This document shows, one piece after another, positions 1-64,000 of a stretch of 64,000 nucleotides of DNA. Source of the DNA: Chloranthus sessilifolius (Eukaryota; Streptophyta; Magnoliopsida; Chloranthales; Chloranthaceae). Both the position numbers and the translations under genes were made by a program. Position 1 is the stretch's first letter, and each line of letters starts with the position of its first letter. The notes below the pieces were generated by a model. The model was given only the letters and a program-made list of their open reading frames with translations, had not been told where the DNA came from and made no database searches. The DNA lies in assembly GCA_021018995.1 (NCBI GenBank), contig CM037587.1, positions 61,788,104 through 61,852,103 on the forward strand. Direction: 5' to 3'.

Positions 1-334
1 TTGTTTTTTTTTTGTTTTCCATTTCCATTTTAAAGTTGTTGAATTTTTGCAGTATTTTCCCCTAACTTTGCGTTTGAAAATTTTGGAGTAGCTCTCAAGC
101 TATTACAAAGCACCTTTTTATAAACTTTCACTACAAATTTGGGTTTAGACTTGGTGCTGGCTCTCCCAGCAAGCTTTTATTTTGAAATTTAATCCTCACT
201 CTTTCATCTCTATATCAACATTTGCAACAATTGAAGAGGTTTAGCTTCCTTGGATGTTAGAATACTCATAGAGGGATGTAGATTGATAAGTATGCCTTGT
301 CCTTTTAACTGATTATTTATTTGTTTAAACTAGT
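1..334. other. Unassigned AT-rich sequence
   Basis: AT-rich non-coding sequence with homopolymer T runs. It precedes the point where copies A and B of the segmental duplication become alignable. I see no gene or transposon end in it. Confidence 0.5.
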
Positions 335-589
335 TGCAATTTTTTTTTGTGAATTGTTGAAAGAAAGCATAGAGATGAAGAAGAAAATTTTCTATTTATC
401 CTTTCGGGTGTTGAAAATGTGCTTTTTTTTTTTCTTTTTTCTATTGGGTTTTGGATTTGGGACATTTTCTTTTATGTCAATACACTATTTTTGCTTTATC
501 ATCTCTACCTCTAATAAAGATTGCAGACTTTTTACTTCCTATAAATAAGGCCATTTAAGCTTGCTTGATAATGCTTCTCAGATGATTTA

Positions 590-828
590 GGCCCTGTTTG
601 GCAAAGTTGCTTCCGAAGAGCACTTTTCAGTGTAAAATATTGGGTGAGAAGGACTTTCCTCCCAAAGAATTGGCCACCTCTACCTGAAAATGGAGAAACA
701 TCCTCAGGTTGCTTCTTGAAACACACCATTTTCAGCTATGTGGCCATATCCTTGGATGGAAAATGCTTCTCGTTCAATATTTTACCCTGAAAAGAATTTT
801 TTGGAAGAAACTTTGCAAAACAAGGCGG
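590..828. mobile_element. Foldback MITE (copy A; also at 6339-6577)
   Basis: The left arm starting ggccctgtttgg is the imperfect reverse complement of the right arm ending caaggcgg over roughly 80 bp, leaving a short loop. The GGCCCTGTTTGG end is typical of Tourist/hAT-like MITEs. No clean target duplication could be assigned. The same element lies at 6339-6577 in copy B, so it predates the duplication. Confidence 0.65.
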
Positions 829-1592
829 TAATTACTTAGGTTGGTTTTTTTTTTCCAATCTGGGTTTTCATTTATTTTTTGAGCTTCAATTTAACATGGT
901 TGTGTTGATATTGATGGACAAAACAGTTTTGAACAACAGGGTTTTGGGTCTCCTTTTTGACAACCCTATTTTACATTATTTGTTATTGTTGGGTTTTGTC
1001 GCATCAACCTGATGTTGTAAACTTGCTTTACAGACGCTTCTAAGTTTAGCTCTTAGCTCTTTACAACCAAAAATAGTCCCATACTAAAGTGCTCTGCGCT
1101 AGAGAAGAGAGCTGCTCTTTGCCTCCAAAGAGCAATCCCAACTACAACCTTAGAAACTACGTACTTGGTTTGGTTTGAGTTATGTGCAGTCAACTCAAAT
1201 GATTATTTTGTTTTGTCTAATCTTAGAGGAACAGGGCTCTATCCCTGTAGGTAGAGCCCTACTGCAAATGAATGGAACTATTGGATCACAATCCAATGGT
1301 GCAGTTTAGTTTCGGACACCCATCTTAGGGAAGAGGGAGACTCAAACCCGAAACCTGCCCATCTTTCAATTATTGACACTAATGCATATGAATTTTGATT
1401 GGTTCATTTGTATTTGTGGAAGATCGCGTGAGCATAATTGGAGCACATTTGACTGCAGTTGCCCAGGCCTCTGTCGATAGATACTTTTATTAATACTTTT
1501 ATAATATAAATTCTATACATATATATTAAAAAGAGGGTTGCCTTTTAAAGGCATAAAGTATATTGGGACTTGGTGTTTTCATTTCATTAATA

Positions 1593-1990
1593 GGTTTTGA
1601 AAACGGCATCAATTCGGTTAGATAGGGTTTGACTGGGTTTGGCCAGTCTGGTTTAAGAAGAGATTTATTAATACTTATTATGTAAGCTTTAAGCATGTAT
1701 ATTAAAAATAGTATTGTTTTAAAGAAATCAAGTATATTGAGACTTGTGGGTTAGGACTATGTTTTCATTTAATAAAAAGGTTTTGAGTTTAAATCCCCTC
1801 TCATAGTTTTGAAAAAATAAGAGGAAATGAAGCGAACTAGTTCATATTGAATCTGCGAGACTGCTAGTTTCATCGAAAACCGGGCTGGTCCACCAGTTCA
1901 ATAATAAAAAACCATATTTCTTGGTTTTAAGGCCAACTAGTTCAATAGACCTGCTGGTTCCGGTGGAACTAGCTGGTTCCGTTTTTAAAA
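1593..1990. mobile_element. Possible inverted-repeat element with ggttttgaaaacgg-type ends
   Basis: The start (ggttttgaaaacgg) is an imperfect inverted match to the end (ccgtttttaaaac), and the interior has runs of ctggtt/aactag repeats of the kind seen in non-autonomous plant DNA transposons. The element is shared with copy B. The boundaries are approximate and no target duplication was resolved. Confidence 0.35.
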
Positions 1991-2874
1991 CATTGATATG
2001 TATTGTTCCTTTCTATCTATATGAAATTTCCTTTCTATTTAGCACAAGAAGGGGCAACAAGAATTCTTGTTTATCTTATTAATATTTTTCCTAGCATGAG
2101 GTAAATATTTCAATTGGTATATTGGGTTGATGCTTTCCATTGTTTGTCACTTTGGAGATGTTGACATTTCCATATTTCAATCATAAGACAAACCACCCCT
2201 GATAGCGAGTAGGAAGAAATTCAGATCCCTGAGTCAAGTTAAGAGGGCAATCAAGATCCCATTTTATTTGCAAATATATTTAACAATGGTTTCCTCTTAT
2301 GTAAGAAATACAGTGGATCCATGTCAATTTTTTATTTGTTTTGTTTCTTGTTATCTAAATCAAGTGGATATATTGTTGAGCTGGAATGAGCATTTAAATT
2401 GGAGTATGATGTGAGTTCCGATTTCAGATATTTGGGATTTAGCCCCTCCCCTTCGCGCCCCGTGCATTTAAAATTTCAATCCTAACCTGCTATAGAAATT
2501 TTTAATACGAGTCATACTGAAACAACAAGCCTTGTGATAGTCTCTACAACAAAATGAAATAAGAGAAAGGCAATCCCATTATTTGAGACCCCTAGAAAAT
2601 CCTAAATTAACTAAGTTGCCCCCCATTTATAAGGACGAAAGGCCACTGTGAAGATGCACGACCATATTAGCTAACAATTCCTACGGTGAATCTTACGCAC
2701 ACCACCAACAAGGCTAATTGAGCAAACTTCTATGTTTCCAATATTTCTTATTTTATGCATTTGGTGATAAGGGAGGAATTGAAAGATTCATTGCTTTACA
2801 ATAGAAGAAAAATATCGCCATAAGCTTGATTAAATTCTCCTCAACATGGTCTTATAACTTTAGGAAGCTATAGG

Positions 2875-3026
2875 CACTACGTGAAAATGGCACATAAATC
2901 ACACCTGCAAATAGATAAAGAACCACTGCCCAAGCAGTAGTATAATAATCTATTGCCAAAATAGGTGGTTTATTATAATAAAACAGTGGTTTAATTCCTT
3001 AACCCTCATCACGTGCAACTCTAACC
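2875..3026 (+). mobile_element. CACTA transposon left-end remnant
   Basis: Starts with CACTACGTGAAAATGG and continues with accactgcccaagcag subterminal repeats, matching the left end of CACTA-1 at 12303 over about 150 bp. It is cut off by the copia LTR at 3027. It belongs to copy A of the duplication, so it is the paralogue of the CACTA-1 left end, with the remainder lost. Confidence 0.85.
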
Positions 3027-3468
3027 TGTTAGAAGTTTCTATTTTGGTGGCCATCACTATGGTCAACCCGTTGACCGGTGAATGGTATAAGATCAACCTT
3101 GAGATGTGTAGTTGTTATTTCGGTGAGTTTGAAGAGAATAGGCAACTAATTAGTGAGTCTTTTAGTTAAGGTATAATTGTGATTTCTAATCACAATATAA
3201 TTAGTATTTTCAGTCCTTAATGGGAAAGGACTCTATGGCTATAAATATAAGGGGTGTCTGGTCCCAACAATAGCTCGACACAATTCAATCCTCCCTATTG
3301 GCGAAAGGATCCCCATTGTAAAAAGAGATTTTGAAGGTGAGAAGATCATTGAAGATCGGCAACCGACCATTAATGGCTCACACTCAAGGTGCGCATATTT
3401 ATTTTATAGATTATAGGTTTATTGGTTTTGATTGATCATGTACCTATATCCGTATTTAGATTCCATCA
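3027..3468 (+). repeat. Ty1/copia 5' LTR
   Basis: A 442-bp LTR bounded by TG (tgttagaag) and CA (ttccatca). It contains a TATA-like ctataaatataag near 3239, consistent with a U3/R promoter, and is followed directly by the primer-binding site. No 3' LTR partner is present in the window. Confidence 0.75.
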
Positions 3469-3469
3469 T

Positions 3470-3484
3470 TCGGTATCAGAGCCA
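3470..3484 (+). promoter_or_regulatory. tRNA-iMet-type primer-binding site of the copia element
   Basis: tcggtatcagagcc matches the plant initiator-methionine primer site TGGTATCAGAGC with one substitution, two bases after the LTR end. Confidence 0.8.
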
Positions 3485-3894
3485 AATCGGTGCATGGTCG
3501 ATTGACCCATCGATGCATGAGTTTGATGTTTTTGGAATGCAAAAAAAAAAAAAGGCGCGAGGGGTATTCGACCACCGCACTGGCAAACGGCTGGGCCGAG
3601 GCCGGACCGACGGCGCTCGACGAGTGTGGTCACCGGTGAGGCGTGGGCGCGTGTGGCCGTATGGCGATTCTGCAAATTCAAAAAAAAAAAAAAAAAAAAC
3701 AAAAATTTGGTGGTTCTTTGGGCGTGTTAAAACCGAGGCCGATTGATCTGCCGGACCGTCATGCGCGGTCATCGGTGAAGTGCGGGTAAGCCCTATTGTT
3801 GTCTTGTGCATCTACAACTCCTTTTAAAAAAAAAAAAAGAAATTGAAGAAGATGAACAGTGAAAGAGGGGGAAGTTTAGGGATTTTCGGATCGG

Positions 3895-4270
3895 GTTCGC
3901 ACCCGACCCGCCTGGCCCTTTTGGCCCCTGGCCCGACCCATCACCCAGACCTGCCTGGCCTATTTGGCCCAACTGGCTCGCCTAAGCCTATTTAGCCCAC
4001 CTGACCCTCCTGGCCTATTTGGCACACCTGGCCCGCCTGGGCCTATTTGGCCCACCCGACCCACCTGGCCTATTTGGTCCACCTAGCCCGTCTGGCCTTT
4101 TGGACCATGGCCCGACCCGCTTGCCCAATTTTGGCCCCAGCCCGACCCGTTTGGCCCCTACCCCGGCCCACTGGCTGAGGCCCACTCAGCCCTTTGGCTC
4201 ATGGCCCTGACCCGCAGGGCCCATAGCCCACTCGACCACAAAGGCCCATGGCCCGGCCCGATACCCGGCC
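3895..4270 (+). repeat. GC-rich degenerate minisatellite in copia leader
   Basis: About 25 degenerate repeats built on the words ggcccgacccgcctggcc and ggcctatttggcccacc, markedly GC-rich against an AT-rich background. It lies between the primer site and gag. Open frames here give Pro/Gly/Leu-rich peptides but are a by-product of the repeat. Confidence 0.75.
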
Positions 4271-5198
4271 CAATTATTCCGACACTATTTCTTATTCTTT
4301 TCAGGCCATTTCTGGGCTATTTACAGGTCCAATTTTCAGACATTATATATGAATTTTGACTTTCTCGGACATTCTGGATCCGTTTTTGAGGTCTATTTTC
4401 GACAATGCGCTCTCTGTTGTGAACTATTCATGACCTGATATTATTTTTTCAATTTTTTATTTGCTAATCAATTTTTTTTTTGGTACCATTAATTAGTGTT
4501 TGGTAGTGGAGGTTGTGCTCCACCACCATGGCTGATACTTACACATTATAATATTCGATTATTATAAATTTTGACACTTACTCATAACACAAGTTAGACT
4601 TGGCTTAATTTAAAATTTTTAATATCACTTTTGTGATCATCTAAAATATTATCAAACCTAATTAGAAAGCATGACTTAAAAAGATTCTTCTGCCCAACGG
4701 TAATGATCATTCCTAGTGTCCTGGTTTTCATCATGAGGTTTAATTTTGTCCAAGACCGTGTTACAAACTCAGTGAAAGTGTGTAGTGAACGTTGATGTCA
4801 CAACAGAAGCGATTCTTCTGCCCAACGGTGATGAATCACTTAATGTTGTATGATGGTTGTATTTCACTATTCATTAATTTTGTGTGTGGGTACTGCTAGC
4901 GTGTTGTGACTCGACCCAATGGAGCGTCATAACGATGCATTTAGTACCACAATCATTAATAGAGATTGAGGAAGCGGCTGGTGTGTTATGACTCGACCCA
5001 ACGGAGGGTTATAATGACAAAAATTATTTCTCAATAAAACCACATTGGTTTTAATATTTATATTCCTTGACATATTTTAACTCTTGCGTCACACATTATA
5101 ATTATAACCTTGTAGAATTGATAGCTACTTCAATTGTATGTAGACATAATAAACCCCTTAATTATTGTGCAACATTGAACCCGTCTTCTATAACTAAT

Positions 5199-6083
5199 AT
5201 GATTGGTGGAATTAAACTTCTGAGTGGCTCAAATTATGGCAAATGGAAGGAACAAGTTGCTATTGTTCTAGGCTGTATGGATCTTGACTATGCTATACGA
5301 TCTGATAAACCCAAAATGCTCACTGTCGATGCCTCAGCTGAGGATCTGGTAGTGAACAATACGGATTTGAAATGATGAGATAGATCAAATCGTATGAGCC
5401 TCATGATTATAAAGGGTTTCATTACTAATGCGATTCGGGGAGGTATTCCTGACTCGTACAATGCCAAGGAATACATGCAAGCCATTAAGGAACAATTTCA
5501 AGAGACTTCTAAAGCACTTGCGAGTAGTCTAATTGTTAAAATGGGAACTATGAAATATGATAATCATAGTGGCGTACGGGAGCACATTATGAAAATGAGT
5601 GGCATGGCAACTCAATTAAAAGAACTGGACATGAGTTTTTTTTAGGGTTATCTTGTTCACTTCATTATGACTTCTCTTCCTGTACAATTTGGCCCGTTCA
5701 AGATCAATTATAATACGCAGAAAGAGAAATGGAAGATGAACGAGCTAATCGCTCACTGTGTCCAAAAGAAGAAAGACTTCGGGCTGAAAAACCTGAAAGT
5801 GTCCATTACGCCGCTCTTGGACCATCGAAAGGAAATTTCAAGCGAAAACAGGGACAATATAAAGGAAAGAACGTGAAAGCTCCTCCACCGAAAACCAAAC
5901 AATGAGAAGCTAGCAGATCTACTTCTGACATCAAGTGTCACTTCTGTAAAAGAAGGGACACATTAAGTAGAATTATCAGAAATACAGAGATTGGCTAGTT
6001 AAGAAAGGTAAAGACCTAGCCTTTGTGTGTTTTGAATCACTTTATGTTGATGCCCCACGCAATACTTGGTGGATAGATTCTGG
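5199..6083 (+). pseudogene. Copia gag and start of protease (degenerate)
   Basis: The ATG at 5199 opens a frame typical of plant copia gag (UBN2/DUF4219 type), with the motif SNYGKWKEQV and a later block GGIPDSYNAKEY plus VREHIMKMSGMATQLKEL. The same frame continues through nonsense codons at about 5373 and 5643 to about 5876, then shifts. A half zinc knuckle (CHFC) follows near 5938. The protease entry motif TWWIDSGA, the aspartic-protease D-S-G triad, is at 6061-6087. The product would be the capsid and protease part of a Gag-Pol polyprotein. With the stops and the missing pol it cannot function. Confidence 0.8.
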
Positions 6084-8313
6084 TGCAATTTTTTTTTGTG
6101 AATTGTTGAAAGAAAGCATAGAGATGAAGATGAAAATTTTCTATTTATCGTTTCGGGTGTTGAAAATGTGCTCTTTTTTTTTCTTTTTTCTATTGGATTT
6201 TGGATTTGGGACATTTTCTTTTATGTCAATACACTATTTTGGCTTTATCATCTCTACCTCTAATAAAGATTGCAGAATTTTTACCTCCTATAAATAAGGT
6301 CATTTAGGCTTGCTTGATAATGCTTCTCAGATGATTTAGGCCCTGTTTGGCAAAGTTGCTTCCGAAGAGCACTTTTCAGTGTAAAATTTTGGGTGAGAAG
6401 CACTTTCCTCCCAAAGAATTGGCCACCTCTAGCTGAAAATGGAGAAACATCCTTAGGGTGCTTCTTGAAACACACCATTTTCAGCTATGTGGCCATATCC
6501 TTAGATGGAAAATGCTTCTCGTTCAATATTTTACCCTGAAAAGAATTTTTTAGAAGAAACTTTGCAAAACAAGGCGGTAATTACTTAGGTTGGTTTTTTT
6601 TTTTCCAGTCTGGGTTTTCATTTATTTTTTGAGCTTCAATTTAACATGGTTGTGTTGATATTGATGGACAAAACAGTTTTGAACAACAGGGTTTTGGGTC
6701 TCCTTTTTGACAACCCTATTTTACATTATTTGTTATTGTTGGGTTTTGTCGCATCAACCTGATGTTGTAAACTTGCTTTACAGACGCTTCTAAGTTTAGC
6801 TCTTAGCTCTTTACAACCAAAAATAGTCCCATACTAAAGTGCTCTGCGCTAGAGAAGAGAGCTGCTCTTTGCCTCCAAAGAGCAATCCCAACTACAACCT
6901 TAGAAACTACGTACTTGGTTTGGTTTGAGTTATGTGCAGTCAACTCAAATGATTATTTTGTTTCGTCTAATCTTAGAGGAACAGGGCTCTATCCCTGTAG
7001 GTAGAGCCCTACTGCAAATGAATGGAACTATTGGATCACAATCCAACGGTGCAGTTTAGTTTCGGACACCCATCTTAGGGAAGAGGGAGACTCAAACCTG
7101 AAACCTGCCCATCTTTCAATTACTGACACTAATGCATATGAATTTTGATTGGTTCATTTGTATTTGTGGAAGATCGCGTGAGCATAATTGGAGCACATTT
7201 GACTGCAGTTGCCCAGGCCTCGGTCGATAAATACTTTTATTAATACTTTTATAATATAAATTCTATACATATATATTAAAAAGAGGGTTGCCTTTTAAAG
7301 GCATAAAGTATTTTGGGACTTGGTGTCTTCATTTCATTAATAGGTTTTGGAAACGTCATCAATTCGGTTAGATAGGGTCTGACTGGGTTTGGCCAGTCTG
7401 GGTTAAGAAGAGATTTATTAATACTTACTATGTAAGCTTTAAGCATTTATATTAAAAATAGTATTGTTTTAAAGAAATCAAGTATATTGAGACTTGTTGG
7501 TTTGGACTGTGTTTTCATTTAATAAAAAGGTTTTGAGTTTAAATCCCCTCTCATATTTTTGAAAAAATAAGAGGAAATGAAGCGGACTGGTTCATATTGA
7601 ATCTGCGAGACTGCTAGTTTAATCGAAAACCGGGCTGGTCCACCAGTTCAATAATAAAAAACCATATTTCTTGGTTTTAAGGCCAACTAGTTCAGTAGAC
7701 CTGCTGGTTCCGGTTGAACTGGCTGGTCCCGTTTTTAAAACATTGATATGTATTGTTCCTTTCTATGTATTGTTCCTTTCTATCTGTATGAAATTTCCTT
7801 TCTATTTAGCACAAGAAGGGGCGACAAGAATTCCTGTTTATCTTATTAATATTTTTTCTAGCATGAGGTAAATATTTCAATTGGTATATTGGGTTGATGA
7901 TTTCCATTGTCAGTTACTTTGAAGATGTTGACATTTCAATATTTTAGTCATAAGGCAAACCACCCCTGATAGAGACAATAGGAAGAAATTCAGTTCCCTG
8001 AGTCAAGTTAAGAGGGCAATCTAGATCCCATTTTATTTGCAAATATATTGAACAATGGTTTCCTCTTATGTTAGAAATATAGTGGATCCATGTCAATTTT
8101 TTTATTTGTTTTGTTTCTTGTTATCTAAATCAAGTGGGTATATTGTTGAGCTGGAATGAGCATTTAAATTAGAGTATGATGTGAGCTGAACTTCAGATAT
8201 TCGGGATTTAAAATTTCAATCCAAACCTGCTATAGAAATTTTTAATACGAGTCATACTGAAACCACAAGCCTTGTGATAGTCTCTACAACAAAATGAAAT
8301 AAGAGAAAGGCAA
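6084..8313 (+). repeat. Segmental duplication, copy B (first part)
   Basis: Direct repeat of 335-2580. It starts where the truncated copia element ends and is interrupted at 8313 by the solo-LTR insertion. Changes relative to copy A are mostly substitutions plus a few small indels, including a tandem duplication of tgtattgttcctttctat near 7750. Confidence 0.9.
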
Positions 8314-9015
8314 TGTTATGACCCGGTTATCTGTGGCTCAAATGAATGGCGATAGATTTAGGATGCACTAAGAGGGGGTACGTGTACGCACACTCTATCC
8401 TGACCCACACAAATGCTAATTTTAGGAATTTCTATTTTATTACGTTTACACTATATAGGGCAACTAAATTATTTTGTTTACCAAATAAGAAGAGTCCCAA
8501 AAAGGACTCCTACTCTCTTGGAACTCTTGCCCCTTTTAGGTTTGGGAACTTACCCATTTAGGTCACCCACGTCCGTCTCTTCCTCTCTCTATAAATAAGA
8601 GCCACCAAACGCTTTTAACCTAAAACCTTACCCTCCCTCTCTATATATAGATAGACTTGTTTATAAATATACATATATCTTAACCCACTAAACCAAACAG
8701 CCATCTTCCTCTGCCTCCCTCTCTCACTTTTGAACCAAACCCAATACCACGCTCCTTCCAAAACGCCTAGAGGCCCTCTTCCGATCGTCTACATGGCGCA
8801 CAAATACCACACCCGAGCCAAAGTGTTGCCTTGAATCTGATTTGCATAAGTGTGAAACCGTCGATCCACTGCCGAAAGCACATCGCCGAATCGACGCGTA
8901 GGAGTCGCATCGCCGATCTAGCGCTTGAAATCAACTCCTACGTGCACGCTCCAACAGGTGGGTGCCCCTCGATCGATCTTAAAATATTCAATTTTTTTTA
9001 TTTTAATAATAATAA

Positions 9016-9057
<42 letters not shown>

Positions 9058-11789
9058 TGAATATCTATTTATCTTATTTAGGTATTCAAAAGTTATATAT
9101 ATACATGTATTTCGGTGTGTATAATAACATAAATCCTATACATGGACATATAATAGTTGCCCTTGATATATATAGATATAAAATGAATATATATAGTGTT
9201 TTGTATTGCTTATATAGGTGTTTACAGTGGAGAGAGAGAGAGAGAGAGAGAGAGAGCTCTTCTTCTCCACAATTTCGTCAGTGAAGATAAGATATATTTG
9301 AGGATCTAACTAAACGCCGACAACAATGCGGTGATAACTTGTGCCAACTATGGTAGTTGGGCACTTTGAAGAATTTTACCTGATATAAATACTTTGGTGC
9401 AACCATCCTTTTAGAACCATTGATTTCAAATAAAATTGATTTAAGGTTGGACCTGGTGGGCCCAACCCAAGAAATAGAACAGAGATGGATCATCTCCACA
9501 AATTGAAATCCTCGTGACATCTAATGGTCCAGAACTCGAGAATTTGGCCCACAAATCTAGAAAATTAAAAGGCTATTTAGATATCAGTGAACATGAAGGA
9601 TTTGACCCTTAGATTTGAGACCTTAGAGGTCAAAATAAATTGGGCCCAACGACCTAATACCTTAGAATCATTTTTCTTAAATATCTGATGGTTCAGATCT
9701 GTTCAATCTGATCGCCACATGGTAGGTACACTAAGTGTACTTGATCGCTAGATCTTGTAAAGCGTTGATGGAAGATCTAGTGTGCTAGAGATCGAATCGA
9801 TCGGGACAAAAGAATCAACCTTAGGTAAAATTTTATTGTCTAACCATCCAATGGTTCAGATTAGAGGATAAATGACTCAAAGTTCGTGCCTTCTTATTTT
9901 AGCCTTAGGTACCACATGGAATAATACATGGTTACCTTTGACCCTTAATTTTTGAGAATTACAAGTGGCCCATAGGACCAACTTCAAAACGATCTCAATA
10001 GTAACTCAATGTAATCTAATGGATCGAAAGTCACTATTTTGAGGCTCACAAATTGGAAAAAAATTTAGTGAGGGATATCAACCCTTGTATAATTAGGCTA
10101 AGTGGATCATTTGATCGCCACATTGACCCACTCTTAGGTCAAATTAGTAAAAGGTGTCGATACTAAGACGCACAAATATTATGAAAAAAAATAAAGGATC
10201 AAGAATCGACTACCATGAAAGGTTTCTCTAAAATTTTTTGTATGAAATATCTGGTTCAAATATTAATTATTATTTTATATTCACAAGTATGTAAGGTGTA
10301 TGAAATAGTTTCTTTAGGCCAAGTTAGTCCTTTCATCATATAGCATGCACCATAGAAAAATCACGATAGGGCATAATGACAAATTAAAAAGAAATAAGCT
10401 ATGTCACACGACTTTTAAGCCTTCGTCATGGTGGGGTTCCCGTCCACGTAGAACTTGGAATGTAGGCATCCATATGCGGATGCAACACCTCTATGGGAGT
10501 ATGGGTCACATGTCTGAAGTACATCCAGTTACTACGAACCCGTCCTTGAAAGCGTGATTTTGTGAATCTTATTCACTGGCTCACTTCAAATTAAGTTTTC
10601 AAGCAAGAAGAAATGATGTGTAAGATAAGGTAAGCTACGAATAATGAATAACTAAGTTACGTTGTGAAGGCCAAAATACAAATTAAGTTTCTATCATTGC
10701 CATGTCTTGCGTGCCACCGCAAGATCTAACGTCTGCAGCCAAGACGGGTCTTAAGGACTTTATGATACGACAGTGTCCCGAATGTAAGGGGACACTGATT
10801 TAAATGCATGCAATCACATCGCGCTGGATGGTGGTATACGATATGATATGGTGGTTTGGTGGTTATCTTCACGTGGACCTCGCGTGATCGGCTCGGCATC
10901 CGCATGCAGTCGATATCACGAAAATTAGGTAGGATGTGAAGTACGTTGTGTAGGCGTATGGAGCAATATTAAGTCTTAAGATATGCCACATAGGAAAAGT
11001 CGACAAAGCAGACACAAAAGGAGATCAGAACTTGATGCATCATATTTATTTCATGTTATGTCAGGTCTTTTCATTTTATGTTACTTCTTTTTCTTTTATA
11101 CTATATTTTTCAGCTTTTGTTATGATAGATATGAGATCTTAGATGTTTTTGTAATCATTTATAGCTGTTTGATTTATTTCAAAATGTATCACAACTCAAG
11201 CGATTGCACACACGATCACCTGAGTATTTTATGGTGGATCGATTGTGCAACCTGCTGAGTTTACGTGACTGAGTAAACTCACCCCCTCCCCAAAACTAAC
11301 AGTTGCAGGTGAGAACTCCGATTTTTCCATCACTGAGGATGGGGATGTCATTCTCGATGCGGCTCAAGAGCGTGAAGACGTCGGCTACCATTTGGACGAG
11401 GGAATAGATCCGGCGGATTACTTTGAGCATTGAGAGATTCTTAGTCATAGTTTTATTATTTTTCAGGGGAGATTTGTTATTAGATACTTTTATTTTTCAG
11501 CACCAATCTTGGGTTTGCGTTGGGACTGTTTTATTCTACGTAAAACCTCTGCTTGCTTTCGATTATAGATGCATGGTTAGGATTTATCACTTAATTAACG
11601 TCATCTACGTTTTCCGCTGTTGTTTTCTTGAATAATTTATTTTTAAATGATGCTATTAAATGCCTTGATCCATATGCTAAATCGGTATAAGAATTATGTG
11701 TATGTCCGCTTATCGCCTTAACAAGCGTGCGGTGTCATAACACGGAATTCTAGGCCCTTGAGGTCGGGTAAGGATTCTGGGTCGTGACA
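8314..11789 (+). mobile_element. Solo-LTR-like Ty3/gypsy insertion
   Basis: The insertion is bounded by TGTTATGACCC and GGGTCGTGACA, inverted-type LTR ends, and flanked by the 5-bp duplication ggcaa (8309-8313 and 11790-11794); removing it restores copy B to match copy A. At 3476 bp and with no gag or pol motif it is best read as a solo LTR. A TATA-like ctataaataag lies near 8590. A block at 10430-10555 (gcatccatatgcggatgcaa ... ccagttactacg ... ccttgaaagcgtg) resembles the pol-to-LTR spacer of the gypsy elements further right (61570-61665), suggesting a related family. Alternative: a deleted full element with one unrecognised LTR. Confidence 0.7.
9018..9052. repeat. (TA)n microsatellite
   Basis: About 17 uninterrupted TA units inside the solo LTR; a (GA)n tract of about 12 units follows at 9231-9256. 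Confidence 0.9.
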
Positions 11790-12452
11790 GGCAATCCCCC
11801 TATTTGAGACCCCTACAAAATCCTAAATTAACTAAGTTGCCCCCCATTTATAAGGACCAAAGTCCACTGTGAAGATGCACGACCATATCTAGTTATGCCA
11901 CTTAAAATGAAAATTCATTTTTCTAGGACCCAATGAGAAGGGGCATTCCAATTTTATCATATGTTTTAGCAATGGTCTAGCTTCAACAAAAAATCATTCT
12001 ATTCTTTATTCACCTCTTGTCAAGTCTATTTTGTTTCCTCTTTCCAAAAAGGCCCACCTTTATTCAGTTGAAACTAATTATTTCACAAGCACTTTTAGCT
12101 AACAAGTCCTACGGTGAATCTTATATACACCACCAACAAGGCTAATTGAGCAAACTTCTATGTTTCCAATATTTCTGATTTTATGCATTTGGTGATAAGG
12201 GAGGAATTGAAAGATTCAATGCTTTACAATAGAAGAAAAATATCGCCATAAGCTTGATTAAATTCTCCTCAACAAGGTCCTATAACTTTAGAAAGCCATA
12301 GACACTACGTGAAAATGGCACATAAACCACACCTGCAAATAGATAAAGAACCACTGCCCAAGCAGTAGTATAATAATCCCTTGCCAAAATAGGTGGTTTA
12401 TTATAGTAAAATAGTGGTTAATTCCTTAACCCTCATCACGTGAGACTCTAAC
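11790..12452 (+). repeat. Segmental duplication, copy B (second part)
   Basis: Resumes the match to copy A (2573-3025) after the solo LTR. About 210 bp at 11887-12097 are absent from copy A. The CACTA-1 left terminus begins inside this segment at 12303. Confidence 0.85.
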
Positions 12453-12479
12453 TCTCCTCACATGCCAAAATTATCGAGA

Positions 12480-13150
12480 CCCTATTACAAACTCTTCTCT
12501 CATGCAAACAAAACCGCCTCTCCCTTATTCATCACTTTTCTTTCTCTCTCAAACCCTAGCCTCTCTCCTCTTCCTCTCTCTCACTCTCGACAAACCCTAG
12601 ATTTGACCCTTTTTCTGTTATTTTAAGCCCTATTTCAGCTCAGATCGAAGCTCTCAACTTTCCCTATTTCAGATCAGATCAAGCACTAGATTTCCAAAAT
12701 TTTGTTATATAAATCCTAGCTACGAAAATTTTGTTCTATAAATATGATCTCAGTGAGGTTCTGATCGGGAGCTCGACAAAAGATCTCCGTACATCGAAGT
12801 CAATCAAGTCTCAATTAGTTTTTCAAAAATCTAAACACGAAAATTTCTGCCTGATGAGCTTCTTCGGATCGATCTATTTGGCGTTTCAGACGGTACCTCT
12901 CTATAAAGGTTGAAACCTAAGGGCGTAATGGAGTTGCTTAGGGCTTGAGATCGTAATCGAGCGATTTCTCAGATCGAGTGTTTGAAATCCTCTGGCTTCA
13001 CAATAAAAATCAACATTGATTAACACATTTCTTGGGTTTTATTGATGAATTTTCTCTATCTAATAGTCAAAACATCTAGATTTTCTGAGAAAGGGTTTCT
13101 GTAGTAATTTGAACTACTAGTGTTTACCAATGGTTTAATCTTTGTTGTAG
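12480..13150 (+). promoter_or_regulatory. Promoter/5'-leader-like end of CACTA-1
   Basis: CT-rich sequence with two aaaccctag telo-box words (12551 and 12592), a familiar composition of plant 5' leaders of translation-related genes. It ends in a clear 3' splice site (ttgttgtag at 13141-13150) feeding the PGAP1 exon. It may be the captured PGAP1 leader or belong to the transposon end; similar leaders in CACTA-2 and CACTA-3 favour a functional role at this end. No clear TATA box was seen. Confidence 0.45.
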
Positions 13151-13456
13151 AAGTTGGATCTAACAACGCCAGGGTTTAGAGGGAAATGTAGAGTGGCCGC
13201 ACTGGTTATTTTTTCGGTATGGGGTGTTCTCGCAGCTCTCTATGGTTTGCTAATGGCAGTTCCGAATGATTGTACGATGACCTACATGTATCCAACCTAC
13301 ATTCCCATGTCGACTCCTACTAACATCTCTTCTGACGGTTATGGATTGTTCTTATACCATGAAGGATGGGAAAAGATCAATTTTGAAAAACATCTTAAGA
13401 AGCTCAGCAACGTTCCTGTTCTTTTTATTCCAGGCAATGGTGGTAGCTACAAGCAG
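13151..13456 (+). pseudogene. PGAP1: PGAP1-like GPI inositol-deacylase, N-terminal exon fragment
   Basis: The family removes the acyl chain from inositol of GPI anchors in the ER. The exon encodes the start of the plant protein: GFRGKCRVAALVIFSVWG, one hydrophobic membrane segment, TMYMYPTYIP-like region (read here as CTMTYMYPTYIP), LYHEGWEKI and the start of the lipase fold VPVLFIPGNGGSYKQ. It begins after an acceptor at 13150, so the initiator ATG would lie upstream; no ATG opens this frame inside the exon before the conserved region. It ends after codon CAG, where the intron would begin with GC (gcaaat), a GC-AG type donor. The catalytic serine exon and everything downstream are absent within CACTA-1, so this is a captured piece. 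Frame is open throughout. Confidence 0.8.
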
Positions 13457-15600
13457 GCAAATTCCCTTTCATATGTTCCATTATTTTTCTATCTAGTCTT
13501 AGTGATCGCATATAAAATCTTCCATGTCTTGATAAAGCTTAGAGATAACACAAGTTTTCTATTCTACCAATAGTATTACATTTTCTTTTTTCAAATACAA
13601 TTTAAGATTGTTGCTACATGGCCCTAAATGACATGGTGATTTATACTAAGAGTCTACGACGTGGTATGGCCACATTTTGATGGTATTTTTAAGGGGCCTT
13701 AGATGTTAATGAACTAAGTTAAGCCCCTGCCTCAAGAGAAAAATAATATATTCAGATTTTGGGATCGTGTTATTAGTGTAGGCAACTTGTTTGATCAAAT
13801 GCATGAGAGGAGTATGGTTTCTGTAGTATTATGCAATTTTTAATCAATATCTTTAAAGTAGATTATTATTAAGGTCCTACACTTTTTGGCAGCCAGTGTT
13901 TCTTTCATTAGTACCACTTTCCGGGTTGCTCTGGAAAATGAGAGTATCCTAATGTGAAAACATAGTTCCACATCTGCTGTTTAGAAAAGAAGGAATAGCT
14001 ATAAAGAGTGAATGATAGTCCCTCATCACCTGTGTGCTATATATAATCTTGGCAATTCTCACCTTACAAGCCGATTTTTTAAGGTTGAGTAAGGCTCATG
14101 GGAGAAGTGAGGAAAAAAGAAGCTATAAAAGAGAAGTGAAATAAATGGTTAAGCATAAAAGATGGAGTAGCTATAAAAGAGAAGTGAAACAAAGGGTTAA
14201 GCATAATTAATTCAAAATTATTTTAATTTAATTAAAATTAAATTGGAACTATTTGAATATTTTTGTTGTATACTCTATATTTTTGTTGTTTACTCTATGC
14301 TAAACAAGCTTGTAGTATAGTTTGCAAAATGCCGCAAACAGAATTTGCAATGTTTACCCGAAGCCGGTTATAGTTTAACTCGCAAAAGCTTTGAAAGGCG
14401 TTTCTTAGAAAATGTCGTTGCTAAGAATTCCATTCATTGACCGATATTAACCATCAGATCTACGGATTCTAAAATCAATGATAGTTCATATTTATTTTAG
14501 CAATTGAAATTACAGTACACTAATCAGATGGTTCAATTTCTCAAATAGTTGATGAGTGTTTAAACACTAAATCAATTGGTGACTTTGAATTAAATAATAA
14601 AGATTTTTTTTTTCCAATTTTGGTCACAACAGATCTTAAGATTATGAACTTACAATCAGATGGTCTGATGTTGCTTTCATGTGGAATATTCTAAAAAGTG
14701 AATGTAACGAGGACTCAATTTGCCACATTTGTTGGTTGGATTTTTTGTTAGATAATATTTTTGAGTTTCAGAAATAACTGTTTTATCTCATATGTGTTGG
14801 ATACTCAGTTTTACTTGTCAAATCCCTACTCTTCTACACCATTTCATATATGTGATATCAGTGTTGTATATGGGCATCATAGATGTTAGGAGATAAAAGT
14901 GAGAAAATGGTTGCGCAGCAAGGCTCTTAAGTATGCTGCTTCTTCCTCGGTAGAAGAAGTTGAAGGGAGTACATTGGGGTTTTTATGGTGCTGTGGATGG
15001 GGAGACTAGTTATAGGTGTAGGATTTTTAATTGCATGAGTGAAATTGGCAATGAAGGAATCACAACTGATGTTCAAATTTTCTACTACATGAGACGATGC
15101 TGGCTTTGAATCATATTGCATAGAGAAGTAGAAAGACTGCATAACTGTAGATGAAGGGTGAATAATTGTGTAATTTCAATCTCATGCTTTCCCATGCATC
15201 CTAATGTTTTACTTCATGTTGATGGAGGTGACCTTCTAACCAATCCTATTATTATCATAGGCTTGATGGTCTTTTGTATCTCTACTATATGTAATCCTCT
15301 ATTTTTTCAGTTATTAGTAAATGTTATAATTTCCAAAAAAGGAAAAATAAACTGCTGCAAGCCTACAACTTTTTCCAGACTACACCACTCGGCAGTGGCT
15401 GTCCTCTCTTGTTGAGTCTTACAGGGGGTCTAGATATGTTTAAGAAAGCATTCTGTTTTTTAAAGTGTAAACCTTGTACTCAACAAAATTTCTTGGTCTA
15501 TGTTTATCTACTACATAAATGATGGCGATTCTATTTACATCTAAATCTCATAGTTCTTGCATCTATGGTACACAAACAAATGGGCACTTCTTTTTTGCAG
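13457..15600 (+). other. Intron-like and repeat sequence between PGAP1 and MED14 pieces
   Basis: No exon recognised. It holds a ~60-bp imperfect tandem repeat around agctataaaagagaagtgaaa (14120-14200), and inverted-repeat material between about 14370 and 14740 containing tcagatgg words, probably a MITE. The last part is likely captured MED14 intron, since it ends in a polypyrimidine tract and ag. Confidence 0.5.
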
Positions 15601-15800
15601 GTATTTGAACAGGATTTGGCTGGGGTGAAGATGCCCAAATTGATCCTGAATGGATCGGACTCTTTGCTAATGGGGTTTCCACAGTTTGGGAGCTCCTATT
15701 ATTTGCTGATGCATCTTGATAAGGGTTTCAAGCCATTGTTTAAACTTCTAGAGACCTAGCTAGATCCATGTGGAAAAATCAATTCAGCTGGAGCGTCCAA
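15601..15800 (+). pseudogene. MED14: Mediator subunit 14 (MED14/SWP) internal exon fragment
   Basis: MED14 is the scaffold subunit of Mediator, the RNA polymerase II coactivator. After the acceptor ttttttgcag (15591-15600) the frame reads through DSLLMGFPQFGSSYYLLM and DKGFKPLFKLLET, a signature of plant MED14. The next codon is TAG where the family has glutamine, a CAG to TAG change, and coding-like sequence (LDPCGK) continues after it. Only this single exon is present, so it is a captured, mutated piece. The exon end is approximate. Confidence 0.75.
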
Positions 15801-15839
15801 TCATGTAGTGCGGTTTCTTTAAATCTTGCCTAGTAAATT

Positions 15840-15900
15840 TATTATGGTTACTATTGTTATTATTATTATTATTATTATTATCGTTATTATTATTATTATT
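15840..15900. repeat. (ATT)n microsatellite
   Basis: Run of ATT/TTA trinucleotides with single interruptions downstream of the MED14 exon. Confidence 0.85.
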
Positions 15901-16014
15901 TAACTTTCCATGAGTCTGCCAACATGCACAATTGTTCTAAATATTGGTCATAGTTTAAAAGAAAGACTTAGGCTGCGTATGGCATTGCTCTTTGGTAGCA
16001 CTTCAAAAATAGAG

Positions 16015-16260
16015 TCCTACGCCGACGGCTTGTAATATGCAAGCTGTCGGCGTATAAAAAGTGTATATAAGTCAACTTTTTTTCCCTAGTATCACTTCGC
16101 ACGAGCTCCCTTCTCCCAAACTCAACCCCTTCTCCCTTCGCTCAAACCCTAAATCCGTATTGCTCGAACCCCTCTCGCGCAAACCCTAAATCCCTATCGC
16201 TCAAACCCCTCTCACTCAAACTCTAAATCCCTCTCTCCTTTCCACTTCTCCACCAATGAG
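16015..16260 (+). promoter_or_regulatory. Promoter/5'-leader-like end of CACTA-3
   Basis: An inverted pair of the subterminal motif (ctacgccgacggc and gctgtcggcgta) is followed at once by TATA-like cgtataaaaag and gtatataag (16051-16070). Next come CT-rich sequence and imperfect ~35-bp repeats of ctcaaaccctaaatccctatcg with telo-box words at 16143, 16181 and, mutated, 16218. This is the layout of a plant core promoter and leader immediately inside a transposon terminus. Confidence 0.55.
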
Positions 16261-18036
16261 ATTAAGAAACCCTAGCTAGCTTTGTCGCCATTTGTCGCTT
16301 GTTTGAATGGTGGAAACCACCTCATGTGTATATAGCTTTCTATTTATTATATAAATCTTTCTACTACACATGCTTAGATGTACTTTAGTCCAATTAATGG
16401 CTGGAACAAGGCTTTCATTAATGAAAGTCCAAAGCGGTGTGACTGTTTAGGACTTTAGATTGGGAACTACTAAGTCATGTGAGTTAACCAGCATTAAGTG
16501 CCTGATGCGTGCATATAATGAATGCAACATTGGTGCATGCATGAGTTAAGGTGACATAATGTATTTTGGGACTTGGGAGATGAACAAATCCTACCTTAAA
16601 TTTCAGGTTCAGTGGGGGCCCATGTGTGCAATATATTCTTGAACAAGCTTATTCTACTTCTTCCCATTTTATGTAGATATATGTTAATCACCTTAATTTT
16701 GAACTTATAGAGATGCATTGAATAACTTTGGCCCTAGAATTTGTAGCTGTGAACGCAATCTTTGAATTTGTAATTGTAGACTGACCTCCATTCAAGCAGC
16801 TTTCAAAGTCAATAAAGTGATGTCCATTGATCAAATTGGAGAATAAGCAAATAGGAATAAACTGTTAAATTAATTGAATCATCCTTGGAAGAGATTTTAA
16901 CTATCATCTGAACAGTTTCGAATTATAATCAATTTGATTGAATTGGTGTCTAGTGGAACTGTAGATGACACTTAGCTTCCTTGCAAGTTTAAATATTTCG
17001 AGTAATTGCTGCTGCTGGTTCAATTTTAGCCCCCACTATGAAGTATTCAAAGCATGTCTCATTTGCATTAATGCATCGCTTACTCTCTAGGGATTTGTTT
17101 AATGGATTGAATGGACACATATTGCAAGAGAGATTAAACAAATTGGTTAAAAGTAAATGGCTAAATATAGCATGTGGTATTAGATGGGGGCATGTGTATG
17201 GGTAGATGTAACAGCGGATGAGAGCTGATGTATAGTGGATCTATCTAATGGTTGCAAAGTGTTAACAAGTTTAAACTATTTTTTGACAGGTATTCGATGA
17301 AGTGAGTACTGTATAAGTTGAATAGGTGGCTGGTATGTTGGGTAGCAAAGGTATGGGTAGGCAAGGGGCAATAGCAAGTATTCAATGAATAGGCATTCTG
17401 TAGTATTGGACGTGAACAGGAGTCAGCTGATAATGAAAGATGTAGATGTTAATTGGTAAATGAGTTAGTGGGCTGGTGGTCAAGCATATTGAATTTTTTC
17501 AATGAAGACATAGTAGATCTAGATTCCTTAATGCTCTGTGTTTTTCTAATCAGAATGCATAATCTATGCGTTTTTTCCAACCTAGTGTGTCTGCCCACAA
17601 TGGTGCTCATGCTACTTCCCTGAAGCAAACAAGCCCTTGTCGTAGCAGGGGCAGGGCAGAACAGGCTATGCACTGAGTTTCTTGTCAATAGGAGATTCCT
17701 TCTGCAGACACTGTAGGGGGCAATCCCAGTAGCATGACAACTACATTGGCTATGCTGCTTAAACCAACTAAAAAAGGAGCAGCCTCTGCAAGCTAACCTT
17801 AAATGCTGCAACAAAATGATACAGCTGCTGCTCAGCACAGCAGACACACCAGTAGAACCTGAAAATCTTGCAACAGTAAGAGCAGCCAAACCAGCTTGAT
17901 TGGGTGGCTATGTGCAGGATGCCGTATGCTCTCCATCGCCAGCATGAAGCCTGCAACATACCATAATTGATTTTTTTCCTGTATGTAATAAGCATTCATT
18001 TAACTAAGGATGCTTAGTTTGTCAGATTTGATTCCC
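16261..18036 (+). other. Unassigned interior of CACTA-3
   Basis: AT-rich sequence with no recognisable exon. A 146-codon frame on the minus strand (17449-17889) matches nothing I know and shows no domain, so I do not call it a gene. Probably intronic or other captured non-coding DNA. Confidence 0.4.
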
Positions 18037-18209
18037 TAAGAATCAAATTCGTAGTTCATAAGTTTGTGAAAGAGCTGAAAGAGGCTCTAGATGCCGATAT
18101 CAAAGGTAGGATCATGAAGGAGAGGTAGATGCAGAGCTACATCAAGGAGAGAGAAAGAGAAATGGCTGAAACAGAGGCCGCTTGGAATGCTTAGCTTTCT
18201 CGTCGGGAG
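18037..18209 (+). pseudogene. Charged coiled-coil exon fragment, gene not recognised
   Basis: The plus frame reads FVKELKEALDADIKGRIMK, then a stop (TAG), then a Glu/Arg-rich helix (YIKERERE, MAETEAAW), a second TAG and LSRRE before a donor-like gaggtataa at 18206-18214. The composition is that of a long charged alpha-helix or coiled coil. Both stops sit where GAG/AAG-type codons would keep the helix. It lies in sense orientation to the promoter-like end. I cannot name the parent gene. Confidence 0.5.
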
Positions 18210-18477
18210 GTATAAAACTAGATTTAGGATTTTTAGTTGTTTCATGATATGAGGGATATATTTGTTTTTTTGGTCGATTTTTGGAAATTTATGTCGAATT
18301 TATTTTTCATAAGCACCGAATTTTCTGTATGATATGTGCTTTTAGAACTAGCATAATTGTTGTTTTTGCTACTTCTTTTTGGTTACTTGTAATTAGTCGA
18401 AGCTGCAAAAAATTTAGAAGAAGTGTGTCTAGGTTATTCCATTTAAGAAAATACAAATTTTTATTTTACTATTATTG

Positions 18478-18480
<3 letters not shown>

Positions 18481-18530
<50 letters not shown>
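18481..18530. repeat. (TA)n microsatellite
   Basis: About 24 TA units inside CACTA-3. Confidence 0.9.
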
Positions 18531-18531
<1 letters not shown>

Positions 18532-18581
18532 CAATAATTTTTGCACTAAACTTCAGCATATCATCTCGAAGTACTACAAGC

Positions 18582-18650
18582 TAGCTTGATGAATTGGCGG
18601 CTGAGACTGCTGCTGCCATGGTTGCCAACCACCCAGATTACACCTCTCTA
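18582..18650 (+). pseudogene. RNR1: Ribonucleotide reductase large subunit exon fragment
   Basis: The enzyme reduces ribonucleoside diphosphates for DNA synthesis. The frame TAG-LDELAAETAAAMVANHPDY matches the conserved N-terminal region of the R1 subunit just before the family's IAVSNLHK block. The TAG replaces a residue before LDEL, plausibly glutamine. After TSL the similarity ends, so only ~70 bp of coding sequence was captured or remains. Short, so the call rests on a single motif. Confidence 0.6.
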
Positions 18651-20060
18651 CGAATGAAGTGCTATGACAAGGCATTACTTGGTTGCTATATATTTATTTG
18701 TAATAAATCTTTCTCATGCTATATATTTTTGTTGTAAATTGTAATAGTTTGTTTTATATATTTTATTAGAGGCTTTGATGATGAAATGACGGCAGTCGTT
18801 CCAAAAAATCTAGAAAGCAGGGGACGAGCTTGTTAGTGGTACATTTAGCCCTCCTATTTTCTTTGGGCTTTGCCAACCCTCAACTTGTTGCTAAACTGCT
18901 GCTGTTTATTAGTTGAGTAAAACAAAGACGACATAAGAGTTGTCACTGATCGTGGGGACGAATTGGTTGCATATGTTGTATTGTTTGCTACTGGTAATTT
19001 TCTTAGCACTTATTCGTAATGTATTCCAAGCTTCATAAATATTGAGATTATTATAATTACATGCACTTGTTTACATTTTGGTTGCATTTGTTATGCATAT
19101 AACCCAATAAATAGTCTCTGTTTGGTAAGACCCTCTGACAGTTTGTTTCTGGTCATGCCATTTATTGGTGTATAGAAAGAAATAGGGTCTTTCAATTGAA
19201 TGTTCATATGTACCTATGACAGTTTGTTTTCTTGTCATACCATTTGTTGGTTCGACTTACCGAATTGACAAACTCAATCATTTTTTTGAGTTGAATTGGT
19301 GAGTTGGCCGATTGACCCATGCTCCAAACTCGATCAACCAAAGAAAATCCAAGCACTGACATACCATAGATCAATCTGCCAAGACCTCATTAGGAAATAG
19401 AATATTGAAAAGCCCATTGAAAAAACCCACTGAAATCTCAAGACCATTGAAAAACATAAATCAAACGGAAATGCTCAAAATTTAGTCAGTTGTTCCCAGA
19501 TGCCAAAACTACCACTTCCTAGTTAACCTCCAACCCAAAAAATACTATTCCACTAACAAACAAAGACTGATAAAAAACACTTTGTTTAAACAAATTCCCA
19601 TCACATGTCACAGATCCCAAAAAAATCCCCTTGTGTACAATAGAACACATCACGCTCAAATGTAATTTTAGAGTCATATTTTTGGGATCTGGGACATGTG
19701 GAATAAAAAACTGGCCACCTGATGGGTGCGCCATGATCTCAAGATCCTATGTGAACAGTAAAAATAGCAGATATCTAAACTCATCTAGTATAAGAACAGT
19801 AAAAAAAAATGTCATTTTCCTTCATCGCAGACCAACATAAAGCACATCTGGATGGTATCATTAACTAATATTTTTAATTATTATTTGGTTAGTTACAGAT
19901 AGATTAGTCACTATTCTGATATATAATCAATCCATTTATTATGAATTTGGTTAGATTTAGGTAGATTAATGACTTGTTTTAATAGCTTAATTTCAAGTTA
20001 TATTAGTTCTTTAATTAAAATCTTTCTTTATCAATCCAAATCTTTCACTTTTTCTTGCAG
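18651..20060 (+). other. Unassigned interior of CACTA-3
   Basis: No exon recognised. An inverted repeat flanks 19605-19700 (acatgtcacagatcccaaaa against ttttgggatctgggacatgt), a probable small MITE. The final part is likely captured GH31 intron, ending in a clear 3' splice site. Confidence 0.45.
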
Positions 20061-20193
20061 ATCTGGGGGTGATTGGAGTACAACTTATGCGCCTTCACCA
20101 TTCTATATGACGTCAAAGATGAGATCTGTTTACCTTGGAGGCTGCAGCTACTCAGTTTTTGATCTAAGAAAACATGATAGAATATAGATTCAG
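20061..20193 (+). pseudogene. GH31 family glycosidase (plant YihQ-like) exon fragment
   Basis: GH31 enzymes hydrolyse alpha-glucosides or related sugars such as sulfoquinovosides. After the acceptor tttcttgcag (20051-20060) the frame reads GGDWSTTYAPSPFYMTSKM and YSVFDLRKHDRI, the region preceding the catalytic barrel in the plant homologues I recall. A TAG interrupts at 20185-20187 where the family has a glutamate, followed by IQ and the donor gtatca at 20194. A single exon with both splice borders but a nonsense codon: a captured, decayed piece. Confidence 0.6.
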
Positions 20194-20450
20194 GTATCAA
20201 TGTGGAAACTGGATTTTTTCTTCGGTTTCTTTTTTCACGGTTTATCAAAAAACTAATCTGATCTCTCTGTTCTAGCATCATGAAAAATGGTTCTCTTGGC
20301 AATTTTTAATTTACAATTAATTGTAAGATACAGGTTTCGCTTAGGGAGCACAAATTGATATAACTTAATATCGGTGTTTGGTATTAGTTGAAGCCCATTG
20401 TTGATAGCATGAAGCTCTTCTCCACATAAAAGTTTTAGAAAGAACCAAAC

Positions 20451-20620
20451 CCCCAACTAGTTGGGGTGTGAATGGGAGATGGAATTGAGCTGATAATGAG
20501 CCCCAACTTACTCAGCAAGTACCTTAAGATACCACCCCCAGCTAGTTGGGGTGTGAATGGGAGATGGAATTGCGCTGATAATGAGCACCAAACCCAAAGT
20601 CAACTCAGACCTGAACCCAA
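20451..20620 (+). repeat. 85-bp tandem duplication
   Basis: The block ctagttggggtgtgaatggg followed by agatggaattg occurs twice with an 85-bp period (ctag at 20457 and 20542), with minor changes. Confidence 0.8.
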
Positions 20621-20718
20621 ACCGAAACCCAAAAAAATTGGTCTTTTTCGATTCAGTTTCGGGTTTTTTATTTTTTATTTTTACTTTTTAGCTACATTTT
20701 CCTTTTTTTGAATTTTTT

Positions 20719-20829
20719 TCCGGTTTTCTCATCCTACCTAATCGGTTGTTTTTGCCACCCAAAACTGAAACCGAACCGAACCAGAATCGGTTTGGTTCGG
20801 TCCGAATCAAGTAGGATGAGAAAACCGGA
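20719..20829. mobile_element. Small foldback (possible MITE)
   Basis: ccggttttctcatcctac at 20719 is the reverse complement of gtaggatgagaaaaccgg ending at 20829; the interior contains aaccgaaccgaacc and its inverse. No target duplication assigned. Confidence 0.6.
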
Positions 20830-21141
20830 AAAAATAAAAGCCACTTGTCTAACTAGAAATATATAAATAGTTGTTATAAATATACGCCGCTTGTCTATAA
20901 AGCAACTATGTAGACTGCATGTTGGTAGATAAGCCGCCAAAGGTAATTTGATTCCATTGCGGCTATGAACTGCATGCTGGTTTCTAAGATAGACTATACA
21001 GAAATTTGTTTATATATCAACTATATGGACTGACCGCTGGTCTACAGATTGCATTGAGATATATGAATTAATTTTTCATTAATGCACTGTTAAGAGTTTA
21101 CTTCAATTTTTCTCTAACTGTGATATGATTTGATTTTGCAG

Positions 21142-21422
21142 GCCCCTTAAAGAGGCAGAATAGCACCAATACCTGCAAAGAAGAAATCGGTAATTTTATT
21201 TTATTTATTTTCTATATTTTGATCTGTAATGTTTTTATAGAGTGAAACTAATTTTCCTAAGTAGAATGTCTATATATATATATATATTATTTATTTATTT
21301 TTGTATGTAATATGTTTTGGATTTTAGGAGAAGGTTGTGAATCCGTTGTTAGAGAAGCGTCCAAAGCAGTTTGGAATTGGAGGGACTTTGCATCCAAAGA
21401 GGGATTTGCATCGGTTTGTGAG
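21142..21422 (+). pseudogene. RPL7A: 60S ribosomal protein eL8 (L7a), first two coding exon fragments
   Basis: Exon 21142-21189 reads AP-stop-RGRIAPIPAKKKS after an acceptor tttgcag and before donor gtaatt. Exon 21328-21422 reads [18 protein letters not shown] and PKRDLHRFV between acceptor ttttag and donor gtaggg. Both match the basic N-terminus of the large-subunit protein eL8, with the family intron in place. A TAA replaces lysine in the first piece. The initiator methionine and the remainder are missing, so it is a captured fragment. Its position just inside the right end of CACTA-3 makes it the last gene piece of that element. Confidence 0.85.
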
Positions 21423-21544
21423 GTAGGGCAACCAATGGCTGGGATGGAACTTGCAACCTCTAGATAGGTAGGGTAACCGATGGCTGGGATGGAACCTGTG
21501 ACCGCTAGGTAGATAGGGCAATGGGAATTTTTTTTTTTTTAAAA

Positions 21545-21730
21545 GGCCTATGCCGATGGCTGGAGTTGTAGGCATCGGCATAGGGGTGATTTATAATACC
21601 TATGCCAACGGCTACAACCATCGGCATAAGCCCATTTATTTTTAAAAAAATAAAAAAACACACACATACTGCTGTTTTAGTCTACACGGATCGCTGGCAG
21701 CCGTCGGCGTAGGTGCCTTTATTTGTAGTG
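21545..21730. repeat. Subterminal repeats at CACTA-3 right end
   Basis: Variants of tatgccgatggc / gccatcggcata in both orientations, and gccgtcggcgtagg close to the terminus, resemble clustered transposase-accessory binding sites of CACTA elements. Confidence 0.7.
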
Positions 21731-22119
21731 TAGCACCTGCCATTGCAGAGCTCACCTGCGTTTGCAGGTTATCATCCTCTTTGTTAACATCCCGGTACCT
21801 ACTTTAGCAGGTACCCATTCTCCTTGATAACTCCTTGCATAGCATGATTTTATGCATGATTTACCTATTTACCCTCCTCTCTACTCACTCCTTCTCAGAG
21901 CTATTTCTATTGGCTCTGATAGGGAGCTAGTAGAGAGGAGGGTAGAACTGCTAGTGCAGGTAAATCATGCATAAAATCTTTCTATGTAAGGAGTTATCAA
22001 GGAGAAGGGGTACTTGCTAAAGCAGGTACCAGTGTTAATAAAGAAGATGATAACTTGCCAAAGCAGGTGAGTTCTGCTATGGAAGGGGCTACCAAAGAGC
22101 AATGCCATACGCAGCCTTA

Positions 22120-22406
22120 ATATTTTGGGGACCTATGCAATGTTAAAACACCATCTAAGCCATGTGATTTGAAGGCCATGATCCAAAGAGATTAGGTGAA
22201 AAATGTGATTTGAAGGCCATGATTCAAAGAGATTAGGTGCAAAAGATTGGCACAAAACACCGTGTTATGCAGTCAATCTATCTCTGTGAGCAGGACACTC
22301 AATTGCTTTTATGGGACCTAGTAATGGACATCTCAGGTTGATAATCTCCTGTGCCATATATGAAATATAGATTACTGATTTGCTTGGTGATTTTGAATGA
22401 TCTCAG
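22120..22406 (+). other. Cpn60-beta intron remnant with 48-bp tandem repeat
   Basis: Between the MITE and the Cpn60-beta exon. It contains two direct copies of atgtgatttgaaggccatga plus following sequence (22161-22255) and ends in tctcag, the acceptor of the next exon. Confidence 0.55.
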
Positions 22407-22495
22407 GCAGTTGTTGAGAAAGGAATTGTTGTTGGTGGGGATTGTACTCTATTAAGACTAGCAGCACAGGTCGACACCATCAAGGACACTCTTGA
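22407..22495 (+). pseudogene. CPN60B: Chloroplast chaperonin 60 beta exon fragment, 5' side of CACTA-2 insertion
   Basis: Cpn60-beta is the chloroplast GroEL-type folding chaperone. After the acceptor (22401-22406) the frame reads [18 protein letters not shown] and VDTIKDTLD, the conserved GGGCTLLRLA region of plant Cpn60-beta with a Gly to Asp change. The exon is cut after cttga by CACTA-2 and resumes at 51874. Read across, the codons continue in frame, which fixes the insertion point. Confidence 0.85.
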
Positions 22496-22990
22496 CACTA
22501 CGTGAAAAAGCCAAAAAAATCACTGCCTTAAACAGTGATTTTTTCAAAAAACCACGGTCTTTGACAGTGGTTTTTTTATGCAAATTAAAAAAAAAAAAAA
22601 ATTACGTCGACAATTTTTTATGCAAATTTTTTTAAAATAATATTTTTTTTATGCTTTTTTTTAATACAATTTTTTATGCCTTTTGTAAAACTTTTTTTTA
22701 ATGTAATTTTTTAATGTTTTTTTTTAGTACTTTAAAAAAAATTATATAAAGAAAAAAAGCTATTAATCTCATATTTAAACACATCTATTCAACCCAAATG
22801 CAAATCATTCAATGCCACTAATAAATAAAATAGATGCCCAATTCTTTTATTCAAACAAAATATTGCATCTCAACCTACGATCCAACCTTTCAAATCAATC
22901 AAATATTTTAAACTTTACATGCTCAATCCTTTTATTCAAACAAAAAAATGAAAAAGAAAGAGAGTTAACAATCTAAGGACCCCATGACCT
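22496..22990 (+). repeat. Shared distal (AAAAAGCC-type) end of CACTA-2
   Basis: Inverted copy of 53460-53974. Shared blocks include the terminus, the actgccttaaacagtg subterminal hairpin words, a long T/A-rich tract with ttttttatgc repeats, and a unique stretch (ttattcaaacaaaatattgc ... catctcaac). Confidence 0.8.
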
Positions 22991-23659
22991 AGTTTCATAA
23001 TTAAAAAAAAAAAAAAAAGTGTTTCGCCTCTCCTGCCAAGTATCTCCGTCCCCTAGTACTGATCCGTTTGAGGTGAGCTTCAAATCGAAAAGCTTCGCCT
23101 GAAATCAAAAGGAGAACGTAATTAAATATTTATGATATTAAGCAATTAAATTGAGATATTGATGACTTCTCACTACAAAAAAAAGGACCTACGCCGACTG
23201 CTGTGATTAGGAGGAACAAAGCCTTCATGATTAGGTGGTCTGAAATGAATAAGATTTTAAGGAGAGTTTCAGTTGAGAAAATCACAGTTTGCTGGTACAA
23301 TATTCATGTGTTAAGTCCTTAGTTCTGATGTTGGTATCCACCTATCTAGCCTATTTGCTGTCAGGAGGTATTTCTGGGCTACCATTTTTGTACTGCTCTT
23401 GTGTGTCAACTTACTATTTATTTTTCTGACAATTGGGTCAGTTGGTAGGTCTGCTAACCTGCTTAGGCCTTATCTATTATGTACTTATCTCCTTTCGATT
23501 AATAAATTTTAATTTATCAATTAGTAATAATAATACTAATACATAATAATAAAAAAAACCTATACGAATTGCCAAATTGTAATCATTTAAACCCCTGTAA
23601 AATCAAAGCAAGGCGACATCTTGCGCAGGGAAAAAAAGTTAAGCAAGTAAGAAACATAC
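22991..23659. other. CACTA-2 interior without recognised gene
   Basis: AT-rich sequence. It includes a lone CACTA-3-type terminus at 23171 (separate entry) and runs into the ARL8 pieces. No exon identified. Confidence 0.45.
23171..23200 (+). mobile_element. Orphan CACTA-3-type terminus
   Basis: cactacaaaa followed by aaaaggacctacgccgact resembles the CACTA-3 right terminus (CACTACAAATAAAGG then cctacgccgac). No matching opposite end was found nearby, so it is either a truncated third element or an end moved with other captured DNA. Confidence 0.6.
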
Positions 23660-24158
23660 ACAATGGCAGAGACTGCACGACAATAACGCTCCCACATGCT
23701 CCGAAATCTGGGTTGAGACCTCCAAGATCCCACAACTTTATTGTAACATTTCCTTTAGTTACCTTACGCATATTGAATCCAACCTGTAGAACACATTACA
23801 TGCAAAAGCAATGCATCTTACCATTAAACATCATAATAGCTTGCAATCCTAACATTTCACAGAAAGATATAAGACTTTCTGCAACTAGGATGCCATCTGA
23901 TTTACGGGTATACAATAAGACTAAATCTGCATTCCTTTGGCATGACAAGATTACTCACAGTGGGAATCATGTCTTCACTATATCCACCAGTCTACAAAGG
24001 AGATCCAAAAACCAGTGTCATAGCATGTTTCATAAAGAATATAGCTGCTAATTTGAAGATATAATGATTTTTTACTTACTGCAACGACATTTACAAGTGA
24101 AGTTTTTCTGGCATTCTGAAGCCCTATCAAAGAGAGCTCCATTTCTTATTTGAAGAGG
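23660..24158 (-). pseudogene. ARL8: ARL8 small GTPase, three exon fragments
   Basis: ARL8 is an Arf-like GTPase of the endolysosomal/vacuolar system. On the minus strand exon 24080-24158 reads SLFK-stop-EMELSLIGLQNARKTSLVN, exon 23959-23991 reads TGGYSEDMIPT, and exon 23660-23783 starts [20 protein letters not shown] with a one-base shift after GG that restores a frame with [17 protein letters not shown]. All three have canonical donors (gtaagt, gtgagt, gtatgt on the minus strand) and acceptors. Defects: CAA to TAA before EMELS, Gly to Arg in the P-loop (NARKT for NAGKT), and the frameshift. Later exons are absent. Introns are retained, so this was captured as genomic DNA. Confidence 0.88.
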
Positions 24159-24709
24159 CTGAAATTGAGAGGAAAAAGCAAGTCATTCCATTTACTGATA
24201 AAAATCAGTTTCATGCCACAGGCTGAAATTACAGCAGCATGATATAGAAAATAATGGAAAGTTTTTATAAAATTCATTTATATTATATATGTCCTGCTGT
24301 GTTGGTTTGAACCTAAAAATTGTGGCTTTTTTAAGCTTATTATAAAACCTTCTACTAATTGTGTATTACACACGAAATATAAATTTTAAAAAGCTTCCAC
24401 TAATTCTGGATGGTATGGGTTGAAACATGCGTGTCTCTCGTGAAACTTAGATCGGTAATTTAACATTCTATTTCTTTAGAAAATTCATATTCTCAAATCA
24501 AAATCCAGTCTTTCCTATAAACTGATAAAATAAATATCAAGAATCAACAGAGCACGACCATCCCTATGACTATAATTTCTACGTATTACACTCTATCCAC
24601 AACAATGATTTTTAATTTTTGACACTAAATTGGGTTATATATTTTCTTTATTAGAATTCACAAATCCGTGATAACTACTTTGTAAGCGCTTAACATTAGA
24701 GACTCATAC
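24159..24709. other. Non-coding interval between ARL8 and SHPRH pieces
   Basis: AT-rich, no exon recognised; could be flanking intron of either captured gene. Confidence 0.4.
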
Positions 24710-24911
24710 CTCGTAGGGATCTCTCATAACTTCAACCCACTACCTATGGACATCAAAAGGGCTAGCGCCAAGGAACCGCTAAAGTCCATACATGTCATCA
24801 ACCCTACGCTGTATAGGGGTTCCTGCGATGCACCAACGATATTAAGCACGTAATCGCAATGTCATTTCTGTCGCAGCAGTCGTATTACTCTCCACCATTT
24901 GAGCTTCAACT
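24710..24911 (-). pseudogene. SHPRH: SHPRH-type SNF2 helicase/E3 ubiquitin ligase exon fragment
   Basis: SHPRH proteins combine a SNF2 ATPase with a RING domain and act in DNA-damage tolerance. The minus frame reads EAQMVESNTTAATEM, RWCIAGTPIQRRVDDMYG and FLGASPFDVHR with VEVMRDPYE, covering the region after helicase motif II to the motif III area (family TGTPIQ; here AGTPIQ). Three in-frame stops interrupt it at positions normally Gln, Leu and Trp. The donor gtatga follows PYE. The acceptor side is approximate. A single decayed exon. Confidence 0.8.
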
Positions 24912-25627
24912 AAACAAACACGCCACCAAATTATTCTTGTAAGCAGAGTTGGAACAACTGGATACCTACATGAATTGGCCATTCTTAAAGTGAACATTCG
25001 TCTAGCAATTTTTTAGAAATTTCACTTCTAAGAACTACAAAATCTGCAAAAGGGCCTAAAAACAATTTCAAACTCAAGAAAGGTCCACAATGTGCCAACA
25101 TATGTGTGTGGCATTAACTCAAATAAAAAAGCTTCAAATCAAAAAGTTTCGCCTGAAATCAAAAGGAGAATATCATTAAAGTCTAAGTCATGGTGCATTA
25201 ACTCATGCAATTCATTTTCTTAAAATCTGAAAAATATAAGTGACAAACTGAGCTAATAAGAACCTAACATGCTGCTAGATATGAACTCCAATAATGATGT
25301 AGAAAGAAAAAAAAAATGCATTCATTGAATTCGAGACACATGTAGACATGCTAACTACATGACACAACATATGATGTATTGTTGATGCATCAGGCACCCT
25401 AATAAAAATTGGATCTTGAGATATGAAATCCACCTCACCTTATTCAAAATTATAATTGACAAACAAAACAAATAGTAAGATCCAAAATTACCTTCTCACT
25501 GACACTTTTTATCTTATTATCCAACACCAACATATTCTGACTATCTTCATCTGCGTTCAATAAATTTCCATCAGTAAAAACCAACCAAAATTAGCTTTAA
25601 TATATCAGACAAAAAAAATATACTTAC
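24912..25627. other. Non-coding interval upstream of the SHPRH piece
   Basis: No exon recognised. A stretch aagcttcaaatcaaaaagtttcgcctgaaatc (25127-25160, cited in part) repeats a phrase at 23078-23110, indicating duplicated non-coding sequence in CACTA-2. Confidence 0.4.
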
Positions 25628-25702
25628 TAACTCCTTTACTAAAATCAGCTTTGAGTCAAGGGTTGCTTGAATGGATTCAATAACGGTCCCAATCTGGTTA
25701 AC
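25628..25702 (-). pseudogene. Unnamed 25-codon exon with splice borders
   Basis: On the minus strand a 75-bp open exon (VNQIGTVIESIQATLDSK then LILVKEL) lies between an acceptor ttttgcag and a donor gtaagt. The clean splice borders suggest a captured exon. I cannot assign the parent gene. It shares the minus orientation of all other CACTA-2 pieces. Confidence 0.45.
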
Positions 25703-26230
25703 CTGCAAAAGAATAGCCATATAGGAGTTCGAAAGAGCTTAAATTCAATGCACTAATATGCAAAAACCAGAAATTATAACTAACTCATCAGCTGAAATAT
25801 CGGATACGTGGCAATAGAGAAATGAAGAGACTTGCCTTTAATAGCAAGCCTTCTTCTTAATTGCCTCAGCAATCCTCTTGATTAATTAAGAGAGGTTAGT
25901 GTTCACATTTGACATTCCCAAGAAAATTAGTATTTTTTAGTCCCTACAACTCACCACTGGCATCATAAGGCACTATCAAATTTATTACTAATAGTCTTTT
26001 AGCCATTTCATTCTATCAAAATTGACTTTCATGGATTTTAGGAGCTTTGACATAGGAAAACTCAGCTTTTGACAGGATCCGGGCGTACTATTATAATTTC
26101 AACTTGCAAAGCTAGAGATGCTTACCTTAGATTCTTTGTTAACTTGGAAGTTTTTCCTTTCCCTGTACCTTGTTTCATCTATGTAGATTGCAGGTGTTTT
26201 AATTGTTCCTCTCTCTCTCTCTCTCTCTCT

Positions 26231-26283
<53 letters not shown>

Positions 26284-26521
26284 GCCGGGGGATATGCATC
26301 CAAGCGTAGAGATATCTCTACGTCAATTGATATGAGCGCGGCACGTAGCGTCCTTTTTGTGAAGTGATGGGTGGCATGGGGCCCACTTTACTAACTAGGG
26401 TTACACTTTTAAAAGTTAAATACCCTTCCAACTGTCATTCTTGACTTGGGCTAATATAAATTAATTAAGGTGCAATCACACAAAGCATGTGCAAGAATAA
26501 ATTTTGGTTAATTCGGTGCAA
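25703..26521. other. Non-coding interval with (CT)n and (TA)n tracts
   Basis: No exon recognised. A (CT)n tract at 26209-26232 passes directly into (TA)n at 26233-26280; translations of these runs are meaningless. Confidence 0.6.
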
Positions 26522-26763
26522 TCACTTAGAATGCGTGTGCAAGTAACGGCTCCCTATGCTATATAATTTTCGAATTTCTATAGGGTAACCAACCAGTTCC
26601 CAACCATCAAATTGAAAATCGGTCACTGATTTGGGACACATGTCACTTAGAATGCGTGTGCAAGTAACGGCTCCCTATGCTATATAATTTTCGAATTTCT
26701 ATAGGGTAACCAACCAGTTCCCAACCATCAAATTGAAAATCGGTCACTAATTTGGGACACATG
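26522..26763 (+). repeat. 121-bp perfect-looking tandem duplication
   Basis: Units 26522-26642 and 26643-26763 both begin tcacttagaatgcgtgtgca and differ by eye at a single position (cactga versus cactaa). It lies on the left arm of the foldback element that follows. Confidence 0.9.
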
Positions 26764-27105
26764 TCACTATGTTTCATCAAGTGTTCCATGTGATGCGAAG
26801 GACCTGAGACAGAGATCTAGTGGGTTGAAGATCGCATCGAAAAAATATCCCCATCACGTGATTCAAACGGTCCTTTAAAATGAGCAGCTACCATGTATAT
26901 ATCAAAAATCAGCTTTAGACATTCATTTTAAAGGCATTTGACTGCTTTGAATCACACGATAGAAATGGTTTTTTTAATCAATATTGGATACCACATCTCT
27001 TAAGATCGTGGTCTTCGCATCACATGGCACAATGGATGAAAAATAGTGCCACGTATCTAAAACACTGATCTGTTCTCAGTCTAGATTGGAAACGGGTTGG
27101 TTACC
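26704..27105. mobile_element. Foldback MITE with ggtaaccaacc ends
   Basis: gggtaaccaaccagttcc at 26704 is an imperfect inverted match to aacgggttggttacc ending at 27105, and both arms carry the word catgtgatgcgaag or its inverse. The left arm is doubled by the 121-bp duplication, so the true left end may be at 26583. Confidence 0.65.
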
Positions 27106-27152
27106 ATGTATGAGCTTATAGTATTAGACTTGAACAGATCAAGTTTTCTTAC

Positions 27153-27259
27153 GTTAAGTAGCCTCACAGCAGTGTCTGCACCAATTACAAAATTACTGCC
27201 AGGAAAAAGTTCTGCTTTCTTGTAAAAATATGGTTGGTTGGATATAATTACTGTCTTTC
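27153..27259 (-). pseudogene. Cytidylyltransferase-like (nucleotidylyltransferase superfamily) exon fragment
   Basis: The minus frame GKTVIISNQPYFYKKAELF followed by FVIGADTAVRLLN resembles plant proteins of the CTP-transferase-like/CinA-related family, whose signature is the FVIGADT strand of the Rossmann-like nucleotidyl-transfer fold. It is bounded by acceptor ttctattgcag and donor gtaaga and has no internal stop. A single exon is present; the product would be non-functional alone. Confidence 0.6.
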
Positions 27260-27939
27260 CTGCAATAGAAAAGTAAGGAGCATTAAAAGGACACGTATAA
27301 TTATCAAGCCAACTATTTTCCTTCAATGAAATATCTTAATTCACAAACACCAATAGCAGTTATCAATCACAAGATTCATAACCAACTTGCTCAAAGGAAT
27401 CCCATTGATCCTTTCAAACTATTAAAAAAATTAGAAACAGAGATGCAAAAGTTCGCAGCCACACCCTTTGTAACGCTTGTTTAAAAATAAATAAATAAAT
27501 AAAATGCACATCCATGAATGAAAATTTTGGTATTGTCCATTAAAAAAAAAGTCTTGTGTTGGGGCCTTTAGATTTCTTAGTTCTTTAGCTATGTGGCCCC
27601 TAAACATGGCATCTGGGATATATTTCTCCATTGCTGGTCTGTCATAACATGGGTATACTTTATTTGCTATAATAGGTTAGGTTAGGTTAGGAATTGTAGT
27701 TCTTATGTAGGGGACTGTAACTAAAGGAAAAACAAAGGAGACAAGGTCCCCCATAGTGCGGCTATATAAAGATATATGTTCCTGTGCAGCCTGGGAAGCT
27801 GCAACTGAGCCATTTGGGTGCACAGGTGGAGCCAAGTAGGGGCTTTGAGGGTGGAGCTTGCCCCTCAACTTTTGGAAACATCTGTACTAGGCCAGAATTA
27901 GGCCAAGTCATGCTATAGCCCGGGCAACTCGGTTAAAAC
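27260..27939. other. Non-coding interval
   Basis: No exon recognised. Contains four ttagg words at 27671-27692 and short A and T runs; nothing else structured. Confidence 0.45.
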
Positions 27940-29956
27940 ACAGTTGCCCCCTTTTAGCCTTGAGTTAGTATTAGGTACCTGACCCGACTGCAACTACTCT
28001 TGGTACTCAGGTCACTTTTAAGGATCTATGCCATGTGGAATAATCATGTGTTCCATGTGATTTGACACCCATGATATCAAGAGTGTTTACATTTACAACC
28101 CAATTCTTCTTTCTAAACCCTTCTCAATTTCAACTATTGATTACCTTAAATTAGACGATGGGGATCGGTTTTTAGCTCAATCATCAACCGATTAGGCTAA
28201 AATGAACATGATCATGGGCATGAGGTAGAGTCAGGTTTGGAGTGGGAAAAATCGGGTCATGTCGCGAGTCAACCCGATCCGACCAGATAATTTATATACC
28301 AAAAAAATATGAACACTGAGTTGGATCAGGTTTTCAGGTTGGGGTGTTGTGGTCGGCTCGAGTCGAGCATATGCCGTTTTTCCAATGGGCAGCCAAAATT
28401 TTCGCTCAACCCTACCTGACCTATTGATAGTTCTGTGTGGACATAAGCATAAATCTCACTCCCTAATCTAATTGAACTCAACAAACTCAACATATTTATA
28501 TATATATATATACACACACACACTAGTAAGAGGTATGCGCGGTACCCAGTTTCTAGAAAGTTAACACTGTTTTAAGAGTGTTGGCATTAGGTATCCGACC
28601 ACACTTAGATCAACCTTCTGCCCAAATGGCCAAGCATGGGGTGGTATCCAAGTTTTATGAGTGCAAGAAGACTTTAGTTTGACATTGAGTAAGAGATGAG
28701 AGTGATTTGGGCAGTTGATGCAAATGAGCTTCTGATTGAATATATAATTGGTAAAAGCAGTTGAAGCAATATTGACTTATATCTTGATTAGGTATAGGCT
28801 CATTATTGTATATAACAAGTCTTAAATAATAATAATTAGCTATTTAAAGGTTCAAAAGAAGAGAAGAGAAACGATTTGAAGGCATGGATCAATTTACCAA
28901 ATTCCACTTACATAATACAATATTGACTTCTCTGTACAGCTGCTCTGTGTTTAGCTGATATATCTAATCTATATAGAAATGTGTATAGCTGCTATGTGTT
29001 CAGCTACACTATTAATTGTTCATGTGTTGTGATCCAATGTGTGCAGTTGATATTATCATGGACGTATGCTTTGGATACCGTGAACGAGGATACTTGATAA
29101 AAGATTTCCCAAAACGAAAAACAATTATGAGTATAAAGACCTCTGCTGCTGTAAGCTGACATCTACACTTGGCGATTCAAATTTGGAAAAAATTTTGATG
29201 CTATGGACGTGGTTTTTTTAAATGACACGATGGAATTGATACCTCTGAAGAATCTCAACCTTTTTTGAATCAATTGCAGCAAGTACTTCTTCTGCAGTAA
29301 TGGGCATGAAAAACAGTATTAGTAGTTACACTCCAATATGCAACATTACTTGTATGAGTAAATTAATAATATCATATACACAAAATCACTAAAATTATCT
29401 TTTGTTATCAGTGTATGATATCCAACAATAGATAGCAGGCAATCAGAACAACCAAGTAAACCAGGGTATGCATTAATAAATAATTGACATTGCCTAGAGG
29501 ACATTTACCAAGAGGCAAGCTAAAACTTACAGTCCGCAAATAGAAACATATGGGATCAACACATGGTTGCCTCCTTTTGCTGAAAACCACAGTTGGACAC
29601 TAATGCAAGGGATTGGGCCTATAGCCCAATGGAAGGTGTTGACAATATTACAACCTCTAGGTTCCAGGTTTCATCTCAGCTTACCTAAAAAAAATGATTT
29701 TTGAGATCATGGGCGTCAAATCACACGGAACACATGATGGTTCCATTTTGGATGGTGTTTGACTTCATGGACTCGAACGATGGAGATCATTTTTTGTTTC
29801 ATCTTTTACAAAATAAATCTTGAGAACCTGGGGGTCAAATCACATGGAACACATGATGGTTCCACATGGCATACATCTCATAAAGTGACCCAAGTACCAA
29901 GAGCATCACCACTTGAATAAAGTACCTAATACTCAAGTTTAAAAGGGGCAAGTGCC
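27940..29956. mobile_element. Long inverted-repeat element, 2.0 kb
   Basis: About 130 bp at 27940-28080 (gttgcccccttttagcc ... ccatgtgatttgac) are the imperfect reverse complement of 29825-29956 (gtcaaatcacatgg ... aaaaggggcaagtgcc). A second, shorter related block lies at 29705-29790. The interior has no transposase motif. Likely a non-autonomous TIR element or two related foldback ends. No target duplication resolved. Confidence 0.55.
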
Positions 29957-30569
29957 TATAACAAAGTAGCTTGTACTATTTTATGGCTAGGCCTTGTAGA
30001 CCCATTAATCATATATATAAGCAATGAGGGAAAGGGAAAGGGTCCTCTGAACTCAAGTTAAGTTAACCTAACGGGCCTGAAACGGATTCACATACAGTCA
30101 GAAAAAGCATGCACCTATTCAGAGGCCTTGCTCGAATTGATCTATAAGGGATCGACATAATAATTGAGCTATTATTTAGGCTACTGGCGATCTGTGATGA
30201 GTCGTGAACAAGGGCACATCAAAGAACTCCCCGAAGCGAACAAGGCGCAAGCACATTTTGCCAACATGCTAATGAGTGGACTATTGTTAGCACATTTTTC
30301 TAAGTCAACTGAGAACCAAGTTTCAATGCATATCTCTTGGTCCGTGCCCTAGCTCATTAAGTACATATGATAGCATATAAGAAAGTTTTAAAAATAAGAA
30401 GTGAACTAGCCTATACTTGCTTAGAAGTGATCTTTAGGACAAAGTTAGCAGTTAATAAGTTTAAGGAATTGGTTACTGGAAACATAACTATTTGCAAGTA
30501 AAATGGGCTTAGTATCTCTAGATAAAATGAATTGATAAATAGTCAGTTTTGTTAACAATTATTTTAAAA

Positions 30570-30888
30570 GGTAGCTCTATTTGCACATACAGAATCTCTA
30601 AGGGAACCAACGCCGAAATCCACTGACTGCTTTGAATCAGACGATGGAGAATCATCCCAATATTCCACACAATGGATCTTAAGACTATGGCATATGCGAG
30701 AACCACATTTAATCACTTTTTGGGATGTGTGCCACATGGAATCAAAATCTGACCGTCTAACGGTGCACCCATGGTCAGATCCATTGGAAGATTAGGACGA
30801 AAAATGATCTCATCGTCTCATTCAAAGCAGCCACTGGTTTTCGGCATTGATGCCCTTAGAGATTTGCTAGTTGCAAATAGAGCTACCC
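30570..30888. mobile_element. Mutator-like MITE
   Basis: The ends ggtagctctatttgca and tgcaaatagagctacc are exact inverted repeats extended imperfectly inward. The flanks attttaaaa (30561-30569) and tttttaaaa (30889-30897) agree at 8 of 9 positions, suggesting a 9-bp target duplication. Confidence 0.7.
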
Positions 30889-30979
30889 TTTTTAAAAATG
30901 AATTCAAATTTTGCACCTTATTGATCATTTCAAAGAATAAAGAGTGATAAAATGTTACCTTTACGGTTCAAAACTTTCC

Positions 30980-31750
30980 TCATCCCTCTTCCTCTAAAAG
31001 TGCTCTTGATCTATTGAAGAAATACCCTACAGACCTCAGATGATCTGTTAACTGGTCGAGTGTTGAGTAAATATCGCCTGAAACTCTGTGTCTCTTGTCT
31101 TCAACTATAAATTCATGAACGTTACCATCAATTTCTATCAAACTAAGTGCTCTACCCTTCTTAATACCTCTCTCTTTCATTAACTTCCTAACCTTCTTGA
31201 CGTCTTCCCACCTATGACCCTCACAATATATGTTTGAGATAAGAACATAAAGCCCTCCACCATATGGCTCCAACTCTAGTAATTGTTTCAATACTTGCTT
31301 GCCAATCTCCACATTTCCATGAATCCTACAAGCCCCAAGCAAAGTGCCCCATACAACAACATCGGGCTTCATCGGCATGAATCTTATTAGCTTGATTGCG
31401 TCCTCTAGAAACCCGCCTCGGCCCAAAAGATCAACCATGCAAGCATAGTATTCGATTTCATGTTTAACCCCATGAACCAGACTCATGGTATTAAAGTAAG
31501 AAGCTCCAATATCCAAGAGCCCGCCGTAACTACAAGCACTTAGCAAACCAACAAAGGTGATGGCATCGGGTTCAAAACCTTCATCTTGCATACTTGTGAA
31601 GACGTCGATTGCATCAGGAGCACAGCCATGGATCGCTAAGCCTCCAATCATCACATTCCACGACAACACATTCTTCTCAGCCATCTGGCTAAAGAGATTC
31701 AAGGCAATATCTATAGGACCACACTTTGCATACATATCGATAAGACAATT
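30980..31750 (-). pseudogene. PLS-type pentatricopeptide repeat protein, C-terminal fragment
   Basis: PPR proteins bind organellar RNA and direct its editing or processing. The open frame (251 codons from an internal Met) begins in a repeat with MYAKCGPIDIALNLF, continues through PPR/L/S motifs (VLSWNVMIGGLAIHG, PDAITFVGLLSACSYGGLLD, YACMVDLLGRGGFLEDA), then an E/E+ type extension (DVVVWGTLLGACRIHGNVE ... YVLISNIYCEGHRWEDVKKV) and stops naturally after LLEEEG. No DYW domain. Similarity starts at about 31750 (CLIDMYAKCG), where unrelated sequence joins, so the 5' half of this normally intron-poor gene is missing. It is the longest intact cellular frame in the window and lies in sense to the promoter-like end of CACTA-2. 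Confidence 0.88.
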
Positions 31751-32786
31751 ATATAGTGTAATTCAACATAATGTTGAATTATGCCATGTGGTAATTCAAT
31801 CATCTGATGGGCATAATGTTAAATTATCTTAAACCATCAATGGTTGAAGATGTGGTTGATATCAATGATTGAAGATGTGGTTGATCAGTACAACTATAAA
31901 ACCATTTTGAGGCTATTACATTAAGTTAATAAATGAGACTCATCACCAATAGTAGGAACTTATAGGGTTGCATTGGTGCAGCAAGGAAGAGTCATTCCTT
32001 AACGTGGGGAGTGAAGAAAAATAAAGAGTTTACATTCTAATGGCGTTGGGCTGCATGCAAAGTTATTTGAAACAGTGGAGTAGATTTTGTCTATATAAGA
32101 ACTTATGACCAACAGAATAGATATTTCAGCAAAACAACAAAAACAATCAAAGTTCACTCTAGGGCCATTTAACTAAAGAGTCTTACCTGATCAAAGTAAC
32201 AAATTTAGAACATGATATTTTAAATCCTGCACTAGCTAGGGTATACCTTATCGGTCTATATCAGCCGATACTGATATCATATGGGCTGATATAGCTGATA
32301 TTTATTGTTTTGATGCTGAAAATGCCCTTTAGTTAATATCGATTTAATTTTTTCTCAATTAAAATGATGTTAAAAAAAAATTAAAGGCTTAAAATATCGT
32401 CCGAGACAGCCGATCCGATATGGATCAGCCTAACTTTTGGATAAGAGGCTTGCATACCTCCTTCCAAATTATAAGACTAAGAGTTTTTTTCAGAGGCCAA
32501 AAGACTTGGTAACCATTGAAGACCGATTTGTTCCAGTACCTCGTTTCATTATGGAAATTAGAAAGATAACGACACAAAATGATGATGATTTTACGATAAT
32601 CAGATTGAAAATGAAGCAATCAACTAAAATATATTACTGAAATTCAATAAAAATTACTAAAGGAAACAATGACCTGTTCGAGATGGCCGATCTCCATAGC
32701 TTTCCCCAAGGAAACCAATATAAAATTCATGAATCTTCTCACAAGCCTTTCGGAGATCAATTTTGATACATAATCTTTTGTCACAC
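31751..32786. other. Non-coding interval with short repeats
   Basis: Contains a small direct repeat around tgaagatgtggttgat (31846-31885) and a 32240-32420 block rich in cagccgata/gatatcg palindromic words. No exon recognised. Confidence 0.45.
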
Positions 32787-34080
32787 TCAAATGTATGTGG
32801 AATTTACGGGCACAAATAATATATTTTCTGCAATTCTTCTACTCATTATAAAAGCTGATTGATGAAGACTAATCAGGTTGTAGATAGGGGGCTTTTGAAG
32901 ATCTTTGTGATCATTTTGTATAAGAAATTGCAAAGTGCAAAGGGCCTCAGCTTGTTCAAAGAGTTTGATTTGTCTTCTCTCATACAAGAGCTAGGTAGGA
33001 AGGTAGAATTCACTGAAGATCCCTACTTCTATTTTCTCAAAATTTCAAATCCAATATCGAAAGTTTCTGAAGGGGACTGGAGCAAACTACGATGAGACAG
33101 AAGATAAGTTTTAATGGCCGAGAAAAGATCATCTCCTATGCGGTGCCAAAATGCTTTGGAAATGTCAGCAGGATATCCCATAACAACTCCTTCATCCTTA
33201 TTGCCCGATCTAGTGACGTAGATATCGCCATCTTTACTGGGCTTTTACTTGCTAGGAATGGAATCCAACAGCTGGGATTGAATATCATTCAAAACCTACT
33301 GAAAATAGTGAATTTGATGTCATGAAGGTTAGATAAGATTTCCCTGGTATCGAGCCTAAGTTATTGAATAGAATTCCGAGCATTGAGAAACCACAAAAGC
33401 ATGGAAAACTTGGTAATTTTGATCCTCATTATCGAATGACTGGAGACTTGATGTTCCAAAATCGCAACATTTTCATTAAGGGCGTCATCTTGGATCTCAA
33501 TATAAAAGACCTCCTTCTCAGAATCAATTTGAAGTCCAAGACCCAAACCAAACATTTTTTTTCATTTCATGCCTTGAGATTTCTCGAAACAGAAATGTTG
33601 CAGGTATTCCTGATCTCCTCTTCAAAGCTTTCCTGATTGATCTGAGCATTAAAGTACCTCCCACTTTCTAAGAACGATATATGGTGCAATTGAAATCACC
33701 CATAACAAGCCACAGCTCATTAATCGCACCATTCATTTGTACACGCTGGTTAAACAAAGGCCTTTCAGAAGCCACGTTAGAGTCATACGCAAAGGTGCAT
33801 TGAAATCGAAAGTTACCCAATTCATAATCTTCATAGATCTTTTGGACAGAGAATTGTTCAGCATTCCAAATAGCCCAAATTCAGTCATAATTACAGAAAG
33901 CCAAGTTTGCCACCAGCTCCCGGCCCCTGTTAATTTGTGTCATCTGTTTTTTTCTGTTGCTTGCTCTCTGACCTTAGACTCAATGATACAGAAGATATTA
34001 AGTTTATGCTTCTGAATGAACTTCTTAATCTCCATACTAAATCTATCAATTCCTCATAGGCTCAGGGGCCTATGATTTTG
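32787..34080 (-). mobile_element. L1-type LINE fragment (endonuclease region)
   Basis: On the minus strand, scattered frames match the ORF2 endonuclease of plant L1 elements: FIQKHKLNIFCIIESKVRE near 33960-34015, a GPGAGWQTWLS-like phrase near 33910, and ELWLVMGDFN-type motif (codons MGDFN at 33689-33703). The region to about 32790 keeps LINE-like character. The reading frame is broken many times, and reverse transcriptase and a poly(A) tail are not visible. A dead, truncated copy. Confidence 0.7.
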
Positions 34081-34143
34081 GACCCCTTTCTATTGAAGCC
34101 TGAAGCCTGGCCAAACTATAGTTTACAAACACATATCTTTTAT

Positions 34144-34572
34144 GGGATAATGGCTCCTGACCGACATTTAAACACCAAATGGTGTTTAAATGATCTTACA
34201 CCATTAAAATTAGATATTTTATCTCTCACCATTGAATTGTGATTCAACATTATGCCATGTGGTACACATCTATGATCAATCTAAACTTCCCAAGTGGCAA
34301 TCTATCATTGGCTTAATACAGCCCAATAAAACAAGCCGATAAGTAGATGTGAACCATCCGATTAATATTAAAAGTTAAAGCAACAGTTGATATTATACTC
34401 CACAAATCGGATGGTTTAAATTTACCTAAAGCACCATTTTTGGGGCTGTTGCAGTTCAATCTATGATCTATCGCTTTGACGGTTCGGGTCACCCACATTT
34501 TAAACCAGTGATGGTGTAAGATCATTTAAACACCATTTTGGTGCTTAAATGACGGTCGGGAGAGTCGGTCCC
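34144..34572. mobile_element. Foldback MITE with ~60-bp terminal inverted repeats
   Basis: gggataatggctcctgaccg ... gatcttacaccat at the left matches inverted atggtgtaagatc ... cggtcgggagagtcggtccc at the right over about 60 bp. It adjoins AT-rich flanks; no certain target duplication. The interior is non-coding. Confidence 0.75.
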
Positions 34573-34648
34573 ATTTTTATATATAACGCCTAATACATTA
34601 TATTAGTTAATATTGTTAATCTATAAGAAACAAGTATTAAATACATAT

Positions 34649-34880
34649 ATTACAGAATTAAAAGATAATACTTAGATTAATTAGAATTTAGATTACATAA
34701 TTAAATCGAAAGTTAATACTAGTATGTTTTACTGATTTAGCAAAAAAAATTTGTGAAAAAAAATCCTAAATAAATCAACAAAAAAATTAATAAATATAAT
34801 AGTCGTGTTTTTTTATCAAGCCGAAACCTCGCCTGGCCCTAGCAGAGCCAGGTTAAGGTTTGGCCAGTTTAGACCTTGCA
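34649..34880. repeat. Host-flank segment carried in each array unit
   Basis: Repeated at 41449-41680 and 48241-48472 with three or four substitutions. It lies outside the LTR, so it marks duplication of flanking DNA together with the element. Confidence 0.9.
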
Positions 34881-37619
34881 TGTGACGACCCGACTTTTTC
34901 AATCCCTCAGGTATAGAAAAGGCCGGTTCGCCAACCTATCGAATAAACGATAAGCCGGACAAACAGGGCACATATCAGAGTAAAGCGTAATAAATATCCA
35001 TAGTTAAAATAATTGCGGAAGCAATTAAAAGTAAAGAACCACCAATGATGGCCGACCATCATCGAAACATGGCTTATAACAGAAATCAACGTCAAATATA
35101 AAACTATGGTATCCAACTAAAATGGGCCCACAAATTCAAGTCTAACTCTCACCACAAATAAGAAAATCAGTAAGTTCTATCTTCGAGAAAACTCCTCGGG
35201 AGGAACCTCAAGCTCTTCCTCGCACGTAGTAGGATCGATCTCACACGGCCCGCGTCGGTACACATGACACATGGCGGTTATAGTGAGTGAGCTAACCAAC
35301 AAAGCTTCGATGAAAGAAAGACATCTGACATTTACTTTAACTAATATGGTTTCAAAACAAATATGAATATAGCTTGTCAAACATATAAGCGGATAATAAA
35401 GCGAATTTAGGTGCGAAATCATATGTAGATTTATTTCTAAATGTGTAAGCAGTTTCAAAAACGGTCACGGTGTTTGATGTCTTAGTTTCTCTAACTTCTA
35501 TATGCAAAGTTCGATAATTCATGACTTAATCCTCAACTTAAAATACCTCCGAGTAAACTATATCTAGGAAGCGAGAATATAGCCGATGGGAACCCCTACC
35601 TACCATAAATGGTTCATGAACCCTTTTAGGATGCAACAAGCCCCTACGTAATGAGAAACTTGTGCGAGAAATTGTTAAAGAATTTTGAGGTCGTTGGGTC
35701 AATCATAAAACAAATCTGGAATACTAATATAAATCGGATGCAAGTCTCTTATACATAGTTAGTTCTTGATTTGATTTTGAGCTTAAGCGATTCGAGGTTT
35801 GAGTTGGTAGATTTAGATTTTCAGTCATTCATATCAATTTCAGTTTACAGATGTGATTTCAATGGCATATGTAAGTTCAAAGATTTTAATTCAAAATATC
35901 CATGCGAATTAAAATAAAATACTGTAAAGATGAGATTCTCCTACCTAAAACTCGGAGTTATGCGAAGTCAAGCAAGGTCCTATTGATGGCCTCTCGCCCT
36001 CAATCTACATCACAATATACGTTCATGTATTAAGATAAACTCTAATTACTAATAATATAGACCTATTTAAGCATTTCCTCAAAAACAAGTCAAAACAGGC
36101 AAGTTGCGCCAATCCTAGAATTTGACATAACATTCTCATATATTTTTGACTATCAAGATGATTGATCCATGAGTTGGTCAAAACATAAAAGTTGTAGATT
36201 TTTCTATTAGCTTTCCAACGCAAAAAGAATAGTCTCAATCGGAATTCGGGACAAAACGGTATGACTAAAATAAAATACTGTAAAGATGAGATTCTCCTAC
36301 CTAAAACTCGGAGTTATGCGAAGTCAAGCAAGGTCCTATTGATGGCCTCTCGCCCTCAATCTACATCATAATATATGTTCATGCATTAAGATAAACTCTA
36401 ATTACTAATAATATAGACCTATTTAAGCGTTTCCTCAAAAACAAGTCAAAACAGGCAAGTTGTGCCAATCCTAGAATTTGATTAACATTCTCATATATTT
36501 TTGACTATCAAGACAATTGATCCATGAGTTGGTCAAAACATATAAGTTGTATATTTGCCTATTAGCTTTCTAACGCAAAACGAATCGTCTCAATCGGAGT
36601 TTGGGACAAAAAGTTATAACTAAAATACCAAGGCAATGTTGAAGTTCGACAATACCTCGCTCGAGCGATGATAATAGCTCGCTCGAGCGATTTGACATAA
36701 CATTATCATATATTTTTGACCATCAAGACGATTGATCCATGAGTTGGTCAAAACATAAAAGTTGTAGATTTTTCTATTAGCTTTCTAACGCAAAATGAAT
36801 CGTCTCAATCGGAGTTCGGGATAAAACGTTATGACTAAAATACTATAGAAATGTCGGAGTTCGGTGATACCTCGCTCGAGCAATGCTAATAGCTCGTTCG
36901 AGCGAGCTACAGCGACGCGATTTCACTGGTTTTCACCCGAATCGAAACCCATACATCCCAAAGCAAAACCCATGGCTAATATAATGATTTAATCAAAAAG
37001 TTTAATTAAAAGCATTACCTTTAATCTAAGGATTCTAGATTAGAAATGAGTCATGAATGACTTCTAACGAAACCGACGGGTTTCCTCAACGATTTGCGCC
37101 GCGATCAATCCCACGAGTTCACAGAGACAACTCCAACACGCCCCCAATGATCTCAACCTCTCCCAATAGCCAACTACGAATCCAAGGTTGATTCAAGTTC
37201 TTTCTAAGGTTTAAGTGCTTTCAACAAAGAGGGTTCTAGAGAAGGAGGTTTTCTAAACCGATCTCCTACGATGATTGAAGAAGAGAGAAGGAGTTTCACA
37301 CGGTTGGATAACTATCCTCTCTTAACAAAACCTAGTATAATATGGGAATGCAATTCCTTCTTATAATAGGATTTCTCACAAAGTAAAACACACACACACA
37401 TCTTATTTATTATACACTTCTAATTTTAAAACTCAAGTCCGGTGTTGAGCGGCTAGAGGTCGCACAACTTTTACACGAGGGTCCAAATGGGCTCTAAATT
37501 AAAATCTGTCCGCACAATCACATCTAGATAAAAATCCAAAACAAATGGTGACGTCGGTTGCCGAGCCGAATACACACACAGGGTCAGTCTAACTCGGGTT
37601 CAAAATACGGGTCTTTACA
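34881..37619 (-). repeat. Gypsy LTR, array unit 1 (3' LTR)
   Basis: Minus-strand LTR from TGTAAAGACCC (37619) to GGGTCGTCACA (34881), 2739 bp. It contains about 2.4 tandem copies of a 356-bp block (35911-36266, 36267-36622, partial to about 36842), and paired palindromes ctcgctcgagcga at 36655-36691 and 36870-36908. Confidence 0.9.
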
Positions 37620-37636
37620 TTCTACCCTCCTTCGGA
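37620..37636 (-). promoter_or_regulatory. Polypurine tract of gypsy unit 1
   Basis: On the minus strand ccgaaggagggtagaa immediately precedes the LTR start. The same tract is at 44454-44470 in unit 2 and 61794-61809 in the plus-strand element. Confidence 0.85.
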
Positions 37637-38275
37637 ATTTTCGTCCTCGAAAATGTACGGATAGCTAAACCGAACTGCGGTAAGTCCTTATTCTAACACC
37701 AATATAAAGCAAAATCAAAATAATCTAAAGTCGAAGAACTTTGGTCGCGATGCGGTAGGCTTCACTAAGCACGCTTTCAAGGGTCGGGATCCGTAGTAAC
37801 CTGGATGTATTGCGTGTGGCATCCCATACTACCATAGAGGATTACATCCGTACATGGATGCATACCTTCCCAAGTGTCACGTGCCTGGAAATATCCTTCA
37901 CCATGACACAAACCTAGCACACACACCTACCTCACCCTTTTGGTAATTATTTGAGCAGAAATTTGGATGTCGAATCGAACACTTATTCAAAAGCATGATC
38001 ACGTGCTGTAACATGTTCAACTCGATGACACGGGTTCCAATGAGACATCGGTTCTAACCGAGAATGAATAAATATGACATTTAAGATTTTATTGTGTGAT
38101 CGTTATAGATATATATGTAAAGCACCGATGTTATGAACCAATTTAACATTGAAGATTTTGAAGAAATTCTCCCCTTTTTTTTTTTTTTTTTTTTTTAAAG
38201 AAGCAAATTCAAGAATTTAAAGGTACGTATGGTTTTCTTACATAACTATAGTTTATAATATACCTTCACTCGAAA
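37637..38275 (-). other. Gypsy spacer between pol and 3' LTR, unit 1
   Basis: Non-coding spacer with a poly-T run (38168-38197 plus strand) and conserved words (ggatccgtagtaacctggat, tacatggatgcatacc) shared with unit 2, with the plus-strand element (61195-61793) and partly with the solo LTR near 10500. Confidence 0.75.
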
Positions 38276-40038
38276 AGTTGTGAAAATTGTTCGCGAATCT
38301 CCGCTTCACGCTCCCATGTGGCTTCCTCTGAAGAATGGTTCCGCCACTTCACGAGTACTAAGGGAATGCTCTTTATCCGTAAGATTTGTTCTTTACGATC
38401 CAAGATTCGTATCGGTTCCTCAACCAAGGATAGGTCTTCTTAGAGCTCAATGGGCTGGTAGTCCAATACGTGAGTCGGGTCCTTAACATATCTTCGTAAC
38501 ATGGACACATGAAACACATTGTGCATTTTCGATAGCTGCGGTGGCAAGGCTACTCGATAGGCAACCTCGTCGACTCGGCCCAATACCTCGAAAGGTCCAA
38601 CATAGCGCGGACTCAGCTTCCCACGCTTCCCAAAATGCATCACGCCTTTTGTAGGAGAGATTTTGACAAATACGTTATCTCCCACCTTAAACTCAACATG
38701 GTTTCTTTTCAGATCAGCGTAGCTCTTCTGACGACTTTGAGCAATGCGTAGTCTCTCACGGATTAACCGAACTGTCTCAGTTGTATTCTCCACGATCTCG
38801 AGACCTAAAATGAGTTTCTCACCCACTTCTTCCCAATTAAGCGAAGACCTGCACCGTCGTCCATACAAAGCTTCGTAGGGTGCCATGCCGATGCTAGCCT
38901 GGTAGCTGTTATTATAGGTGAACTCGATCAGCGGTAAATGTTGGTCCCATGACCCCTGAAAATCCAACATGCAAGCACGTAACATATCTTCTATAATCTG
39001 ATTCACCCTCTCAGTCTGCCCATCGGTCTGAGGATGGAATGCTGTACTATAATCGAGCCTAGAGCCCATTCCTTCTAAAAATCGTTGCCAAAACTGAGAT
39101 GTGTACATCGGGTCTCTATCGGATACGATACTGACCGGTATACCATGCAGCCTAACTGTCTCCTTGATGTATAATTCTGCGAGCTTGTTGGTGGTATACG
39201 ACGTATTATAAGGAAGGAAGTGTGCGGACTTAGTTAATCGATCCACAATGACCGAGATGGCATTGTATTTTCTTAATGTTCTTGGCAATCCCAAAATAAA
39301 GTCCATAGAAATGGCCTCCCATTTCCACTCAGGTATCGGTAGTGGTTGCAACAGTCCTGCCGAATTTCGATGATCCACCTTTACTTGCTGACACACAAGA
39401 CATCTCGAGACATACACAGCAACATCTTTCTTTAAACCTCTCCACCAGAAGCTTTTCTTTAAGTCCTGGTACATCTTGGTACTGCCAGGGTGAATAACGT
39501 ACATAGACTTATGAGCCTCGTCCAAAATAGTGTCCCGAAGCTCAATACTAGTTGGTACGCATACCCGGTTTCTAAACAACAAAGTGTCATCATCTTTGAT
39601 AGAAAAATCTATTTTGCTTCCCCCAATCACATCCCGTCTGATAGCCATAAGTTCATCATCCGTCATCTGAAGTCTGCGAATGCTCTCATAGAGGGTGAAA
39701 CGAATCACCAGTGTAGCCATTAGCGCACCTGAACCTTTTACGTCAAATCTCATGCTACTTAGAGCCATATCTTCCAATAGATGCCATCTTCGCACCCTTG
39801 CGGTGAGATGTGATAACTGAGCAGAGAACTTCCGACTTAACGCATCTGCCACTACGTTTGCTTTCCCGGGGTGGTACTGGATGGTACAATTATAATCTTT
39901 CAAGAACTCCATCCATCGACGCTGTCTCATATTCAACTCCTTTTGTAAGAAGAGATACTTGAGGCTCTTATGATCGGTAAATATATCGAAGGTCTCCCCA
40001 TAAAGGTAACGCCTCGGATCTTTGAGCAAAATCATCAC
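38276..40038 (-). pseudogene. Gypsy pol: RNase H end, integrase and chromodomain, unit 1
   Basis: The 532-codon open frame starts in the RNase H domain ([17 protein letters not shown], then the DALSRK end of the domain). It continues with the integrase zinc finger (HPGSTKMYQDL ... RCLVCQQVK; HHCC), and the catalytic core with D in SMDFILG, D in VSDRD and E in TERVNQ (DD35E). The GPY/F-like VGPFEVLGRVDEVAYRV module follows. A TAA at 38438-38440 ends it; the same frame then continues to about 38276 as a chromodomain (VEEPIRILDRK ... WRNHSSEEATWERE). Plus-strand relatives have CAA at this point. The chromodomain and IN type point to chromoviruses of the Tekay/Del group. Confidence 0.88.
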
Positions 40039-40961
40039 GCTAACTCAAGATCATGCGTCGGGTAATCCTTCCCATGGTCTTTTAGCTGTCTAGACCCATA
40101 AGCAATGACTCTCTCATTCTGGTTAAGCACACAGCCTAAACCCCCATATGATGCATCACTGTATACTGCAAAGCCTCCCCTGCCTGATGGTATAGCAAGT
40201 ACTGGCGCAGTAGTCAATCGTTTCTTGAGTTCCTGAAAACTTTGCTCACACTGCTCTGTCCAATCAAATTTAGTATTCTTCTTCGTAAGTTGTGTAAGAG
40301 GACCTGATATCTTGGAGAAGCCCTCCACAAACCTTCTGTAGTATCCTGCCAAACCGAGGAAACTACGAACCTCCGTAATGGTCTTTGGCTGTTCCCAATT
40401 CATCACTGACTCAATCTTTGCTGGGTCAACTGTAATACCGGTCTCAGAGATAACATGGCTTAAGAAACTGACCTGCTGAAGCCAAAACTCACACTTACTA
40501 AGTTTTGCGTATAACTGATGGTCTCTAAGGGTTTGTAGAGCCACTCGCAGATGTTGCTCATGTTCTTCTCGCGTCTTTGAATAGATGAGGATGTCATCTA
40601 CAAAAACTACTACAGACTTGTCCAAATGTGACTTGAATATCCGGTTCATCAAGTCCATAAATGACGCGGATGCGTTTGTCAACCCAAATGGCATGACCAA
40701 GAACTCGTAGTGCCCATATCGGGTTCTGAACGCTGCCTTCTGAATGTCTTCAGACTTAACTTTCAACTGATGGTAGCCTGACCTCAAGTCGATCTTCGAG
40801 AAGAACCTTGCTCCTTGTAACTGATCGAACAGATCATCAATTCTTGGAAGTGGATAACGGTTCTTAATTGTCAACTTATTTAGCTGGCGGTAATCGATGC
40901 AAAGCCGCATTGAACCGTCTTTCTTCTTTACAAATAGAACTGGTGCTCCCCAGGGTGACAC
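40035..40961 (-). pseudogene. Gypsy pol: reverse transcriptase and start of RNase H, unit 1
   Basis: The 308-codon open frame carries RT motifs in order: [57 protein letters not shown] and the active site [14 protein letters not shown], then the connection region and RNase H start [16 protein letters not shown]. It overlaps the next frame by 4 bp owing to a frameshift after HDLELA; unit 2 reads through the same spot in one frame. The shift coincides with lost CAG/CTG trinucleotides. Confidence 0.88.
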
Positions 40962-41448
40962 ACTCGGTCTGCTCCTTCAACTCTTTCAATTCTGCAGGCC
41001 CCATTCGATACGGAGTTTTTGATACTGGTTCAGTACCCGGCACTAACTCAATCGCAAACTCAATCTCCCTGTCAGGTGGTAATCCAGGTAGATCTTCAGG
41101 AAAAACATCTCAATACTTGCAAGCAATCGTAATATCTGTAATATTTTTCTTCTCCTCATGATCTTGCAAGCAGGCCAGATAACCACAACACCCGTTCCTC
41201 ATCATACGGTCTGCTCAAATGGCAGAGATAAACGGTATCACACAAGATTTGACTCCGCAAAATCGAAAAGATTTTCTCTTCGGCGGGCGGAATGTTACAA
41301 TCTTTCGAAGACAATCCACGCTCGCATGGTAAGTAGATAACCAATCCATCCCTAGTATCACGTCGAACCCTTCCATGCTCAAAATGATCAAATCAGCCAC
41401 TGTCTCATGGTCTTCGATCATCACAATCACTGATTGACACATGGTATC
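40962..41448 (-). pseudogene. Gypsy protease C-terminal part and RT lead-in, unit 1
   Basis: The minus frame 41215-41442 reads MIEDHETVADLIILSMEGF and DVILGMDWLSTYHASVDC, the retropepsin C-terminal half. A linker with [16 protein letters not shown] sequence follows in shifted frames. The N-terminal half with the catalytic DSG is missing because the array unit breaks at about 41446. Confidence 0.8.
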
Positions 41449-41680
41449 ATTACAGAATTAAAAGATAATACTTAGATTAATTAGAATTTAGATTACATAA
41501 TCAAATTGAAAGTTAATACTAGTATGTTTTACTGATTTAGCAAAAAAAATTTGTGAAAAAAAATCCTAAATAAATCAACAAAAAAATTAATAAATATAAT
41601 AGTCGTGTTTTTTTATCAAGCCAAAACCTCGCCTGGCCCTAGCAGAGCCAGGTTAAGGTTTGGCCAGTTTAGACCTTGCA

Positions 41681-44453
41681 TGTGACGACCCGACTTTTTC
41701 AATCCCTCAGGTATAGGAAAGGCCGGTTCGCCAACCTATCAAATAAACGATAAGCCGGACAAACAGAGCACATATCAGAGTAAAGCGTAATAAATATCCA
41801 TAGTTAAAATAATTGCGGAAGCAATTAAAAGTAAAGAACCACCGATGATGGCCGACCATCATCGAAACATGGCTCATAACAGAAATCAACGTCAAATATA
41901 AAACTATGGTATCCAACTAAAATGGGCCCACAAATTCAAGTCTAACTCTCACCACAAATAAGAAAATCAAGAAGTTCTATCGAAAACTCCTCAGAGGAAC
42001 CTCAAGCTCTTCCTCGAGCACGTAGTCGATCGGCCTCACATACGAATAGCCACGTCAATCGAACACATGACGATAGTCGAGTGAGCTAACCAACAAAGCT
42101 CGATGAGAAGAAAGACATCTACGGCATTTTACTTTAACTAATATGGTTTCAAAACAAATATCGGAATATAGCTTGTCAAACATATAAGCAGATAATAAAC
42201 TGAATTTAGGTGCAGAAATCATATGTAAGATTTATTTCTAAATGTGTGAAAACAGTTTCAAGAATAGATGCAGTATTTCAGTGTCTTAGTTTCTCTAACT
42301 TCTATATGCAAAGTTCAGTAATTCATGACTTAATCCTCAACTTAAAATACCTCCCGAGTAAACTATATCTCGAGAGCAGGAATATAGCCGATGGGAACCC
42401 CTACCTACCATCGTCGTTCATGAACTCTTTTTCAGGATGCAACAAGCCCCTACGTAATGAGGGAAACTTGTGCCAGGAAATTGTTCAGGAATTTTTGAGG
42501 GGTCGTTCAGATCAATCATAAAACAAATGCAGATACTAATATAAATCAGATGCAAGTCTCTTATACATAGTTCAGGGTCTTGATTTCAGATTTTCAGAGC
42601 TTAAGCAGATTCAGGTTTCAGGATTCAGGTAGATTTAGATTTTCAGTCATTCATATCAATTTCAGTTTATAGATGTGATTTCAATGGCATATGCAAGTTT
42701 AAAGATTTTAATTCAAAATATCCATGCGAATTAAAATAAAATACTGTAAAGATGAGATTCTCCTACCTAAAACTCGGAGTTATGCGAAGTCAAGCAAGGT
42801 CCTATTGATGGCCTCTCGCCCTCAATCAACATCACAATATACGTTCATGCATTAAGATAAACTCTAATTACTAATAATATAGACCTATTTAAGCATTTCC
42901 TCAAAAACAAGTCAAAACAGGCAAGTTGCGCCAATCCTAGAATTTGACATAACATTCTCATATATTTTTGACTATCAAGATGATTGATCCATGAGTTGGT
43001 CAAAACATAAAAGTTGTAGATTTTTCTATTAGCTTTCCAACGCAAAAAGAATAGTCTCAATCGGAATTCGGGACAAAACGGTATGACTAAAATAAAATAC
43101 TGTAAAGATGAGATTCTCCTACCTAAAACTCGGAGTTATGCGAAGTCAAGCAAGGTCCTATTGATGGCCTCTCGCCCTCAATCTACATCATAATATATGT
43201 TCATGCATTAAGATAAACTCTAATTACTAATAATATAGACCTATTTAAGCGTTTCCTCAAAAACAAGTCAAAACAGGCAAGTTGTGCCAATCCTAGAATT
43301 TGACGTAACATTCTCATATATTTTTGACTATCAAGACAATTGATCCATGAGTTGGTCAAAACATATAAGTTGTATATTTGCCTATTAGCTTTCTAACGCA
43401 AAACGAATCGTCTCAATCGGAGTTTGGGACAAAAAGTTATGACTAAAATACCAAGGCAATGTTGAAGTTCGACAATACCTCGCTCGAGCGATGATAATAG
43501 CTCGCTCGAGCGATTTGACATAACATTATCATATATTTTTGACCATCAAGACGATTGATCCATGAGTTGGTCAAAACATAAAAGTTGTAGATTTTTCTAT
43601 TAGCTTTCTAACGCAAAATGAATCGTCTCAATCGGAGTTCGGGATAAAACGTTATGACTAAAATACTATAGAAATGTCGGAGTTCGGTGATACCTCGCTC
43701 GAGCAATGCTAATAGCTCGTTCGAGCGAGCTACAGCGACGCGATTTCACTGGTTTTCACCCGAATCGAAACCCATACATCCCAAAGCAAAACCCATGGCT
43801 AATATAATGATTTAATCAAAAAGTTTAATTAAAACGTACCTTTAATCTAAGGATTCCTAGATTAGAAATGAGTCACGCGAATGCAGCTTCGGAACGAAAC
43901 CGACGGGTTTCCTCAACGATTTGCGCCGCGATCAATCCCACGAGTTCACAGAGACAACTCCAACACGCCCCCAATGATCTCAACCTCTCCCAATAGCCAA
44001 CTACGAATCCAAGGTTGATTCAAGTTCTTTCTAAGGTTTAAGTGCTTTCAACAAAGAGGGTTCTAGAGAAGGAGGTTTTCTAAACCGATCTCCTACGATG
44101 ATTGAAGAAGAGAGAAGGAGTTTCACACGGTTGGATAACTATCCTCTCTTAACAAAACCTAGTATAATACGGGAATGCAATTCCTTCTTATAATAGGATT
44201 TCTCACAAAGTAAAACACACACACACATCTTATTTATTATACACTTCTAATTTTAAAACTCAAGTCCGGTGTTGAGCGGCTACACCGAGGTCAGTGCACA
44301 ACTTTCGCACGAGGGTCCAAATGGACTCTAAATTAAAATCTGTCCGCACAATCACATCTAGATAAAAATCCAAAACAAATGGTGACGTCGGTTGCCGAGC
44401 CGAATACACACACAGGGTCAGTCTAACTCGGGTTCAAAATACGGGTCTTTACA
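41681..44453 (-). repeat. Gypsy LTR, array unit 2
   Basis: 2773 bp with the same termini and the same 356-bp internal duplication as unit 1; palindromes at 43481-43516 and 43694-43732. Confidence 0.9.
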
Positions 44454-45113
44454 TTCTACCCTCCTTCGGAATTTTCGTCCTCGAAAATGTACGGATAGCT
44501 AAACCGAACTGCGGTAAGTCCTTATTCTAACACCAATATAAAGCAAAATCAAAATAATCTAAAGTCGAAGAACTTTGGTCGCGATGCGGTAGGCTTCACT
44601 AAGCACGCTTTCAAGGGTCGGGATCCGTAGTAACCTGGATGTATTGCGTGTGGCATCCCATACTACCATAGAGGATTACATCCGTACATGGATGCATACC
44701 TTCCCAAGTGTCACGTGCCTGGAAATATACTTCACCATGACACAAACCTAGCACACACACCTACCTCACCCTTTTGGTAATTATTTGAGCAGAAATTTCA
44801 GATGTCAGAATCGAACACTTATTCAAAAGCATGATCACGTGCCTGGTAACATGTTCAAACTGATGACACGGGTTCCAACAGACATACGGTTCTAACCGAG
44901 AATGAATAAATATGACATTTAAGATTTTATTGTGTGATCGTTATAGATATATATGTAAAGCACCGATGTTATGAACCAATTTAACATTGAAGATTTTGAA
45001 GAAATTCTCCCCTTTTTTTTTTTTTTTTTTTTTTAAAGAAGCAAATTCAAGAATTTAAAGGTACGTATGGTTTTCTTACATAACTATAGTTTATAATATA
45101 CCTTCACTCGAAA

Positions 45114-48100
45114 AGTTGTGAAAATTGTTCGCGAATCTCCGCTTCACGCTCCCATGTGGCTTCCTCTGAAGAATGGTTCCGCCACTTCACGAGTACTAAG
45201 GGAATGCTCTTTATCCGTAAGATTTGTTCTTTACGATCCAAGATTCGTATCGGTTCCTCAACCAAGGATAGGTCTTCTTAGAGCTCAATGGGCTGGTAGT
45301 CCAATACGTGAGTCGGGTCCTTAACATATCTTCGTAACATGGACACATGAAACACATTGTGCATTTTCGATAGCTGCGGTGGCAAGGCTACTCGATAGGC
45401 AACCTCGTCGACTCGCCCAATACCTCGAAGGTCCAACATAGCGCGGACTCGCTTCCCACGCTTCCCAAAATGCATCACGCCTTTTGTAGGAGAGATTTTG
45501 ACAAATCGTTATCTCCCACCTTAAACTCAACATGGTTTCTTTTCGATCAACTAGCTCTTTCCGACTTTGAGCAATGCGTAGTCTCTCACGGATTAACCGA
45601 ATCGTCTCGGTTGTATTCTCCACGATCTCGAGACCTAAAATGAGTTTCTCACCCACTTCTTCCCAATTAAGCGAGACCGCACTGTCGTCCATACAAAGCT
45701 TCAGAGGGTGCCATGCCGATATAGCCTGTAGCCGTTATTATAGGTGAACTCGATCGGGTAAATGTTGGTCCCATGACCCTGAAAATCCAACATGCAAGCA
45801 CGTAACATATCTTCTATAATGATTCACCTCTCGTCACGCCCATCGGTCCGAGGATGGAATGTCGACTATAATCGAGCCTAGAGCCCATTCCTTCTAAAAA
45901 TCGTTGCCAAATCGAGATGTGTACATCGGGTCTCTCTATACGGATCGATCTTGGTATACCATGCTAACTGCCTCCTTGATGTATAATTCTGCGAGCTTGT
46001 TGGTGGTATACGACGTATTATAAGGAAGGAAGTGTGCGGACTTAGTTAATCGATCCACAATGACCGAGATGGCATTGTATTTTCTTAATGTTCTTGGCAA
46101 TCCCAAAATAAAGTCCATAGAAATGGCCTCCCATTTCCACTCAGGTATCGGTAGTGGTTGCAACAGTCCTGCCGAATTTCGATGATCCACCTTTACTTGC
46201 TGACACACAAGACATCTCGAGACATACACAGCAACATCTTTCTTTAAACCTCTCCACCAGAAGCTTTTCTTTAAGTCCTGGTACATCTTGGTACTGCCAG
46301 GGTGAATAACGTACATAGACTTATGAGCCTCGTCCAAAATAGTGTCCCGAAGCTCAATACTAGTTGGTACGCATACCCGGTTTCTAAACAACAAAGTGTC
46401 ATCATCTTTGATAGAAAAATCTATTTTGCTTCCCCCAATCACATCGTCGATAGCCATAAGTTCATCATCAAATCATGAAGTCTGCGAATGTTCTCATAGA
46501 GGTGAGCGAATCACCAGTGTAGCCATTAGCGCACCTGAACCTTTTACGTCAAATCTCATGCTACTTAGAGCCATATCTTCCAATAGATGCCATCTTCGCA
46601 CCCTTGCGGTGAGATGTGATAACTGAGCAGAGAACTTCCGACTTAACGCATCTGCCACTACGTTTGCTTTCCCGGGGTGGTACTGGATGGTACAATTATA
46701 ATCTTTCAAGAACTCCATCCATCGACGCTGTCTCATATTCAACTCCTTTTGTAAGAAGAGATACTTGAGGCTCTTATGATCGGTAAATATATCGAAGGTC
46801 TCCCCATAAAGGTAACGCCTCCAGATCTTCAGAGCAAAAATCACTGCTGCCAACTCAAGATCATGCGTCGGGTAATCCTTCCCATGGTCTTTTAGCTGTC
46901 TAGACCCATAAGCAATGACTCTCTCATTCTGGTTAAGCACACAGCCTAAACCCCCATATGATGCATCACTGTATCTTTAAAGCCTCCCACGCGATGGTAT
47001 AGCAAATCTTGGCGCAATAGTCAATCGTTTCTTGAGTTCACGAAAACTTTGCTCACTGCTTCTGTCGATCAAATTTAGTATTCTTCTTCGTAAGTTGTGT
47101 AAGAGGACCTGATATCTTGGAGAAGCCTTCCACAAACCTTCTGTAGTATCCTGCCAAACCGAGGAAACTACGAACCTCCGTAATGGTCTTTGGCTGTTCC
47201 CAATTCATCACTGACTCAATCTTTGCTGGGTCAACTGTAATACCGGTCTCAGAGATAACATGGCTTAAGAAACTGACCTGCTGAAGCCAAAACTCACACT
47301 TACTAAGTTTTGCGTATAACTGATGGTCTCTAAGGGTTTGTAGAGCCACTCGCAGATGTTGCTCATGTTCTTCTCGCGTCTTTGAATAGATGAGGATGTC
47401 ATCTACAAAAACTACTACAGACTTGTCCAAATGTGACTTGAATATCCGGTTCATCAAGTCCATAAATGACGCGGATGCGTTTGTCAACCCAAATGGCATG
47501 ACCAAGGACTCGTTGTGCCCATATATCGGGTTCTGAAGCGCTTGAATGTCTTCGAGACTTAACTTTCAAGCGATGGTAGCGACCTCAAGTCGATCTTGAG
47601 AAGAACCTTGCTCCTTATGGCGATCGAGCAGATCATCAATTCTTGGAAGTGGATAACGGTTCTTAATTGTCAACTTATTTAGCTGGCGGTAATCGATGCA
47701 AAGCCGCATTGAACCGTCTTTCTTCTTTACAAATAGAACTGGTGCTCCCCAGGGTGACACACTCGGTCTGCTCCTTCAACTCTTTCAATTCTGCAGGCCC
47801 CATTCGATACGGAGTTTTTGATACTGGTTCAGTACCCGGCACAAACTGAAACGCAAACTCAGTCTCCCTGCCAGGTGGTAATCCAGATAGATCTCCAGGA
47901 AGAACATCTGGATACTCGCAAGCAATCGTAATATCTGTAATATTTTCTTCTCCTCATGATCTTGCAAGCGGGCGGATAACCACAACACCCGTTCCTCATC
48001 ATAATGCCTCGCTCAAATGGCGAGATAAGCGGTATCACACAAGATTTGACTCATAAAATCGAAAAGATTTTCTCTTCGTCGGAATGTTACAATCTTTCGA

Positions 48101-48238
48101 AGACAATCCACGCTCGCATGGTAAGTAGATAACCAATCCATCCCTAGTATCACGTCGAACCCTTCCATGCTCAAAATGATCAAATCAGCCACTGTCTCAT
48201 GGTCTTCGATCATCACAATCACTGATTGACACATGGTA
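45114..48238 (-). pseudogene. Gypsy pol, unit 2 (fragmented)
   Basis: The same domains as unit 1 in the same order: protease tail (48013-48234), RT (47053-47760), RNase H (46494-46940, with intact [16 protein letters not shown]), integrase zinc finger and core start (45936-46457), then broken C-terminal pieces (45278-45692) and the chromodomain region. It is split into more frames than unit 1, but breaks fall in different places in the two units. Confidence 0.85.
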
Positions 48239-48472
48239 TCATTACAGAATTAAAAGATAATACTTAGATTAATTAGAATTTAGATTACATAATCAAATTG
48301 AAAGTTAATACTAGTATGTTTTACTGATTTAGCAAAAAAAATTTGTGAAAAAAAATCCTAAATAAATCAACAAAAAAATTAATAAATATAATAGTCGTGT
48401 TTTTTTATCAAGCCAAAACCTCGCCTGGCCCTAGCAGAGCCAGGTTAAGGTTTGGCCAGTTTAGACCTTGCA

Positions 48473-50892
48473 TGTGACGACCCGACTTTTTCAATCCCTC
48501 AGGTATAGGAAAGGCCGGTTCGCCAACCTATCAAATAAACGATAAGCCGGACAAACAGAGCACATATCAGAGTAAAGCGTAATAAATATCCATAGTTAAA
48601 ATAATTGCGGAAGCAATTAAAAGTAAAGAACCACCGATGATGGCCGACCATCATCGAAACATGGCTCATAACAGAAATCAACGTCAAATATAAAACTATG
48701 GTATCCAACTAAAATGGGCCCACAAATTCAAGTCTAACTCTCACCACAAATAAGAAAATCAGTAAGTTCTATACTGGGAAAAACTCCTCAGGAGGAACCT
48801 CAAGCTCTTCCTCAGGCACGTAGTCAGGATCAGTCTCACAGCCCTGAATAGCCACGTCGATTACTGAACACATGACGTATAGTGAGTGAGCTAACCAACA
48901 AAGCTCGATGAAGAAAGACATCTAAGGCATTTTACTTTAACTGATATGGTTTCAAAACAGATATCGGAATATAGCATGTCAAACATATAAGCAGATAATA
49001 GACTGAATTTAGGTGCAGAAATCATATGTAAGATTTATTTCTAAATGTGTGAAAACAGTTTCAAGAACAGATGCAGTGTTGCAGTGTCTTAGTTTCTCTA
49101 ACTTCTATATGCAAAGTTCATGACTTAATCCTCAACTTAAAATACCTCCGAGTAAACTATATCTCGAGAAGCGAGGAATATAGCCGATGGGAACCCCTAC
49201 CTACTATAAATCGCTCATGAACCCTTTTTCAGGATGCAACAAGCCCCTCGTAATGAGGGAAACTTGTGCCGAAATTGTTCAGAATTTTGAGGGTCGTTCG
49301 GTCAATCATAAAACAAATGCAGATACTAATATAAATCAGATGCAAGTCTCTTATACATAGTTCAGGTTCTTGATTTCAGATTTTTAGAGCTTAAGCAGAT
49401 TCAGGTTTCAGGATTCAGGTAGATTTAGATTTTCAGTCATTCATATCAATTTCAGTTTACAGATGTGATTTCAATGGCATATGCAAGTTTAAAGATTTTA
49501 ATTCAAAATATCCATGCGAATTAAAATAAAATACTGTAAAGATGAGATTCTCCTACCTAAAACTCGGAGTTATGCGAAGTCAAGCAAGGTCCTATTGATG
49601 GCCTCTCGCCCTCAATCAACATCACAATATACGTTCATGCATTAAGATAAACTCTAATTACTAATAATATAGACCTATTTAAGCGTTTCCTCAAAAACAA
49701 GTCAATACAGGCAAGTTGCGCCAATACTAGAATTTGACGTAATATTCTCATATATATTTGACTATCAAGACGATTGATCCATGAGTTGGTCAAAACATAA
49801 AAGTTGTAGATTTTGCTATTAGCTTTCCAACGCAAAAAGAATCGTCTCAATCGGAGTTTGGGACAAAAAGTTATGACTAAAATACCAAGGCAATGTCGAA
49901 GTTCGACAGTACCTCGCTCGAGCGATGATAATAGCTCGCTCGAGCGATTTGACGTAACATTCTCATATATGTTTGACCATCAAGACAATTGATCTATGAG
50001 TTAGTCAAAACATAAAAGTTGTAGATTTTTCTATCAGCTTTCCAACGCAAAAAGAATCGTCTCAATCGGAGTTCAGGATAAAAAGTTATGACTAAAATAC
50101 TAAGGCAATGTCGGAGTTCGGTGATACGTCGCTCGAGCGATGATAATAGCTCGTTCGAGCGAGCTACAGCGACGCGATTTCGCTGGTTTTCACCCGAATC
50201 GAAACCCATACATCCCAAAGCAAAACCTATGGCTAATCTAATGATTTAATCAAAAAGTTTAATTAAAACGTACCTTTAATCTAAAGATTCCTAGATTAGA
50301 AATGAGTCACGCGAATGGAGCTTCGGAACGAAACCGACGGGTTTCCTCAACGATTCGCGCCACGATCGATCCCACGAGTTCACAGAGACAACTCCAACAC
50401 GCCCCCAATGATCTCAACCTCTCCCAATAGCCAACTACGAATCCAAGGTTGATTCAAGTTCTTTCTAAGGTTTAAGTGCTTTCAACAAAGAGGGTTCTAG
50501 AGAAGGAGGTTTTCTAAACCGATCTCCCACGATGATTGAAGAAGAGAGAAGAAGGAGTTTCACACGGTTGGGTAACTATCCTCTCTTAACAAAACCTAGT
50601 ATAATACGGGAATGCAATTCCTTCTTATAATAGGATTGCTCACAAAGTAAAACACACACACACACATCTTATGTATTATACACTTCTAATTTTAAAACTC
50701 AAGTCCGGTGTTGAGCGGCTACACCGAGGTCGGTGCACAACTTTCGCACGAGGGTCCAAATGGGCTCTAAATTAAAATCTGTCCGCACAATCACATCTAG
50801 ATAAAAATCCAAAACAAATGGTGACGTCGGTTGCCGAGCCGAATACACACACAGGGTTAGTCTAACTCGGGTTCAAAATACGGGTCTTTACA
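48473..50892 (-). repeat. Gypsy LTR, array unit 3 (solo)
   Basis: 2420 bp, with the 356-bp block only once in full (from about 49531), plus partial copies. Palindromes at 49911-49948 and 50127-50163. It is followed by host DNA, not by polypurine tract and pol, so it is a solo LTR or the original 5' LTR. Confidence 0.88.
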
Positions 50893-51873
50893 TTGTAGCA
50901 TTTGGGCCAGGCTAGGGCTCAGCCTTTGGCCTCTAGGGCTGGGCTCTAATAGACCGATCTGAAATACAGAGATATAAAATTACATAGATGAGATCATATT
51001 GATCAGGCGGGGGAGATCAGATAAGGTATGGTGATCATATTGATCAGGCGGTGGATATCAGAGCTTGGATTTTATAAAAAAAAAATTACATAGATGAGAT
51101 CATCAGAGCGAGAAAGATCAGATCTGAGATTTGAAACATACAGATTCGGGCCTCAACTAGTTAGATTCGATGTCTTCATCACCTTTCGAATCTACCAAGT
51201 CCTTTTTCAAGTTGATGTTTCTTCCAATGCATGCGATGGCAAAATGTGGTCGAATTGGTTCAGAGAAAACCTTATCGACCGCCTCTACAACAGAAACCTG
51301 GAAAATGAGATGCGAAATCGAGATGGATGAGAAGAGAAAGAGAAAGGATCTGGAATAGCTTCGATTTCAATCCTCCAATCCACAAATGCTTATAAAAAAC
51401 CAAAAAATTAGAAAGAAAAGGTGAAGACGCATACACAGATTCGATCCTCCAATGCTCTGTAGATTCCAAACTTGATCGAACCCTAACCACAAATTCGACG
51501 CTCCATAGCTGTTCAAACCCTAATGGTTTCGACGAGAGAGGATCATTGGCTCTTCAAACCCTAACCACGGGATTTCATTAGAGAGAAGAGAGAGGGAGAT
51601 GGAGGCTAGGGTTTCGAAGAGGGAGAGAGAGTGAGAGAGGGGAGGAGGTGAAGAGGTGGAGGCTGTTTTGTTAGAGAAATATGGCACGAAAAATAAATAA
51701 ATAATAAAGGGCTTTCTTCTGGGTCGGCCCGATAACTTTCGCATGAGATTTGAACGGGACAGTGGTTTAACTTTAAATACTACCGTTTGAGGGAGTGGAA
51801 TATTAGACCACTATTTTAAGCAGTGGTCTGTTTTATTCTGACAGAGTGGTTGTTTCTCCATTTTGACGTAGTG
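50893..51873 (-). promoter_or_regulatory. Promoter/5'-leader-like end of CACTA-2
   Basis: Reading on the minus strand from the terminus at 51873: subterminal CCACT words and a hairpin (accactgcttaaaatagtggt), then CT-rich sequence with gaaaccctagcc (51605-51616) and further agggttt words to about 51480. This mirrors the left end of CACTA-1. The inner border is the gypsy insertion. No splice site or coding exon was identified. Confidence 0.45.
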
Positions 51874-52091
51874 TGATACCGAGGAACAAAAGGTGAGATT
51901 GTGTTACAAATCGTAATTGTGTTGCAGTTTATGGCCTTGATTTATCTATTTTTGCATGATTTGTGATCTGCGGGTCTTCTTGTCGTTAATGGTTGACAGG
52001 TTGGAGCAGACATCGTTAAAAGAGCTTTGAGCTATCCATTGAAGCTGATTGCTAAAAATGCTAGTGTCAATGGCGTGTTGTCACCAAGAAG
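51874..52091 (+). pseudogene. CPN60B: Chloroplast chaperonin 60 beta exon fragments, 3' side of CACTA-2
   Basis: After the repeated tga, the exon resumes with TEEQK and ends at 51892 before donor gtgaga. The next exon, 52000-52091 after acceptor ttgacag, reads [20 protein letters not shown] then ASVNG, a signature of plant Cpn60-beta, and degenerates at its end (VLSPR for the family's SVVSEK-like sequence) before donor gtatgt. Together with 22407-22495 this is one captured gene piece with introns. Confidence 0.88.
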
Positions 52092-53143
52092 GTATGTGTG
52101 CATGTCTAATCGATCTCACTAAGGGCTTTGGTCTAGTCATGGTTAGGATATAAGTTTTACCCACCAATCTTTGATATTTTCTGAAATCATTGAGTGGCTC
52201 ACCTTCTTCAATACTAATCCTATAGTTCTGATCCATAGGTGTATTAATGGGATCAAGTGGCCCCTTAAGTGATACACATGATAGCTGGATGCAAGGTGAA
52301 CTTGTTGATCTTTTATTGGGTCGAAATCTGTTTGTCTATTTGTTGTTATAAGTGATATCTTAAAGCGTCTTAAGAAGTATGGGGGCGGCGGGGATTAGAG
52401 TTAATATTTTTTACATCTCGAGTCCAAGAAATAGGGGACTCTCGGTGATATGTGAGGAGGCTGCAAAATTTTTATTTCCTTTTCTTTTATTTAGAGAAAT
52501 TATAAGCTAAGATAGAAGTTTGCTTATATTGTGAAACTGCATGAGAATTAATAGAATGAGTTCTTTTATGAGAAAGAATAATGCGAGGTCAAGAAAGGGT
52601 CCAGGAGCCTGTTTTTCTGTGCTTGAACCTTCCTATATTTCTTCCATGTGTCTTATTAGGCTAAGATGGCTGCTGATTTTCTATGGTCTAATCAGACTTG
52701 CTGTTGCTTGCTACTCAATCCTAAATTCTGTGGGCAAATCCTTATTGTTATCCATACTACATATATGCTGCTTATGGGTGTGTTAATCATTAGTTTTCTA
52801 TTTGAATATCCATCTATATAGCAGTTTTAGTACATATTTCCTGACAGGATTATAGTTGTAATGGCTATGGTTGTGACTGCAGAAATTGGAGTCCGGTGCT
52901 GGTTTTCATTGGTGCTGGACAACTCTCTTTAGGACTGTTATTATTGATCTAACACAGAGGTATTGGAGAACTTTTTTATTGTATTTTGATACAGTAACAG
53001 TAATTATACAAAGGTTTGTTTTCGTACTTTATTTTTATTTTTCCTCCGAGTTTTTTCCAGAACTGGCCGGAATTTTCTGAATTTTAACTTTACTGAATTG
53101 TCGAACCCCGACTTGGTGATTAGCAGGCCATTTTTTGCTTCAG
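52092..53143 (+). other. Non-coding interval between Cpn60-beta and DRP1 pieces
   Basis: No exon recognised; the frames at 52541 and 52886 match nothing I know. Ends in a polypyrimidine tract and cag, the acceptor of the DRP1 exon. Confidence 0.45.
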
Positions 53144-53272
53144 GGTAAGCAACTTGGGCAATTTTTGGATGAGGATCCCGCGTTGATGGAATGCAGACAA
53201 CAAGCTGCTAAGAGGTTGGAATTGTATAAATCAACAAGGGATGAAATTGATTCAATATCGTGGACCAAATAA
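53144..53272 (+). pseudogene. DRP1: DRP1-type dynamin-related protein, last coding exon
   Basis: DRP1 dynamins act in clathrin-coated vesicle scission and cell-plate formation. The 43-codon exon after acceptor ttgcttcag reads GKQLGQFLDEDPALMECRQQ then AAKRLELYKSTRDEIDSISW and a natural stop, matching the end of the GTPase effector domain of plant DRP1. It is unbroken and followed by what looks like 3' UTR. Everything upstream, including the GTPase domain, is missing. It is the last gene piece before the CACTA-1 distal end, so could supply a terminal exon and polyadenylation signal. Confidence 0.85.
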
Positions 53273-53459
53273 AACTGAAGCAGATTGTCGGGCCCTTTCT
53301 ATGGTGATGCTACAAATGACTTGATCCTCAGTTGTTGGGAGTGATCTGTAGTAAATTGATTTATGGGAACCTCGAAAATACGGGATCCATAGGCCGAGCA
53401 AGGGGAGGCGAAGCAAATTTTTTTTTTATTTTTTATTTTGTTTTAATTTTGAAAATGGG

Positions 53460-53974
53460 CCATTGGGTCTTTAGATTGTTAACTCTTTTTCTTTTCTTCT
53501 TTTTGTTTGAATAAAAAGATTGAGCATGTAGAGTTTAAAATGTTTGACTAATTTGAAAGGTTAGATCATAAGTTGAGATGCAATCTTTTGCTTGAATAAA
53601 AGAATTGGACATCTATTTTTTTATTATTAATGACATTAAATGATTTGCATGAGTTGAATGGATATGTTGAAATATGAGATTACTAGCTTTTTTTCTTTAT
53701 ATAATTTTTTTTAAAACATTAAAAAAATTACATTGAAAAAATTGCATAAAAAAAATTGCATAAAAAAAATTGCATTAAAAAAAAGAATTATAAAAAGCAT
53801 TAAAAAAATTGCATAAAAAATTGTCAACGTAATTTTATTTATTTTTTTAAATTAGTATTTTTTTTTTTGAAAATTTGTATAAAAAAATCACTGCCAAAAG
53901 CAGTGGTTTTTTCTATGATTGTTGAGAGCAGTTGTTGTTTAAGGCAGTGATTTTTTTGGCTTTTTCATGTAGTG
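53460..53974 (-). repeat. Shared distal (AAAAAGCC-type) end of CACTA-1
   Basis: Inverted copy of 22496-22990: terminus, cagtggtttttt hairpin words, A-rich tract with ttgcataaaaaa repeats, and unique sequence containing gcatgagttgaatgg. Establishes CACTA-1 and CACTA-2 as one family. Confidence 0.8.
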
Positions 53975-53977
53975 AGA

Positions 53978-54350
53978 GAAATCATGAAGTTGTGAATGCT
54001 TAGCCTTATTCCATTGAGAAGTAGCTTTTGTTTGAATAGGTTGTCTGGAAAGAGTTCTTTCTAGCACCTCATTTATCTCCCTAGACAAGTAAGGAGTTTT
54101 ATCTAACCATGGACAAGCACTTGAAGAAACCAACAATGGCATCTTCCATCCCATTTCTAACATTGATTTGATCTATATCCATTACGGAGTCCATTAATTC
54201 GTTTCTTCCCCTTATGGTAATTGTGTGGCCAAAGGCAGTGTTTCTGCCCCATCTTAGAACTATAACACTGTAGAGCATTGGTGCCAAAAATGTCTCCTTG
54301 CCCCACAAGTCCAGTCCATTGTTATATAAGTTTGACCCTCATATTGCACC
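53978..54350. other. Host sequence right of CACTA-1, ends in gypsy target duplication
   Basis: No gene recognised; a 69-codon minus frame (54099-54308) has no identifiable domain. The final gcacc (54346-54350) is the duplicated target of the next element. Confidence 0.5.
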
Positions 54351-56350
54351 TGTAAAGACCCGTATTTTGAACCCGAGTTAGACTGACCCTGTGTGTGTAT
54401 TCGGCTCGGCAACCGACGTCACCATTTGTTTTGGATTTTTATCTAGATGTGATTGTGCGGACAGATTTTAATTTAGAGCCCATTTGGACCCTCGTGCGAA
54501 AGTTGTGCACCGACCTCGGTGTAGCCGCTCAACACCGGACTTGAGTTTTAAAATTAGAAGTGTATAATACATAAGATGTGTGTGTGTGTTTTACTTTGTG
54601 AGCAATCCTATTATAAGAAGGAATTGCATTCCCGTATTATACTAGGTTTTGTTAAGAGAGGATAGTTACCCAACCGTGTGAAACTCCTTCTTCTCTCTTC
54701 TTCAATCATCGTAGGAGATCGGTTTAGAAAACCTCCTTCTAACCTCTTTGTTGAAAACACTTAAACCTTAGAAAGAACTTGAATCAACCTTGGATTCAGA
54801 GTTGGCTATTGGGAGAGGTTGAGATCATTAAGCGTGTTGGAGTTGTCTCAGAACTCATGGGATCGATCGCGCGCTAATCGTTGAGGAAACCCGTCGGTTT
54901 TATCATCGCCGAGCAAGGTATCACCGCATTACCTTAGTTTTTTAGTCATAACTTTTTATCTCGAACTCCGATTGAGACGATTCGTTTTGCGTTGGAAAGC
55001 TAATATAAAAATCTACAACTTTTATGTTTTGACCAACACATGAATCAATCGTCTTGATAGTCAAACAAATATGAGAATGTTACGTTAAATTCTAGGATTT
55101 GCGCAACTTGCCTGTTTTGACTTGTTTTTGAGGAAACGCTTAAATAGGTCTATATTATTAGTAATTAGAGTTTATCTTAATGCATGAACGTATATTGTGA
55201 TGTAGATTGAGAGCGAGAGGCCATCAATAGGACCTTGCTTGACTTCGCATAACTCCGAGTTTTAGGTAGGAGAATCTCATCTTTACAGTATTTTATTTTA
55301 ATTCGCATGGATATTTTGAATTAAAATCTTTGAACTTGCATATGCCATTGAAATCACATCTGTAAATTGAAATTGATATGAATGACTAAAAATCTAAATC
55401 TACCTGAATCCTGAAACTGAATCATTAAGCTCAAGATCTCAAATCAAGAACCGAACTATGTATAAGAGACTTCCATCGATTATATTAGTATTCCATTTGT
55501 TTTATGATTGACCAACGACCCTCAAAAATTCTGAACAACTTCCCCGCACAAGTTTCCCTCATTACGCAGGGCTTGTTGCATCCTCAAAAGGGTTCATGAA
55601 CGACGATGGTAGGTAGGGGTTCCCATCAGCTATATTCCTGCTCTCGAGATATAGTTTACTCGGGAGGTATTTTAAGTTGAGGATTAAGTCATGAATTATT
55701 GAACTTTGCATATAGAAGTTAGAGAAACTAAGACATCAAACATCGTGATCTGTTCTTGAAACTGTTTTCACACATTTAGAAATAAATCTTACATATGATT
55801 TCCGCACCTAAATTCAGTTTATTATCTGCTTATATGTTTGACAAGCTATATTCCGATATTTGTTTTGAAACCATGTTAGTTAAAGTAAAATGCCATAGAT
55901 GTCTTTCTTCTACTGAGCTTTGTTTGTTAGCTCACTCCGACTATACGTCACAGGTTCAGGTATTGACGTGGCTATTCAGGGCTGTGAGACTGATCTTGAC
56001 TACGTGCCTGAGGAAGAGCTTGAGGTTCCTCCTGAGGAGTTTTTCCCAGTATAGAACTTACTGATTTTCTTATTTGTGGTGAGAGTTAGACTTGAATTTG
56101 TGGGCCCATTTTAGTTGGATACCATAGTTTTATATTTGACGTTGATTTCTGTTATGAGCCATGTTTCGATGATGGTCGGCCATCATCGGTGGTTCTTTAC
56201 TTTTAATTGCTTTCGCATTTATTTTAGCTATGGATATTTATTGCGCTTTACTCTGATATGTTCCCTGTTTGTCTGGCTTATCGTTTATTCGATAGGTTGG
56301 CGAACCGGCCTTTCCTATACCTGAGGGATTGGAAAAGTCGGGTCATCACA
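54351..56350 (+). repeat. Gypsy 5' LTR
   Basis: 2000 bp, TGTAAAGACCC to GGGTCATCACA. A likely TATA-type tattatactagg lies near 54635. Confidence 0.92.
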
Positions 56351-56352
56351 GT

Positions 56353-56367
56353 TGGTATCAGAGCCAT
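56353..56367 (+). promoter_or_regulatory. tRNA-iMet primer-binding site of the gypsy element
   Basis: tggtatcagagccat, an exact match to the plant iMet primer complement, two bases after the 5' LTR. Confidence 0.95.
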
Positions 56368-56524
56368 GGTTTTTAGATTCTCTAAGGACCCATGAGAACT
56401 AACCGTGACCCGGTACAGTTCACATCAGAGTCATGTCGTTAGGTCCAGAATCACTAGTACTGTTTGTAATTGTCTTTACAATCAATATTGACTGATGTTG
56501 TGGTGTTCACAATAATAGATCAGT

Positions 56525-57752
56525 ATGGCCCCAAGATTTAGAGGCAAAGGCAGAGGTAGGACGGTGCCTTTAGAGGACATTCCTGAAGGTGTCGGTACAT
56601 CAAGGGGAGTTGCCTTCGCATCCGGTTCTAATGCAGTCCCTATAGGAGCCGGAGTTGATAGAGGTCAGGGTGAAAGAATGGAACAAGTGTTGGAAAGTCT
56701 GGCCACCAATATTGCTCAGCAGACCGCATCTATGGCTCAAAGATCAATCGCCAAAGAAGCGTGAGCTGATTTGACAACAACAACAATCATCAGGATTTGC
56801 CGAATTCAGGAGGATGAGACCTCCAAATTTTTCCGGGACAAGACCGATGGAAGTCAAGGTTGGTTGGATGAGATGGAAAGATCTTCGAGGTGCTTCAGTG
56901 CACCGATGTCGAGAAGGTTAGATGGGCAACCTTCAAACTGGATGGACAGGCTGGACCATGGTGGAAGTCCGTGGTTAGACACCGGGAGCAGGAGTTTCCC
57001 AATACTCCTTGGACATCTGAGTTTATCGAGGCGTTCAACGATCAAGATTTCCCAAGATCGTTAAGAATCGATGGAAGTTCGCCCATCGAGTCAAGCAGGG
57101 ACAATGTCCGTGAGTATGGAGATGAGTTCACGCGACTTTCAAGGTTTGCACCTCAACATGTCGCCACCGATATGATGAAGGCCAAAATTTCATTGGGTCT
57201 TAGGCCGAGTATATGAGAGCGTGGCTATGTGGGAAATGGAAACATATGGAGGAGTATCATTAAAGGCCCTCATAGCAGAGGAAGAAATTCAAAAGCGGTT
57301 TTGAGAAGCGCCAAAAACAAGGACATGTGGTTGTACAAGGACAACAGTACTTATGAAAATAAGAGGGCCAAGTTTACAAAGCCGCCAAAGGAACCTTACT
57401 CAACCGCATTTTCTAGACCAACATTTTCTTCTCGACCGACCCTTATCGAGATTGGCAAGATTCATCACTGCGGCAATCCAAATGCGACCAGCGGGTTTTA
57501 ATGCTAGTGGAGCTTCTGTGGATCCTCTCGCACCATCTTTTGTTTGGCCACTATGTGCCTAAAAGTGGGAAACCACACAAGACCGAGGATTGTAGGAGGA
57601 ACACCGGAGCGTGTTTTCGTGTGGCAATCGGACACATGGTTAAGGATTGTCCTCGGAGGACAAGGGAAGAACTAGTTCAGCCTTCTACTCAAAGATCGAT
57701 TCGACCCATCGCTCAAGGTCAAGCTTATGCCGTGATAGCTCAAGAAGCTTAA
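56525..57752 (+). pseudogene. Gypsy gag (capsid and zinc knuckle), frameshifted
   Basis: The ATG at 56525 (MAPRFRGKGRG) fits the expected start about 170 bp after the primer site. The first frame stops at 56764; the capsid domain continues in shifted frames with KVRWATFKLDGQAGPWWKS and FTRLSRFAPQHVATD (56890-57216). A zinc knuckle is recognisable near 57590-57660 (CFRVAIGHMVKDCP), with its second Cys altered. At least three frameshifts or stops interrupt it. Confidence 0.82.
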
Positions 57753-57899
57753 ACGGTATTATTAAAAGTTGAGATGTCCTCTTCTTTTATGTGTTATATA
57801 TAATTGCTTGATATTTAATAAATTTTGTTAATAAGTTATGGATGAATATACATGCTTAGAAACTTTTAATTGACACGCTTGTCTAAACTAAGGTACCCT

Positions 57900-58300
57900 T
57901 TTTATGCATCGGGGGAGCGATGTAAGCAAAACCGGTTACGAAGCGAGTGTTGATAGACTCGGTCTACACATTCTTTGTTACTCCATTGTTCGAGAAGTTG
58001 GGAATCATTCCCAAGGCCCTTGATTTCATCTTGGCGTGTCAATTCCTACGGCAACTCAAAGGAGCACCGATACCATGTGTCAATCAGTGATTGTGATGAT
58101 CGAAGACCACGAGACAGTGGCTGATTTGATCATTTTGAGCATGGAAGGGTTCGACGTGATACTAGGGATGGATTGGTTATCTACTTACCATGCGAGCATG
58201 GATTGTCTTCGAAAGATTGTAACATTCCGCCCGCCGAAGAGAAAATCTTTTCGATTTTGCGGAGTTAAATCTTGTGTGATACCGTTTATCTCTGCCATTC
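57900..58300 (+). pseudogene. Gypsy aspartic protease, frameshifted
   Basis: The catalytic D-S-G can be seen around 57952-57966 with a base missing after gactc, then THSFVTP-like residues in another frame. The C-terminal half is in frame from 58036 (LIILSMEGFDVILGMDWL). It corresponds to the 41215-41442 frame of the array but includes the N-terminal half lost there. Confidence 0.78.
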
Positions 58301-59460
58301 GAGCAGACCGTATGATGAGGAACGGGTGTTATGGTTATCTGGCCTACTTGCAAGATCATAAGGAGGAGAAGAAAAATATTATAGATATTACGATTGCTTG
58401 CGAGTATTCAGATGTTTTTCTTGAAGATCTACCTGGATTACCACCTGACAGGGAGATTGAGTTTGCAATTGAGTTAGTGCCGGGTACTGAACCAGTATCA
58501 AAAACTCCGTATCGAATGGCGCCTGCAGAATTGAAAGAGTTGAAGGAGCAGACCGAGTGTGTCACCCTGGGGAGCACCAGTTCTATTTGTAAAGAAGAAA
58601 GACGGTTCAATGCGGCTTTGCATCGATTACCGCCAGCTAAATAAGTTGACAATTAAGAACCGTTATCCACTTCCAAGAATTGATGATCTGCGATTTATCG
58701 CCAAGGAGCAAGGTTTTTCAAGATCGACTTGAGATCAAAGCTACCATCGCTTGAAAGTTAAGTCCAAGACATTCGAAGATGTTGTTCGTAACCCGATATG
58801 GGCACTACGAAGTTCTTGGTCATGCCATTTGGGTTGACAAACGCACTCGCCATTTATGGACTTGATGAATCGGATATTCAAGTCACATTTGGACAAGTCT
58901 GTAGTAGTTTTTGTAGATGACATCCTCATCTATCCAAAGACGCGAGAAGAACATGAGCAACATCTGCGAGTGGCTCTACAAACCCTTAGAGACCATCAGT
59001 TATATGCAAAACTTAGTAAGTGTGAGTTTTGGCTTGCAGTCAGCTTCCTAGGCCATGTTATCTCCGAGACCGGTATTACAATGACCCACCAAGATTGAGT
59101 CGTTGATGAATTGGGAACAGCCAAAGACCGTTACAGAGGTTCGTAGTTTCCTCGGTTTGGCAGGATACTACAGAAGGTTTGTGGAGGGCTTCTCCAAGAT
59201 ATCAGGTCCTCTTACACAACTTACGAAGAAGAAAACTAAATTTGATTGGACAGAGCAGTGTGAGCAAAGTTTTCAGGAACTCAAGAAACGATTGACTACT
59301 GCGCCAGTACTTGCTATACCATCAGGCAGGGGAGGCTTTGCAGTATGCAGTGATGCATCATATGGGGGTGTGTGCTTAACCAGAATGAGAGAGTCATTGC
59401 TTATGGGTCTAGACAAATTTGAAAGACCATGAGAAGAATTACCCGACGATGATCTTGAGT
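58301..59460 (+). pseudogene. Gypsy reverse transcriptase and RNase H start, frameshifted
   Basis: Visible motifs in successive frames: [16 protein letters not shown], the [13 protein letters not shown] region at 58590-58650 in shifted frame, [11 protein letters not shown] near 58813, active site [14 protein letters not shown] (58900-58940), [20 protein letters not shown] (59140-59200) and RNase [12 protein letters not shown] (59335-59370). Several shifts relative to the array copy, for example cttgcagtcag at 59032 where the array has a CTGCTGA-containing word. Confidence 0.85.
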
Positions 59461-59464
59461 TGGC

Positions 59465-60652
59465 GTGATTTTGCTCAAGATCTGGAGGCATTACCTTTAT
59501 GGGGAGACCTTCGATATATTTACCGATCATAAGAGCCTCAAGTTTCTCTTCTCACAAAAGGAGTTGAATATGAGACAATGTCGATGGATGGAGTTCTTGA
59601 AAGATTATGATTGTACCATCCAGTACCACCCCGGGAAAGCAAACGTAGTGGCAGATGCGTTAAGTCAAAAGTTCTCTGCTCAGTTATCACGTCTCACCAC
59701 AAGGGTGCATCTTTTGGAAGATATGGCTTTAAGTAGCATGAGATTTGACGTAAAAGGTTCAGGTGCATTAATGGCTACGCTGGTGATTCGTTCGACCCTC
59801 TATGAGAACATTCGCAGACTTCAGATGACGGATGATGAACTTATGACTATCAGACGGGATGTGATTGGGGGAAGCAAAATAGATTTTTCTATCAAAGATG
59901 ATGGCACTTTGTTGTTTAGAAATCGGGTATGCGTACCAACTAGTACTGAGCTTCGGGACACTATTTTGGAAGAGGCTCATAAGTTTATGTACGCTATTCA
60001 CCCTGGCAGTACCAAGATGTACCAAGACTTAAAGAAAAGCTTCTGGTGGAGAGGTTTAAAGAAAGATGTCGCTGTGTATGTCTCGAGATGTCTTGTGTGT
60101 CAACAAGTAAAGGTGGATCATCGAAATCCGGCAGGACTGTTGCCACCACTACCGATACCTGAGTGGAAATGGGAGGCTATTTCTATGGACTTTATTTTGG
60201 GATTGCCAAGAACATTAAGAAAATACAACGCCATCTGGGTCATTATGGATCGATTAACTAAGTCCGCACACTTCCTTCCTTATAATACGTCGTATACCGC
60301 CAACAAGATCGCAGAATTATACATCAAGGAGATAGTTAGGTTGCATGGTATACCGGTCAGTATCGTCTCCGATAGAGACCCGATGTACACATCTCAGTTT
60401 TGGCAACGATTTCAAGAAGGAATGGGCTCTAGGTTCTATTATAGTACAACATTCCATCCTCAGACCGATGGGCTGACTGAGAGGGTGAATCAGATTATAG
60501 AAGATATATTACGTGCTTGCATGTTGGATTTTCAGGGGTCATGGGACCAACATTTACCGCTGATCGAGTTCGCCTACAATAATAGCTACGTGCTAGCATC
60601 GGCATGGCACCCTACTGAAGCTTTGTATGGACGACGGTGTGTCTCCGCTTAA
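59465..60652 (+). pseudogene. Gypsy RNase H end and integrase
   Basis: A 395-codon open frame: RNase H end ([11 protein letters not shown] ... VVADALSQK), integrase zinc finger (IHPGSTKMYQDL ... RCLVCQQVK) and core with D (SMDFILG), D (VSDRD) and E (TERVNQ) all present. It ends soon after the core through a shift near 60590-60650; the C-terminal GPY/F-like part (VGPFEVLGRVGEVAYRV) lies at 60860-60930. Confidence 0.88.
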
Positions 60653-60728
60653 TTGGGAAGAAGTGGGTGAGAAACTCATTTTAGGTCCCGAGATCGTGGA
60701 GAATACAACCAAGACAGCTCGTTAATCC

Positions 60729-61193
60729 GTGAGAGACTACGAATTGCTCAAAGTCGAAGAGCTAATACCGATCCGAAAAGAAACCATGTTGAGTTTAAGG
60801 TGGGAGATAACGTTTGTCAAAATCTCTCCTACAAAAGGCGTGATGCTTTTGGGAAGTCGAGTCCGCTATGTTGGACCTTTCGAGGTATTGGGCCGAGTCG
60901 GCGAGGTTGCCTATCGAGTAGCCTTGCCACCGCAGCCTATCGGAAATGCACAACGTGTTTCATGTGTCCATGTTACGAAGATATGTTAAGGACCGACTCA
61001 CGTATTGGACTACCATTGAGCTCCAAGAAGACCTATCCTTGGTTGAGGAACCGATACTGAATCTTGGATCGAAGAACAAATCTTACGGACAAAGAACATT
61101 CCCTTAGTACTCGTGAAGTGAACCATTCTTGAGGAAGCCACATGGGAGCGTGAAGCGGAGATTCATGAGCAATTTCCACAACTTTTAGTGAAG
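60729..61193 (+). pseudogene. Gypsy integrase C-terminus and chromodomain remnant
   Basis: Frames at 60729-60989 and beyond contain the integrase tail, then a chromodomain in pieces (VEEPI at about 61035, ATWEREAEIHEQF near 61137-61175). The CAA codon at 61022-61024 is intact where array unit 1 has TAA. Chromodomains direct integration to heterochromatin in chromoviruses; here the frame is broken. Confidence 0.75.
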
Positions 61194-61809
61194 GTATATT
61201 ATAAACTATAGTTATGTAAGAAAACCATACGTACCTTTAAATTCTTGAATTTGCTTCTAAAAAAAAAAAAAAAGGAGAATTTCTTCAAATTCTTCAATGT
61301 TAAATTGTATCATAACATCGATGCTTTACATATATATCTATAACGATCACACAATAAAATCTTAAATGTCATATTTATTCATTCTCTTAGAACCGTATGT
61401 CTCATTGGAACCCGTGTCATCTAGAACATGTTACCACGTGATCATGCTTTTGAATAAGTGTTCGATTCGACATCCAAATTTCTGCTCAAATAATTACCAA
61501 AAGGGTGAGGTAGGTGTGTGCTAGGTTTGTGTCATGGTGAAGTATATTTCCGCACGTGACACTTGGGAAGGTATGCATCCATGTACGGATGCAATCCTCT
61601 ATGGCGATGGGATGCCACACGCAGACACATCCAGTTACTACGGATCCCGACCCTTGAAAGCGTGCTTGGTGAAGCCTACGATCGCGACCAAAGTTCTTTG
61701 ACTTTAGACTGCTTTGATTTTGCTTTATCGTGTTAGGATAAGGACTTACCGCAGTTCGGTTTAGCTATCCGTATATTTTCGAGGACGAGAATTCCAAAGG
61801 AGGGTAGAA
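61194..61809 (+). other. Gypsy 3' spacer and polypurine tract
   Basis: Non-coding spacer with an A run (61260-61274), conserved words shared with the array units, and ending in the polypurine tract ccaaaggagggtagaa (61794-61809). Confidence 0.8.
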
Positions 61810-63784
61810 TGTAAAGACCCGAATTTTGAACCCGAGTTAGATCGACCATTTGTTTTGGATTTTTATCTAGATGTGATTGTGCGGACAGATTTTAATTTAG
61901 AGCCCATTTGGACCCTCGTGCGAAAGTTGTGCACCGACCTCGGTGTAGCCGCTCAACACCGGACTTGAGTTTTAAAATTAGAAGTGTATAATACATAAGA
62001 TGTGTGTGTGTGTGTGTTTTACTTTGTGAGCAATCCTATTATAAGAAGGAATTGCATTCCCGTATTATACTAGGTTTTGTTAAGAGAGGATAGTTACCCA
62101 ACCGTGTGAAACTCCTTCTTCTCTCTTCTTCAATCATCGTAGGAGATCGGTTTAGAAAACCTCCTTCTCTAGAACACTCTTTGTTGAAAACACTTAAACC
62201 TTAGAAAGAACTTGAATCAACCTTGGATTCGTAGTTGGCTATTGAGAGAGGTTGAGATCATTAGGGGCGTGTTGGAGTTGTCTCTGTGAACTCGTGGGAT
62301 CGATCGCGGCGCGAATCGTTGAGGAAACCTGTCGGTTTTTATCATCGCTCGAGCAAGGTATCACCGAACTCCGGCATTACCTTAGTATTTTAGTCATAAC
62401 TTTTTATCTCGAACTCCGATTGAGACGATTCGTTTTGCGTTGGAAAGCTAATATAAAAATCTACAACTTTTATGTTTTGACCAACACATGAATCAATCGT
62501 CTTGATAGTCAAAAAAATATGAGAATGTTACGTCAAATTCTAAGATTGGCGCAACTTGCCTGTTTTGACTTGTTTTTGAGGAAACGCTTAAATAGGTCTA
62601 TATTATTAGTAATTAGAGTTTATCTTAATGCATGAACGTATATTGTGATGTAGATTGAGGGCGAGAGGCCATCAATAGGACCTTGCTTGACTTCGCATAA
62701 CTCCGAGTTTTAGGTAGGAGAATCTCATCTTTACAGTATTTTATTTTAATTCGCATGGATATTTTGAATTAAAATCTTTGAACTTGCATATGCCATTGAA
62801 ATCACATCTATAAATTGAAATTGATATGAATGACTAAAAATCTAAATCTACCTGAATCCTGAAACCTGAATCTGCTTAAGCTCAAGATCCAAATTAAGAA
62901 CTCGAACTATGTATAAGAGACTTCCATCCGATTATATTAGTATTCCATTTATTTTATGATTGATCTAACGACCCTCCAAAATTCGAACAACTTCCGCACA
63001 AGTTTTCCTCATTACGCAGGGGCTTGTTGCTCCCTGAAAAAGGGTTCATGAACGACGATGGTAGGTAGGGGTCCCCATCGGCTATATCCCTGCCCTCGAG
63101 ATATAGTTTACTCGGGAGGTATTTTAAGTTGAGGATTAAGTCATGAATTACTGAACTTTGCATATAGAAGTTAGAGAAACTAAGACCAAACACCACATTC
63201 TTGAAACTTTTCACACATTTAGAAATAAATCTTACATATGATTTCTACCTAAATTTAGTTTATTATCTGCTTATATGTTTGACAAGCTATATTCCGATAT
63301 TTGTTTTGAAACCATGTTAGTTAAAGTAAAATGCCGTAGATGTCTTTCTTCTACTGAGCTTTGTTGGTCAGCTCACTCCGACTATGCGTCACAGTTCTAG
63401 GCACTGACGTGGCTATTCGGGACTGCGAGACTGATCCTGATTAGGTACTCGAGGAAGAGCTTGAGGTTCCTCCTGAGGAGTTTTTCCCAGTATAGAACTT
63501 ACTGATTTTCTTATTTGTGGTGAGAGTTAGACTTGAATTTGTGGGCCCATTTTAGTTGGATACCATAGTTTTATATTTGACGTTGATTTCTGTTATGAGC
63601 CATGTTTCGATGATGGTCGGCCATCATCGGTGGTTCTTTACTTTTAATTGCTTCCGCATTTATTTTAGCTATGGATATTTATTGCGCTGATATGTGCCCT
63701 GTTTGGCCGGCTTATCGTTTATTCGATAGGTTGGCGAACCGGCCTTTCCTATACCTGAGGGATTGGAAAAGTCGGGTCGTCACA
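61810..63784 (+). repeat. Gypsy 3' LTR
   Basis: 1975 bp. Compared with the 5' LTR it lacks about 45 bp near 61850 (the ctgtgtgtgtattcggctcg region) and differs by small indels, several at CTG/CAG. Confidence 0.9.
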
Positions 63785-63789
63785 GCACC

Positions 63790-64000
63790 TATTTAAAGAA
63801 AGGGGAGCACATTCCTCTCTTACATTCACACTTCTTTTATTTATTTATGGTAGCTCCATAGATTACCCTATTCCATTTGCATAGTTCTTGCATAAGAAAG
63901 TTTAATTTGTTAAGAACATATCATGGTAGCTTCAAATAAAACCCTTTCAATTTTTTATTTTTTATTGTGTGTTAATCAACAAGAGCATGCATGATGTACT
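63790..64000. other. Host sequence to window end
   Basis: AT-rich sequence after the target duplication; nothing recognised. Confidence 0.5.

Follow-up and report, generated by a model that had tools for sequence, protein, structure and literature searches.

Gene pieces in nested CACTA elements of Chloranthus sessilifolius lie in sense to a promoter-like end, a bias that is likely, though partial, in the family

The window, by which we mean the whole analysed stretch of 64,000 nucleotides of Chloranthus sessilifolius, contains three nested CACTA elements carrying pieces of host genes (Table 1). By pattern search and scripted read-out of the flanks, the ends and 3-bp TSDs were exact in all three; the CACTA TIRs and the 3-bp TSD are those of the CACTA superfamily, the left end of CACTA-3 reading CACTTC. 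The insertion of CACTA-2 splits the Cpn60 piece of CACTA-1, parts of which lie on both of its flanks. By reading, several CACTGC and CAGTGG words were found subterminally at the ends of CACTA-1 and CACTA-2, and GCCGACGGC-type words in CACTA-3; enrichment was computed for the CACTA-3 word only, giving 7 matches against 0.2 expected. The terminal 32-mer of the CACTA-2 tail occurs at 1518 places in the genome at up to 3 mismatches, and its reversed control at none.

Table 1. Elements, their ends and the gene pieces in the window. Orientation is given relative to the leader end of the element.
Feature	Position	Strand	Orientation	Remarks
CACTA-1, gene-fragment-bearing CACTA	12303..53974	+		TSD AGA at 12300-12302 and 53975-53977
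CACTA-1 leader end	12303..12620	+		subterminal CACTGC-type words, CT-rich tract, two AAACCCTA boxes
PGAP1 first-exon piece	13169..13456	+	sense	Pfam PF07819, E 7e-6
MED14-like piece	15601..15756	+	sense	in-frame stop after
Cpn60-beta piece, exon 1	22407..22493	+	sense
Cpn60-beta piece, exon 2	52000..52080	+	sense
Dynamin-related GED piece (DRP1 of the original prediction)	53144..53263	+	sense	Pfam PF02212, E 3e-5
CACTA-1 tail end	53700..53974	+
CACTA-3, separate TIR family (CCTACGCCGACGGCT)	15999..21730	+		TSD TAG; inside CACTA-1
CACTA-3 leader end	15999..16280	+		TATATAAG at 16064, CT-rich leader, three AAACCCTA boxes
Coiled-coil piece, CACTA-3	18063..18125	+	sense	by eye only
RNR1 piece, CACTA-3	18585..18671	+	sense	weak match, E 0.034
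GH31-like piece, CACTA-3	20062..20184	+	sense	reading frame
eL8 piece, CACTA-3	21328..21420	+	sense	E 2e-12
CACTA-2, inverted	22496..51873	-		TSD TGA; inserted in the Cpn60 piece of CACTA-1
CACTA-2 tail end	22496..22760	-
ARL8 piece, CACTA-2	23653..24115	-	sense	three exon blocks in order with introns
SHPRH/RAD5-like piece, CACTA-2	24743..24835	-	sense	E 2e-4; contains stops
Enolase piece, two exons, CACTA-2	25646..25876	-	sense	Pfam Enolase_C, PDB match
Nucleotidylyltransferase-like piece, CACTA-2	27153..27263	-	sense	reading frame
PPR/E-motif piece, CACTA-2	30983..31762	-	sense	260 aa open; Pfam
CACTA-2 leader end	51500..51873	-		CT-rich on minus strand, three telo-boxes

Much of CACTA-2 is occupied by a long-repeat array with a spacing of about 6.8 kb (34650-50900), an inverted relative of which lies outside CACTA-1 (54350-63690); the units look like those of LTR retroelements. 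Also within CACTA-2, on the minus strand, are what we take by eye to be LINE-like remnants (32850-34100). Inverted arms around CACTA-3, noticed by eye (15971-15998 and 22089-22116), look as if CACTA-3 sat in a further inverted-repeat element within CACTA-1. The window further contains a duplication with about 94-95% identity (335-3025 against 6084-12452), with other DNA between the copies (3026-6083) and within the second copy (8315-11785). To the duplicated part belong the first ca. 150 nt of the leader of CACTA-1 (2875-3025), suggesting that the duplication postdates the insertion of CACTA-1.

A reading frame was present on the predicted strand for all 12 pieces named in the original prediction, and search backed the identity of eight of them (one weakly), or of nine out of 13 when the enolase piece, absent from that list, is included. 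The names MED14, GH31, nucleotidylyltransferase and coiled-coil were assigned by eye, and these four we treat as presumptive. The MED14-like piece had no match in PDB or Pfam; it matches (69%) a 354-aa open frame elsewhere in the genome, a candidate parent. Neither the nucleotidylyltransferase-like ORF nor the SHPRH/RAD5-like ORF taken alone had a Pfam match. When the parts flanking CACTA-2 were joined, the Cpn60-beta piece matched plastid chaperonin 60B1 (E 2.6e-18), and the ARL8 piece reached E 6e-29 with its exons joined, the last block being read in two frames. The ORF behind the Enolase_C match was assigned by eye to 25574-25738. No convincing match was found for the ORF 52877-53077 or the piece 51130-51280, both of which were searched.

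Several pieces are decayed: stops are present in the MED14 and SHPRH pieces and in the stretch before RNR1, and the ARL8 piece has a frame break. This window copy is therefore unlikely to play a role at the protein level. The PGAP1 piece has ACG at the codon where the related copies L003 and L045 have ATG (methionine), a position that may correspond to the start codon of the parent. Since ARL8 and enolase retain their exon order with introns, the captured material was genomic DNA. The Pfam scan of the window covered 150 of the 196 sense ORFs (at least 36 aa) and 150 of the 209 antisense ORFs (at least 38 aa), and no transposase was among the matches. The elements, being non-autonomous and carrying host gene DNA, are thus Pack-CACTA elements, a known kind.

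All 13 recognised pieces are in sense to the leader end of their element (chance P = 1.2e-4), as are the nine supported by search when these are counted separately (P = 0.002). The original prediction had reported 12 out of 12 and so slightly understated the pattern, as the enolase piece agrees with it. The antisense ORFs of the window scan, used as a control, gave five weak and implausible Pfam matches (best E 0.003) and no convincing host gene.

The leader ends had been described as having CT-rich sequence and telo-box words, and this held: eight of the nine telo-box 8-mers (AAACCCTA or TAGGGTTT) of the 64-kb window lie within the three 400-nt leaders, the test being post hoc. The CACTA-2 leader, where one of the three telo-boxes is in sense and two are reversed, is related to that of CACTA-1; the CACTA-3 leader has in common with these two only the CT-rich sequence and the telo-box words. 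Altogether 826 candidate relatives of the CACTA-1 leader were found in the genome, of which 40 were scored, and 29 of the 41 main genomic matches are alike over the first ca. 280-298 nt only. A sense telo-box was present within the first 400 nt of all 26 complete sampled leaders and a reversed one in none, the copies being homologous rather than independent; pooled, the 400-nt stretches upstream of the same leaders contained one telo-box.

The promoter-like look of the leader end was likewise corroborated, in the window by the TATATAAG motif of CACTA-3, and elsewhere by a CACTA-3-type end (L058, at C10:123.636 Mb) that combines a CACTA terminus, TATATAAG, a CT-rich leader and three telo-boxes. 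A Transposase_21 domain lies about 5.8 kb downstream of this end on the same strand, a minor part of the intervening DNA having been read. The genome search for this domain gave 1763 candidate places, of which 150 were scored; by eye from the lists, one transposase domain lies in sense 11.5 kb inside a tail end (C10:90.97 Mb), and as a counter-case one lies near a tail but outside the element (C9:60.83 Mb). Because a transposase domain lies in sense downstream of the promoter-like leader of L058, the leader end probably corresponds to the end with the transposase promoter. A putative promoter role of the leader is well motivated.

Orientation in other family members was scored on the leader side from 15 stretches of 10 kb taken from leader matches and from 25 shorter loci (L002-L026), and on the tail side from 12 stretches of 3.6 kb drawn from at least 100 exact tails. 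After deduplication the long set comprised 288 sense and 272 antisense ORFs and the short set 215 and 207; Pfam was run on 150 ORFs of each of these four groups, and the shorter ORFs outside the scan were, for the long set, 138 sense and 122 antisense (in part read by eye) and, for the short set, 65 and 57. The sense tally of the long set was drawn from 25 of 32 Pfam families. Distinct host-like genes with E 1e-3 or better were counted. Before the count we set aside domains of retroelements, found on either strand (reverse transcriptase, gag, integrase and others), PGAP1 in relatives, whose capture is the one already represented in the window, and Pox_LP_H2 (E 7e-4, sense), along with DUFs and further implausible matches. 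Myb_DNA-bind_3 (E 1e-17, sense, placed by eye in L031) was also dropped as a possible transposon gene; with it, the sample would be 11 out of 15 in sense.

Ten of the 14 Pfam-supported captured genes in relatives were in sense (one-sided P 0.09): H+-PPase, a thioredoxin-like PDI, an ABC transporter, two WD40 proteins, FBPase, TRA1, a kinase, an FAD oxidoreductase and HSP70. The remaining four, GH17, methionine synthase, SMAX1 and MGDG synthase, were antisense. The search named the ORF directly for methionine synthase, SMAX1, WD40, kinase and ABC; for PDI, FBPase, TRA1, H+-PPase, HSP70, FAD oxidoreductase and MGDG the ORF behind the match was judged by eye, and the ABC match and one WD40 match fall under Pfam's own cut-off. 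By eye we further named what are presumably VCS, oxoglutarate dehydrogenase E2, pfkB, RAB, CSN4 and BRR2, all in sense, and an apparent NAD carrier in antisense; VCS, oxoglutarate dehydrogenase E2 and BRR2 had no fitting Pfam match. With these added, 16 of 21 genes were in sense (one-sided P 0.013); by itself, this independent sample is not decisive with either figure. Between the sample and the window there was no clear difference (Fisher P 0.13), and the supported pieces of the two pooled were in sense in 19 of 23 cases (P 0.0013). In ORF length the two strands of the 15 loci were alike (at least 100 aa: 35 sense, 34 antisense). As 14 of the 15 ten-kb samples stop before reaching the tail, some of the sampled pieces may be outside the element or in nested ones.

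The prediction that capture or retention favours sense pieces was therefore upheld in part: sense outnumbers antisense in relatives as well, but not exclusively, and a sense-only rule for the family is ruled out by the four antisense genes. The sense bias is plain in the window and likely in the family, where it is partial. Inverted nested elements were considered as a source of antisense pieces; a search of the 15 ten-kb loci at set thresholds, covering leader and tail ends in inverted orientation as well as the CACTA-3 motif, found none of these in L032, L040 or L042. Second leader-type CACTA ends, with 7 or 8 mismatches in 28, were seen inside the longer elements L032 (3477), L036 (6143, oriented) and L042 (4733). 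All three share the orientation of the outer leader, and two of them have a CT-rich tract and telo-boxes.

Seven elements (L018, L032, L034, L036, L039, L043 and L044) carry the GH17 piece in antisense, some 325 nt inside the leader, and of these L034 has both ends present (ca. 8 kb, TSD TGA, first base A instead of C). Antisense cargo thus does not stop transposition. Also the cargo of the window has been multiplied: including the window, the PGAP1 piece is present at 13 genomic places, MED14 at nine and the enolase piece at 16 (at least 200 nt). One of the enolase matches (C8:103205237-103205532) lies 8.7 kb from a tail at C8:103196477, in sense to it. PGAP1 and MED14 occur in the same order and direction at five places including the window, though at one place 50 kb separate the two. 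The distance from MED14 to a CACTA-3-type leader behind it is 243 nt in the window, against 247 nt at C4:73.80 Mb and 261 nt at C10:42.81 Mb, and CACTA-3 therefore probably travels within CACTA-1.

In the parts of the published accounts consulted, several systems resemble these elements. Tgm-Express1, a soybean CACTA element with five gene fragments, likewise holds several unrelated intron-containing pieces, which are spliced as exons into chimeric transcripts; these start at the host F3H promoter, while in the window elements the putative start is at the transposon's own end (PMC1947982). Pack-CACTA and other Pack-TYPE elements are TIR elements that are non-autonomous and carry DNA of host genes, frequently drawn from several loci (PMC8903248, PMC13317346), and capture via tandem insertion has been described for them (PMC8903248). 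The Tpn1 family of Ipomoea nil is of CACTA type, with internal host sequences, chimeric transcripts and 3-bp TSDs (PMC5105172). Chimeric transcripts from CACTA-borne gene pieces are accordingly already known from soybean and morning glory. The parts consulted do not report the orientation of the pieces relative to a promoter-like end in Pack-TYPE elements (PMC8903248, PMC13317346), nor relative to the 5' end in Tpn1 (PMC5105172). In Chenopodium CACTA elements captured pieces are placed in the 5' region, and the idea of camouflage has been raised (PMC8978399). Also maize Helitrons join exons of unrelated genes in one transposon and splice them (PMC4528327, PMC3288121). Unlike the window elements, Helitrons are rolling-circle transposons without TIRs or TSDs. 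An orientation bias of gene pieces has been reported in maize Helitrons. A model of capture between two tandem insertions was reportedly put forward by Catoni in 2019. In the consulted parts of the literature searched, mostly non-subscription papers, no count of capture orientation in CACTA elements was met.

The reading that we favour, and consider rather probable, is that of gene-fragment-bearing (Pack-type) CACTA elements whose leader is the ancestral 5' end, whose cargo has been multiplied and whose sense excess arose through a leaky filter. The leader end would formerly have carried the transposase promoter, intron-containing host genomic DNA would have been captured behind it, and the elements would later have multiplied together with this cargo. 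When the element end is transcribed, a filter may favour sense pieces, which would bring fewer double-stranded RNAs and cryptic polyadenylation signals and more splicing into gene-like RNA; the antisense exceptions in relatives suggest that it leaks. Alternatively, the excess could arise if insertions were filtered by their orientation before capture. It seems somewhat doubtful that the telo-box and CT-rich leader would act as a ready-made promoter and first exon, an exon trap in which sense exons are favoured through mRNA-like RNAs escaping silencing.

If capture orientation were random, the 13 sense pieces would be due to the small numbers of one window. The antisense pieces in relatives, one of them, GH17, multiplied, agree with this, as does a Pfam-supported sense share outside the window that is not clearly unlike one half; the low chance probabilities of the window and an independent sample leaning the same way argue against it, and we judge chance unlikely. 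Selection might also act before capture, if CACTA insertions in or near genes survive better with the leader along the gene and capture by tandem insertion then yields sense pieces without selection on transcripts. The inner leader-type ends of L032, L036 and L042, all along the outer leader, are consistent with such a course, and same-orientation local insertions are reported for Pack-TYPE elements in the consulted parts of PMC8903248. However, ordinary nesting of insertions could also explain the inner leaders, inner tails were not observed in these loci, and CACTA-2 is itself a nested insertion in inverted orientation; this explanation, too, appears improbable.

For the leaky filter that we favour, the family of 1518 tail ends is big enough for a test of orientation, and the present sample shows that any filter leaks. 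If the bias holds genome-wide, transcription starting at the element's own end would act as a filter on gene capture, and such filtering, if true, would tie exon shuffling to the escape from silencing.
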